Source: Chamaelirium japonicum
Lineage: Eukaryota > Streptophyta > Magnoliopsida > Liliales > Melanthiaceae
Reading direction: 5' to 3'
DNA: 64,000 nt
Assembly (NCBI GenBank): GCA_947650365.1
Contig: OX393549.1
Span: 87,255,703-87,319,702 of the forward strand
Numbering within the stretch: position 1 is the stretch's first letter; each line of letters starts with the position of its first letter. A program made the translations under genes and the position numbers. The notes under the pieces are model-generated. The model was not told the origin of the DNA and ran no database searches. It was given only the letters and a program-made list of their open reading frames with translations. Shown one piece after another: positions 1-64,000 of this stretch.

Positions 1-49
1 CGTTTAAATAATATCATTAAGCAAATGGTCACATATAGAATTTAGATCC

Positions 50-297
50 ATATCCGATGCTTCGATCGAGTTTCGGTCGGGTTTGGGTTGGTTTTTTGGA
101 GTTTGGACTACATTACCATCCATATGTATCCCAGCGTATTGGTCCCGTATCCCAGACGTATCGGATTTTTTTTTTTGAAACCCTGATACTTTCTAGCCGT
201 ATTGGATACGTATCTCGCCGTATCGGGCCATATCGGAGTATCGGGAAGTATTCGATACGGGTACGGCCCTTTTTTTGAAGTATCTTTGTGTCCTAGA
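50..297. mobile_element. CGTATC-rich hAT-like element fragment
   Basis: The segment is dense in CGTATC/GATACG motifs in both orientations. Its right edge reads like a degenerate reverse complement of the CTATGAAGCACGGATAC ends seen at 26.5, 28.5 and 48.0 kb. No matching left end or target-site duplication was found. The short reading frames here simply read through the repeats and are not regarded as genes. Confidence 0.35.
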
Positions 298-409
298 TGG
301 TTAGTCATACAACTTTGTTCTTTAACTCCATGTTTGGTCTCAAAAAGAGAAAGGAGTAATGAGAATAGATATGCCTGGTTGGGTTGGTGTCAAGTCAGTT
401 TAAGTTAAA

Positions 410-1150
410 AGAATTTTCCGTGAGAAGGAAGTATACTTGTGCTTAATTAAATATAAGCTGCAGGGCAATTTTCCATAAGAAGAAAGTGTACTTGTGCTTA
501 ATCAAATCTAGGCTGCAGAACAATTTACTGTAAAATGCAAATATACTTATTCTTAATTAAATCTAGGCTGCAGGGCATGCCTTTATATTTATTTAGTCGT
601 AGATTCAAACAAAGTAATTAACTCATAAGTTTTTATGTTTGCCCTTTAACAGTTATTTGAAAGTTCTTATTGCTGCGGTATACTTTCCATATTGGAGATC
701 TCATTTGTTGTTTATTTTTCCAGCGGATTTTGATATTCCCTTTATATACCTTAACAGATTTGTACTCTCTTATTGCTGCTGTATACTTGATATATTTGTG
801 ATCTCATTTGTTACTTCTTATTCTGGCATCATTATCAAAACACGTTCTTTCATTTTTCATCATCTCATAGTAGTTTACTGTAACTGCCAACATTCTCTTA
901 ATGTGAGGTTTTTTGGTTATACTAACTCTTTCATTCCTGTTTTTCTCTTTTGTTTTTCCACTTTATATTTTGAACATGAAGTAACTTGTGTTTAATGTAT
1001 ATTTCCAGAAGTCATTGCATGCTTTTCATTTTTGGTTGACTATTGTTTATGGATTTGCACGTATCATGCTTTCTCATTTTATTAAGATCACAAGCAACCA
1101 TGACTAATATTAGTGATGATAGTTAATGTATAGGCATATGCTCAGTTATC
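410..1150. repeat. Diverged direct repeat, copy A, with a local ~60 bp triplication
   Basis: Between about 410 and 575 a unit containing TAGGCTGCAG and CTTGTGCTTAATT occurs three times. From about 560 to 1150 the sequence can be followed, with substitutions and gaps, at about 7855-8300 in the same orientation; both contain CTTTAACAG followed by TATTTG and CTCTTATTGCTG-like text. If the RPL34 gene begins left of the window, this lies inside its intron. No coding function is seen. Confidence 0.45.
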
Positions 1151-1480
1151 ATTGTACCTGACATTTGATGTACGACTTTGCCTAAAACATGATGCTTCAT
1201 GTTTTTCTATGATTTTTTATGTGCATTTTGAAAAATAATTTGAGGCGAGTATCCATCGAAGTACGCCTAACTGACTGTGCAAATGCACGGGCGCCTAAGA
1301 AGCGCTTTTTGTGCTCATGCTGGTTGGGCATATGCCTAGATGGAGTGGTATACATGCATAATAGTAATGCCCGTGCCTGTTGGCACTGTAGCGACTGCCT
1401 TCGATGGCAAAATACATTCTACTTATCCTACAAGATTCCTAGGTGGCGCCCACATTTGGCCTATGCACCCCCCCTCTCTG

Positions 1481-1514
<34 letters not shown>

Positions 1515-1902
1515 CTTCTCTCTTTATGCCCCCCTTTCTTTCCCTAACCTAAAAAAACTAAAAAAAACCCTCTGTCCTCTCTTTTTGCTCTCTCTCTCAA
1601 ACCTCTACTTGGCCATAAAAAAACGCTCTGCAACCTCTCAATCTCTTTGTGTGCTTGTCTCTCTTTGCTACCCAGCCAAAAAAAACCCCTCTGCCCTCCC
1701 CCTTCACCTTTTGTCTCTATGTACCTCTTTCTCTTCTTGTAGTGTCGATAGGCACAGACAAAAGAGAGAATCGGTGGCAAGGGTATGCATTTGGTTAATG
1801 TCACCTTGACCCCTTTTATCTTGCTGTAGCTGCATCCTATGTTGTCCAGCTAGTAGTTAAGATGTTTCAAACTTGATGATATTGTACGTGGAATTGTTCG
1901 CC
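1151..1902. other. Unassigned stretch with a CT microsatellite
   Basis: No gene or transposon protein is recognised. A (CT)n run occupies about 1484-1511, followed by pyrimidine-rich sequence to about 1740. Open frames across it encode low-complexity Ser/Leu peptides expected from such DNA. Confidence 0.5.
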
Positions 1903-2965
1903 ACAAAGTAGTGGCTAGGATGCAAAGGGTTGTTAAGCGCTCTGGCAATGCCATTCAATGTGATACGTCGGCTAGCCACCCAAGAGATAGCAAGGGTGCT
2001 TCAAACAAATATGATTTTTTTAATGGGTCGACCAAACCCCACTGCAAATGAAAGTAAATTTTTTTATAGTTTTCGTTATCGAAATGCCAAACAATGAGGC
2101 AGGAACAAATAAACCTATATCATTAAGATCATTTGTTATATTATCCTATCTCTGTCTCTTCGCATTCCATCATATCTCGTTTGCCAAAGACCATCCACTG
2201 CTCCTTTTCCCCTCTTTCTTGAGACAACGTTTCAATAAGGCGATCGATCACCATCCCTCATTTGATTTCCTTCTCCGACGACCCTGCTTGATTTCCTTCT
2301 CTATGACCTTTGCTGTAGACCTCACTATCAAATCTCTCGCTGGAAACTAAGGTACGATTTCTTTTAAACCCAAAACAAAAAGCCATCCGTTCTCTACTTT
2401 TTTTTCGGTCGTATTTTTTTTTCCTTTGATGTGTTACCTATTGAAAACCTCATACTTTCTCTTTTTCGATCTACAGTGATTAATAAGGTGATATCTCATT
2501 CCCGTTCCTTCTCTACCGTAGCTCGTTGTGGTCCTCATGATCTGATATCTCAGGCACTCACCGAATAAACAAGGTTCGATAGTTGTTGAACCCTAAACCC
2601 TTGGCCAAAAACATCTAATAAAAGATCATACTCCTAGTGGTCGTATCTATGGATCTATAAACCAAGATTCTCCACTCTATAGTCGTATCTATCGTTCTCA
2701 CAGAGTGGCGAATCTTTGGTCTATAGATCCTTAGATATGACCATGTGTAGTATAATCTTTGGTTAAGGGTTTTTGGCTAAGGGTTTAGGGTTCAACAACT
2801 ATCGTACTTTATTTATCTCGTGAATGTTTGAGATATCAGATGACGAGGACCTCGACAAGCTACTTTAGCGAAGGAAAGTGAGTGAGAGATCGTCTTACTG
2901 GATCACTGTAGATCGAGAGAGGGAGTGTGAGATTTTCAATAGGTAACACATCAAAAAAAAAAAAA

Positions 2966-2986
2966 ATATATATATATATATATATA
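2966..2986. repeat. (TA)n microsatellite
   Basis: A short TA run after an A tract, inside an arm of the foldback element; an easily slipping sequence. Confidence 0.85.
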
Positions 2987-3214
2987 CACACACGACTGAA
3001 AGGGAAACAAAGAACGAACGGTTTTTGTTTAGGGTTTAAGAGAAATCGTACCTCAGTTTTTGGTGAGAGTTCCGATGGCGAGTTTAAAATCAAGGGTCGC
3101 CGAAGAAAGAAATTAAGCAAGAATTGTTGAAGGAAATCAAGTGAGGAATGACGTATGATCGCCTTACTGTAATGCTATAGCTCGAGAGAGAAAGGAGCTG
3201 TGAATGGTTTTTAG

Positions 3215-3413
3215 CACGGTTTTAAAACTCGGTAAAACCTGGTCTAGTCGAACCAAGTTGACTCGAGTCGGACCGAGTTGCCTAAACTCGGCAAAATTTC
3301 GAGTCGAGTTATTGGGCCGAGTAGGAACGAGTTGGGATAAAACTCTGTCGAGTCAGACCGAGTTTGCTTGACTCGGCTGGATTTCAAGTCGAGTTTTGAG
3401 TTTTTGAGCACTG
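3215..3413. mobile_element. hAT-like MITE, GACTCGAG/ACTCGG motif family
   Basis: Terminal inverted repeats CACGGTTTTAAAACTCGG and (reverse complement of the right end) CAGTGCTCAAAAACTC are flanked by the perfect 8-bp direct repeat GTTTTTAG (3207-3214 and 3414-3421). The 199 bp interior is packed with GACTCG/CGAGTC motifs. The 8-bp duplication points to hAT-type transposition. It is inserted in an arm of the 1.9-5.4 kb foldback. Confidence 0.75.
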
Positions 3414-3574
3414 GTTTTTAGCAAAAGAGATACGACGGTAGGCGAAAGTGATACATTGGTGGATGATCTTTTACAAATTTAAGTAGTACCTCATCGACAG
3501 AAGATACGACCCTAGGGACAAAAGATACGACCACCATTGAGTGATGAATCTTGGTCTATAGATACGACCACATG

Positions 3575-4465
3575 CAATGTTTTAAAAGACATTTTGAGGC
3601 GTTTGTCCTCTTGAGAGTCGAGGCGTAAGCCTCAAATGTGGCTTTTTGGTTAAAGAAGTTTAAAAAATAAATAACCAGAATAATACTATTATTGAATGTG
3701 TAATAACAATTAAACTAGATATGTGTAATAAATCACAATGTGTTAATACCTTATATGACACGCTTGAGTACTACATCAAGCAATCTAACAAGTAACAACA
3801 AAATGGAAAGTCAAATTGCTCAAAAAAACTTCATTAATATTCAAGATAATAATTAAAGTAGCAAGTAACAACAAATAAAAATATACCAACATAGGACTAA
3901 CGAATGATAAACTACAAAAAATCATGGAAAAAACTAGTAGAAAAAGCAAGATCATGATCCATACCTCTAAACATGAAATAATCTTAATCTCTTACTTGTA
4001 GTCGGTAAACAATCCACAAAGAAGAAGAATGCAAGCTTCGGAATAAAAAATGAAAAAAAAATTTGAGCAATAGATCTTGATTTTGGATTTTGGGTTTTGG
4101 GGACAAAAGTGTTTCAAAACCTAAAGAAAATATCTAAAAGGGTTTAGGAGGTTTCAATTGGTGAAAAAAGGGCCCATGGGAGCAATTTATATATCAAACC
4201 CTTAGTCCCCCAACCAAAACTTGGTTTTAACCCTCCCTGCCCTATATTTCATGCCTGTAGCAAGAGGCGTACGCCTCAAACGCCTTGAGGCGCGCCTCGG
4301 ACAGAGGCATACGCCTCTTGCTGTAGAGGCGTAGGATTTTATATGTGGCTATGGAGGCATGTGCCTCGAGGCAGCACAAGATCGCCTCGCTTCAAGACGA
4401 GCCTCAAGGCAGTACAGGACTGCCTCGCCTCAAAGTGTACGCCTCGAACGTCTTTGTAAACATTA
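3575..4465. mobile_element. hAT-like element, GAGGCG/CGCCTC family
   Basis: The 891 bp element has ends CAATGTTTTAAAAGACAT and (reverse complement) TAATGTTTACAAAGACGT, flanked by perfect 8-bp duplications ACCACATG (3567-3574, 4466-4473). Both ends carry dense GAGGCG and CGCCTC motifs able to pair; the centre is AT-rich and noncoding. A relative lies at 5452-6266. Confidence 0.8.
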
Positions 4466-5451
4466 ACCACATGTAGCATGATCTTTGGTTAAGGGTTTAT
4501 GAGCTATCGTATCTTATTATCCTTATCAAATGATGAGGTCCGTTACATGTTGCATCAAAGAAGGAAAACGAGCGAAATATTGCCTTACTAGATCGCGTGA
4601 GGTTTTCAATAAGTAACAAACCAGGGAGAAAATATATGACTGAAATAGAAACAGATACGATGAATGGGCAAGATAAACGTACCTTGTGGCATCTTGATCG
4701 TGCTGTTGTCCCTATGGTTGTAGCTTGTGGAAATTATGTTTAGTGTTTTAAGAGAGATCATACCTTAGTTTTCGGTGAGAGATCCAATAGCAAGGTCCAC
4801 GACAAGGGTTGATGAAGGAAATCAAGCGAGGGATGATTTGGATGATCTTTGACAAAAGAGATATGACGGTGGAGGAAGAGACAAAGAAAGATAGGGTAAC
4901 ATAGTAAAAATAATATGGTAAAGGTATATTTGTTCCCGTATTGTTTTCTGAGATAATAACAAAAACTATACAGAAATGTACTTTCGTTTGCAGTGGGGTT
5001 TTGTCGCTCAATAAAAAAAAATCTACCTTAGCTTGTGGAAATTATGTTCAGTGTTTTAAGAGAAATCATACCTTAGTTTTCGGTGAGAGATCCAATGGCG
5101 AGGTCCACGACAAGGGTTGATGAAGGAAATCAAGCGAGGGATGGTTTGGATGATCTTTGACAAAAGAGATACGACGGTAAACGAAGAGACAAAGAAAGAT
5201 AGGGTAACATCGTAAAAAAATATGGTAAAGGTATATTTGATCCTGTCTTGTTTTCTGAGATAATAACAAAAACTTTACAGAAATGTACTTTCGTTTGCTG
5301 TGGGGTTCGTCGCTCAATTTAAAAAAAAATCTATATATGTTCAAAGCGCCCTCGCTTTCTCTCAGATGGCTCGGCTTGGACGTATCGCGTTGAATGGCAT
5401 TGCCAGAGTGCTTGGCAACCCTTCGTATCTCTGTTGCTACTTTATGACAAT

Positions 5452-6266
5452 CAATGTTTAAAAAGGACTTCGAGGCGTACGCCTTGAAGTGAGGCGGTCT
5501 TGTGCTTGCTCGAGGCGTATGCCTCAGCAGCCACATATAAAAGTCTACGCCTCTGTAGCAAGAGGCATACGCCTCTGTCCAAGGCACGCCTCTTGCTATA
5601 GGCGGGAAACATAGGATAAGGAGGGGTTAAAAGTTAAAACTAAGGTTTGGGGGGTGGGGGGGGGGGGTGCACTAAGGGTTTGATATGTAAATCACCCCTA
5701 CGAGTCATTTTTCACCCATTGAAACCTCCTAAACCCTTTAGATCTCCTCTTTAGGTTATGAAACCCTTTTTTCCCCAAAAACACAATCGAGATCTATTGC
5801 TCATTTCATATGCAATTTCGATTCTGAAACTTGCATTCTTCTTCTACTCATTTTTTCAATGATTTTTTTTTTTAATTCTATCATTGTCATGTGTTTTTAT
5901 CATTGTTTGTTTTTTGAATCTTAACAATATCAGTCCTATGTTGATTCTTTTTTTATTTGTTGTTATTTGCTACTTTGATAATTATTTTGAATAATAAAGA
6001 ATGGAGCTTGTTTGAGCAATTTAACTTCTATTTTTTTGTTAGATTGCTAAATTGAGTCCTCAAGTGTGTTATATATCGTTATTTCTAGCATGTGATTTGT
6101 TTTGCATATCTAGTTCAATTACTATTACACATTCAATAGTAGTATTTATTTTGATTTGTTTTTTTTAAAAAACTTTTACTAAATCTCCTCGAAAAAATCT
6201 GAGACTTACGCCTCGCTTCTCCAGTTGAAAAACGCCTCAGTACGTCTTTCGCCTTATTAAACATTA
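5452..6266. mobile_element. hAT-like element, GAGGCG/CGCCTC family, second copy
   Basis: The ends CAATGTTTAAAAAGGAC and (reverse complement) TAATGTTTAATAAGGCG match the 3575-4465 element, as do the GAGGCGTACGCC-rich subterminal zones. The central AT-rich block resembles the reverse complement of the other copy. No clear target-site duplication is visible, so it may be old. A long G run lies near 5650-5668. Confidence 0.6.
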
Positions 6267-7854
6267 GTATTAAGTGATAATAAAGTACAAGATGAAGTAA
6301 TGAAATTAAGTAAAATGACGTATAGAAGCATGGCAACAAATGAAAATTAAAACTGGATAATTTTTAATTTCCCATCGGGCTACGACTCCACCACTTCCAT
6401 CACTAGGTCCGCAGGCAATCCGGTAATCAGACAAGTTGTTTTTCTATTGTAGGTATTCCTCGATGTCTGGAGTTGCAAATTTTATAGAGGGCCCTTTTGA
6501 CCTTTTGAATAATTTAAAAAAATCTACACACAAGAACTCCAAAATTTAAAATTTTGGCGTTCCTGGATCCACCACAATGAATGGTGCTGCTACCCCTTTC
6601 CATGACCACAACCTCTACTTGTACCTACTACCCTTTATACTTCACTTGCAGCTAGGTCACATCATCCGCATCCTTCTGGAAGGCCCGCTTAACCCTATAC
6701 TATCCAAGGATGACCCTTTTTTGGCTCTTTGAGCTTGATGGGATCGTGGTATCTTGGATTCACCTATCTGAACAGGAGTCCTTAGCACCACATTTGGCTG
6801 TGCTACACGAATATTATGTCGTCGATTTTTTTCTTTTCCAAAAGATTTTGCTTCTTTGGATGTAGCTGCATGGTAAAGTTTTTTGAGTTAGAATCTTGTG
6901 ATACATTTAAAATTCTAACTGACTACTAGATTGGTCAAGGGATCTTCTCATCCCGATTGTACTCCAATTTTGTTCCCGACCGCACGTCATTGTACGACAA
7001 TCACATATGTTTGTGCGACTGCAACAGTTTGTGCGATATTCGCATAACCATTTTCATGGTTCCTAATCTCATATGCAATTGTGTATGTAATACCATAGAA
7101 TTATGTTTACAACAGAGAAGTGTGCGCCCGCATATGCATCATGACATCATTGGCCAACGGCAAAAACTAGTTTTTTAGCTGTTGGAGTTGTGTGGTCACA
7201 CATTGCTCAAACAGCTTGTTCGACATCTGCATAACCATTTTCATTGCCCCAAGAATGCATATGCGAACTCACATGATAACAATGCGTGTCAAATACCTCT
7301 CTTGTATCTCACCTGGCTACAATAGAGAAGTTGACTGTGTAATACAACACAACGGAATTATGTTCAGAACATACTGAATTGTCACACATCTTCTCATCAA
7401 TATTTATGTGCATGCAATTTTTCATATAATGCATATAGTGCACCTGTTACAGTGTACGAAGTCTCTCTGATTTTGATAGCGAGACTTAATTAACAGTGCA
7501 TAAAGAAAAGCTGTTTTCAGCAGCGGCCAGACAACCGTAGAGGTGGATCCACAGATGAGTGGTCTGAATACCATTTGTCTACTAATTCCACCTCACATTT
7601 TGTGATCCCCGTCTTCTTTTACTAAGAGGTCAAATAAAGGATAATTGAAGGTCGAAGCCTTTTTGAATTATTTGGGGTAGAAGGTTTTACCGTTTGCTTA
7701 GATCAAATATAATATAATCCTCTACATTTTGGTATGGTCATTATGTAAGAGAAACCTTTGAACATTGTGTACACGTGTCATCATGGAAATTTTTACCCTT
7801 GCTCGAAATGTTTTTAGAATCAATGCCACTATCCGTTCTTCAAATCTGTTTAAA
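6267..7854. other. Unassigned AT-rich stretch
   Basis: I see no gene, terminal repeat or transposon protein here. It would be intronic if RPL34 exons 1-2 lie left of the window. Confidence 0.4.
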
Positions 7855-8300
7855 TTCAATTCTAGGCTGCAAACCATGACTTCAAATTTATTGTCATAGA
7901 TGCAAATATACTCATAAACTTCTATGGATGTACTTATGCATTTTATGTACCTTTAACAGCTATTTGCAAGCTCTTATTGCTGATGTATTCGTTACATTAT
8001 TGAATTCTCATGTCATTCATTTTGATGATGCCATTGTGAAAATTCGTTCTCTGATTTTCCGTTGTCTTTCACTTGTGCCTAGTTTACTGTACCCGACATC
8101 ATTATCTATAGCTGGCCTTTTTTGGGTTTTATGCTAACCCTTCTTTTTTTTTTCCCTCTCGTTTTCCCCACGTATTGCCATTTAGTAAGCTTTTGCATGT
8201 TATTAAGAAGTCTCTGCATGCCTTGCATGGACATTCATCAAATTCTCTCTTTTTGTTAGCATCACGAGCATTCACGGCTTAAATTAATAGCAGTTGTTAA
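7855..8300. repeat. Diverged direct repeat, copy B
   Basis: Aligns by eye with about 560-1150: shared TAGGCTGCA, ATGCAAATATACT, CCTTTAACAG, AGCTCTTATTGCTG-like and TAGTTTACTGTA segments in the same order. The copies lie about 7.3 kb apart and are clearly diverged. Confidence 0.45.
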
Positions 8301-9289
8301 TGTATACGTAAATGCTTCATATGATAAGCTGATTCCCATCGATCGAGCCATGTAATTATAAACAATCTCTTAAAGCATGTGTTTATTTATCATTTGCAAA
8401 ACATTTGTTCTTTTTTTTTTTGTAGTAGTAATTACATCAGCTAGTAGAAACTAAAATAACAACCAAACGAACAAAGCTTATCCATGATCATCAACAATCG
8501 ATTGAAAGTAGAGTTCCAAGTCTTGTTGAACAATTTCATGGGCATGTGGTGTGAATGATTGCGTATGTATATACCCTTGCTTCAATGATCTTCCTAGCTT
8601 AGTCACCACATCTGTTTCTCATTATCTTCACTGTAACCATTGGTCGGTCCATCTCTCTGAACAAAATTTCTGGGGAAGACGTTGACAATCACCAATAATA
8701 GGATCCAGCTGCTCTTAGGAGTTGAGATGTAATGACAACTTGTGAGTCCCCTTCCACCCTTACCTTCGACCATGGATAATAAAGAAAAAAAGTATGCATG
8801 CCATGCCATAATGCTATTTTGCCAGCGACAGACAGGTATACAGATATGGAAATTGATCGGTCACAAGAATATTACCATAACTTTCTCAAATGATGAAGCC
8901 TCTTCATGCAGTACCAGTCCGCGTATCTACAGTCAAATTTCAACTTAAGTTTATCTGGCTGTGTAGGAATCCCTCGTTACTGACATTATGTTGGAGTCTG
9001 ATTGCGATGAGCTTGTGGAGGATGAACTGATAGGTTTTCTAGCCAAAGTCGCCATGTCTGTTCAGCAATTGTAGTCGGTTCCACAACAACTCCACGAAAG
9101 ATTGCTCAATTTCTACCCTTCAAAACCAACCAACATGCCATGAAAAGTAAACTAGTGATTGATTTGAGACGAAAATGAGAGTGGCCCATAGGTACCTAAA
9201 GAAGGCTTCGTAATGTTCTAATTGAGGTTAGCAACGGATCTGGAATCTTCGCTGGCCTGAAAAGGGATTGTACAATTAATCAAGAATGA
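8301..9289. other. Mostly unassigned; possible LINE 3' region
   Basis: No host gene recognised. The part from about 8950 may belong to the 3' (RNase H) portion of the minus-strand LINE whose earlier domains lie at 9290-10112. A plus-strand peptide LESDCDEL near 8990-9020 resembles an RNase H segment but is on the opposite strand, so the relation is unclear. Confidence 0.35.
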
Positions 9290-10112
9290 GGACAATCAAA
9301 TAGGACATGCTTAGTATCCGCAATACCATCCAAACAATGGGGGCAACCCAAATGAGGAGTCATACCCATTTGAAATAAACTGAATTTGGAGCCCAATGCA
9401 ACAATGCATCAATTTCCATCCAAAATATTTAACTCGAGGAGATGCACAAAGCTTCCATGGAGCAGTCCAATGTGGTGTGGATGAAACACCAACAGGTTGC
9501 TCTGTATACCCAAGACATTTGGAAATCTCATTCTCATTGTTAGCATTCCATGCTCAATGGCCTTTCCATATATAAGGAGAAACATGCGATGAACTCAGTA
9601 TAGACACCATTCCATACGACCATAATCTTGTGCCATATCCAGCTTAAATGCTAGCATGGCCATTGAAGGTTTTGCATTGCATTGAGTGCAGAGTTTCCTG
9701 TGCAAGAAGAATATTCTCACAAATGTTTCGCTGTTTTAAAGACGCTGTCTGTTCTTTGGAGATCAGCTTTTGGATAATCTGTTGTAGTCGTGACTCGTAA
9801 GACTAAGATTTTAGCTACAATCTTGTATAAGATAGTACATATGCAGATATGCTAGTTGGTCGAAAGTGAGTTGCTTCGAAGGTTCCTCTGATATCAGAAC
9901 AAGGACCCAAAAGTCGATTTCCAATGGCTTGACATATAACTTGTTGCCAAGAAATGGGTAATAGCAGCAATAACTTCCTTGCCCACAATGGACCACTTAT
10001 GCATGAAAAATTCAACATGATAGCCATATGGACCAAGGGTAGTATTGCGGGGTAATTTTAAAACACGTCGAATTTCTCTGAAGGGACAGGACGAGTGAGC
10101 TTGATTATCCAC
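9290..10112 (-). pseudogene. LINE (non-LTR retrotransposon) remnant: reverse transcriptase and zf-RVT pieces
   Basis: On the minus strand, 9894-10112 encodes a peptide with TTLGPYGYHVEFF and WSIVGKEVIAAI. This matches the start of plant LINE reverse transcriptase, where the usual form is 'APGPDGYP.EFF...W.IVG.DV'. Further along, about 9300-9470 encodes a zf-RVT zinc-binding segment with GCPHCLDGIADTKHVLF then DCPHS (a C..C...H....C pattern), preceded by PWKLCASPRVKYFGWKL. Stops and frame changes separate the pieces and the catalytic core is missing, so the element is dead. The order agrees with one decayed minus-strand LINE. Confidence 0.7.
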
Positions 10113-10149
10113 CTTCGAGACGTGAGCTACTAATACAACTCAAGTTTGA

Positions 10150-10290
10150 AAAACCCTATATTTTATGAATCCGTAATAAGAATTTGAGTTAATTCAATTT
10201 AATTTTGGAAAAATCTCAAATTGAATCAAGTGAAAAATTGCCTAGGCGGACCTAGGCGGCTGCCTAGGGAAAACCGCCCCACCAGAACAT
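10150..10290. mobile_element. Fragment related to the GAGTTGAATT / CCTAGGCGG element
   Basis: GAGTTAATTCAATTT-type text is followed by CCTAGGCGG and GCCTAGGG motifs. This is the same combination, reversed, as the left part of the 59383-61290 element. No termini are intact. Confidence 0.4.
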
Positions 10291-12585
<2,295 letters not shown>

Positions 12586-12885
12586 GATTGGAAAAGAGAA
12601 GCAAAGTGCTTTGGCGATTTTTTTTTTTTTTGTTTTGATTTTCCATTCAGAAGCGAATTTCTCGATCTTCACCATGGTGATGATGGATGATGATGATGGA
12701 TGACAGCGAGGCTTTGGCAAGAAGATTAGCGGTGGTGTTTTTTTCGCAAAGTTTGTATGAACCTGTTATGTGATCAGATTCTGTGGCATCTTAATCCTCC
12801 TATGTTTTGTTTCTGTGTATTAGCTCGGTTTTGTTTGAGCAAAACAATTTTTTTTGACGTTTTGTGGTAGGCAGTAAAACTTATT

Positions 12886-13217
12886 AGCTATCGTTTCTGT
12901 CCGGCTTTCTCGATATATTTTTCGACCCATTCTTTGTGGATGATGGGTGAACCATATTTAGATCTTGTAATGAGATTGGATCGATCAAGTACTGATCTTC
13001 GATGAGTCGAATCTCGCTGACGGACAGAAATGGAGGGGAAAACTTTCCATGTGCTGATCTCACATTCCGACCGTCTCGAGCCTGAGTCCACTGCTCAGGT
13101 GTCACCTGCAATGGAGAGGGGGGGGGTGAGATATTCTTGGGTTCCATGCATCTTCCGACTACTTGGTCGTGAGATTGAGATGAATCGTGTAATGTTCCAT
13201 TAAAGTCTCAGAAACGT
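12886..13217. other. Unassigned stretch upstream of a LINE fragment
   Basis: Overlapping minus-strand frames of 67-87 codons show no family I recognise. The segment directly precedes a plus-strand LINE RNase H fragment and may be part of the same dead element. Confidence 0.3.
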
Positions 13218-13795
13218 TTGGGATGCGTTGGTGAGTTATGTCGCTGTGTTGAAGCTTGCTTTCGGTTTAAATGGGAGAATGTAGTGATTCCCTCAGATGC
13301 GAAGATGGTGATTGATATGCTTACAAGGGTTGCTGGGGATGGTGTTAGGTCGTCATTTCTGGTGTTTTGTTTTTGTTGTTGTTTAGTCTTGTATCTAGGG
13401 TTTTAGTCGGTGTCCCTGTCGTCTGTAGTATCGGTGGTGGTACCTTCCCTTGGTGGGGTTTTTTTTTTCGTTGTTCCAGCAGTTTGGCTGTCTGTGATTG
13501 CGCCGGCTTGTGGTGCCTCCCCCACTGCCTAGTGGCAGTCTTCTGTAGCACCGGCATGTGGCGCCTTCCGCTTGCACGAGGCTGTGGTGCCTCCAGAACT
13601 CTGTTGAGATCTCCCCTTCAAAGTACAAAAAAAAAAAAAAAAAAAGCCCTTGTAAACAGACTTGGATTAGAGTAGGATATCTGCGGGTCCAGTGGATTGC
13701 CCCGCGGCGGAATCTATGTGCGAATTACTTGGCAAGGTCGGCTAGGGTGTGGGACGTTGGTGGTTTTTGGACGGAGAATTTTCCTGTATAACTAG
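13218..13795 (+). pseudogene. LINE RNase H remnant interrupted by a poly(A)-ended insert
   Basis: Plus-strand 13218-13349 encodes CFRFKWENVVIPSDAKMVID, an RNase H-like segment of the type found at the 3' end of plant LINE ORF2 (usual form '..ESDSK.VVD.L'). About 13680-13795 encodes RVQWIAPRRNLCANYLARSA, the downstream 'V.W.PR..N..A..LA' part of the same domain. Between them lies about 280-300 bp of GC-rich, non-RNase H sequence ending in a 20-bp A run (about 13626-13645). That arrangement suggests a retroposed insert (SINE or LINE tail). No target-site duplication is certain. Confidence 0.55.
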
Positions 13796-14194
13796 CGGCC
13801 CGAGTGAAGGGACTCGATATGTGCTGGGAGTTTGACTTCCCTCTGGATCTCTCCGTCCTTGTGGTTGAGGATATGCAGGTTGTAATGTTATGACCATAGT
13901 CCCAAGTACTTAAAAAAAAACGAGGGACTTGGTGAACAGTCCAAAACATGAGTTTCGTTTAAGCCTAAGGACAGAGGATGAAAATACCCCTCCACACACT
14001 TCGAATTTTCATTTGCATGCCATCACCTCTAACCTAAACCTAATCCTAAAACCTATATATTTACAGTCACATTCCCAACCAAACATTAGTTGAAAAAAAT
14101 CCATTTTTCCTTTCAAATCACTCATTTTAAAAAAAAAAAATTTAACTCTTGTAATTCCGTATTTACTCTATCCCCCCGTGCGATTTTTTTATTT

Positions 14195-14580
14195 AAAACG
14201 ACAATTTTTTAAAAAATATATATTTTAATAACCATCTTTCAAAAATAATTTCAAAAATGGTCATTTATCCACCACGTCAACTCTTTGGTTAATTTTCTAT
14301 CTAATAAAACCGGTAAGTGAGATACCGGTTTTGAAATCAGTATTTTATTCACTTATTTACACTCATGTCACATGTGAATGTGATAGTTCCCTTTTTAAAA
14401 CCAACTTTAAAGGTGAAAGTGGTATTGGAAACCGGTATTCCACATACCGGTTTTTACTAGTCAAAGAAATTTCAGCACATACCTGACATGGCAGCCAAGC
14501 GGCGGGTTACTTTTGAAATTATTTTTGACAAATGGCTAATAAAATAATTATTTTTTATAAAAATGCTGTTACGAAAAAAA
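14195..14580. mobile_element. Long-inverted-repeat (foldback) element with ACCGGT motifs
   Basis: The left arm contains TTTCAAAAATAATTTCAAAA and the right arm TTTTGAAATTATTTTTGACA. Further in, AAAACCGGTAAGTGAGATAC faces GGAAACCGGTATTCCACATA. The arms are roughly 110-130 bp with a central AT-rich loop. No transposase or certain target-site duplication is seen, so superfamily is unknown. Confidence 0.5.
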
Positions 14581-15122
14581 AAAAAAAACCGCCCCCGCGG
14601 TCAGGGACTTTGTATGACTTGAGAGTAGTATCATAAAGAAACAGATCAGAGTGTCAACTCCTTCCCAAAAAAATAAAAAACTCTTTACTGTTCATAAAGC
14701 GCTCCATAACCATAATTACATCATTGAATCAGTAACAATAACCATAATTTACATCATTCACCTAATCTTAATTGGAAAATAATTGTACAGACTAATCCTC
14801 CGAAGATAGATTTAAAGATAGATTTCAATTACGACCTCTCATCATATCTACAACAACAATCTCTCGAGATGATAACGGGGAATTGTACTAATTATTAAAA
14901 AGAACCAAAGAAATTTAAATGTTTTCAGATCAAATTTTCTCCTAAAGATGCAACACACCAATGGTCAATGATCACCAGAAGGATGTCCTTCCATGATACC
15001 TCAACTAGCTAAGCAAGCTAACAGTGTTACGAATGAGCCACCCACTCTTTCGATCGAGCTAAGCATCGCCATCAATAGTCATCAAAGACCTTTGGGAGGT
15101 AAGGCCTCGTTGATGAAAATAT
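14581..15122. other. Downstream flank of the AVT1-like gene
   Basis: Contains the expected 3' untranslated region of the minus-strand transporter, directly below its stop at 15123-15125. No other feature is recognised. Confidence 0.5.
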
Positions 15123-15635
15123 TCAAACCTTGGATATTATCTGCCGCAGAGAAGAGTACGTGCCCGTGATGCCAACAAAAATTCCGACGACCAAAATCCC
15201 TAATATAGTCACCGACTCAACCCTGCCGCTTCGAGATGCACCGAATATCTTGAGGTAGCAGACACATGGAAACAACACACAAACACTGATTCCGAGGAAT
15301 GATCCAACGAGCGCCATAAGGCTCCCAAAGAATGGGAGTGCCAAGGCAATGATCACTGTGCTAATCACCAGCAGTGTTCTAACAAAAAACGAAGCCGATC
15401 TCTTGTTATTAATCAGCAGCCGTTCCTCAAGCGCGATTGCAATTGGTGCGACCGTCAGCGAGTATTTCGCGATTGGATTCAACAGTGTCGTATATATTGC
15501 TATCTTTGTGAAGAGCTTACCAGCAGGGAGGTTTAGCGTCACCTGTGATTGGACGTCCTCCCCATACATAAGGTAGCCAAACACCGCCATCGATCCGTAA
15601 TTAAGAGTACACATAACAAAGCAAAGGAGCAATAC
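15123..15635 (-). CDS. AVT1-like exon 3 (C-terminal)
   Basis: Encodes residues 272-441, starting VLLLCFVMCTLNYGSMAVF and ending LRQIISKV before TGA (15123-15125). It contains the last transmembrane segments, for example TLLVISTVIIALALPFFGSL. The acceptor AG lies at 15636-15637 on the minus strand (TTGTAG). Confidence 0.93.
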   Translation of the reverse strand, partial: VLLLCFVMCTLNYGSMAVFGYLMYGEDVQSQVTLNLPAGKLFTKIAIYTTLLNPIAKYSLTVAPIAIALEERLLINNKRSASFFVRTLLVISTVIIALALPFFGSLMALVGSFLGISVCVLFPCVCYLKIFGASRSGRVESVTILGILVVGIFVGITGTYSSLRQIISKV

Positions 15636-17177
15636 CTACAATAAAAGGTAATAAATCAAACAATTCTTGCTGTACTCTTGAGGGATCAAAATGTTACATT
15701 TCAACAATTTATTGAAGAAAAAAAATTCAATAATTTAGTAGTGAACATAAAACTTTAAATTGTCAAACTACTTTATAACGAAAGAATTCCTTAATTCAAC
15801 AAATGGGAAGTATCAGTTAAGATGTTTGAAGATCGAAGCTTTGTAGGGTACCTTAGAGAACTTGTTCTTGTCTTTCATCGAAGTGCATATGGTTGGGAAC
15901 ACTGCATGACCACAATAGCAGAAGGCATACAATCCCAGAGCAGTTGGCAAACCTCTCCAATTCAGAAGTCTTCCTCTTTGATGGAAACCAACACCGTCGA
16001 TCGTGGCAGCACAAAGAACAGAACCCACAACGATCACAGAAGCCAAGACTCCACCAATTGAAATGTAAGCAAGCGTACCCAAGCTTCTTAACCATGTCGT
16101 TGGGAGGATCAAAAGTGCTACCAACATAACAAAACACGGTTTTCCGGCAATGCTCATTGTTCCAACTTTAAAACCCATGTCAGGGAATAACTTGTCCAAG
16201 TTATCGCCCTCCAGTATCAATAATCCGATCGCGACAAGGTAGAGTTCTAGGTGCATGAAAAGCGATACAATTATTCGTCCCTTGTAGCCAAATGCAAACT
16301 CCCCAATGTCTGGATAGCTCTTGATGCTCGGATCGGCATCCATACATCGTTGCAGGAGAAGACCTGTGTAGTAAAATATGATTCCCATCATGCAGAAGAG
16401 CACTAAGCTCAGCCATCCTCCCTCTGCGAGGGCATATGGGGTTGATAGTACCCCAACTCCTAGCAAAAGAGAACAAATGAAGTCAGGTTTTAGTCAGTGT
16501 TACACATGCTTTCTGAAAGACAAATAACATGTCCTCGTATACAAATACTATTTTTCAGAGTCATTCAGCTCACTCAACTATGCATCTAAATTCAGCCAGG
16601 TATGTGTAACTGTCTCACTCGAGCTCAACTAGCGCAGATTGAATAGAAATTACAATAAAAGAAATTTCAGTAGGTTCAAGTACAAACCGAAATCATACCA
16701 CCCCCATACTCGCACTCGCAAGGGAACCTTTCCAAACTCCTACACAGACCAAACAATCTCTCTATGGGGGGTGGTTCGGGTTAAAAGGGTAACCCGTTGT
16801 GCATGTGTTATGCGGGCCAGGTTGGCTTATGCATGTCAATATGGAGGGTTGGGGTCGGATTGACCCCTACCATTGGCAGGTGAAGTCGGATTTGGGACAG
16901 GCCTTTTGACGTGATTTTATGAGGTTGACTGAATCTGACCAGACCCATTGCGACCATTCTTTGGAGTGTGACGTCTCTATTTGAGGGCACAGCAACCCTA
17001 TCAAAAGGGTGATCAAGACCATCTATTAAACAAGTGAAGATTCTTTTGCAACTTCTGTAAGATAAGCAATTAGCATTAAAAGGTGTAAGACAATTTAATT
17101 GGAGACCGCCTCTGGATGGTTTGTAAAGATCAACGGAGATAGAGCGATTAGAAAATACGATGGTGTAGCATTTGAGA

Positions 17178-17210
<33 letters not shown>

Positions 17211-20200
17211 GCTAAATGAATGCATTTTCCCCTCCTTTTTTGTCTTTTTTGAAGAAAAAAATTCAATGCAGACCATAAGATCAGTAGATAACCCTTGATT
17301 TTCCACTTCTAGCACATACCTCCTGATGGGGAATATCAGGCTTTTGCTAAGATCGATACTAGGGTCCTAAAATAAGTGGAAGCTTTCCTTCACATCCCCT
17401 CTTGGGAAAAAGAAAAACATGAGAGTTCTATTCATTAACTTGTATGAACTCTCTATGTATAACAAGCCAACTAACCGATAATCAAGTGGACCTTTAACTC
17501 ATGGCCCAAGTTGTTGCAGAAGTTGAAAATAATTGGACCATGATGTCAAGTGGATTATATCTGGAAGATCCAAATAAAAACCAACATTCTACCACTTGGC
17601 CCAACTTGACATCATTATCCAACATCTTTTATCTTTTTGAAATAGACAACAAAGCAATGTTGAAAAAAATTACTTGGTTATGCGATATGGAGATGTGTTA
17701 CCATAGTTGGAAAAAAGATAGCTCAACTGTTTTTGGGTATCCTTACTTGACTATAAGTGGATCAATGGTATGGATCATAGTGGAAAATGTATTCTTTTAT
17801 TGCGATACGTAAGCTTCCATGTATCATTGAGCCATTGACCTTTTTTTTATAATACCCCATATAGCCATAACAATTTATTCAATGAATGGGTTATACCATA
17901 CATCTATATTTCGTCCATCTTTATTCCGTTCTTGACATTTTACTCATACATCCACAATATAGTACGGAAAATAAAGTAATAATGCGATCATCAACCAAGC
18001 TCTATGTGATATCATAAGTAAATTGGTGGCATAGAACATGATTTGTATATGGCTCGAGTGTAAGTGCCTTAGTCAATAGGTCCACTATCAGTCGAATAGT
18101 GCTAAGTTGCTCAATCTACACCAAATGAGTTTGTGTCCTCCCCTTAACAAGATATGTTATGTTCACATGCCTTCACACCCTAAAACATTTTTGTACTCGG
18201 GAACTTTATTGCAACTGCAACCATGGTTGCATCCCAAGGGTTTGTCTTACATTGTGTGGTGTATAAATAACGTGATGCACATGTGGCAACTGGCAAAAAC
18301 AAGACTCAATCTATGTCGAGAAAAAACTTATCATTGGCAGGTTTTGTGTCATGGTCTCTCTGGTGTGATGTACTTACAGGTGGCTCTTGTTAGTTCATTT
18401 AGAACCATTAGTGTGTTTTTGGTACAACTTGGCTGATTTGACAACTTGGACAAAGTATTGTAAGTATGAAGTTGTAACTTGTAAGTGCGTCTTGAGTTCT
18501 AGTCCCTGAGTGTCAGAGAACAAGTCCAAATGAAGCTTCAGCGAAAGATACAAATGAAATAATTCATGCTCAAGCTTCATCATGCCTATCAGAACATCCT
18601 TTAAGAACAAAAGTAAAGGACTTACCGACTTTAGATAGCCCTTGATGTATTTGCTCCATATAGGCATTAGGGATAGCAGAGGCGGGTTTCGCACTAGCAT
18701 GCTTTCATTGATTGCGCATGCACTATATTTATCGATCATATTTTTATTGTGTTTTGTGCATATCGATGTTTGGGATTAGTCGGAGTGGGTGGACTAGTAT
18801 CACCGGACAATTATCACTTAGAAATCCCGAAGTGTAGAAGTTATCACAGGGCCATCTGAACGATTGTTCGGATTGAGTATGAGTCCATCCGAACAATGGT
18901 TCAGACACTTTAGTGTGAGGTCAAAATACTTTTATTCGTTCGGACCATCTTGGCTGGTTTCCAAAGGGTGTCTGAACGATTGTTCGGACTGACAAGAGTT
19001 GGGTACAGACTTTCTGGGTTTGATATCCGAACGATTGTTCAAACTCCCAAGCTTAGTTGTCCGAACAAGGGTTCAGACGGTGTAGGCCCAGAGGGAGCAG
19101 CACTTCTCTATAAATACCTGCCTTGCGTCTTTAGGCTGGATCTTTGGTCGATGAAATTTTTCGGAAAGATTTTTTATTGCTGCCAAATGAGGAAACAGAA
19201 GAAATCTTATATTGGAGTGCGTTCTTCAAGAGGGAAACCTCGATTCCATCTAGGGTTTTTATGATTTTCTTTTTCGGCCTCTCTTGAATTTTCTTGTCAA
19301 TTTTTTTAGAGAGATTCATCTAGGGCTTTCCTATTGCATGCATTGATTTTCCATCTATAGAAAACCCTAGGAGCCATCACATATCACCATTTTCCATATT
19401 TGAGGGTAATCGGCCACTTGAAGGGTGGAGCCTTCTTCGAGGAGGAGATCGAACCGTCGGGATCCGTGAGATGGATTGGATTAAGACCGAAAAACCGAAG
19501 GCGTTTCGTGGGCACACGAATGTGAGGAAGAGCAAACGGTCGGTCAGTAGACTGGAGCCGCTAGGCGCTAATGGAGATCGAGCGATGTACTCGTGGAAAG
19601 GCAAGGCAACGTGAGGCTACACAATCATTGGGTTGGGTGAGTCATGCCTTGTAACCTCTTACCTCACATAGTGCATAATCCTAGCAAGGGCTAGGGGTGG
19701 AGTAGGGAATCACTCGAACCACCTAAAAATCTCTCGTGTCAATCTAAATGCTTCTTTAGTTATTGCTTTACACTTGAGAAATTTTAGGACTATGTGCTAC
19801 AAACTCACAAGGGCATGAAAAGATAAAATCTATAGTAGTGCCATTTTAATTTGGCATATTTAGTCGTTCCACCTATTCAACCCCCTCTAGGTGTTTATGT
19901 TCTATATACTTCCACATTGCCCGCGTGATTTCACCACTCTAACCGGACAAGCATGTCATCTTCAAAAAAAAAACATTACTACAAACTATTACTCTATTAG
20001 TACTATGTACTATAATTGATCGAAAGTGGAGTCCACGACTCATAATGCAGAGATGCAGCTCTTCAGCCATATTGTTTGTGATCTCTCAAAGTTAATACTC
20101 TACTTCCACATGGATGTAGTGATGCTCGTTGCACATCAACATAATGGCATTTTTTACAAGTAAGATGTATCTAGCGGTGACCTTCATAACATTAAGACAT

Positions 20201-23200
20201 ACAACAATGTTGAGTCCAAATAGATTACCATGTCAAGATGATCCAACTTTCTAGATATGAGCCAACATTCCTTTGTTGCATATAGATAACATAACCTTTT
20301 TCCAAAGTTTCAATGGATTATTTTAATATCAGGGTTTTGAATTTTGGTCAAAACCGATCCTTTTTGGCTGTTTTGGATCGATTTTGGCCGGAACCTATCA
20401 CGAAACCCTCTAGTTTTGGGTTTCTGACTGGTTTTCAAGGTAAAGGGGCATTTCAGTAGATAGCTTGCACGTCAACATATTTACATAAAAAACATTTAAG
20501 TGAAATACCCTCCATTTTGATTTAAAAAAACATTAAAAAATCCAAAATCCAAAGGAATCAAAATGCAAATATTCAGTTCCTATACAAAATCAGACTCAAC
20601 AATTTTTGCTAAACAAGAAAGTTCGGTGGAACAAAACCTCAATATTTTAGACTGGAAAAAATCTAAGAAAATCTGGAAGTATATGATCAACTTAAAACAC
20701 GAAAGACCGATAAAATATTTTGAATCTATAAAAATTTTCTTGCACAAGAACCCCTTTTCCTCTAGACTTACCAAAGATTCAGAATCATGATTTTTAGCTT
20801 TTTAACAAAAAGTCAAGGTAAACCGAAAACCCTACTCTTTCAAAAACAAAACCAATATGAAGTGGGTACCGGATGTTGCATAGCATCTGGCCCATAGGCA
20901 TTGGACAAGGAGCATCTTTTTTTGAAATTGAGACATTGAGCACATATATTCGTTATAATATATTCACCAGTTAAATGAAAGAAGCCATTTGGATAATCCG
21001 CCAGATTGGATGATCCTTACAGAAACAATGGTATAGCACCCTAACGTGACCATACCATACTAATTCTACCTATTGCAAAAAAAATGCCATGCACAATACA
21101 CTATCAATCTTGTATTTGACTTGTACATAAGTCAACAATACACCGATTCTTGATAAGGTCTCAAAAGGTAGTCAAATGTGTCATGGGTTCAATGTAAAGT
21201 TATAAATCTGTCAACCCTTGCGAGACAACTCAAAGAGAGAGGATCTAAGCTTATATCCTATCAATTAAAAATATAGGATTGTTCATTGTTTTTATTATGT
21301 TTTTCGGCCACTGAAATGACCTCTATAAATATCAGGTGTCATCTATGATTCTTATATAAACAATGATGCTCGATCCTCCTTGCCACAGCATGTGGTACTG
21401 AGTATTGGCATGATGTAGTGAGTCGACTTCCTAGTTTCATAGGACTAGTTATTGTAAATTTAATTTATTTTTAAGTTTTTATTAGCTATATATGTCTATT
21501 TTAGCAGTAGTTATGTTTGCAATTCTCGTTAATTGGACAAGTGCACATGAAATCTCTATGGTTCTTATATTAATTCTATTTTTTCTAGCTTATATTGATT
21601 TTCTAAATTTTTCTACTTTTTAAGAATTTTTTCTAAATTTTTTGAAATTTTAAAATAAACCGAGACTTAAACCGCCAAAATTAAAATCAGAACTATCGAA
21701 ACCGCTAATCCCGTCTGAAATTGCCTATCCCATCTTGGACTGAAACCGATCATGAAAACCTTGGTTAAGATCAATGAGGTATTTGGCAAGCATCCTCATT
21801 GTGAGTGTTGTTGTAGCTCGTGTGTCCTGAGCGTGAATTTTATGTATTAACATTAATAAAGATGACTTTGGTTATTGTTTTAATTAGAATACTACTTTGG
21901 TATATGTTAATACACATATAATAAAAGGACCCTAGGGAACAGTAGGCCACTGAGGCGCATAGTGGATCCATGCTTGGGAGACCCAGTGGACCAGTTCTGT
22001 GTAGACCTAGAACTAGTTCACAGCTTTGGTGATGCCGGTCGCTTCACCGAGAATAAGCTGTTGGTAGGTAGAGGATATGGTGAAGTCTTCACCACGGGAA
22101 CATGGGATTCCTATTCACCTGACCAAGAACGATGATCGTGTTGAACAATAACCAAGACGGTGCACAGTTCAGTGATTCAGACACTGGTGCATAAACCGTC
22201 TTATTACTATAGATAATCTGTCATTAACCCTAAGGGACGCTGGGCCAACCAGTTGTGTGGTGCTTTGATGTGCCAACGTGTGCGGACCTTCCATAGTCCA
22301 ATACCACGGTACATTGGGTTACCCGGCTGACGCTTGAGTGGCATGCAATCCCTACAGGCAAGGTTCGAAATTTCCATTTCGGTCAATATTTCGACCTCCT
22401 GGAAAATGGAAATATTTCGTGGAAATATTTCGACAGTGTGGAAATATTGTGATTTGATGGAAATGGTGGAAATATTGATTTTTTAATGGAATTTTTGAAT
22501 GAAACTCTGGATAATCATAAACTAAGTATAGATACACGTTTTAGAACACTTAGATAATATTTATACCCTATCTACGGGTGTAGAGCATCACAAAGTATGT
22601 ATTTTGCATTTGAGTCTGTGAGTCTTGTGCAGTCTTGTTTGAACCTGTTTTGATCTATGTTTTTTAAATGGTTTTTAATCTTTTTTGTGGAGAAAAATAT
22701 TTCCAAAATAAAGATTAGTTGATTGTTAAATTAATGCTTTAAACGATTTTGAAAATGGACTTAAAACAAGAAAGTTGTGCAAGTTTGAAATCGTACAAAA
22801 ATTATGCTGAAATGCAAAACACTGTTTTTTTACTAAGTCTGAAAAAATGAGTTTTTATAAAGAAAAGTTTTTATACATTCAAAATTTTCTTTGACGGACC
22901 ATGGTTTTCTAGATGTACTTGTAGTTCTACATCTTGTGGAATTTTTTGAGCTAAAAATGAGTTGATTTAACCACTTTTCTCAACATACAAATTTTATGAA
23001 AAACCGAAAAAACTGTTTTCTCCTACTAAAACTGAAAACCTACTTTTTGATTCACTTGGTTTTTGATTTTTTTGATATTTTTATTGAAATCAAATGGGGG
23101 GGTATTTGCTTATTTACATATAATAACATTTAAGTAAATGTCGTCTTAATCAAATGGGGGGGTATTTTTATTTTCTCCATTTACTTTAAGTTATTATATG

Positions 23201-26200
23201 TAAATAAGCTGCTGAAACCGAAACCCCCAGTCCCCTTTTATAACCAGTCAGTCCCAATATTTCGGTGCCAAAATCCCGAAATTTCCCGAAAAATCTCGAA
23301 ATTTCCCGAAATATCTCGAAATTTCCCGAAATATCTCGAAATTTCCACGAAATATCGCGATATTTCGTGCCGGCAAATATATCGTGCGAAATATCGCGAT
23401 ATATCACGATATTATCGTGATTTCTATTTCGTTTGATATCGCAGTAGACATTTCGTGTCGAGGTCTGGGAAAACCGAAATATTTCGCGATATTTCGCGAA
23501 ATATTTCGAGATTTTGTACCTTGCCTACAGGTTATCCGACGTCCAGTGTTGGATGGCTACGTTTTGATGAGTCAATCTGTCCACACAGTTAACCCAGGCC
23601 TGGTGGTTGTCAGTATGACTGACGACGTTCCGGATGCTAGGCATAGCACCAGAAGGTGTATGGTGTTATAAATGACAAGTCATCAAATCCTAGTCAGATG
23701 ATCGATCGGGATCTAACGGTGCTCCCCACCGCCCGAGTCGTATTATGGCACCAGTAATAGGAGGGACTAAGGATTATGAGAGTATAGTAGAGAACAAGGT
23801 TACGAGGGAGTAACATAAGTTTAGGATCACTAGAGTTTAACTCGCGTCGCACTCTGGATGGCTACGCGGGTTAATCGGATTAGGGCTGATTAACAGAACT
23901 TTCGATGTGTCACCGGAACAGTTAATCAGGGATCCGGTTGGAGCTAGAGATCCTGAACCCTGAAGGTTCCACCCTGTCGTTGCGTATAAGAATTGTTCCC
24001 CGACCTGGTTGGATACGTTGGATGCGAAGTAGCACGATGGAGCGCAAGCTCGGAGCCTAAGAACCTAATTCACATGTGTTAAGAACCGTAGGGGTATTTT
24101 GGTAAATGCTGAAATATGGCTCAAAACATATTGAATATGGATCCTAAAATAAGCGGAATAATTCCAGGAGCTCATAGGCGCTGACAGAACTCGATTCCGA
24201 GTAGCGCACCTCACTCAATCTCTCTTACAGTGTTTCACTTTTCGTGAAGGCCGTTTTCATCCAGGCTTCACGATAGACATGTGGAAACCCTAAAAACCGC
24301 CCCCCTCATCCCAATCACTAGGGGGCCAGCCTTAGCTTGCGTATGTGAGTTGGGGCCGACCCTATAAAGGGATTGGAGGGAGAGGGGGGCGGCCCTAGCT
24401 CTCCCTCTCCTGAAAAACCCAAACCTCCTCTCCCTCTGTCCCTCTTTGTGGTTACGGCCAAGGAAGAAAGAGGAAGAAGAAGGAAGAAGAAGGAGGAAGG
24501 AAGGAGAAGGAAGAAGAGAGAAAGAGAAGGAGGAGATCTCGCGGCTCGCCGTCGTCTTCGCAACGAATTCCTCTGTCGGCTCGTAGTCCTTGCACTCAGA
24601 GATAGAACTTCGAGAATTCCTCCATTCGCAAAGGACAAGGTGTCATCCGACAGCTTTCCTTGCGATTCACGTGCGGTTCATCATCGTTCCGTTCTCTTCG
24701 GATCATACATCCACAAGGTATGATGATTCTAAACACCTAACTAGATGCATGCATGTCTTCCGTAGATCGTAGTATGCCCCTAGGGTGTCCGCACATATGC
24801 TAAGATCATAGATTTGCATGTAGATTGTTTTGCAGAATTAATTGTAATGGAACATACACCATAGGATCTTCGGATCTACCTTTTGCTTCCGCTGCGACTC
24901 TGATAATGGGATTTAATTCCAACAAGTGCAACATTCGTTCTCATATATGTCATTACATAATTCTAACTTCCTGCCATAGAAGATCAATGACATTCCACAT
25001 ATTCTTTCTCCTCGTTTGATTTCTTGGCATTGAAATTTATCAAATTGGTCTAATACAGGTAGCCTTGTGGAGGAACTCTGCAAACCAAACCTCTTTATAA
25101 AATTTGAAATATAGTTACAAGGACGTATAAGGATCTATGTTGTGAATCTGAAAACCAATAATATATGAAGCTTAATCTTGTTCTTTATATCAAAATTCAA
25201 ACAAAAAACTACTTGGTTTCTAGCAAAAAAAACTAGATCATTGCTGACCAACAAAATGTATCAAATACAAAGGACCAAAATTATGAACTTACTCCAAATG
25301 ATTCGCAAATATGTATGACTTGATCCACAAAGTTTTGAAACAAAGGAATTGATTATCTCTGTTAATTTAAGATACCACCAGTATGAGGCATATCTAAAAT
25401 CAAATTTTGATTTCCTCAGCCTACATACTATGTGGTCTTTACTCTCTAGAGCTAGAACCTGGGCATATATTATATAGACCTCTTCCTCTAAATATCATTG
25501 AGAAAGGTCATTTTTTCATCCATCTAGTACTTTCTAGTTTAAAATGAGCTCTTAAGCCACATCTATCCAGAATAAGTACCAAGGAATTAGAACGTAGATC
25601 TCATTATAATCAATGACCTATTTTTGGGAAATCCCTTTTTGCCACAAGTTCAGATTTAGACCATTCTCAACCTTCCTTTGGAGTCGCTTTTCGTTATGGC
25701 CCCATTCTAGGAATGACATGCCATCTAAATAGTTCAAACATGATTCTCAATGTTTTCATTGGGCAGCCTTTTAGGTATTCTCGTAACTAGGGTCATGTTA
25801 GTATTCACACCAAGCAATCAAGCATAAAAGTTTATGCACCTTATAATATACTCTCTATCAAGAGAGCCTGCACACAATTTGTGCAGTTAAAACCTTGAAA
25901 GTCTCATGACTGGGTTCACTTTAATGATCGAACAATTCTCTTCAATACAAAGTGTTATTTACGATAAACTTAAAGGAATAAAAACTAGCCCATAAATTTG
26001 CACTCATTGGTCTTCTTAGTCAATCAGATCACAATCAAGGCTTTAGCAAGTTAATCGGTCTTTAAACGGTCAATTCGGTCCCTAATATCAAATGAAAACT
26101 CATAAAGGAGATGCAAACTATAACATGCCAGTACAAACATACTATTAGATGTCATGATCTGCAATTTTCAATAGTTTCTTAATGATTTATAGTCATGCAC

Positions 26201-29200
26201 CTAAAAGTTATAATAGATGTCATTCTATACTGAAAACTGTTATGCTGTCAAAAAATATATATATACTGAAAACTGCTTTGTATATATCTCCAGTGAAATT
26301 ATGATATTATGCAAAAGCTAGATTCAAAACTGGAACCGTTGGTTTCTCTTTAAGCGATCCCGGCTGAGCCTTAGCTTCAACTAAGTTGAGCATGAATTCA
26401 GTGAGGTTTACCTAAACATGATCGATAAAGATTCAGGTCTGTTTCAAGGTTGGTTTATGCCTATGAAACACGGACACTTCTTAGAGGACCCCGTGTCCGT
26501 GTCGGACACGGCTCCGAAGTGTCCTGGTTTTCTTTTGTCCAGGACACTGCCGGACAAGGCTGGGACACGGCTGGGACACGGCAGGGACGTTGTTTGCATG
26601 GGATCGGGGATGAGTTGGATGATTTGTTTGGGGCTTGGTGTAATGGACGGTTGTGATTAAGATTTGGCTTTAACTTATATCCTCTAAGGTTATAACATCA
26701 TAGGATATAATTAATAGGGTTTTTCTTACAAATATTAAAATAATCTTTTAGCAATAATTCTAGAACTTTGTGGATTTTGTGAACTTTATTGGATAGTTGT
26801 CATTACCCTTATGACCTCTAGTGAGGATCCCATAGTGCCAAACCCGACCCCATAGTACATAAACTTCATTTTGCCCTCTTCAATTCAATTTTGATTAGAT
26901 TGAATCATTGAAATTACCAAAAGAAAAAATTTAGTAGTTGTCAAATTGGGGTATTGCGCTACCATTGAAATTTCTTAAACATAACCATAAAGTAATTTCC
27001 CATCTAGTTGGAGCATGTTTTATGAATTATTCTTCGAAGTTAAGCATCTCTATGTAGTATTCATGTATTATATATTATTTATATAAAATTATAAATATTA
27101 ATTGTTGTGTCCTAGCCGTGTCGTGTCCTTCATTTTTTGAAGAAATGTCGTGTCGCGTGTCCGTGTCGTGTCGCCGTACCCGTGTCTGTGCTTCATAGGT
27201 TTATGCTAGGCTGGTTCAAAATAAGTTAAGAGCAGTAATTTGGATGGCCCTTTAAGCTGGTAGGGCTTTAATAGTCCGGATTTAAAAACCAAAAGTCCAA
27301 TTACATAACTCGAAAACATCCAAACAGAATATCAAACTATAAATTATCATCTAATAAAAGAGCAAAATAGAATCAAAACTTTTTAACCAATATGAAAACC
27401 AGAGAAAAAAATCAATCCCGGAGAAGATTTGGCACTTTCTTAAAAAAAATCGGTGGGTGTCCTGAAACCTTCGGGTAGTGGACCCACTTTGGGGTCGGAC
27501 TAGTCCCTACGGGAATGCGCACCAACCCACTAGAAGTTTCGCTATGCACTCCTAGGTAAATGGGGCATGGGAGGTGGAGGGGGGGTATCGAATCGACAAC
27601 CTCCTCACCCAAGCATCAGTTGCTTGCCGACTCCTCTAGAGTAAGATCTGACACTTTATTAAAAGAGGGACTTAGTGAAAAACCCCTTTTTGAGATGTTG
27701 TTAAGCTCCAGTCCCGACAATGTGTTTGTTTGAGCTCAAACCCTTCCCAAAAAGACAGTTTTATATTAAACCTTTGTTATCTTTTTCAACCCTATCAAAT
27801 GACCAAAATGCCCTTCCATTACCCCTCGTACAATAGAGAATCAATAGTGTTTGTATATTGATTGCTGCAGTGATTTCACTACAACATAATATTAATCGGT
27901 TGCTACAATGATTTCACCGTAGCAACTAAATTGATACTCTGCTAACCCGAATTGATACTCTAGAACTGTTAATCTGCTATAGTGATTCTGTAGTATCAAT
28001 TCGGCTGCTACATATGCACGATGGAAGCATCCCACGCCCGCCCAGTGAAATCATCGTAGCAGCTATAGTGGTTTAATTGTAGCAACCGAATTGATACTTT
28101 ATTGCCCAAATTGATACTTCAAAATCCCTGTAGCAGCTACGGTGATTCGGAGTATCAATTCGGTTGCTACAGTGAAATCACTGAGGCAACTGAATTGAAA
28201 TCACTACTACAGTGAAATCACTATAGTGATAACTGTATAGGCATTATAACTGAATTTTTAAGGGGAACTTAGTGAAAACCCCTTTTTAGGAGAAGCCTTT
28301 AAGCTCCAGTCTCGACAATGTGTTCGTTTGAGCTCAAGCCCCTCCCACAAAGACACTTTCAAATTAAACCTTTTGTTGATTTTCCAACTCCTATCAAATG
28401 ACAAAAATACCCTTCTACTATCCCTTGGGCAGCAGAGAATTAAGTGTTTGTACGGTGACCACTACAGGATTTCACTATAGCTTGTGAAGCACGAATACTT
28501 CGGAAGGGCTAGTGTACGAGAACCGTGTACGCACCGGGTACGGGTACGGGTACGTGTATGTCAATTCCCGAACCTGTTACACCATTTTGAATCGAGTAGG
28601 GAACCAGATTTGGGTACATCGTCGGTATGACAGGGGTACGACATGGGTACAAGTACGAGTACAAAAAATTAAAAAATTTAGAAAAATTTAGAAAAATATG
28701 TAAAAATTATAAAAAATAGGAAAAAATATTTTAAATTTTAAATTTTACTTTTTAATTATACTAAAATTATATCATTGATATTATAATATAATTATTAATA
28801 TTTTTTATAGGTACCCCGTCGTATCCATACCCTAATTTTTTAATGTTTTACCATATCGGCGTACCCGTATCGTACTCACACCTGTATCTGTACACATACT
28901 TGTGGTTCATAGACTATAGCAGAATATCAATCGGTTGCTACAGTGAAATAAATGTATTACCCGAATTGATACTCTGCTAACCCGAATCTATACTCTAGAA
29001 TTATTAATCTACTACAGTGATTCTGGAGTATCAATTGAGGCAGTAAAGTATCAATTTGATTGCTACAGTGATTTCACTGTAGCAACTGAATTGATTCTCA
29101 AAAAATTATTGTAGCAGCTACAATGATTCTAGAGTATCAATTCAGTTGCTATAGTGATTTCACTGCAACTGCCAAATTGAAATCACTATCACAGTGAAAT

Positions 29201-30335
29201 CATTATAACGCTTCAATGAAATCCTGTAGCGGCATTGTATAGGCACTATTACCGAAATCCTGTAGTAGGTAGTGTATAGGTACTATTTACAGTATTATTA
29301 GAGGAGTAAATGGACAATAAAAAAAAGGTACACATGGGCTTACGGCTAAATGATCTTAAGCCAAGGGTTTATCGTAATACAGGGGTAGTTAAACTGGTCT
29401 TATGCTAAAAACCCCAATTTTTAATCTAACTTACTGAATTGATACTAGAGCAAGGTTCTAAAAAGCGCTAGGCGTCTCCTAGCGCCTAGGCGTTTTGCCT
29501 TTTTTTAATTTTTTAATTATTATTTTGATATTATAATATATATATTTATATGTTTAAAAATTAATATAAGTTCAAAATTATCCCAAACCATTATTTTAAA
29601 GAACAAGTATATAACCATAATTCAAGATTGAGTGATTAACAAGAACAAAAGCAAACATGATCCGCCTGGCCAGCCTCAGCCCGCCTGACTCGCCTATCCT
29701 GCTTGGCCAACCACAGCCCGCCTGGTCCGCCTGGCCAGCCTGAGCCCGCCTAAGCGGCCACCTTGCCCCGCCTAGACCGCCTAGGCGACCGTCATGCCCC
29801 GCCTGGGAGCTTGGACGCTTTTCTGGAGCGCCTAAGGCCTAGGCGAGGCTGTGGAGGGCCGCCTAGCGCCTAGGTGGCCGGCCGCCTGAGCCGTTTTTTA
29901 GAACACTGTACTAGAGACGTAAAATGGGCATTTAAGGCTAAACGAACTTAAGCCATGGGTTTATCAGAAGGGCCTTAGGCTAAAAACGGCTTATTAAAAT
30001 ACACAATGTCCGACGCAAAAAAAAATAAACTCCACATGAAATTCCAACATTCAAGAAATCCAATAAAAACCAGGGCTTTGCAGCTAAGGCATAACTATCA
30101 GAAACAGAAAGGGGGGACAATGTGCAGGATCGAAAGTGGAAATCGTGGGACGGTAATTTTCTTGTGGAGGTCAACAAGAATCAACAGGACAAGAAAAGAA
30201 CAGATTGAAGTGGAATGCCAACGATCCCGTGCAAAGGGTTTTAGGAATCTAAAAAAAAAAAATTTCTAAATGCCAACAAAAGAAGAATCTAAACAGCAAT
30301 AAAATATTTAAAAAATGTACTGATCTACGGTCACG

Positions 30336-30372
<37 letters not shown>

Positions 30373-30577
30373 CTGACAAGGCATTGAGGCCATTGAAGCA
30401 GGTCCTCACAAAGGAAGCACCGGTGTCAGGGCGGCGCTGCGACTCCACCCCGTCCTCCGCGTCCCGGCCCTCATCCCCTCCGTGGAGGAGGGGGTCCCAC
30501 AGAGTGGGGTCACCGCCGTGCCGTCCGAGAACCAGGACGGGGTGGGGAGCTGCGGAGGTCTTGGTGGCGGTGGTCAT
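15123..30577 (-). CDS. AVT1-type amino acid transporter, three exons with a 13.9 kb first intron
   Basis: Members of the plant AVT1 branch of the amino acid/auxin permease superfamily are multi-pass transporters, several placed on the vacuolar membrane. Exon 1 (30373-30577), exon 2 (15852-16459) and exon 3 (15123-15635) join in frame into 441 codons. Gly69 is split G|GA at the first junction; the second junction is between codons. The junction restores the family signature: SFVRTCFNGLNALSG from exon 1 then VGVLSTPYALAEGGW from exon 2. Other hallmarks are YYTGLLLQRCMDADP, YPDIGEFAFG, LEGDNLDKLFPDMGF and, across exons 2-3, CGHAVFPTICTSMKDKNKF and LNYGSMAVFGYLMYGE. About ten or eleven hydrophobic segments follow a short acidic N-terminus. 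Length fits the shorter AVT1 paralogues. The ATG at 30575-30577 is the only good start in exon 1. No stop or frameshift is seen, so the gene may be functional. The subfamily letter cannot be assigned. Confidence 0.9.
15852..16459 (-). CDS. AVT1-like exon 2
   Basis: 608 nt encoding residues 69-271, from the GVGVLSTPYALAEGGW core helix to SMKDKNKFSK. The acceptor is TTTGCTAG; the donor is CTAAG|GTACCC. The following 216-nt intron is the only short one in the gene. Confidence 0.93.
16480..18760. other. Intronic stretch without a recognised element
   Basis: Contains a (GA)n run at about 17173-17210 and several open frames of 100-150 codons that match no family I recognise. Possible decayed retrotransposon sequence. 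Confidence 0.35.
17173..17210. repeat. (GA)n microsatellite
   Basis: A GA run interrupted once by GACAGA, inside AVT1-like intron 1. Confidence 0.85.
18768..19916 (+). mobile_element. Solo-LTR-like segment with palindromic promoter array
   Basis: Starts near TGTTTGGGATTAGTCGG and ends near ATTCAACCCCCTCTAGGTG plus TTCTATATACTTCCACA, text typical of plant Ty1-copia LTR 3' ends. Between about 18848 and 19082 five copies of CCGAACRATTGTTCRGAC-like palindromes precede a TATA box (CTATAAATACC at about 19109-19119). No internal polyprotein adjoins it, so it is called a solo or truncated LTR; exact ends are uncertain. Confidence 0.5.
18848..19082. promoter_or_regulatory. Array of GTTCGGAC-type palindromes upstream of a TATA box
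   Basis: Examples are CTGAACGATTGTTCGGAT, CCGAACAATGGTTCAGAC, CTGAACGATTGTTCGGAC and CCGAACGATTGTTCAAAC. The half-sites are conserved while the spacer varies. Related arrays lie before TATA boxes at 33.17-33.46 and 36.19-36.48 kb. The position suggests retrotransposon enhancer sites, by inference. Confidence 0.5.
19917..20329. other. Unassigned intronic stretch
   Basis: No gene or transposon end is recognised between the LTR-like segment and the next TIR element. Confidence 0.35.
20330..21763. mobile_element. hAT-like element, CAGGGTTTTGAATTTTGG ends
   Basis: Left end CAGGGTTTTGAATTTTGG and (reverse complement of right end) CAAGGTTTTCATGATCGG, each followed by AACCGATC-type motifs. Flanks TTTAATAT and GTTAAGAT agree at 6 of 8 positions, fitting an old 8-bp duplication. 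The interior is AT-rich and noncoding. The ends resemble those at 22359 and 42743. Confidence 0.5.
21772..22358. mobile_element. LTR-retrotransposon noncoding region, left part
   Basis: Moderately GC-rich sequence without open frames. It continues across the inserted 22359-23523 element into 23532-24076 and then an LTR, so the two parts look like one interrupted noncoding region. The other LTR is not seen. Confidence 0.4.
22359..23523. mobile_element. hAT-like element, GAAATATTTCG family
   Basis: Ends CAAGGTTCGAAATTTCC and (reverse complement) CAAGGTACAAAATCTCG are flanked by perfect 8-bp duplications CCTACAGG (22351-22358, 23524-23531). The ends are packed with AAATATTTCG, CGATATTTCG and CCCGAAATATC motifs, largely self-complementary. 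The centre is AT-rich. A 50-bp segment with TTACATATAATAA text faces its complement near 23110-23210. Confidence 0.82.
23532..24076. mobile_element. LTR-retrotransposon noncoding region, right part
   Basis: Continuation of the region at 21772-22358, leading into the LTR at 24077. No coding capacity is seen. Confidence 0.4.
24077..24924 (+). mobile_element. LTR of a retrotransposon
   Basis: Begins TGTTAAGAACC and ends TTTAATTCCAACA, giving the expected TG...CA with a TGTT/AACA terminal inverted repeat. A TATA box (CCTATAAAGG, 24361-24370) precedes a purine-rich leader-like zone rich in GAAGAA. At its right edge the sequence passes directly into the minus-strand copia remnant, so the element probably inserted there. 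No second copy of this LTR was found. Confidence 0.6.
24940..25700 (-). pseudogene. Ty1-copia reverse transcriptase remnant
   Basis: Minus-strand translation, read across stops and frameshifts, gives landmarks of a copia polyprotein in order. They are ELVAKRDFPK then VIDYNEIYVLIP (usual 'LVAKGF.Q..GIDY.ETF.PV'), LEEEVYI, HIVCRLRKSKFDF and ASYWWYLKL (usual 'V.KL.KSLYGLKQA.R.WY.KF'). Next come SKFIILVLCI and YILLVSNDL, which cover the YVDD catalytic site (the two Asp replaced or lost), then ASYIIG. Downstream AKKSNEEKEY and SSMAGS follow and are cut off by the LTR at 24924. The element is inactive. Confidence 0.75.
25701..26460. other. Intronic stretch, probably more of the decayed copia element
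   Basis: Lies on the 5' side of the minus-strand reverse transcriptase remnant. I could not read integrase or gag motifs with confidence. Confidence 0.3.
26461..27198. mobile_element. hAT-like element, CTATGAAGCACGGACAC family
   Basis: 738 bp with ends CTATGAAACACGGACAC and (reverse complement) CTATGAAGCACAGACACGGG, flanked by perfect 8-bp duplications GTTTATGC (26453-26460, 27199-27206). Subterminal GGACACGG and CGTGTCC motifs are dense at both ends; the centre is AT-rich. Relatives lie at 28482 and 48014. Confidence 0.85.
27207..27654. other. Unassigned intronic stretch
   Basis: Contains a moderately GC-rich patch (about 27440-27640) without a recognised end or protein. Confidence 0.35.
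27660..29290. repeat. Direct duplication of a ~600 bp unit, with CTACAGTGA palindromes
   Basis: About 27660-28255 and about 28260-29290 begin with the same GACTTAGTGAAAA...CCCCTTTTT, AAGCTCCAGTC and GACAATGTGTTTGTTTGAG-like text. Both then run into arrays of CTACAGTGA/TCACTGTAG palindromes joined by GAATTGATACTC. The second unit carries a later 431 bp hAT-like insertion (28482-28912). Copies are clearly diverged. Confidence 0.6.
28482..28912. mobile_element. hAT-like element, CTATGAAGCACG family, short copy
   Basis: 431 bp with ends TTGTGAAGCACGAATACTTC and (reverse complement) CTATGAACCACAAGTATG, flanked by perfect 8-bp duplications ACTATAGC (28474-28481, 28913-28920). Subterminal GGGTACGGGTACG and CGTACCCGTATCG motifs replace the GGACACGG motif of the 26461 copy. 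Confidence 0.78.
29451..29908. mobile_element. hAT-like MITE, CCTAGGCG family
   Basis: 458 bp with ends CAAGGTTCTAAAAAGCGC and (reverse complement) CAGTGTTCTAAAAAACGG, flanked by perfect 8-bp duplications TACTAGAG (29443-29450, 29909-29916). The ends hold many GCGCCTAGGCG and CCGCCTAGGC motifs. Relatives lie at 46820 and 51146. Confidence 0.85.
29917..30338. other. Intronic stretch near AVT1-like exon 1
   Basis: No element recognised. The repeated text TTAAGCCATGGGTTTATC near 29950 echoes 29355, suggesting remnants of the neighbouring repeat. Confidence 0.35.
30339..30370. repeat. (GA)n microsatellite abutting the AVT1-like 5' splice site
   Basis: On the gene (minus) strand this is a (CT)n run that starts within a few bases of the exon 1 donor GT (30371-30372). 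Confidence 0.85.
30373..30577 (-). CDS. AVT1-like exon 1
   Basis: 205 nt encoding residues 1-68 plus one base: MTTATKTSAAPHPVLVLGRH at the start, an acidic stretch, then SFVRTCFNGLNALS. This last block directly precedes GVG.LS.PYA in AVT1 proteins, which ties it to exon 2 at 16459. Confidence 0.88.
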
Positions 30578-30681
30578 CGCCCTCTCTCTTTCCCCCTCTT
30601 CCGCCACCGCAGCCGGAGGAAAAAGCCAAAAAACGGTGAGATCGGTTGCGCACACCGCCGCCCCACGTCACCCACCCTGGG

Positions 30682-30689
30682 TATAAATA
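30682..30689 (-). promoter_or_regulatory. Candidate TATA box of the AVT1-like gene
   Basis: Reads TATTTATA on the gene strand (TATAAATA on the plus strand), about 105 bp upstream of the ATG. CACGTCA motifs (ACGT core, bZIP-type) lie further upstream near 30664 and 30802. The assignment rests on position and motif only. Confidence 0.45.
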
Positions 30690-31223
30690 GGGGGACGGAG
30701 ATACATATAATTGGCATGCTGATCCTCCATGTCGAGTGGTGGCCGTTGATCCTCAGCGACATTTAAATCTCTTTTTTACGCCTCCACCAATCGTACGCTG
30801 CCACGTCAGTCGGGCTGAGCTCTGATCTGGTCCCTGTCGTATCGGATCTTTCGAACAGACTCCGACTAGATTCAGAAGATAGCGATGCATCATTGTAACT
30901 GTCACCGGGATGCTACAGTACAAACACGAGGCTGAGTCAATAAGGGTCATAGCCGGTTTCCATTGAACAAGGGAAATTTGCTACCCCCACACCTTCGCGG
31001 TATGTCCATGACTATGTTCCTTATTATTTTGACTTACCATCAAACATTTAGCTGTCGAGGGAAGTATCTTTCTCTGTCAGGGAAAAGCTTTCGAGCGGGT
31101 CGGTACGTGTTTCCAGAGGGATTAGTCTCAGTCCGAAGTTTGTCCATTTGCCTGAAAGGTTCTGGGACATCCATTGATGTCGAAAAATAAAAAATCTTCC
31201 AACATTTTTGTTGTTAGCTTCGC
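30690..31223. other. Upstream region of the AVT1-like gene
   Basis: Non-repetitive as far as I can see; probable proximal promoter. It ends where the 3 kb tandem duplication begins. Confidence 0.4.
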
Positions 31224-33168
31224 CCCTCTCAATCGGGGGTATTCAGTCAAAAAACCGTTGTTTACTGTCAGTCTGCATAGAGTATTCTTTTGCTGGATCA
31301 TTTTGTCCATCGCTGCTCCATTCTTAAGATCATATGGCAAGAAAACTCATTCGTGGAGATGAAGACCATTAAGCCTTTGTTGACTTGTTCAGCCCTAAGC
31401 AAATGTCTAAAATATACCCAAATCTATAATCCAATAGACCAAATTGAACTAAAAAATGGCTTAAGAAAATCAAGATAATGTTTTATGCTTGTCCAACAAC
31501 TTAAGATAAGGTTATAATGTAATCTAACAAACTCATCACAAGATAATTCTAGATAAATTAGGGGTAAATCGTAGTCTAAACTATTGATTGCACCTTCAAA
31601 TACAGGTTGTCCGCGTGTCCTATTGACTTATCTATAACTAAAAGTTATATATATGTCAATAGTTAGGTCTATAGTGTTTTGGGTTTACTATTGGGGATTT
31701 CACTGTACAACACATGTAAAAATAAAAACATATACATCGAGTTCTACAAGGATAGCTAGAGGGATAAAATTGATATTTTTTAAAAATTGAGTGGGAGAAA
31801 CTTAATACATTACGAAACAGTTAGAGGAGTTTATCAAACTACAAGGGTAGTTAGAGGGGCTTTAGACTAATAACCCCTCAAATTTTTCTATCCAACTGAA
31901 AATTGGCTTAAGAAAATCAAGATAATGTTTTATGCTTATCCAACAAACTAATATAATGTTACAATGTAATCTAACAAACTTATCACAAGGTAAATTCTAG
32001 TTAAATTAGGGATAAATCGTAGTCTAAATTATTGATTGTATCTTCAAATATATATTGTCCACGTGCCCTATTGACCTATCTATAGCTGAAAGTTATAAAT
32101 AGGTCAATAGTTAGGTCTATAGTGTTTTGGGTCTACTATTTGGGATTTCACTGTACAACACATGTAAAAAAAAACCCTATACATCGGGTTCTACAGGGGT
32201 AGTTAGAGGGGTAAAATGGCCAGTTTTAAAAAAATTAAGTGGGAGGAACTTAATACACTATGAAACAATTAGAGGAGTTTATCAAGATACATGGTTAGAT
32301 AGATAGGTTTTAGATTAATATCCCCTACAAAATTTCTATCAAACTGAAAATTGGCTTAAGAAATCAAGATAATGTTTTATACTTTTATACTTATCCAGCA
32401 AACTTAAGATAATGTAATCTAACAAACTCATCACAAGATAAATTTTAGTTAAATTATGGATAAATCGTAGTCTAAATTATTGATTGTACCTTAAAATATA
32501 GGTTGTCCACGTGTCCTATTGACCTATCTATAATTGAAAGTTATAAATAAGTCAATAGTTAGGTCTATAGTATTTTAGGTTTACTATTGGGGATTTTATT
32601 TCACATGTAAAAAAACTTATATATCAGGTTCTACAAGAGTAGTTAGAGGAGTAAAATGACCATGTTTAAAAAAAAAAAAAAGCGGGAGGAGCTTTATGGT
32701 ATCGTTTGCGAGGTCTTATCCTTGTTTGTCTTAATTTGAGTCATAAATTAATCTGTGAGAAACTACATGTAAGCATTTTTATTGTTGAGTTATGGTAGTA
32801 CTTGCGCTCCTGAAGATCAGTCAAATACGTCACAGTGATTCGATTATCTGAAGACTTAGCAGTTTATCGTAAATTTTTATGTGCATTTTTATCGTTTATC
32901 AATTGCATGCTTTTCGAGGATTTGATGCGTTCTTAGTTGCATTTCATGTTAGGGCTAGCCAAGTCGAATTGTGTACTCTGGATCGAATCATCATGCGCTA
33001 TGCATAGGACTAAAACATAATTTGGATTTTACTCTTGTATAATTTTACTGATTTCGTTTGCATCGATTTTATCAAGGTTTGCATATATCAAATTTTGGCT
33101 TCGTCGAGTCTTGGTCATGAGGATCCAACATTTAGAACCTTTATAACTGTTGGAAGTCCATACTAGGC

Positions 33169-33458
33169 ATCTGAACAACTATTTGGACCTTAGTGTTCTT
33201 GGTTCAGACAACTGTTTTCGGACCCCTTGTGTTACAGGTCTGAACAGCTATTCAGACTCCTAGATATACGATCGAACGAGTCTTAGTGGTTTGGACCGTT
33301 AGGGATATTTTTAACACTGGCCATCCGAACAATTGTTCAGACTGCCTTCAGTGTGTTCTAAGGTGTTTGCTCAACCGTCCGAACAACTATTCAAACTGGA
33401 TTGCTTAGCCGTCCAAGCAGCTATTCGGACCGCAAGCACCAAATTGGTTTGTATAAAT
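33169..33458. promoter_or_regulatory. Palindrome array and TATA box in copy 1
   Basis: Six degenerate CCGAACAATTGTTCAGAC-type sites (near 33169, 33201, 33239, 33325, 33380, 33413) precede GTATAAATACC. The layout is the same as in the LTR-like segment at 18.8-19.1 kb, so this is probably LTR promoter sequence. Confidence 0.5.
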
Positions 33459-33657
33459 ACCATATTCCTCGAATGAGTTTGTATAAAAAATAGATAAGAA
33501 AAGTGGTTCTATTAGAGAACTTTTTGAAAATTATTTTCTCTTTTGTCCTCCCTGCAAGTCCTACTACCAAGGTAAGATCTTTTAGACTTGTAGGTCATTT
33601 TTCATCATGTATGCTTTAGTTTGATGTAAATTAAAGATTTATTTTTTATTTTATCAG

Positions 33658-33659
<2 letters not shown>

Positions 33660-33709
<50 letters not shown>
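33660..33709. repeat. (TA)n microsatellite, long allele
   Basis: About 50 bp of TA in copy 1. The equivalent tract in copy 2 near 36678 is only about 12 bp. Confidence 0.92.
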
Positions 33710-33711
<2 letters not shown>

Positions 33712-34242
33712 CATTTACTTAGGTTAAGTGGTTTATTATTGTTACTCTCCATCCTATTCTTGCAAATCCTATGTGTTGGGTATTTTCATGCGAAATAGAA
33801 GATGGTCAAGGTCTTGCATGTATGAAATGGCAAGAAGAACCCTAATTCCTCTTAGTAGGAAGTCGGGGTGTACCGACGTAATTCCTTTGAGGTTCGTCTA
33901 AGGGGTTACTCCGACGAAATAGTCCCTTAAAGGGTGCTACCACCCACAACGGGTGCGATTCACCTTTGGCCACATTTTGGTCCTGCAAGGATGAGTGCTA
34001 GTGTCTTCGCGTGTGTCAAGCACGAATGTCCGAGTGGCGACTCGGGTGAGCACTAGGGCCATGGCGTCGGAGCATCGTGTAGGTAGCCGAATAAGGAGCT
34101 TGCAAAAAAAAAAGGAATAAGACAGAAGACAGTATCAAGAGGAGGGGTTTATTGATGTAGTTTCCGAACATGTTCCATGCAATCTTGGTTTCAAGTCTGC
34201 AAGCGGACCTTTAAAGCTTATTGGATTGCTCTCACCATTCGG

Positions 34243-37223
34243 CCCTCTCAATCGGGGGTATTCCGTCAAAAAACCGGTGTTTACTGTCAGTCTGCATAGA
34301 GTATTCTTTTGCTGGATCATTTTGTCCATCGCTGCTCCATTCTTAAGATCATATGGCAAGAAAACTCATTCGTGGAGATGAAGACCATTAAGCCTTTGTT
34401 GACTTGTTCAGCCCTAAGCAAATGTCTAAAATATACCCAAATCTATAATCCAATAGACCAAATTGAACTAAAAAATGGCTTAAGAAAATCAAGATAATGT
34501 TTTATGCTTGTCCAACAACTTAAGATAAGGTTATAATGTAATCTAACAAACTCATCACAAGATAATTCTAGGTAAATTAGGGGTAAATCGTAGTCTAAAT
34601 TATTGATTGCACCTTCAAATACAGGTTGTCCGCGTGTCCTATTGACTTATCTATAACTAAAAGTTATATATATGTCAATAGTTAGGTCTATAGTGTTTTG
34701 GGTTTACTATTGGGGATTTCACTGTACAACACATGTAAAAATAAAAACATATACATCGAGTTCTACAAGGATAGCTAGAGGGGTAAAATTGATATTTTTT
34801 AAAAATTGAGTGGGAGGAACTTAATACATTACGAAACAGTTAGAGGAGTTTATCAAACTACAAGGGTAGTTAGAGGGGCTTTAGACTAATAACCCCTCAA
34901 ATTTTTCTATCCAACTGAAAATTGGCTTAAGAAAATCAAGATAATGTTTTATGCTTATCCAACAAACTAATATAATGTTACAATGTAATCTAACAAACTT
35001 ATCACAAGGTAAATTCTAGTTAAATTAGGGATAAATCGTAGTCTAAATTATTGATTGTATCTTCAAATATATATTGTCCACGTGCCCTATTGACCTATCT
35101 ATAGCTGAAAGTTATAAATAGGTCAATAGTTAGGTCTATAGTGTTTTGGGTCTACTATTTGGGATTTCACTGTACAACACATGTAAAAAAAAACCCTATA
35201 CATCGGGTTCTACAGGGGTAGTTAGAGGGGTAAAATGGCCAGTTTTAAAAAAATTGAGTGGGAGGAACTTAATACACTATGAAACAATTAGAGGAGTTTA
35301 TCAAGATACATGGTTAGATAGATAGGTTTTAGATTAATATCCCCTACAAAATTTCTATCAAACTGAAAATTGGCTTAAGAAATCAAGATAATGTTTTATA
35401 CTTTTATACTTATCCAGCAAACTTAAGATAATGTAATCTAACAAACTCATCACAAGATAAATTTTAGTTAAATTATGGATAAATCGTAGTCTAAATTATT
35501 GATTGTACCTTAAAATATAGGTTGTCCACGTGTCCTATTGACCTATCTATAATTGAAAGTTATTAATAAGTCAATAGTTAGGTCTATAGTATTTTAGGTT
35601 TACTATTGGGGATTTTATTTCACATGTAAAAAAACTTATATATCAGGTTCTACAAGAGTAGTTAGAGGAGTAAAATGACCATGTTTAAAAAAAAAAAAAA
35701 GCGGGAGGAGCTTTATGGTATCGTTTGCGAGGTCTTATCCTTGTTTGTCTTAATTTGAGTCATAAATTAATCTGTGAGAAACTACATGTAAGCATTTTTA
35801 TTGTTGAGTTATGGTAGTACTTGCGCTCCTGAAGATCAGTCAAATACGTCACAGTGATTCGATTATCTGAAGACTTAGCAGTTTATCGTAAATTTTTGTG
35901 TGCATTTTTATCGTTTATCAATTGCATGCTTTTCGAGGATTTGATGCGTTCTTAGTTGCATTTCATGTTAGGGCTAGCCAAGTCGAATTGTGTACTCTGG
36001 ATCGAATCATCATGCGCTATGCACAGGACTAAAACATAATTTGGATTTTACTCTTGTATAATTTTACTGATTTCGTTTGCATCGATTTTATCAAGGTTTG
36101 CATATATCAAATTTTGGCTTCGTCGAGTCTTGGTCGTGAGGATCCAACATTTAGAACCTTTATAACTGTTGGAAGTCCATACTAGGCATCTGAACAACTA
36201 TTTGGACCTTAGTGTTCTTGGTTCAGACAACTGTTTTCGGACCCCTTGTGTTATAGGTCCGAACAGCTATTCAGACTCCTAGATATACGATCGAACGAGT
36301 CTTAGTGGTTTGGACCGTTAGGGATATTTTTAACACTGGCCATCCGAACAATTGTTCAGACTGCCTTCAGTGTGTTCTAAGGTGTTTGCTCAACCGTCCG
36401 AACAACTATTCAAACTGGATTGCTTAGCCGTCCAAGCAGCTATTCGGACCGCAAGCACCAAATTGGTTTGTATAAATACCATATTCCTCGAATGAGTTTG
36501 TATAAAAAATAGATAAGAAAAGTGGTTCTATTAGAGAACTTTTTAAAAATTATTTTCTCTTTTATCCTCCCTGCAAGTCCTACTACCAAGGTAAGATCTT
36601 TTAGACTTGTAGGTCATTTTTCATCATGTATGCTTTAGTTTGATGTAAATTAAAGATTTATTTTTTATTTTATCAGATTATATATATATAATCATTTACT
36701 TAGGTTAAGTGGTTTATTATTGTTACTCTCCATCCTATTCTGGCAAATCCTATGTGTTGGGTATTTTCATGCGAAATAGAAGATGGTCAAGGTCTTGCAT
36801 GTATGAAATGGCAAGAAGAACCCTAATTCCTCTTAGTAGGAAGTCGGGGTGTACCGACGTAATTCCTTTGAGGTTCGTCTAAGGGGTTACTCCGACGAAA
36901 TAGTCCCTTAAAGGGTGCTACCACCCACAACGGGTGCGATTCACCTTTGGCCACATTTTGGTCCTGCAAGGATGAGTGCTAGTGTCTTCGCGTGTGTCAA
37001 GCACGAATGTCCGAGTGGCGACTCGGGTGAGCACTAGGGCCATGGCGTCGGAGCATCGTGTAGGTAGCCGAATAAGGAGCTTGCAAAAAAAAAAGGAATA
37101 AGACAGAAGACAGTATCAAGAGGAGGGGTTTATTGATGTAGTTTCCGAACATGTTCCATGCAATCTTGGTTTCAAGTCTGCAAGCGGACCTTTAAAGCTT
37201 ATTGGATTGCTCTCACCATTCGG
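34243..37223. repeat. 3.0 kb tandem duplication, copy 2
   Basis: Head-to-tail copy of 31224-34242; the ~447 bp repeats recur at 34477, 34924 and 35372. The unit is 38 bp shorter, accounted for by the shorter TA tract. Confidence 0.93.
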
Positions 37224-37603
37224 CGCAAAGTTAACAAGGGATTTTGTTATTATTTTTTTTCGTGAAGGGTTTCCTTGTAAAAACATATATTGTTATAGTT
37301 TAATATTATGAATCCAAACCTTGTATGCTTATGCCCAACACTCAACATAAACCCCTAAACTGATAATACCTTGCAAGAGAGGGAGAGAGAGAACCACCCG
37401 ACATCTAATCATCATTGCATGCAAATTATAATATTCGCGGTGGGTTGAGAACTTAGCATAATTTTACTTTTAATCTACCATAGTATAGCATAGTGCCTAT
37501 TGATGAGGACGATTGCAGGAGGTATAATTTTGAAGAGACCGTCGCGCTCTAGTCGTACCTCCTACTGGTCCCTCCACGAAGGACCCACCAGTGGTTAGGA
37601 TAA
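37224..37603. other. Intergenic stretch
   Basis: No element recognised. Short GAGAGGGAGAGAGAGA run near 37377. Confidence 0.35.
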
Positions 37604-37860
37604 TGTCACTTAATACAGTACGAAAACAATTATATGAGTTTATCAAACTATAGGGTTAGTTAGAGGGGTTTTAGACTAATAACCCCTAAAATTTTTCTAT
37701 CCAATTAAAAATTAGCTTAAGAAAATCAAGATAATGTTTTATGCTTATCCAACAAAATTAAGATACAGTTATAATGTAATCTAACAAGCTCGTCACAAGA
37801 TAAATTCTAATTAAATTAGTGATAAATTATAGTTTAAATTGTTGATCGCACCTTCACATA
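37604..37860. repeat. Degenerate extra copy of the ~447 bp repeat
   Basis: TTAGACTAATAACCCCT, AGCTTAAGAAAATCAAGATA and the following TAATCTAACAAGCTC text match the repeats in the 3 kb units with more changes. The array therefore reaches the upstream region of the apyrase gene. Confidence 0.65.
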
Positions 37861-37948
37861 AAGATTCTGTTAACCTATCAATAAATGAAAGTGGGTCCTA
37901 CAACTTATCCATAGAAGATAAAGCTATTTTATCCCAGGGAGTGATATG

Positions 37949-37965
37949 CCCACACGCCGTGTGGG
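37949..37965. promoter_or_regulatory. CCCACAC-GCC-GTGTGGG inverted repeat upstream of the apyrase gene
   Basis: A perfect 7-bp inverted repeat with a 3-bp spacer, about 250 bp upstream of the apyrase start codon. It could bind a dimeric factor, or be part of a small insertion; function is unproven. Confidence 0.4.
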
Positions 37966-38215
37966 TAACAGATGTCCATAGATTGTTTGTCCACACGCTC
38001 AGATTCATAGATGCTCGGGTTGCAGGAGTTCCGACACCGAGCTCTATGAAGGGTACCCTACCGAAGGCCGCCTTTTCCCTTTTAGCCCGCTGGGAGGCTC
38101 AATGCGAGCGGAGGAAGAGAGGGGGCGAGAGCCAAAACCGAAGCCCTCTCTCCCTCTCCTTGGTCAGAAGCCCTAGAAATCCAGAATTGAAACCCTAGAT
38201 CTCGCCGGGAGTTTG

Positions 38216-38813
38216 ATGCGACGGCCGAATGCTCGACCCCAGGCGTCAGATCCCGGTCCGGCGAGCAGGATGAACGCATCGTCGAAGCTCCAGCTACGCC
38301 TCCCCGCCGCCCGGTTCTTCCCCTTCCCTCGGATCCCGACGCCGAGCCCCAAGCACGCCGGCGGGGGCCTCTGGATCTTCCTTGCTGCAGCGGCGGTCGC
38401 CGGGCTTCTCTACCTGTTCATCGTATCAAGAAGCCCTGCTGCTTCGGACTTTGGGATTATCATAGATGGTGGGAGCACCGGGACCCGGATCCATGTGTTT
38501 GGGTACAGAAATGGCCGGGGAGCGATGCCCGTGCTCGACTTTGGGCTGACGGCTGCGATGAAGGTGAGCCCGGGGCTGAGTTCTTACTCGATAGATCCCG
38601 AAGGTGCCGGGGAGTCATTGGAGGAGTTGCTTGAGTTTGGGAAGGGGAGAGTGCCGAGGGATCGGTGGGATGCTACCGAAATTAGGCTAATGGCGACTGC
38701 AGGCTTGCGGTTACTTGATGTCGGAGTCGCAGAGAGGATACTGGAGTCTTGCAGGAAGGTTCTGAGGTCCTCGGGATTCCGCTTCCAAGATGATTGGGCC
38801 ACTGTGATCTCAG
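38216..38813 (+). CDS. Apyrase exon 1
   Basis: 598 nt from ATG (38216) to the first base of Gly200. A TTG codon directly before the ATG is not needed. It ends GTGATCTCAG and is followed by GCAGGT. The next GT, four bases on, would break the frame at exon 2, so the GC donor is preferred. Confidence 0.88.
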
Positions 38814-41800
38814 GCAGGTGATTTAGGTGTTTGTGTTCTTCAATTATTCCCTTGTTAGGCTACTTTTTGGGTTCTCATCACCGACAACTGAGAATTTGGT
38901 TGGAACTTCTGAAAGATGGAAGTTTTGAGTATAATTTGCTGGCGCTGGAACGTGGGAATCAGCATTTTCATCCATTTTGTTGTTTTCATTCTAGTGAAAA
39001 TGTTAGCTTTCATCAGAAGTGCCGCACCATGGCAATGGGTTGTGGGTTAGTGGTCTACTATGTTCACTGATGCTAATCATGCTTTACAAAGATTTTCTTC
39101 TGCTTGTAGGCTTGTAGCCTTGTAGTCTGTAGCTATTAGTGGAACAAGAAGTTTAAGGTGGATTGGATATATGAAAGCAAATTTGCATCGCTTTGGGGAT
39201 ATTGAACAACTCGTAGTTCCCAGAATGTTGTCATCGAATTAGATGATGACTTCTATGATTGATGATGGTTTTGTTATTAAGACCTTCACATATTTAGGCT
39301 CATTTCCTACCATTTTTTAAGTAGTGGAGTTGTAAACAACCAATGTTCCTTATCTGGAAGAACTGGGCCATGCCCTTCTCATACTTTTTGATCAGAGGAG
39401 CACTTCTCGAGAGTTGCATTTCTTGCTTCTTCAACACTAGGAATCCATTCACTTCCTCCCATATAACACTAGTTGCTTGCTCTTTTGTTCCAACTACTTG
39501 ATTATTGCTTTGAGTATCTTGCATCATTTTGTTTGAAAGAACTGCGCGATGTTTCTATGTTTATGCCTTTGACCATAGGTCTACATGACTACTGATTGGG
39601 CTTAGTTTAAAACGTCAGTAGTTCCAGAATGCTTCAAAATTCAAATGTTCTTTAAAATGTCAATTGAACCAAAAGTAATTGATGTTAGCCTCTACATGCC
39701 CTTTTTTTGGGGTAGGATAGCCATAGGCAATTTCGTTGGTCGTGATCACCATTACCAAACTTGGCCCCTCTCCTTTTTGAGAAGGCAATCAGGAACAGAA
39801 AAGAGGAAGTCCAAGCAGAATTACACCTTTTGACCATAGCATAAATTTCTAATCAATGGGCACTATCATTCGAATGAAGATGTTCCTAGGAGATTCTCTA
39901 TGAACCCTGCAAATCGTTGACCTTGCACCTTGATAGTGAATTTGCTCATTTGCAAGTCATGATATGGATAATACAACAATTGGATGAGCTGACTATTTCA
40001 CAACTGCGGACTTGTCATCTGCAGGGCGAAGGTTAGATTATACATTAAGCAGTCAGAGCTTAGGTATCATGACAAATGTCCTTTGTGTTTGTTGGGGGTG
40101 GGGGTATAAATAGCCATAGGCCATATCCTTTGTCATGATCATCGTTACAGAACTTGGCCCCTCTCCTTTTGGAGAAAGGGAGATCAGAAATGGAGGAGAG
40201 GAAGTCCAAGCATCGATGGGCACAATCATTCAAGTAATGGTGTGAATAGGATTTTCCATGAGCCTGCCTATTTGTCAACCTTCCACCTTTTCTAGTGAAT
40301 TTGCTCATTAGCAAGTCATGTATCAATTATACAAGCATTGGAGACAGATATTTGATCATAAATTAAGCTGTCAGAATTTAGCTGTCATGACAAATTTGGG
40401 CTACTTCATGAGGGGATTGTTTCTAATAGCAAGTGAACAATTAGGATTTGATGTTTAATGCTGAATAGAGATTCATCAAATTAAGTGTGCAAATAAAGAA
40501 GATATAGTTCTTGTTGACGAGACATAGAACATGCATACCAAATTCAGTAAAAAAATATTTTTTGCCTATGCTAAATAATATGCTTAATTCTTAGGAGGGC
40601 ATTTTGACAAGGATTAATCATCGCCATTTGATTTCCATTAGAAATGATGTTTCCACATTGTTGTAGCATGTGTGGCATATCCTTTTATATATAGAGGAAA
40701 AGAAATAGTAAAGGGAAAGATTATCCTGCTTTAGTGTATACTAGGGAAATATTATGACACATTATGTGTCAAAGTAGTTATGATTATGAAGTTGGTGGAT
40801 AAAAATCTTCTTGGACATTTTATGCACTGTAGCTTTGTGGGATAGCTGTTGATTACTTTCGAACATTGGAAGCTCAGTTGGAAGATAGTGGTAATTGATA
40901 ATAGGATATGTAACTGCATCTGTCGTTGAGCTATATTCTCTAGGTTATTGGTTATGATTATACTCTTGACCAATGGTTCAAAGCTCAGTATTTTTGATGC
41001 CATTACAATACCTTTGATGAATTGGATTGAAGGCCTTGGAGTGGCCATTCTGTCAGGTTAAATGACATCTTCCTGCCAGATGCATTGACTTGAACTTTTT
41101 ACTTAATGTAAATCATTGTCTACTGTTCATGTGTGAAGTCTTTCCTGATTGGTGAAGTGCAGTTGGAAGTCTTCAAGATGGCCTGCTCCTGCTTCCTTCA
41201 GAATAGCTACTACAGTTTTGATAGTCCCTAGGAATGGTATTTATACTGATTTTGGAAGTCTACAAGATGGCCTGCTCCTGCTTCCTTTAGAATAGCTACT
41301 ACAGTTTTGATAGTCCCTAGGAATGGTATTTATACTGATTTTTGAATAGTTATTAAATTTCTTCCTAATGGTCAGCTCATGTCAGATGAACTTAAAAATA
41401 TTATTGGAACGTCAGATGGACTTGAAAGTATTATTGTACTTCGATTTTAAACTATGGTTATTTCCATTACTATTTCTCATTATAGGATATATAGCTGTTG
41501 GTAATAGGTATGGTAATTTTTTTTTCAGGCTCAGATGAAGGCATTTATGCATGGGTTGCTGCAAATTATGCCCTTGGTACTTTAGGAAGTGATCCTCAGA
41601 AAACCACTGGGATTTTTGAACTTGGTGGGGCTTCTGCTCAGGTTTTATTCTCCATTCAATAATCATATCTTAATGATTTGTTTCCAGTGCAGAGTCCCTC
41701 TACCGAAGTTGTAGTTACTTATTGATGTGATTGTTTCAAGTATTGGTGTGATCTGGTCCATTTCTCTTATTTTGGCACAACCTATAATAAAGTTGCACAT

Positions 41801-43586
41801 AGATATGATTGCATGGATCATTCTAATTTCTAACTTAAATTATACTGACTGAAGTTGGGTAAGTCGATGAACACAAACTACAGCTGATTGCATAACAATT
41901 TAGTGGAATGTAGGCACACAATATATTTTCCTTTCATGTGAAGTATAAGGCAGTTTAGTGATGCTTATGTTCCTGGTGAGTGGTTGTTGCTGGAGTACCA
42001 GAGTAGGGTGGCACTGCCGCACTATACAAATTCCATTTTATTGAACTCAGCTTCATCTGTCAAGGCGAATATGCATTTTATCTTGGTATAGTTAGCAAAA
42101 CTAAATGCTTTCTTCTCTTGTTGTCTAAGTAGCATTTTTCATAAAGTATCTTGGTATGATTAACCAAACTAGATGCTCCAAACTAAATGATGGATATCAC
42201 TCCATCGAAAGAAACAAATCCAAACGTTTGGATTAATGCTGTGCTATTGCTGCCGGTGTACTATCTATGGTTGGGATTTCCTTATTCACGACATTGCGAC
42301 TCCCATAAACGTAAATGCAAACATGTGCGTTGAAGGATCCCTATCAATAGAAGAAATCAATGGCCAGTTGTAGCCTGTTACACGTTTGTGCTGGGATCCA
42401 CTTGGGCTTGGTTTTAGATAAAACAACAAATCCCATCTTGGCGAAAATTCGAGCCACTGCTATTATTAAGCCTTTAAGAAGAACTCTTAGGATATTGATC
42501 AAGCCAAAGCAATGGCCGAACAACTGGAACTGTATTAGCCATCATATCAGCCAGGGCCATCTCAACGTAAGCTATGCAGTCAAAATCAATAGTTGGCCAA
42601 GGGCCGACTAGGACTAGTCGGGACTAATTCGTGACTAGTCGGTCAAAACTTATTATAACCCCTTCCCCCTCTATAAACATATATGATACATGAACTAGCA
42701 TAAATGTCAATAAGTATATGATATTAGTCGGTCAATAACAATCAAGGTTTAAAATCACGGTATCGGTCGCGGTATCGGTCGGCCCCGAACCGGTATGTAC
42801 CGGTACCGGCCGATACGGACCGATACCGGTTGAGAAAAAAAACCTGAAAAAAACCCAAAAACCAAAAAAAAAAAATAAATTTAACCTGTCGGTACCAGTC
42901 CGTACCGGCCTATACCGGCCTGAACCGGCCGATACGGACCGGTACGTACCGGTACCGGCCGATACGGGCCAGGTATCGGGATCGGATGCAGTACCGGTCT
43001 CGAACCGGCCAAAACCGGTACGTACCGGTATCGGCCGAGATTTAAAACCCTGATAACAATGCATTCCTTCATACTTCACAGTATGGGTATAAATATATAA
43101 GTAACATAACACAGTTGTATTGACTTCATAACCATGTCAGAAGACTCAGAACTAAGAATTCATCACAATATTTGTTTGCTGAAGTTTAATCTGTGAACAA
43201 TCCTAATTTTGATTATAGGGTTATATGGATATCAACAAATAAACAATAATTATTTGTCTATGTTTTTATCTCAGATTCTCAACAGATGATTATAGGGAAG
43301 ACTGAAGAGTCATAGTTGGGACTCAAGACTTCGTGGCAATTCAAAAAAATCCAAACAAAATTACTTGTAGAGACTACTTGCAAAAAAAAAAAAAAATTGC
43401 TTATAGAATGCTGCCTGGGGACTAGTCCTAATCGCTAGTCAGGATTCTACCCAGCTATGAAAGAATCGGAATTAGTCGGTCGGCAAAATGCCGCCTAGGG
43501 GACTAGTCACCGACTAGTTTCGATTTTGATAGCATAGAACATACGTTGAGGCCTAAGGCAAAACTTTAAACGAGGCCTACTTACTT

Positions 43587-43664
<78 letters not shown>

Positions 43665-46600
43665 CCTTTAGGCTATGCACTTCACACAATCACAAATTGA
43701 GAGGCTTCAATGTAGTTTTAGAGAGACAAAAGGGATTGGGGTTGCACATGTTTCTTTTATAGCACAACTATACACAGACCACCAGTTTCTTGAGAGAGAA
43801 CTCAAAGAAGAGAAGAGGAACAACCACTCAACGGATTCATGATTCAGAGTCATTGATCCAGCCCCTATGTGCTCCCTTAGATGAGAGCTCACTCCAACCC
43901 AAATAACCAGAGAGAAATCAAAACCCACCCCTATCCAGGGTCGGCTCGATACAAGTCGAGGCCTAAGGCGAAAGCACAAAATAAGTTTTTTTGATACTTA
44001 ATTATAAATAATATTAATTAATTTGCTATATAGTAGAAAGTTTTTATTTTTTATGGGGCCTTAGTGTTTTATTTTATATCGGGTCGTAGTCTATTTAAGT
44101 GGGTTTGGGGCCATGTTTTCATACGAGACCTTAGGCTATTCAAATGGTTTTGGGCTTTGAAGTCCTTTTTGTTACATGGGGCCTAAGGCGATCGCTTTAA
44201 TGGCCTTATGGTTGAACCGGCCCTGATATCAGCCGTACTATCTATTATGTAGTGCCAACTTTCTTCAAAATAACCACATCGTCACTGATAATATTCCGGA
44301 ACAAAGTGAAACTGAACGTCGATAAGGTTGGTCCATACACGATGAACTTGAATCTTCGGCAAGTGAATGCTGTTCTGACTATCAAAGTAGATATCAACAT
44401 GCCATTTCGAGCCGAAGTGTCTTCTTCCCAGCCTCAGTAACGCTGTAACAGTCATATACTGTGCCTCAGTCCTAGACAAAGCAATCGGGTTGTAACATCG
44501 ACCTCCAACTGATCGGGTTGTAACATCTCTACTCTTTTACTGAACTGATAAGTGCACTCCCCTTTCGAAGTATGCATTCTCTACCTATTGCTAGTTGTGC
44601 TCCATTTATGAGAAAGAGAGCATTTAATGCAGTTCTATATGTTGCATTAACTCCATTTGAATGATCCACTCTAACCCTCTCGTTTAAGAAATGCGCTCTA
44701 TTTCTTTCACACTTTAAAACACTATTTGGAGAGAGGTTGTAACAGAGATGTGACTAATAAAAATGAAATGTATTTAAAATCCTATAACTGAACTAATAAA
44801 TGACATGTAATTGCAAGTGCCTACTACAAGTAGGCAGTAGCCTTGAATTGAAGGTGAAAGCTTATCTTCAATGCAAAGGATGACATTTACTTGATTTTGT
44901 AGCCATGTCAAGACACATTTCCTTCACAATACTAGTAACCTTGTGAGTGAATGCTTCTGTTCAAAGCAAACAATGACATTTGCTCAATTTTCTAGTCTTA
45001 AGCATATAGTTTTCATGTATAAAGTTTGTTTTATTAATTCAATTTCAGGTAACCTTCGTTTCCAGTGAACCTCTGCCCCCAGAGTTCTCACATGTGCTGA
45101 AGTTTGGAGGAACTACATATAACCTCTATAGCCACAGCTTTCTTCATCTTGGCCAGGTGATCCTTTCCAACCAATTAAACATTGAGGACTATTATTTCTG
45201 CATATGCTATTAGACTATTACTCCCATTAGATCCATCATTGTTCAATGTCTTCTTAATTTCTTCCTTCGTGGGGCGCGAGGGCTAAGAGGGTGGGTCGGG
45301 GGGTGTTGGGCATTGGAAGAAAAATCTATTGGTAAATTACTTTAACCTGGTTGATATTAAGTTGTGTAGTAGCAACAGCTACAGTAGTCCAGTAATAATT
45401 TCGACGAATAAATGGAGGTACATGACCCCAATTACCTATGCTAGAATCGCACTAGTGTACCTTGCTAAGTTAGAGAAGTCCTCGATCAAAACAACTGAAG
45501 TGGAATGGGCCTCATAAAACACTCTTAAGTCGAACAACTAACTTCTTATCCTTATGATTGCCTTGCAGTGTTTATCTATACCTTTCTTCTGACGTTTGAT
45601 GTATGTAATTGAAGATGCACTTGAACCTTGTAAATCATTCTCATAACTTCAATCGTGTGTAATTTAATCTGTTCATCTTCACAATATATTTAATGAGGAG
45701 GTGTGGTTTTTTATCTTTTAGGGTCTCAAATAAAATGAATTGTATTTCACAACGGGGCGGGCAATGGCCCAAATATATAGAAAATGTGGTGAGTCCACCA
45801 TGTACAAAAGAAAATAGAAAACCTGATCAAGTCTATACAGATATGCATCTACCATTCTCTATTGTTAAGGCTCATAATATTCAGTATGTGCCATGCTCTT
45901 GCAATCCTTGTTAATTGCTTCATCTGCAAATTAACTTGATATATGCAATTCTAGGCTAGTATGCAGGTTAGGAGATGAGCAATCAAATATTCCAATAATA
46001 AAGTAATAATATTCAAATATAAAAAATTATCCTACTCAAATTTTAGTTAGAATCTTCGCTTGTCAACAAGTAACGATTAAATAACTGAAATGGACGTATC
46101 TAGTACCAAACGATTCAAAGTATGAAACTATGAATCTATTATTATCAATGAAGGGCTCTAATGTGCAACATATCAAATAAATAAACAAGGGATGAAGTAC
46201 TGATGAAATAGACAAACCGATCAAGGCGAACAATGATTCAATAGGCTTGAAAAGGGGACCAGGCGAGCCCGTGACGACAACAAGATTGGCAGTCGGTCGG
46301 TGCACTGGGTGGTATCGCTAGGGTGTACCGGCTGGTGGTTCCGGTTAGAGCATCGGTCAAGGGGGGAAGATGGTGATGTGTTGTTTGGATGGGGATGACA
46401 ATGTCGATGTTGCTTTACCCTCGATGTTTACCCGCATAAGAAAAAGCGAAGATTTAGATCAAACTTCGATAGAACAAGGGAGATGTGGCTTTTGCCTATG
46501 ATTTATCTCCCTTACGATCATCTACCATGAACGCTTGAAGCACCATGTTTTAGATTTTCATTCATAAAACATAACATAGCCTCTACAATGATGCTAGTAG

Positions 46601-48770
46601 GGATTTATATAACACCCCCTAATAATCCTAATGACTCCACTAAAAAAAGGCCAAAGTGTCTTTATATGACATGTTTACATGTGGGAAGAAATTAGTCTAA
46701 TAAATAGGATGAAAATGACTGAATAAATTTCAAAATACTAATAGAAAAGCAAACTGGGCCCTACTGGTCATGGGTCAACATGAACATGATAAGACAATTA
46801 GCATGACATTAAGAAAAACCAAGCTTCTAAAAAGCGCTAGTCGGGCGGTGGGGGACTGCCTAGCGCCTAGGCGGTGCCTAGGCGTTTTGACTATTTTTAA
46901 TTATTATTTTGATATTTTATATCACATATGTTTTAAAATTACTATAAATTCAAGATTATCCCAACCATTATTTTAAAGAACAAGTATCAGTTACATAAAT
47001 ATAAATTCAAGACTAACAAGAGCAAAAACAAGCATGTTATTATGAGATAATATGCATGATTTTAGTACAATTCAAACCATAAATTCGACCACCTAGGCGG
47101 CGCCTAGGCGTTTTGACTATTTTTAATTATTTTAATTATTATTTTAATATTATATGTAACACATATGTTTTAAAATTACTATCAATTCAAGATTATTCTA
47201 ACCATTATTTTAAAGAACGAATATCATTTACATAAATATAAATTCAAGATTAATAAGAACAAAAACAAGCATGATATTATGAGATAATATGCATGATTTT
47301 AGTAAAATTCAAACCATAATTTAAGATTACTAACAACAAAAGGAAACATGATATATCGATAAAGAATCCAAGATTCTAGTACAATCCAAAATAAAAAGTC
47401 ACAAAATAGTGAAATAGATCATCATTTCTCCTATAGGCTACAGTACTAGACTCCTAGTACTCTTCTTCGCCATATCCCTCCCAGACTCTCTCTTCATTAG
47501 ATTTAAATTCCACCCCATTATCACACTCTTCGTCTGTCTCCTCATCCGATACAAAATATTCTTCGTGAAATTCTCCAACTTCACGGGGTGAAGAGCTACC
47601 ACTGAAAAACACTCTGTAGCTAGATTTTACAAGTGTTGCACTCTTACTAACAAGGGATGTTGGAATGATCCAGATGACCTATCAATGAGAAGATCAAATT
47701 ATTAGTTATTCGTTATTGAATAATTGTTCAAAAGCTAAAAGTTTTCTTTTTTGTATTGAATAATATAATTGATAATGTACAACAAATCTTAACTACTTAA
47801 CGTGTCGGAAATAATCTTAACTGTTTAAAGTTGCTAACCCAGAGTAGCCATCGAGACTCATATTTGCATCGTAAGATAGTTGAATGTAAACCTAGCTTGA
47901 ACAACTACATTAAATTAAGCCCTACATCTTATATTCAGAGTTCTGTATGGTTGGATGTTTGACACCGTTGTAAGTTTGTTTGATGACGACCTTATATGTT
48001 TGTTAGAGAAAACCTGTGAAGCATGGATACCTCGGAGGCTCCCATGGCAGTGTCGGACACGAACACGGCCCGAACACTATACCTTTTTTGCCCGAACACG
48101 GCCTGGACACATGAGTGTAATTCAACATGAAGCGTTTGCCCCAAGGTTTAAAGGAAGATCCCATGATCCCTGGTTTCGATCAGTCCAAAGGAGGAGAGAC
48201 GAGAAAAGAAAAAAAAACATACATGCCACTACTTTCGTTGCTCGATCATCGTCGTTGCCAGATCGTCGTCTCCTTCGCTAATTGTTGCCTCATCGGCCCC
48301 GTCCCCGTCCCCCTCCTGGCCGCTCTTCGTCTCTATGTTTGAGAAGAGCTCGATATTCAACCCGAGGGTTTTAAGCCGAATGGTCAACAAGAATGGCGTG
48401 GTATCCAACACATCGTCCCTTTACCTGCTAGCCATGGCTGATGTGATTCACAGATCGAGGCTGGGCCAATAGACGACTGTGATCCTATAGGCGTAGATTC
48501 TCTGAGGTTAGATAGGTTGAAGTTAAAACTGAATCACAACCGTTCTTTTGCATGCCATTTGGTGCTCAATGCGATTCGTCGGTCGGACTGGGTGTAACAG
48601 ATGATTGTGACCCAGTTTTGGCTTTAACCTACTTGATCCCCCGTTCTCTTCTCTCGTATGGTGGCACGCGGGCGGCAAGGAAGAGGATTGGAGAGGCGAG
48701 ACCCTCCGCCTAGTTTCACCCTGAAGCTCATCGCTTGTAGTTGCCTTAAGACCCTCTGCCAGACAAGATC

Positions 48771-48810
<40 letters not shown>

Positions 48811-51800
48811 TCGTATCCTTGCTGTGTCCGTGTCCTACTTTTTTAGGATTTGCTGTGTCCCGTGTCCATACTTTATAGGAGAAAACTCATATTCAGTAAG
48901 ACTTTCATCCAATATTTTGACCAAAAATATCTTATCTAAGGGCACATTTGGTTCCTATGCAATTGAGTTGTTTTTCCAATTGGACATGTGCACTCAATTT
49001 AAAGTTGTTTGGTTAAAGGAGTGTGACCTATGCAAACAGATGCACATGTTCACTATTTATGTATAAAAAGTTGTGCAATTGAAAACATACCTGTTTAGGT
49101 GGAACTATTTGCATAGGCCACATCTTCAAATAGATACACGTTCAACAACTACACGAGAACCAAACATGCCCATACTTAGTGGTGCAACTCAGGTCGGTTG
49201 GTTTGAGTTTGACCCAACCCGAACCCAAACTAAACTACTTTTGTTCTACCATTTCGTAACCATAACCAACCCAACTTGGGAATAGATCCGAACCAAGTTG
49301 ACCATCACAAGGTTGAGTTGGATTTGGTTGGTTCTCAGGTTGAGAGCAGGGATTAGATTAGATAAAAATAACAGAGCAAAGTTGGTTACATAAGGAGGCT
49401 TGGTTAAAAATTTCTATGGAAAAAACTTTCTAGTCGTAATTACTTAAAAAATTAAGGCCAGGTTTGTATTCTCCTGCAGTAAAGTATATTTAGGTAAAAT
49501 TTTAAAATTATCAAAATGTGAATAGTTCGAGTCCTATTGCAATTCATGTACAACTTTCACCCAAGCAATATGGATGCCTCTGGTTTGTAGAATTATCATC
49601 CATCTGCATTCAATTCCTTGTGGGAAATACAAACAAGGCCTAGAAGGAAAGATGATTCTTTAATATGACCTAAAAAAATGAGGGTAATGTAGACAACGGA
49701 TTGTCGGAAACCCGGGATGAGATACCAACATGAAGAGTAATAACAATAGGTGTTCTTCATCCATTGGCATGGTTAATATTGCTGTAAATGGGTTGCAGTG
49801 TAGAGCGAACGAATAAAAGAAATCGGTCTTTACTCAAAATTGTCTATGACATTGTGCTACAATTTCTTCATTAAATATAGCAAAATAAAAGCATCATCTA
49901 CAAAGATGAATGTAACATTCCATTACAAATACCAAAGATAAAAAAATTCCAAATTGCTCTTTTTTTTTTCCTATTCTATTTGATCAAATTGGAGTCATGG
50001 CTATTTTACCATGCTTGCTTGGATGCATAATTAGACAAATGATAAATGTGTGAAATTCCATGGTGTCATTGTATTTAAGAAAAAGGATTTGATGATTAAT
50101 TTATAATATGGCTCCTCAACTGTCAAACCTGCTTTATATGGTAAAAATTGATGGAAAATGATATAAGGATGCATCAAATCTCTTTAACTATATTATAATG
50201 TTTGGGCTATGTGGAAGATACAACAATTCAATGAGAGATCAGTCTCTAAGTTGGAGATCACTGAGTTGTGTGGAGCTTGATGGTTGGTAGCATGTCGGAG
50301 GAGATTCCAAAGGGCCTTTTCAGATGGCGTTAAGAGCATGAAGGGCTTGAGCTTGGTGCGCCAGAGGTGTCCTAGGGATTAAGAGGGACGATTACCCCAG
50401 ACCCGATTTTTTTTTCAATTGATGTGACTTGCATTTCAAAGGATGAAGAATCGGCGACCGAAGGTGAACGTTTTTTCGGCATCCCTACGATTTTGGGAGT
50501 ATTTTCGATATTATTTTTCTTGGTTCTATGTAAACTCTAACTGTAGGGGGTATATATATGGCTATCCATCGGGACCTGTAAATCTGTAATCTCTGTATCG
50601 TCTTTTCTTTTTCGCTTCGAAGCATAGTGGAATCATTGTGAGGGGTGGAAGTACCATAGATATGAGGGAATCAGATGCAGAACCGACTTCTGAGGTGGTG
50701 TTTTTCTTTCCTGGTAAATCTTTGTGTTTCTTGTTTGCTTATGTGCTTGATTTTTTTTTTCTAGATTGCCGTTTTGTGTCATGGGGGGAATTCTGGTACC
50801 CTTCAGTGCCATCATGGCATGTGCGATATGGTGGGTTTCAGACTACCAGGTAGACCTGTTAATGACCATATTTTTAAATTCGATGATCCGATAATGGTCT
50901 AAATTCGGTAACCCATTTACTTAACAAATCGGATATGGATCGAGGCCAATTCGATCCGTTAAGAACCCTATCCAACAATCTATAACACACAATATATTAT
51001 CTTTTGTTAATCGTTAGATTATATTGCTTTAGATCTAAGGATCTTGATAGGGACATCACTATAGCCCCATCGAGTTTTAGAGTGTACCGGTGCAGGCGAC
51101 AGAGGGCCACAACCCTCTCTCTTTGGCTCGGGGACTAGCCCGAGTCAATGTTCTAAAAAGCGCTAGACGCTAGTCGGGCGGTGGGGGACCTTCTGGCGCC
51201 TAGGCGTTTTTTTTTTATTTTTTATTTTGATATTATATATAATATATATATTTTAAAACTTACTATAAATTCAAGATTATCCTAAATATTATTTTAAAGA
51301 GCATGTATCATTTATACTATGCTATCAAAGTCGGGACTAGTCGGCGACTAGTCCCCGACTAGTCCCTGGGCGGTATTTTGCCGACCGATTAATTTTGATT
51401 CCGTCATTGCTGGGCGGAATCCCGACTAGTCCCCGACTAACGATTGCCGACTAGTCCCCAGGTAGCATTCTGCAAGCAAATTATTTTTTTGAAAGGAGTT
51501 CGCGCAAACAATTTTGTTTGGATTTTTTACATTGGCTCAAAGTCTTGAGTCGCAAGACTCACAACTATGGCTCTTCCCTGTAATCATCTGTTGAGCACCT
51601 GAGAATCTCAGATAAAAACATAGACAAATAATTAGTTTATTTGTTGATATCCATATAGCCCTATAATCAAAATTGGGGTTGTTCACTGATTAAACATCAT
51701 CAAACAAATATTGTGATGAATTCTTAGTTCTGAGTCTTTTGACATGGGCATGAAGCCAATACAACTGTGTTATGTTAGACTATTACATATGTATTTATAC

Positions 51801-54800
51801 CCATGCTGTGAAGTGTGAAGGTATGTATTGTTAATTTGTTATTAACCGACTAATATCATATACTTATTGACATTTATGCTAGTTCATATATCATATATGT
51901 TTAGGGAGGGGGGGAGGGGTTAGAATAAGTTTTGGCCGACTAGTCCCGAATTAGTCCCGACTAGTCGCGACTAGTCCTAGTCGGCCAGTTTAGGGAGGGG
52001 GGGAGGGGTTAGAATAAGTTTTGGCCGACTAGTCCCGAATTAGTCCCGACTAGTCGCGACTAGTCCTAGTCGGCCAAGGGCCGACTAGGGCCGACTACCG
52101 ACTTTGACTGCATAACATTTATATAATCATAAATTCAAGATTAACAAGAACAAAAGTAAGCATGATATTATCTCAGATAATATCATAATATCCATAATTT
52201 TAGTACATTCCAAATCATAAATTTATGATTATCAATAATAGAATAACATCCTATGTTATCAAAGTCGGGACTAGTCGGCGACTAGTCCCTGGGCGGCATT
52301 TTGCCGACCGATTAATTTCGATTCCGTCATTGCTGGGCGGAATCCCGACTAGTCCCCGACTAGACCCGACTAGTCCCCGACTAACGACTGCCGACTAGTC
52401 CCCAGGCAGCATTCTGCAAGCAAATTTTTTTTTTTTAAAGGAGTCTTTGCAAGCAATTTTGTTTGGATTTTTTTACATTGGCTCAGTCTTGAGTCGCAAG
52501 ACTCACAACTATGGCTCTTCCCTGTAATCATATGTTGAGCACCTGAGAATCTCAGATAAAAACATAGACAAATAATTAGTTTATTTGTTGATATCCATAT
52601 AACTCTATAATCAAAATTAGGGTTGTTCACTGATTAAACATCATCAAACAAATATTGTGATGAATTCTTAGTTCTGAGTCTTTTGACTTGGGCATAAATC
52701 TAATACAACTGTGTTCTGTTAGACTGTTACTTATATTTATACCTATGCTGTGAAGTGTGAAGGTATGTATTGTTATTAACCGACTAATATCATATACTTA
52801 TTGACATCTATGCTAGTTCATATATCATATATGTTTAGGGAGGGGGGGAGGGGTTAGAATAAGTTTTGGCTGACTAGCCCCGAATTAGTCTCGACTAGTC
52901 CTAGTCGGCCCTTGGCCGACTAGGGCCGACTATCGACTTTGACTGCATAGATAACATCTATACACGTTCTAGTGCCTAGGCGGCCGCCTAGGACCTCCTA
53001 GGCGGCCATCAAACCCTGCCTAGGACCTCCTAGGCGGCCGTCAAACCTCGCCTAGAGGCCTGGGCCGTTTTCTGTACCGCCTAGGATTAGGCTAGGCGGT
53101 GGGGAACCTTCTAGCGCCTAGGCGGCCGCGTAGGCCGCTTTTTAGAACACTGGCCCAAGTCAACTGGCCTTTATCTATTTATTAGTATTCTTTTATTTTC
53201 AGCATGTTGCGCGTGGTTGTTTCGTACTTGTTTAGTCCCACATTGCTTGTGGAGACCTTTGTAGTGCACCTGGACCTCTGTATAAAGGACACACAACCCC
53301 TTTTATTAAGCAGACTATAAATGAAAGAATTTGCTTTATGCATAAATTTCTCCTGAGAAAGGATGATTAGGGCTAGAAGCCCAGAGGTGAGAAGCCTCAG
53401 GCTTTTGGCGCGAAGCCGGGCCGGTTTCCCACCCCAATCCATATACCTTTCTTTCTTTCCTTTCCTTTTCTCTTTCTCTCTCTCTCTCTCTCTCTTTCTT
53501 TTTCTCTGTTTCGGTGTGCATGCACGTGACCAGCTGAGCCCCCACGTCCTGCCTCCGTGTGGCTCCGTGACCACCCGATGCCCCTCGGCCAGCCCGACCC
53601 GCCGAACCAGCCAACCGGTCACACCTGCAAGCCGCACCCGTTGCAGGCCTACCTGACAGCCATGACCCCCTTGCAAGCTTGCCGGCATCCGTCGGCTACT
53701 TGCCGACCTGCCAGGCTATTGCTGGCCCCTCGTTAGCCCCCCCGAAGCCCCGCTGGTCACTTACCTGCCTACCAGACCGTCGTCGGCCCACGCCAGCCTG
53801 CCGAAGTCATCGGCCAACCGCTAGCCCCTTGACAACTGATCGGATCTCTGTCGCCTTGACTTGCGCATCGTCGACCCCGGGTTCTTGTTCCGACGCATGA
53901 TTTACACCGACTTAGGTTCCGACCCCCTACGCAAGCATGACAACCATTATGCGAATCATCTTTCTTTGCTCACTTTCTTATCTGTGGATGATAGGCAAAC
54001 CATTTTTAAGCTATATTCTGCTTTCCTAAAACTAAAAAAGTAGCATAGAGCCTTTCTTTGCTCATCATAAGTTTTTGGATTGGAATAGGAACCCTACCAT
54101 TATATTAGCCTGTGCCGTTGTTAATTCAACCTGTTGAGCCTGTTTAATCTTACTTGAAATCCTCATATTAGCCAATTGAATCTGCATTAGTAAACGACAA
54201 TCCCTATTTCTTCGGGAAGTCCCTACTTTCCAAATGATAAGTGGTTTTAATATTTTAAACTGGTTAATCTGTAGGACTGCAATTTTAAGCCTGATATCAC
54301 ATGATCAATGTATCTAGATCCATGAACCCGAAAAATCAATCATTTTATTATTGATATTTTTAATTTTCAACATAATTAATAATCTCCGAATATTGCATCA
54401 TTTAGTGGGTCAGTCCTACATCAGCCCTTGATGGGTCAATATAAAAAGATTCTCCTGATCTCCTAATCAGGACTTAGATTTTATTCTGGCCCTGCCGAGT
54501 CCCGAGTCTGGAATTGACTGCTCTTCTACGGATCGACGCTCAACGATATCACAACCGTCCTATGTTGACCTGTTAATGGATATGGTTTGGATTTTTCAAT
54601 CCGATGATCCGAATGGTCCGAATCTGATAACACATTTACTAAACGGATCGGACTTGGATATAGCCTAATCCGATTCGTTGACATGTCTAGTACCAGTGCT
54701 CGAGTTGGAGGCGCCTGTGCCGTCAGACAGGGGTGGGAGGGGTGTAGCCCTTTCTTTTAGAGTTCGGGGGACAAGGCCCCAACCCAAATATTTATGCACT

Positions 54801-55629
54801 AATGTGATTTATTTTATTTTATTTTTGCACCAATGGGATATTTTTAGGAGTTTGGGGGCAAATCCTCAACCATTCTAGGCTACCTCACCACGCACTTAAA
54901 TCAAATTTATGTGATTTTTTGAAGGGTATTTCGTAATTTGGTCTAACTATGTAGCCCTTGACATATGAGGATAATTTGGGGCGTCATCTTCATTATATCT
55001 GTTGTGGTTCGTTTGCATAGTGGATATTTGTGCAGCTTCGTGATTTTTTCCTGAATGGGCCTTTTCACGTAAATCTTGTGTCCCTTGTGATGTTTTTTGG
55101 TTGATTTTCTTGTCTTTTTCTTTTGCAATTTTTATCGTCTCTCACAATAGGGGCTAGGGTTTCCTACACTCGCATCATGAAGTGTTGTCCCATCCGGAGT
55201 CAATAAACAATAGTTATTGTAAATTAGGTTTCTCATGCATTGGGTTGCAGCAAACTCGTTTTTAGTCCCTTATTTTCCTATTTGATCTCCAACATCAAGG
55301 TCTTGTAAATTTATGTTCTTGTTCCAGTTGTGTCATGAATTTATGTTTGCATGGGCAATTCTTGTGTTTGGAACTGTGTCTAGGAGTCATTCAAACATTT
55401 GGGGTTGAGATCATTGATCAAGTTAGTATCTAGCGAATATAACAGTTACACTTGCTTGTTTTATCCACATTACTCCGTTAAATCTGATCTTTTTAGTGCA
55501 CGCTTGAAACCCTTATTGTGCTCGTATATCTTCGTTTAAACTTTATATTGTATTTAACTCATAGTATCTTGCAGAATGTGGCGTATGAGTCACTTCGTGA
55601 ATTGCTTAGCTCAAGAAACCCAAAGACAT
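38216..55629 (+). CDS. GDA1/CD39 nucleoside phosphatase (apyrase 6/7-like), 5' four exons
   Basis: Apyrases hydrolyse nucleoside tri- and diphosphates; plant members act in the endomembrane system or outside the cell. Exons 38216-38813, 41529-41641, 45049-45156 and 55575-55629 join in frame to give 291 codons plus one base. A membrane anchor (GGLWIFLAAAAVAGLLYLFI, residues 50-69) follows a basic proline-rich N-terminus. Apyrase conserved regions are present in order: ACR1 IIIDGGSTGTRIHVF (about 81-95), ACR2 LMATAGLRLL (158-167), ACR3 SGSDEGIYAWVAANYALG (199-216), ACR4 GIFELGGASAQVTF (227-240). Intron 1 appears to use a GC donor. ACR5 and the C-terminal membrane segment normally follow; I found no such exon in the remaining 8.4 kb, so the gene probably runs off the window. 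No internal stops, so likely functional. Confidence 0.9.
39700..40330. repeat. Diverged direct duplication within apyrase intron 1
   Basis: Both copies share ATAGCCATAGGC, AACTTGGCCCCTCTCCTTTT, GGAAGTCCAAGCA and GTGAATTTGCTCATT in order, about 390 bp apart. Confidence 0.6.
41165..41342. repeat. 89-bp tandem duplication in apyrase intron 1
   Basis: GGAAGTC.TCAAGATGGCC through GGTATTTATACTGATTTT is repeated with only a few substitutions, starting at 41165 and 41254. A recent local duplication. Confidence 0.85.
41529..41641 (+). CDS. Apyrase exon 2
   Basis: 113 nt: two bases completing Gly200, then 37 codons from SDEGIYAWVAANYALG to ELGGASAQ. Covers ACR3 and most of ACR4. Donor CAG|GTTTTA. Confidence 0.92.
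42572..43537. mobile_element. hAT-like element, GACTAGTCGG family
   Basis: Ends CTATGCAGTCAAAATC and (reverse complement) CTATGCTATCAAAATCG. Flanks AACGTAAG and AACATACG agree at 6 of 8 positions, an eroded 8-bp duplication. Dense GGGACTAGTC and CTAGTCGG motifs lie at both ends. It carries the later 42743-43052 insertion. Relatives are at 51317 and 52251. Confidence 0.7.
42743..43052. mobile_element. hAT-like MITE, ACCGGTACCGG family
   Basis: 310 bp with ends CAAGGTTTAAAATCACGG and (reverse complement) CAGGGTTTTAAATCTCGG, flanked by perfect 8-bp duplications ATAACAAT (42735-42742, 43053-43060). The interior is almost wholly CGGTACCGG and CCGATACGG-type motifs, giving a near-complete hairpin around an A-rich centre. 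Confidence 0.85.
43589..43663. repeat. Long (GA)n microsatellite
   Basis: About 75 bp of GA in apyrase intron 2, flanked by GAGGCCTA text also found in the neighbouring 43936-44225 element. Confidence 0.92.
43936..44225. mobile_element. TIR element, CAGGGTCGGCTC ends
   Basis: Ends CAGGGTCGGCTC and (reverse complement) CAGGGCCGGTTC, followed inward by GAGGCCTAAGGCG and, on the other side, GGGGCCTAAGGCGATCGC. The shape is hAT-like, but no target-site duplication is apparent. Confidence 0.55.
45049..45156 (+). CDS. Apyrase exon 3
   Basis: 108 nt, 36 codons from VTFVSSEPLPPEFSHVLKFG to YSHSFLHLGQ, between TTTCAG and GTGATC. Completes ACR4 (GASAQVTF). Confidence 0.92.
46820..47640. mobile_element. 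CCTAGGCG-family element, right end not found
   Basis: Left end CAAGCTTCTAAAAAGCGC matches those at 29451 and 51146, followed by GCGCCTAGGCG motifs. A ~240 bp AT-rich block with CCTAGGCG is repeated (about 46860-47080 and 47092-47330). The right terminus is missing or unrecognised. Confidence 0.6.
47454..47600 (-). pseudogene. Possible hAT transposase acidic C-terminal tail
   Basis: A minus-strand frame ends in a stop and encodes a Glu/Asp-rich peptide: EVGEFHEEYFVSDEETDEEC then VWEGYGEEEY. Such tails occur at the C-terminus of plant hAT transposases. It lies in an element with CCTAGGCG-family ends, fitting a deleted autonomous element. The catalytic RNase H-like and dimerisation parts are not seen, so this is tentative. 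Confidence 0.35.
48014..48878. mobile_element. hAT-like element, CTATGAAGCACGG family
   Basis: 865 bp with ends CTGTGAAGCATGGATAC and (reverse complement) CTATAAAGTATGGACACGGG, flanked by perfect 8-bp duplications GAGAAAAC (48006-48013, 48879-48886). Subterminal CGGACACGAACACGG and CCGTGTCC motifs. Carries a (TA)n run near its right end. Confidence 0.82.
48776..48808. repeat. (TA)n microsatellite
   Basis: About 33 bp of AT dinucleotides within the 48014-48878 element. Confidence 0.9.
48940..49171. mobile_element. Small TIR element with GGGCAYRTTTGGTTC ends
   Basis: Left end GGGCACATTTGGTTCC and (reverse complement of right end) GGGCATGTTTGGTTCTCG are a good inverted repeat, 232 bp apart. 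The target-site duplication is not clear, so superfamily (PIF/Harbinger or hAT) is open. Confidence 0.6.
49172..51137. other. Intronic stretch with weak element traces
   Basis: A GGTCGGTTGG/CCCAACCC-rich segment lies at about 49185-49400. An ACCTGTTAATGACC-type segment at about 50851-50975 resembles 54561-54690. Otherwise unassigned. Confidence 0.35.
51317..52115. mobile_element. hAT-like element, GACTAGTCGG family, nested copy 1
   Basis: Ends CTATGCTATCAAAGTCGG and (reverse complement) TTATGCAGTCAAAGTCGG, flanked by perfect 8-bp duplications CATTTATA (51309-51316, 52116-52123). Joining the flanks restores text seen in the related element near 46985 and 47225. An ~88 bp segment starting TTTAGGGAGGGG is tandemly duplicated near 51900-52075. 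Confidence 0.87.
52251..52950. mobile_element. hAT-like element, GACTAGTCGG family, nested copy 2
   Basis: 700 bp with ends CTATGTTATCAAAGTCGG and (reverse complement) CTATGCAGTCAAAGTCG, flanked by perfect 8-bp duplications ATAACATC (52243-52250, 52951-52958). Highly similar to the copy at 51317 and in the same orientation. Confidence 0.88.
53204..53950 (+). mobile_element. Solo-LTR-like segment
   Basis: Begins near TGTTGCGCGTGGTTG, followed by TAGTCCCACATTGCTTGTGG and a TATA box (TGTATAAAGGAC, about 53280-53291), then a CT run (about 53475-53494) and a GC-rich leader-like zone. These are typical plant LTR features. The right edge is estimated. Open frames in the GC-rich part are low-complexity and not called as genes. 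Confidence 0.45.
53951..55574. other. Unassigned end of apyrase intron 3
   Basis: About 54561-54690 has inverted ends (ACCTGTTAATGGAT versus the reverse complement ACATGTCAACGAAT) around ATCCGATGATCCG motifs, perhaps a small TIR element. The rest is unassigned AT-rich intron. Confidence 0.35.
55575..55629 (+). CDS. Apyrase exon 4
   Basis: 55 nt: NVAYESLRELLSSRNPKT plus one base, between TTGCAG and the strong donor GTAAGT. The position and NVA(Y/F)ESL start agree with the family. The following exon begins in phase 1 and was not found. Confidence 0.82.
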
Positions 55630-56740
55630 GTAAGTCATTCCTTCACCTGTTAAAAACAAAATGAAATCGGATTGACTACAGGATGTGAAGCAAGTATAAA
55701 TAAATATTCATTGTTGATTTTTATTTCTTGTATATAATTGATGACAATCTTTATGTGTTTTTGCTTATTGCTTCAATTGGAACATTTAGAGGCATCATGT
55801 CAGTGATGTCACCTAATTCAATAATTTAATAACTTACAAATAAACTTCACCAGAAGCAAATTATCCAAGCATTGTCAATATTAGGGTTTCGCTAAAGATG
55901 TGACTAACACCTAGGAATGGTGGTATGGCTTGCGTGATGGATGAGACGACTTAACTGCCAATGCGGCCTCTTGTTCTTGCACTTCAGCCTACTAACTGTT
56001 CCTGTCCACTCTTTAAACAAGCATTTTTTTGTTTTATCAAGACCAACGATAGATAAATAAAAGTACCTTATTGATTTGTTATTTTTAAAATCTTGTATCA
56101 ATTATCTCTTGATACAATTAACAAAAGACAACTACCGAAGAAGTGAATTTTGGAGATCCATAGTATTTAGTATTGTTTAATCTTTTGATGCTTTGTTGAC
56201 ACTAGTCACACTACCACTACCCAATTTACAGGTGTATCTGCTTCTCCTCTCCTAAACATAAATCAATCTCCTCACCTAAACATAAATCAGTCTCCTCACC
56301 TGCTCTTATTTGTGCAATGTAAATTTAAACCAACCAATATTTGCTTGGGTATTTGTTTTAGAATGATTGCCATTCTTAGGTCTTGCATATGTATGCAGGA
56401 ATTGGATAACATCTATAGTGGGAAATAAATTGTTGTGTTTGATGTTGTCAGGTAGACAGTAGGTTAGTTGGCTGTCAAAAGGTTCTGTTCCCTTGTGAGT
56501 GATTAACCAAAATCAACCATGTTAAGACACATGCCCAAGGTTCTACACCATACAATTGACAGCATGTGAAATGATTGCTTCAACAAACTTAAAGAATGGT
56601 TTGGTCCCTTGAAATATGGAGCTCTTGGCTAATTAGACAAGCGCAAAAAGATAGTTGGGATGCTTCTTAGTTGTAGCTTCCTTGAATAAGAAACAACTAT
56701 GGGTTATGTTGTTGATTTAGTATTTTACAAAGATCACATT
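55630..56740. other. Start of apyrase intron 4
   Basis: AT-rich intron sequence without a recognised element or the next exon. Confidence 0.4.
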
Positions 56741-56744
56741 ACCA

Positions 56745-56840
56745 TAACCATAACGATCGAGCCTTGTCCCATTTACTTGGGGTCTACTTTACGAATTCTT
56801 ATTTGCCAATCATTTATGGTGAGGGCTATCTCTTTTCAAT
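56745..56840. mobile_element. Au-SINE-like 3' segment
   Basis: GCCTTGTCCCATTTACTTGG followed by GGTCTACTTTACGAATTC resembles the conserved 3' region of plant Au SINEs (and LINE partners). The family resemblance is recalled, not searched. Confidence 0.45.
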
Positions 56841-57276
56841 GAAATCTTTTCCATAATTTTTATACAACTTTTCATCACTGTTATTTTAAGCCTTCCTCCG
56901 TTCTTGACCCTTCTATGGTAATCTAAGATTCTCCCCTTAGGGGCTGCCTACGCTCTTTGTTGTACATGCCCATGCCATTTTTAATTTGTACTCCATTTTA
57001 TTCACAGTTGGTGCAACTCCGAGACATCTTCATATATACTCATTTTTTCACTCTAGCCTCCTAGTTTTGCTGCACAACCACCTCAACTTTTTGAACCATA
57101 TAATATTGTGGGCCTTGTTGTGAAAGATCATGTTGCTAGGAGCACAAGCTATACGACTGCCTATGTATGAAGAGAGTGATTAAAATCATAGTTGAGCTAA
57201 TGTGGGTGCATGTAGAAAATGGTTTTATACTAAATAGAACCAATATCAGGTTCATAGAAATGTGAGCTATAATGAA

Positions 57277-57592
57277 TAGGGGTGGCAGCGGTGCGGTCTA
57301 AAACCAAAAACCGTGGTAAATAGCACCAGATGGTGCGGTTTTGGTTTGCCAAAATATAAAATCGTCGCGGTGAGGTGCGGTTTCGGTTTTGGCGTAGCGG
57401 TGCAGTTTCAGTTTTGACCAAAACCGCATAGAACCGAACCGTTTAGGCCATTATAATGATAAACCACGGTGCACTGCACCACACCACACCACACCGTATG
57501 GTGTGGTTTTGGTTTTACATAATGGTACACTGTCGCGGTGCGGTTTCGGTTTTGCCCAAAACCGCACCGAAACCACACCGTTGCCATCCCTA
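57277..57592. mobile_element. hAT MITE, TAGGGGTGGCA ends
   Basis: 316 bp with ends TAGGGGTGGCAGCGGTGCGG and (reverse complement) TAGGGATGGCAACGGTGTGG, flanked by perfect 8-bp duplications ATAATGAA (57269-57276, 57593-57600). The interior repeats GCGGTTTCGGTTTTG and its complement. TAGGG...GGCA termini are well known for plant hAT elements. Confidence 0.9.
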
Positions 57593-57600
57593 ATAATGAA

Positions 57601-59382
57601 TGACATTGTATGCACTTGCAGTGCCTATGCATCAACCGTAGGATTGGACAAAGGAATCAAGCGGAATTTTATGGTTGTATAAATGTCAAGAAAAGGTAGT
57701 TGATATGAGAGAACACATGGAAGAAGGCTTTGAAGATATTGGTGTGATGGGTATGCAATATTTCTATTTGCTAAGACTTACGATAATCTAGTATTAGCAA
57801 ATACTTCTCTTACGATAGACCTAATCATTTGGTGATCTAAGGAGTGCATCAAGCTTGTCACTTAATTTAATAACCTATGTTTATGAAGGTTGAAGCTTAA
57901 GGCCTCAATTTTGGACTCAATGAGGCAATTTGTTAAGTTGTTAATTTACTTTTGTATAGAAAGGCTTACAAAGAAGATGAGAAAGTAAATGGAAAAGGGA
58001 AGATTGGATATGAGTTGTGCTTGGACTTGGTTACTATGGGTAAGGATGACAACAAAACAAGAAGTCAGTGGAAAGGAGAGACGTCAAAGCATGTAGCATA
58101 GTAGCAAACCATGTAGCCTCCAAAGTACATCTCTGCAAATGCCGACGAAGTTAGAATGCTGAAGTGCACTACCAATAAGGGAAAGAAGATAAAACACCAC
58201 CATATGTGCAAGTGCCACAAACTACGAAGGCGTCTAAAAACTCTTAATATACCGTAGATGGCACTTAGGACATAAAGCACAACAAAAAAGGCAGAGAAGT
58301 GTGCCAATGAGAAGCAAAGGGAAACATACATTGTTGTAGGCCCTGCTATGCAAGATACCTCTAACTATTGAAGTAGCATTTAATAATGCATAGAGACATG
58401 TAGGTCTCCCCATCGATAAGCATGATAAATGAAAGCATACACGCATTCCGGTAAGGAGCGGTAGCAAGAATGTATTGAAGGAAACTCAAAACCAATTAAG
58501 AGGAAGCTATAAACACTTAAAGTGTAGCCCATTATATAAACTAAATGCCCTAGAATAGCGAAACTTGGGCTCTTGATCAAAGTTAGAATCTACAAAGAAA
58601 TGATCTAAACCAAAGGGAGTATCAAGATGATCAAGATTTTAAAGGCTAGCAAACATAGGAGATTGATGCATGTTGAAAGTAGGGAGCACAAACATGAAAA
58701 ATTACCAAAAGGAATGATATAAATGATGCAATTCGGGCAGGTTTCAAGTCTATTTGCCTCAAAATAAAAAAATAGTCACCATGTACCGAGCCAAATTAGG
58801 CCAACTACAACAACATTGCCCAGAAAGTAGATCCTAAATGGACGTCTCAAACATAAATAAACTTAAAATAGGTATAATGGTAATTGACTTGATAGTTAAG
58901 TGATTTCCATACCAACATGCAAGGGAGCGACCAAGGTTTTAGATTTCGGTTTCATGTTTGGATTCGGTACAATCCGAAACCGAAATTTTGATCGAAATGC
59001 TGTAAAAAATTTGAAACAGTTAAAAGGAGAGTGGGGGGGGGGAGGTTGATGTTATTTTTTTAAATTTAATCATTTTATAGTTGTGCATGCATATTTACAT
59101 GAATTGTTTTAAGAGAACACACCAAACATATAGTAAGTTTGCATGAACCATGATAACTAAGGTGGAATACTAGTAAGTTGGAAAAAAAAAATGATAATCA
59201 TCATGTATTGATTTATAGATATTTATATTGTTTTCATCACGAAAGAAATTGAAATCAATCATATTGGCTTGTCCAAATAATCTTTTCTTCGCTCATCCAA
59301 CTAAACTCATCATCATCAGCCCGTGGCACACCACTGTAACCTTCGGTTGACATCTACGCTGGCACCCAGCCTCACCTAGCTC
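57601..59382. other. Mostly unassigned; one orphan TIR-element left end
   Basis: At 58932 CAAGGTTTTAGATTTCGG and following CGAAACCGAAAT text look like the left end of an element related to 22359, without a recognisable right end. A G run lies near 59032. Open frames of 60-90 codons match no family I know. Confidence 0.35.
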
Positions 59383-61290
59383 CTCTGTAGTCAAAGCGTC
59401 CCCTAGGCGGGTGCCTAGGTGTTTTGGACCCCTGGGCACCTAGGCGACCCCCTAGACGGGTTGTTTTCCTTAGGCGGCCGTCTAGGTGGCCTGCTTGGTG
59501 CCTGGTTGCCTAAGACCTAGGCGCCTGGGTAGTTTTTCATTTGATCTAATTTGGGATTTTTCCAAAATTAAGTTGAATTAACTCATAATTGAGTTGCATT
59601 AACTTAAAATTGAGTTGTATTAACTCAAATTGAGTTGAATAAGCTCAAAATTAAATTAAATTAACTCAAATTGACTTCATAAGAATTTGGGGTTTTTTCA
59701 AAACTGAGTTGAATTAACACAAATTGAGTTGAATTAACTTAAAATTGTGGTTTTTTCAAAACTGAGTTGAAGTAATTGAAAATAGAGTTGAATTAACACA
59801 AAATTGAGTTGAATTAACTCAAATTGAGTTGCATTAAGTCAAATTGAATTGAATAAACCCAAAATTGAGTTGAATTAGCTCAAATTCTTATGATGAGTTC
59901 ATAAGAATTTGGATTTTTTTTCAAAATTGAGTTGAATTAACTCAAAAATGAGTTGAATTAACTCAAATTCTGATGACGAGTTCATAAGAAATTGGGAGAG
60001 TTTCAAAACTAAGTTGAATTAACTCAAAATTGAGTTGCATTAACTTAAATTGAGTTGAATAAACTCAAAATTGAGTTTAACTAACTCATATTCTTATGAT
60101 CGGTTCATAAGAATTTTGGGGTTTTCAAAATTGAGTTGAATTAACTCAAAATTGAGTAAAATTAACTCAAATTAAGTAGAATTGACTCAAATTGTGTTGA
60201 GTTAACTCAAATTTTTATGATGGGTCAGTGTTGTCAAGGCAACGAGGCGAGCTTGAGGTACAAGGTACCGCTGGAACTTGAGGCGCAAGGCGCAAATAAG
60301 GCGCACGCCTTAGTGTGTAAGACGCAAATATATATACATATATATATATAATTAATAATAATTGTAAAAAAATCTAAAAATCATAAAAAATTATATTTCA
60401 TAAAAAATAGAGAAATATAATCATTATTCAATTAAATCAACTCAATAAAGGCGTACAATACTTATAACTCATAACTAGTGGCCATCAAATGAACAATTTG
60501 AGTGAGAATAATAATTCACAAGTTATTTGCAACATGCCAACATCATATTCATAAGTTAAATACATACAATACTCATAAGTGATAACTAATAAATGAGAAC
60601 TCATAAACAATGTTGAATAACGAAATGAAAGAGTTGGGCACTAAAGAGAGTTGGGCTCTTTTATTCAAACCAAGAAGAATCAAAATAAAAAAACCAAAAC
60701 CCAAAAAGAAAACCAAAAACTGAAAATAAACCGGAAAAAAACCAAAATAAACCAAAATCACAAAAAAAAAACCAAAACTTGAAGACCAAAATCCAAAATG
60801 CATCAAGGCGCGCGCCTCGCCATAATGCGCCTGAGGCGCATACCTATTCCTCGCCTTGAGGCGCGCGCCTTACTGCGCCTTGACAACACTGTGATGGGTT
60901 GATAAGAAAAAATTTGAGTTGAATTAACTCAAAATTGAGTTGAATTAAATCTAAACTTAAAGCCTAAACCCTCATATTTTATTTTATTTTATTTGTTTGA
61001 TTTTTTTAGGAACTTTTAGATTTTTTTTTATTTTTTCTTCAATTTTTTCCTCTTTTATTTTCTGATTTAGTTTATGGGTACGGTATTCCTATACTTTCTA
61101 GATAATTTGACTTTTAGGTGGTGAAAATTATAATCAACATGCTACTAGATTACGAAAATCATGTATATACATATTTATACTATATATAAAAATATTTAAT
61201 AATTACTCGCCGCCTAGGCACTGCCTTGGCGCCTCTTTGCCTTGACAGGTAAAAAAATCTAGGCGCCGCCTAGCCGCCTTGACTACATTG
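59383..61290. mobile_element. TIR element with CTAGGCGG ends and GAGTTGAATTAACTC repeats
   Basis: Ends CTCTGTAGTCAAAGCG and (reverse complement) CAATGTAGTCAAGGCGGC, flanked by perfect 8-bp duplications CCTAGCTC (59375-59382, 61291-61298). Subterminal GCCTAGG motifs; most of the interior (about 59570-60217 and 60910-60955) is degenerate copies of AAAATTGAGTTGAATTAACT. It carries the later 60226-60891 insertion. Confidence 0.82.
60226..60891. mobile_element. hAT-like element, CAGTGTTGTCAAGGC ends, nested
   Basis: 666 bp with ends CAGTGTTGTCAAGGCAACG and (reverse complement) CAGTGTTGTCAAGGCGCAG, flanked by perfect 8-bp duplications TGATGGGT (60218-60225, 60892-60899). Subterminal GAGGCGC and GCGCGCCTC motifs; AT-rich noncoding centre. 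Confidence 0.88.
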
Positions 61291-61462
61291 CCTAGCTCCC
61301 GTTGGATCTGTTTTGAATCTAAGACCGACTATCGGTGTTGGGCATGCTCGTTTTCTGTCTCCATATTTGGCGGGTATTCGATGCCATCATCTATATGACC
61401 ATGATTGATGGAGTATGAGTGTCAGTATGTTTGGACTCTTGAAACCGACCCTTCTTATTCGG

Positions 61463-61669
61463 TTATCTAGGTGTCCGAAACTGAAATTCTTCATATTCCT
61501 TGTTCCTTAATAGAATGCTCATGGATACTTTAACATCAAGTGGAGCCTTCAAGCACTCTGTTATATCGGGGAAGCAACTAGCGAGGTGTTGCTCCAGCCA
61601 TGTAATACCTCCACTTTCGATTCGTTTGCCACAGTATGCACACTGTGACTTCTGCTTCTTTGCATTCAA
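61463..61669 (-). pseudogene. hAT transposase BED zinc-finger fragment
   Basis: The minus-strand frame encodes KSQCAYCGKRIESGGITWLE followed by QHLASCFPDITECLKAPLDV. This is the BED-type DNA-binding zinc finger (C..C...H....C) at the N-terminus of plant hAT transposases. The usual Arg of 'GGITRLKQHLA' is Trp here. It ends in a stop after 68 codons with no RNase H-like domain nearby, so it is an isolated fragment. Confidence 0.75.
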
Positions 61670-62020
61670 GGGGTGCCTGTGGATCTAACGTATGTCCTTT
61701 GACCCGGGACCTAGCCTTATCTGTCGAAATCCATTGAAATGGACTGAAATCTGGCAGGATGGAGCGATTGTGATAGGAGGTTCATTTGTTTCTCCTTGTT
61801 AGTTAGTGTATTCCTTTCTTGGACTTGTATTCATTATTCTTTCCATGTTGTCTTTAATTAAATTCACCCTTCACACTGATCAAGAAAAGAGATTAAATGG
61901 GATTACGTTTTTATTTAGGTGAATTTTCAATTTGGATGCATCTAATAAATGAGATTGTGTTATCACACAAACAGAAGTGCATTGTATAGATAACTGTGGG
62001 CATTGAAATTAGCCCACGGG
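61670..62020. other. Unassigned stretch
   Basis: Probably continues the degraded hAT element around the BED fragment; nothing else recognised. Confidence 0.35.
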
Positions 62021-62094
62021 TCGAACCCGATTTGCACATGTAAAATAGGCCCGCACCCAACGACCTTCGGGTCGAACCTGACTCGCACACGTAA

Positions 62095-62360
62095 ACTTGG
62101 CCCACACACAACGACCCGCATGCAACTCGGCCCACACACAACGGCCCACATGCGCAACTCGGCCCATACACAACGGCCCTCATATGCGAAACTTGGCCCA
62201 CACACAACGGCCCGCATGCAACTCGGCCCACACACAACGGCCCACATGCGCAACTCGGCCCATACACAACGGCCCTCATATGCGAAACTTGGCCCGCACA
62301 CAACGGCCCGCATGCGAAACTTGGCCCGCACACAACGGTCCGCATGCGAACTCGGCCCAC
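62095..62360. repeat. Higher-order GC-rich minisatellite
   Basis: Units of 30, 32 and 34 bp with the core CGGCCCACACACAACGGCCC form a 96-bp higher-order repeat present twice (62095-62190, 62191-62286), followed by two or three further single units. Long open frames on both strands arise from the repeat and are not taken as genes. Confidence 0.88.
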
Positions 62361-62508
62361 GTGCGAACTCAATTCGCGCGCCATGGCCCGACCCAAAGCA
62401 AACGGGTCCCACCGGACCCGCAACTCGAACACAAAGAGGGGGGCCCACCGGCCCTCCCTTTTTTGAAAACCGTGCCCCCTCCCCTCCCCATGGGGAGGTG
62501 GGGCCGGC

Positions 62509-62585
62509 CATAAAGGAAAAGAAAAGAAAGGGAAAAAGAAAAAGAAAAGAAAAAGAGAAGAAAAGAAAAGAAAAGAAAAAAAAAT
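62509..62585. repeat. Purine-rich GAAAA tract
   Basis: About 75 bp of G/A on the plus strand, mostly GAAAA and GAAAAA units, between a GC-rich block and the TATA region. Confidence 0.8.
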
Positions 62586-62883
62586 CAAAACCGCCTCGAT
62601 GCGGGGGGAGGTGGCGTGGACGTCTACGCAGCCGTAGATCCGCGACGATCCCTCGATCCAACGGACAAGATGACGTTGTGTCGCCATCCCATCCAAAAGT
62701 GCAAAAAAATAACAACTCAATCTTCAAAGATCGAGTCACATCTAGCCCGTAACCACCCCAACTAAAAAGGAGGGGATCGAGTTTGTTTCCCCAAATAAAG
62801 GAACAATATCTTGATGGTTATGGGGGGAGATATTGGATGAAACAAAAAGATTTCAGCCATATCTCCCCCAACCGCCCCCTTTG

Positions 62884-62893
62884 CCTATAAATA
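62884..62893 (+). promoter_or_regulatory. Candidate LTR TATA box
   Basis: GCCTATAAATAG precedes a GAAGAAG-rich leader-like region without introns. The context (purine tract, repeats) suggests an LTR promoter rather than a host gene. Confidence 0.45.
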
Positions 62894-63290
62894 GAAGGGG
62901 TGGGGGAAGGCACAATGGGTCGAAAAAGCTGAAGACGAAAGAGCTCTGCAGAAGAAGCTCCAACGCTTGAAGACCGAAGGCTTCACGAGGCATGGCAAGC
63001 ACGTCCTACGGGAATCCTTGGCTCTTCAAGTCCTCATCAACGTGAAGACCTTGCACTCGAAGATCAAAGCTTCAACTTCTTGCACGAAGAAGAAAGCTTG
63101 GAGAAGAAGACCCGGAGTCGTCGTCATCCCGACTTCTCCAACGATCTTCATCAACTCCGAAGAAGCCATAAGCAAAGGCCGGAGAAGAAGATCGAAGCCG
63201 ACAGCACCCGTCGTCTTCAACAAAGGCGTCGACTCCTCGCACGAAGAAGAAAGCTTGGAGAAGAAGGCCTGAAGCCGGTGTTACCCCTGC

Positions 63291-63469
63291 CGTCTTCGTC
63301 AACAAAAGCCGACGCTACAACCGTCGTGCGGAGATCGGTGCTACCCCCGCCGTCTTCACCAACAAAGCCGACGCTACAACCGTCGTGCGAAGATCGGAGC
63401 TACCCCCGCCATCTTCATCAACAAAAGCTGACGCTACAATCGTCGCATAGAGATCGGTGCTACACCCAC
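63291..63469. repeat. Three ~60-bp tandem repeats
   Basis: Each unit reads roughly GTCTTCATCAACAAA, GCCGACGCTACAACCGTCGT, GAGATCGGTGCTACCCCCGC. Lengths are 60, 59 and 60 bp, with 5-10 differences between copies. Confidence 0.82.
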
Positions 63470-63610
63470 CATCTCCACAAGAAGCCTTCAACCCCGATCA
63501 AGCCAAATACGCCCGGAGAAGAAGCCAGCCGACGCCACAACTGTCGAGGAAGCCGGAAGAATAAAGAAGCCCTGAAGAAGTAACAATCACCGTTCGAGAA
63601 GAAGATCGAG

Positions 63611-63880
63611 TCAAAGATAAAGCCAAAGCCAACGCAAGAAGCCAAAGCAAACGCACCGGTAAAGCCCGCGCCAAAGCAACGCACGTGCCAAAGCCAAGCA
63701 ACTACGACGGTCACGAGCAAAGCACCGCACGTTCTAGCCGATACGACGCGAAGTCCGGAAGAACTAAAGCATCGCAAGTCTCTACCCGCCTACGTTCAAG
63801 CGCAAGCGCCAAAGCAAAGCAAACGCCAGAGCCACGCCAAAGCCGAAAGCCAAAGCCAAAGCCGACGCCAAAAACACGAT
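63611..63880. repeat. Degenerate AAAGCC hexamer repeat region
   Basis: AAAGCCAAAGCC-type units with many substitutions (AACGCC, AAAGCA, GACGCC). Both strands have open frames because of the hexamer period. Confidence 0.65.
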
Positions 63881-64000
63881 CGACGCCGCGAACCGACGAT
63901 CAAGGACGCCGAGGTCTAGCAAGGATCGAGGAAGACACGAAGACCGAGGAAAGAAGCCCAAAACCTCCCTAGCCGAGAAAGCGCGAAGCACGGACGGGAC

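Follow-up and report, generated by a model that had tools for sequence, protein, structure and literature searches.

hAT-like elements with repeated subterminal words in a 64-kb window of the Chamaelirium japonicum genome

hAT transposases make 8-bp target-site duplications (TSDs) and bind subterminal repeats, and the tips of Ac, the maize element, are CAGGG. Among plant MITE-like hAT elements, hATpin (Moreno-Vazquez, Ning and Meyers 2005) is said to form stable secondary structures. Passages of PMC3260210 describe the Ac transposase as binding the subterminal hexamer AAACGG cooperatively, with an 8-bp TSD and gene-less partner elements. According to passages of PMC3143072, the transposases of Tag1 and Herves bind short subterminal motifs, those of Tag1 of Arabidopsis being AAACCC and TGACCC. 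In Hermes, a hAT element of the house fly, a BED pair binds a quasi-palindrome of short subterminal repeats cooperatively, as set out in parts of PMC10368747, which also report the co-option of hAT BED domains as host regulators.

The elements of the window (the whole 64,000-nucleotide stretch analysed here) share features with these known systems. Like Ac and its partners, the element at 57277 combines a TAGGG tip with words, here AAACCG; the words found here are, however, not AAACGG, and behind the TAGG tips of different families they range between GCCC and ACCGA types. The likeness to Hermes lies in the BED domain and the short subterminal repeats, and one transposase from a fetched locus (L017) matched the Hermes chains with a best E of 2e-13, whereas the Hermes site is AAGT/AAGC, its clade is another one and a single BED-word pair has been described for it. 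The ends of the window elements fold strongly in prediction, as the description of hATpin, the sole basis of this comparison, would lead one to expect, but several families have non-palindromic words and several word families occur in one genome. We read the 14 listed elements as hAT transposons that are non-autonomous (MITE-like) and belong to several families, in which the word is a putative BED site that can drift with the BED helix behind a held tip start, and we give this reading a probability of about 0.8.

Duplications, tips and hAT membership

An earlier note on this DNA had listed 14 element starts, and each of them proved to be the left end of an element that has a matching right end and is flanked by an 8-bp duplication. 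Thirteen of the duplications are exact, and that at 51146 has the single mismatch already described (Table 1). The 12-bp terminal inverted repeats agreed at 7 to 12 of 12 positions in all 14, the lowest value, at 3215, being marginal. Short inverted repeats, 8-bp duplications and subterminal repeats at both ends are all features of hAT elements, and LTR, CACTA, Mutator and Tc1 origins were set aside on the duplication length and the tips.

Table 1. Elements of the window, in window coordinates, with tip agreement, target-site duplication and subterminal word.
Feature	Coordinates	Strand	Tips (agreement)	TSD	Word
hAT-like element	3215..3413	+	CACGGTTTTAAAA/CAGTGCTCAAAA (7/12)	GTTTTTAG, exact	ACTCGG, non-palindromic
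hAT-like element	3575..4465	+	CAATGTTTTAAAA (9/12)	ACCACATG, exact	GAGGCGTA, above shuffles
hAT-like element	22359..23523	+	CAAGGTTCGAAA (10/12)	CCTACAGG, exact	ATATTTCG, above shuffles
hAT-like element	26461..27198	+	CTATGAARCAC (10/12)	GTTTATGC, exact	GGACACGG, non-palindromic
hAT-like element	28482..28912	+	TTGTGAAGCACG/CTATGAACCACA (8/12)	ACTATAGC, exact	GGGTACG
hAT-like element	29451..29908	+	CAAGGTTCTAAAA/CAGTGTTCTAAAA (10/12)	TACTAGAG, exact	CCTAGGCG
Possible further hAT element, outside the 14, single copy, encloses 42743-43052	42552..44225	+	CAGGGCC (11/14)	ATATCAGC, exact	
hAT-like element	42743..43052	+	CAAGGTTTAAAATC/CAGGGTTTTAAATC (10/12)	ATAACAAT, exact	ACCGGTACCGG
hAT-like element, decayed	48014..48878	+	CTGTGAAGCATG/CTATAAAGTATG (9/12)	GAGAAAAC, exact	GGACACGG-type
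hAT-like element hosting two nested elements	51146..53152	+	CARTGTTCTAAAA (11/12)	GCCCGAGT/GCCCAAGT, one mismatch	CCTAGGCG
Nested hAT-like element	51317..52115	+	CTATGCTATCAAA (9/12)	CATTTATA, exact	GACTAGTCGG
Nested hAT-like element	52251..52950	+	CTATGTTATCAAA (9/12)	ATAACATC, exact	GACTAGTCGG
Ac-type non-autonomous element	57277..57592	+	TAGGGGTGGCA/TAGGGATGGCA (10/12)	ATAATGAA, exact	AAACCG, CGGTGCGG
hAT-like element hosting one nested element	59383..61290	+	CTCTGTAGTCAAA/CAATGTAGTCAA (10/12)	CCTAGCTC, exact	CCTAGGCG
Nested hAT-like element	60226..60891	+	CAGTGTTGTCAAGG at both ends (12/12)	TGATGGGT, exact	AGGCGC

The scanned sequence comprised the window and 20 further sequences of about 10 kb each, fetched because they hold hAT transposases, 263,810 bp in total. 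A strict scan, which demanded an exact 8-bp duplication and tips agreeing at 9 or more of 14 positions, gave 26 matches, as against 1, 0, 0, 1, 0 and 0 when the duplication was displaced at six offsets. Nine of the 14 listed elements were recovered, whereas the other five did not pass these narrower criteria. Of the 26 matches, two (L010:6589-7686 and window 52988-53121) look accidental. The displaced control was used because a looser generic scan of duplications of 5-11 bp was swamped by tandem repeats and gave no clean 8-bp peak. Further CARKG-like tips at 5452, 20330, 46820, 58932 and 185 (minus strand) had no supported end pair with a duplication; for the CAGGGTTTTGAATTTTGG copy at 20330, neither a supported right end nor a duplication was found in the window.

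A single terminus style common to all elements, as first proposed, was not borne out, and by the present grouping four styles were distinguished. A CARKGTT(Y)TAAA-like tip was found at 3215, 3575, 22359, 29451, 42743 and 51146, a CTATG or similar tip with GTCAA(A/G) or ATCAAA at 51317, 52251, 59383 and 60226, a CTATGAARCAC-like tip at 26461, 28482 and 48014, and a TAGGG tip at 57277 alone. The Tag1 tip CAATGTTTTC resembles that of the 3575 element, a likeness of tips only.

The duplications recurred in other copies, as three window families were found elsewhere with different TSDs: the 26461 family at L028:7951-8817 (TSD ATACTATC), the 29451 family at L027:2148-2641 (TSD AGAATTAG) and a relative of the 51317 element at L023:9316-9971 (TSD GTTAGCAT). 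That the window elements are real, mostly gene-less hAT-type transposons is supported by the duplication length, the tips, the words and this recurrence, and for 57277 alone by a transposase-bearing relative; the hairpin part of the original hAT interpretation was not supported as the shared scheme. The window has 26 open frames of at least 120 aa, and in the 10 of them that were scanned against Pfam no hAT domain was found. A search of the open-access literature with five motifs returned two papers, both on unrelated bacterial work, and the families may already be catalogued.

Subterminal words and their spacing

Each family was thought to carry its own, often self-complementary word, and words were indeed packed at the ends. 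With low complexity excluded, the commonest 6-mer was present 5-31 times in the ends of each of 22 elements, whereas 88 control stretches outside elements had a median of 4 and a maximum of 10; the element counts lay above the control 95% quantile (5) in 21 of the 22 and above the control maximum in 14. Set against their own shuffles, only eight of the 14 listed elements (3575, 22359, 26461, 29451, 51146, 51317, 52251 and 57277) had such a 6-mer above the 99% level. The other six stayed below it, to some extent because runs of A/T raise the counts in their shuffles: 3215 (AACTCG, 7 copies), 28482 (a weak word), 42743 (CCGGTA, 15 copies, above the control stretches), 48014 (the weakest word, 6 copies), 59383 and 60226. 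Palindromic cores were present in four words (CCTAGG, ACTAGT, ACCGGT and AATATT), but several words were non-palindromic. The words differed between families, except that CCTAGGCG stands behind two tip styles (29451/51146 and 59383).

Alternatively, slippage or the growth of tandem arrays near the ends might have produced the words, which would then have no role in recognition, the half-turn spacing being a trace of short tandem units. Tandem Repeats Finder reported 10-, 11-, 20- and 21-bp arrays in several ends, and the spacing of 5-6 bp is partly due to overlapping words such as AACCGAACCGA. Moreover, the signal at 5.25 bp was negative in six of the 22 elements (3575, 26461, 42743, L013, L028:7951 and L012) and near zero in three more, which favours this reading. 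We nevertheless consider it unlikely, as element interiors lack the words: in L013, L018 and L019, AACCGA has a density of 27-53 per kb within 300 bp of the ends and of 0-0.2 per kb in the interior. Both ends carry the same words in differing order and orientation, and copies elsewhere retain tip and word together. The words of the Ac-type elements are spaced on a lattice close to 5.2 bp, and a period of 5.2 bp persisted without pairs closer than 7 bp, being reached by 2 of 500 jittered sets (element-weighted). A 10.5-bp period was rejected, its observed value being reached by 195 of 500 jittered sets, and only the 5.2-bp period stands.

Transposase-bearing relatives and the BED domain

Thirteen transposase-bearing elements with exact TSDs were identified in 12 of the 20 fetched loci, with Dimer_Tnp_hAT and either hAT-like RNase-H or DUF4371 domains. 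Among the 14 listed elements, 57277 alone was tied to a transposase by end similarity, its right end agreeing at 57 of 61 bases with the transposase-bearing locus L002, which itself resembles L010 at 40% over 378 aa. It has the TAGG/CAGGG-type tip, the A/C-rich hexamers and the relatives with a hAT-like RNase-H transposase that mark an Ac-type element.

A single transposase might move all families through a common tip, the words being irrelevant to specificity, and tips are alike within each style. This is improbable, since the tip styles differ from one another and Ac-type families whose tips are alike each have a transposase of their own, these being 39-50% identical, and differing word sets.

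The BED stretches were aligned to the Hermes contact positions (equivalents of 66, 67 and 70), the contacts being those given in parts of PMC10368747. In the complete elements of TAGG style, the start of the tip was kept, while the words and the BED positions equivalent to the Hermes base contacts had changed. Of the proposal that related hAT transposases have diversified in the word they read, the change of word behind a conserved tip start was seen together with transposases for the TAGG (Ac-type) style only; in the CARKGTTYTAAAA and CTATG styles, the word may likewise have changed behind a kept tip. Autonomous copies, which the earlier note had suggested seeking for a comparison of BED domain and word, were found for the TAGG style, but two of them disagree with a strict code: none of the three compared positions agrees between L013 and L018, yet AACCGA is common to both. 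L011 carries 12 copies of AACCGA beside 11 of CCGACC, which weakens its word contrast with L013 and L018. Any BED-word code must therefore be loose.

Tentatively, the hAT families of this one genome may form a natural library. The first bases of the cleaved tip would be frozen in them, the word would change in step with the base-contact residues of the BED helix (at the equivalents of Hermes 66, 67 and 70), and the words would be spaced on a lattice of roughly half a helical turn. The reading of subterminal repeats by hAT transposases is already known, and the bold part is the BED-to-word code. To our knowledge, the choice of DNA by BED residues has been seen structurally only for Hermes. In sibling families with words repeated at their own ends, word and helix could be compared directly within one genome, and such families would reveal how a family without genes comes to depend on one transposase. 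If the proposal is true, the hundreds of transposase copies in this genome would yield a recognition code from BED to DNA and show how sister families came to read either palindromic words (paired BED) or non-palindromic ones.

Hairpins and the proposed mechanism

The earlier note had supposed that palindromes were amplified so that each end forms a hairpin. In such a model, the structure rather than the duplex word would be recognised (compare the name hATpin). The palindromic cores favour such a model, and 18 of 20 tested ends, from 10 of the 14 elements, were predicted to fold more stably than shuffles when taken as single strands, with z at -2 or below. However, inverted words of any kind yield hairpin potential; 57277 and 26461, with non-palindromic words, folded equally well, and the ends of 28482 folded no better than shuffles. 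As several words are non-palindromic, hairpins are not a common scheme. In Hermes and Kat1, the passages available from PMC4763223 place the hairpin on flanking DNA and not on the transposon end, and those of PMC10368747 have the Hermes BED domains reading duplex DNA. Recognition of hairpin ends is thus very improbable as the shared scheme.

In the preferred reading, the elements would be mobilised in trans by hAT transposases whose genes lie elsewhere. The word would be the duplex binding site of the N-terminal BED zinc finger of the transposase, the many copies per end may load a transposase multimer, and the tip would be the site of cleavage. The first bases of the tip would then be held, while word and BED helix could drift together. 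Self-complementary words may represent paired BED half-sites in duplex DNA and not hairpins. The transposase of each family probably reads its own word, hence the word differences between families. For the CARKG families, it is only a guess that DUF659-type transposases move them; of 2,239 candidates for such matches, 150 were scored, with open frames of up to 686 aa.

Elements of the window and their copies

Flanking 8-bp duplications (TSDs) had been claimed for 14 hAT-like elements, here named by their start positions in the window. This was confirmed throughout, as each of the 14 left ends was found to have a right end and a TSD, exact in 13 cases and with one mismatch in the other. The elements range from 199 to 2,007 bp, cover 9,288 of the 64,000 window bases within an assembly of 1.52 Gb (3,253 contigs), and two of them host others. 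The ten window open frames scanned with Pfam, out of 26 of at least 120 amino acids, contained no hAT domain; what they did show was an amino-acid transporter and part of a GDA1/CD39 protein.

A strict scan for exact TSDs and tips (terminal inverted repeats) matching at at least 9 of 14 bases was performed on 263,810 bp, namely the window and 20 stretches of ~10 kb selected for hAT transposases. The tip patterns were taken from previously seen elements, and identical patterns applied to controls with displaced TSDs gave 1, 0, 0, 1, 0 and 0 matches versus 26 in the scan itself, two of which looked accidental. Nine of the 14 listed elements were recovered. Three window families were found again outside the window with different TSDs, which bears out the recurrence of the duplications in other copies of these three families.

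Features of the window and of stretches elsewhere in the assembly (L numbers)
Feature	Location	Tip, or residues at presumed Hermes-66/67/70 equivalents	Words or content
Host element, own TSD for each	window 51146-53152		contains 51317-52115 and 52251-52950
Host element, own TSD for each	window 59383-61290		contains 60226-60891
Second copy of window family	L023:9316-9971	CTATG	CGACTA
Second copy of window family	L027:2148-2641	CAGTGTTCTAAAA	CTAGGC
Second copy of window family	L028:7951-8817	CTATGAARCAC	GGACAC
Elements enclosing transposase, exact TSD	L009, L010 (two), L011, L013, L014, L015, L017, L018, L019, L020	TAGG	
Elements enclosing transposase, exact TSD	L026, L027	CAGGSCCGGCCC	
BED helix	L009, L015, L010	T-H-R	GCCC-rich
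BED helix	L011, L017, L020	S-T-K	CCGACC and AACCGA
BED helix	L013, L014	S-N-S	AACCGA, ATCCAA
BED helix	L018	T-S-N	AACCGA

Subterminal words and folding of the ends

Words, the short motifs repeated just inside the tips, were counted in 22 elements (12 from the window and 10 from the loci, three families being represented twice). The top 6-mer occurred 5-31 times per element in the terminal stretches, against a median of 4, a 95% quantile of 5 and a maximum of 10 in 88 control stretches outside elements; it exceeded this quantile in 21 of the 22 elements and the maximum in 14. Compared with its own shuffles at the 99% level, the top word stood out in eight of the 14 listed elements and not in six. 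Self-complementarity, described as frequent, applies to some words and not to all.

Listed elements held 19 of the 28 window copies of CCTAGGCG, 19 of 22 of ACTAGTCG and 14 of 17 of ATATTTCG, while ACTCGG showed no concentration in them (6 of 23 window copies inside). As CCTAGGCG lies behind CARTGTTCTAAAA (29451, 51146) and behind CTCTGTAGTCAAA (59383), a word is not bound to a single tip style. In complete transposase-bearing relatives the words are confined to the ends: counted per kb, AACCGA reached 27-53 within 300 bp of the ends of L013, L018 and L019 versus 0-0.2 in the interior, GCCCGA and AAGCCC 17-23 versus 0, and CCGACC 10-27 versus 0.4-0.6.

The name hATpin was reportedly given in 2005 to MITEs of the hAT type from plants that have a stable secondary structure. 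Here, 18 of 20 ends tested, from 10 of the 14 listed elements, folded better as single-stranded DNA than shuffles, families with non-palindromic words included. The excess follows from inverted words of whatever kind, which argues against palindromes having been amplified so that ends form hairpins. Palindromic words can be explained without hairpins by BED pairing, since two Hermes BED domains are reported to pair on a quasi-palindrome (PMC10368747) and Tol2 has a perfect palindrome.

Transposase-bearing relatives and their BED helices

All 150 candidates scored in a Dimer_Tnp_hAT search, among 1,885, matched. Thirteen transposase-enclosing elements with exact TSDs were identified in 12 of the 20 fetched stretches; around the transposases of the other eight (L012, L016, L021-L025, L028) no element ends were found. 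L010:370-8077 and L010:3122-6971 belong to the same Ac-type (TAGG-tip) family, one inside the other, each with an exact 8-bp TSD, and their first 160 bases are identical at both ends. The ten open frames scanned at the loci gave Dimer_Tnp_hAT and hAT-like RNase-H, several also zf-BED, for the TAGG set and DUF4371 for the CAGGSCCGGCCC set (Pfam). The L017 transposase matched Hermes chains (best E 2e-13).

TAGGGNTGGCAA is common to L001, L007 and L010, which all lie next to a transposase of their own, and to the gene-less L028:2880-3390, whereas the words beyond it differ (CGGGTC, CGTGTC, GGCCCA/AAGCCC, ACCCGA). Among more distant families only about the first 8 bases of the tip are conserved. 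The proposed scheme, a shared terminus with different words, is thus shown for the Ac-type style.

Among the listed elements, only 57277 could be tied to a transposase, through its right end, which agrees at 57 of 61 bases (alignment count), before diverging, with the single observed end, at position 704, of L002, a 3.2-kb locus whose minus-strand transposase shows 40% identity with L010 across 378 aa. For the others, DUF659-type transposases are a possible source: 150 strong matches were scored among 2,239 candidates, and long open frames were common in these matches. Equal scores and 597-aa frames in many of them suggest that this transposase lineage expanded recently in the genome.

BED domains were compared in an alignment anchored on the zinc ligands. 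Hermes side chains are reported to contact bases at positions 66, 67 and 70 and at Q64 (PMC10368747); the residues tabulated are those at the presumed equivalents of 66, 67 and 70. L009 and L010 share BED helix and word type despite 42% transposase identity, L009 being closer to L011 (46%). L017 differs from L011 at the Hermes-64 equivalent, and L019, near L018, has two substitutions in this region, one hitting the zinc-binding histidine. L013 and L018 share AACCGA despite differing at all three positions, and L011 also carries it, which, in a comparison of only five independent families, tends to disfavour a simple BED-to-word code.

Subterminal words read by hAT transposases are known biology, binding being reported for AAACGG in Ac (PMC3260210), AAACCC/TGACCC in Tag1 and CGATTCAT in Herves (PMC3143072), and AAGT in Hermes (PMC10368747). 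What may be new is a set of sister families in one genome with a kept tip start, a changing word and a changing BED helix; no paper on such a set was found among the open-access papers searched, although its absence is unproven.

Further repeats in the window

A possible further hAT element (42552-44225; CAGGGCC tips, TSD ATATCAGC) encloses 42743-43052. A CCTAGGCG-family fragment at 46820-47320 has a single tip, with no supported candidate for its right end, and an internal 237-bp duplication. Much of 59383-61290 away from its ends is occupied by an array of a ~21-bp unit (AAATTGAGTTGAATTAACTC; 59565-60213). A 448-bp tandem array is present twice, ~3 kb apart (31447-32675 and 34466-35694), as a segmental duplication, and another array (62094-62360) has periods of 32, 66 and 96 bp with units AACTCGGCCCACACACAACGG.
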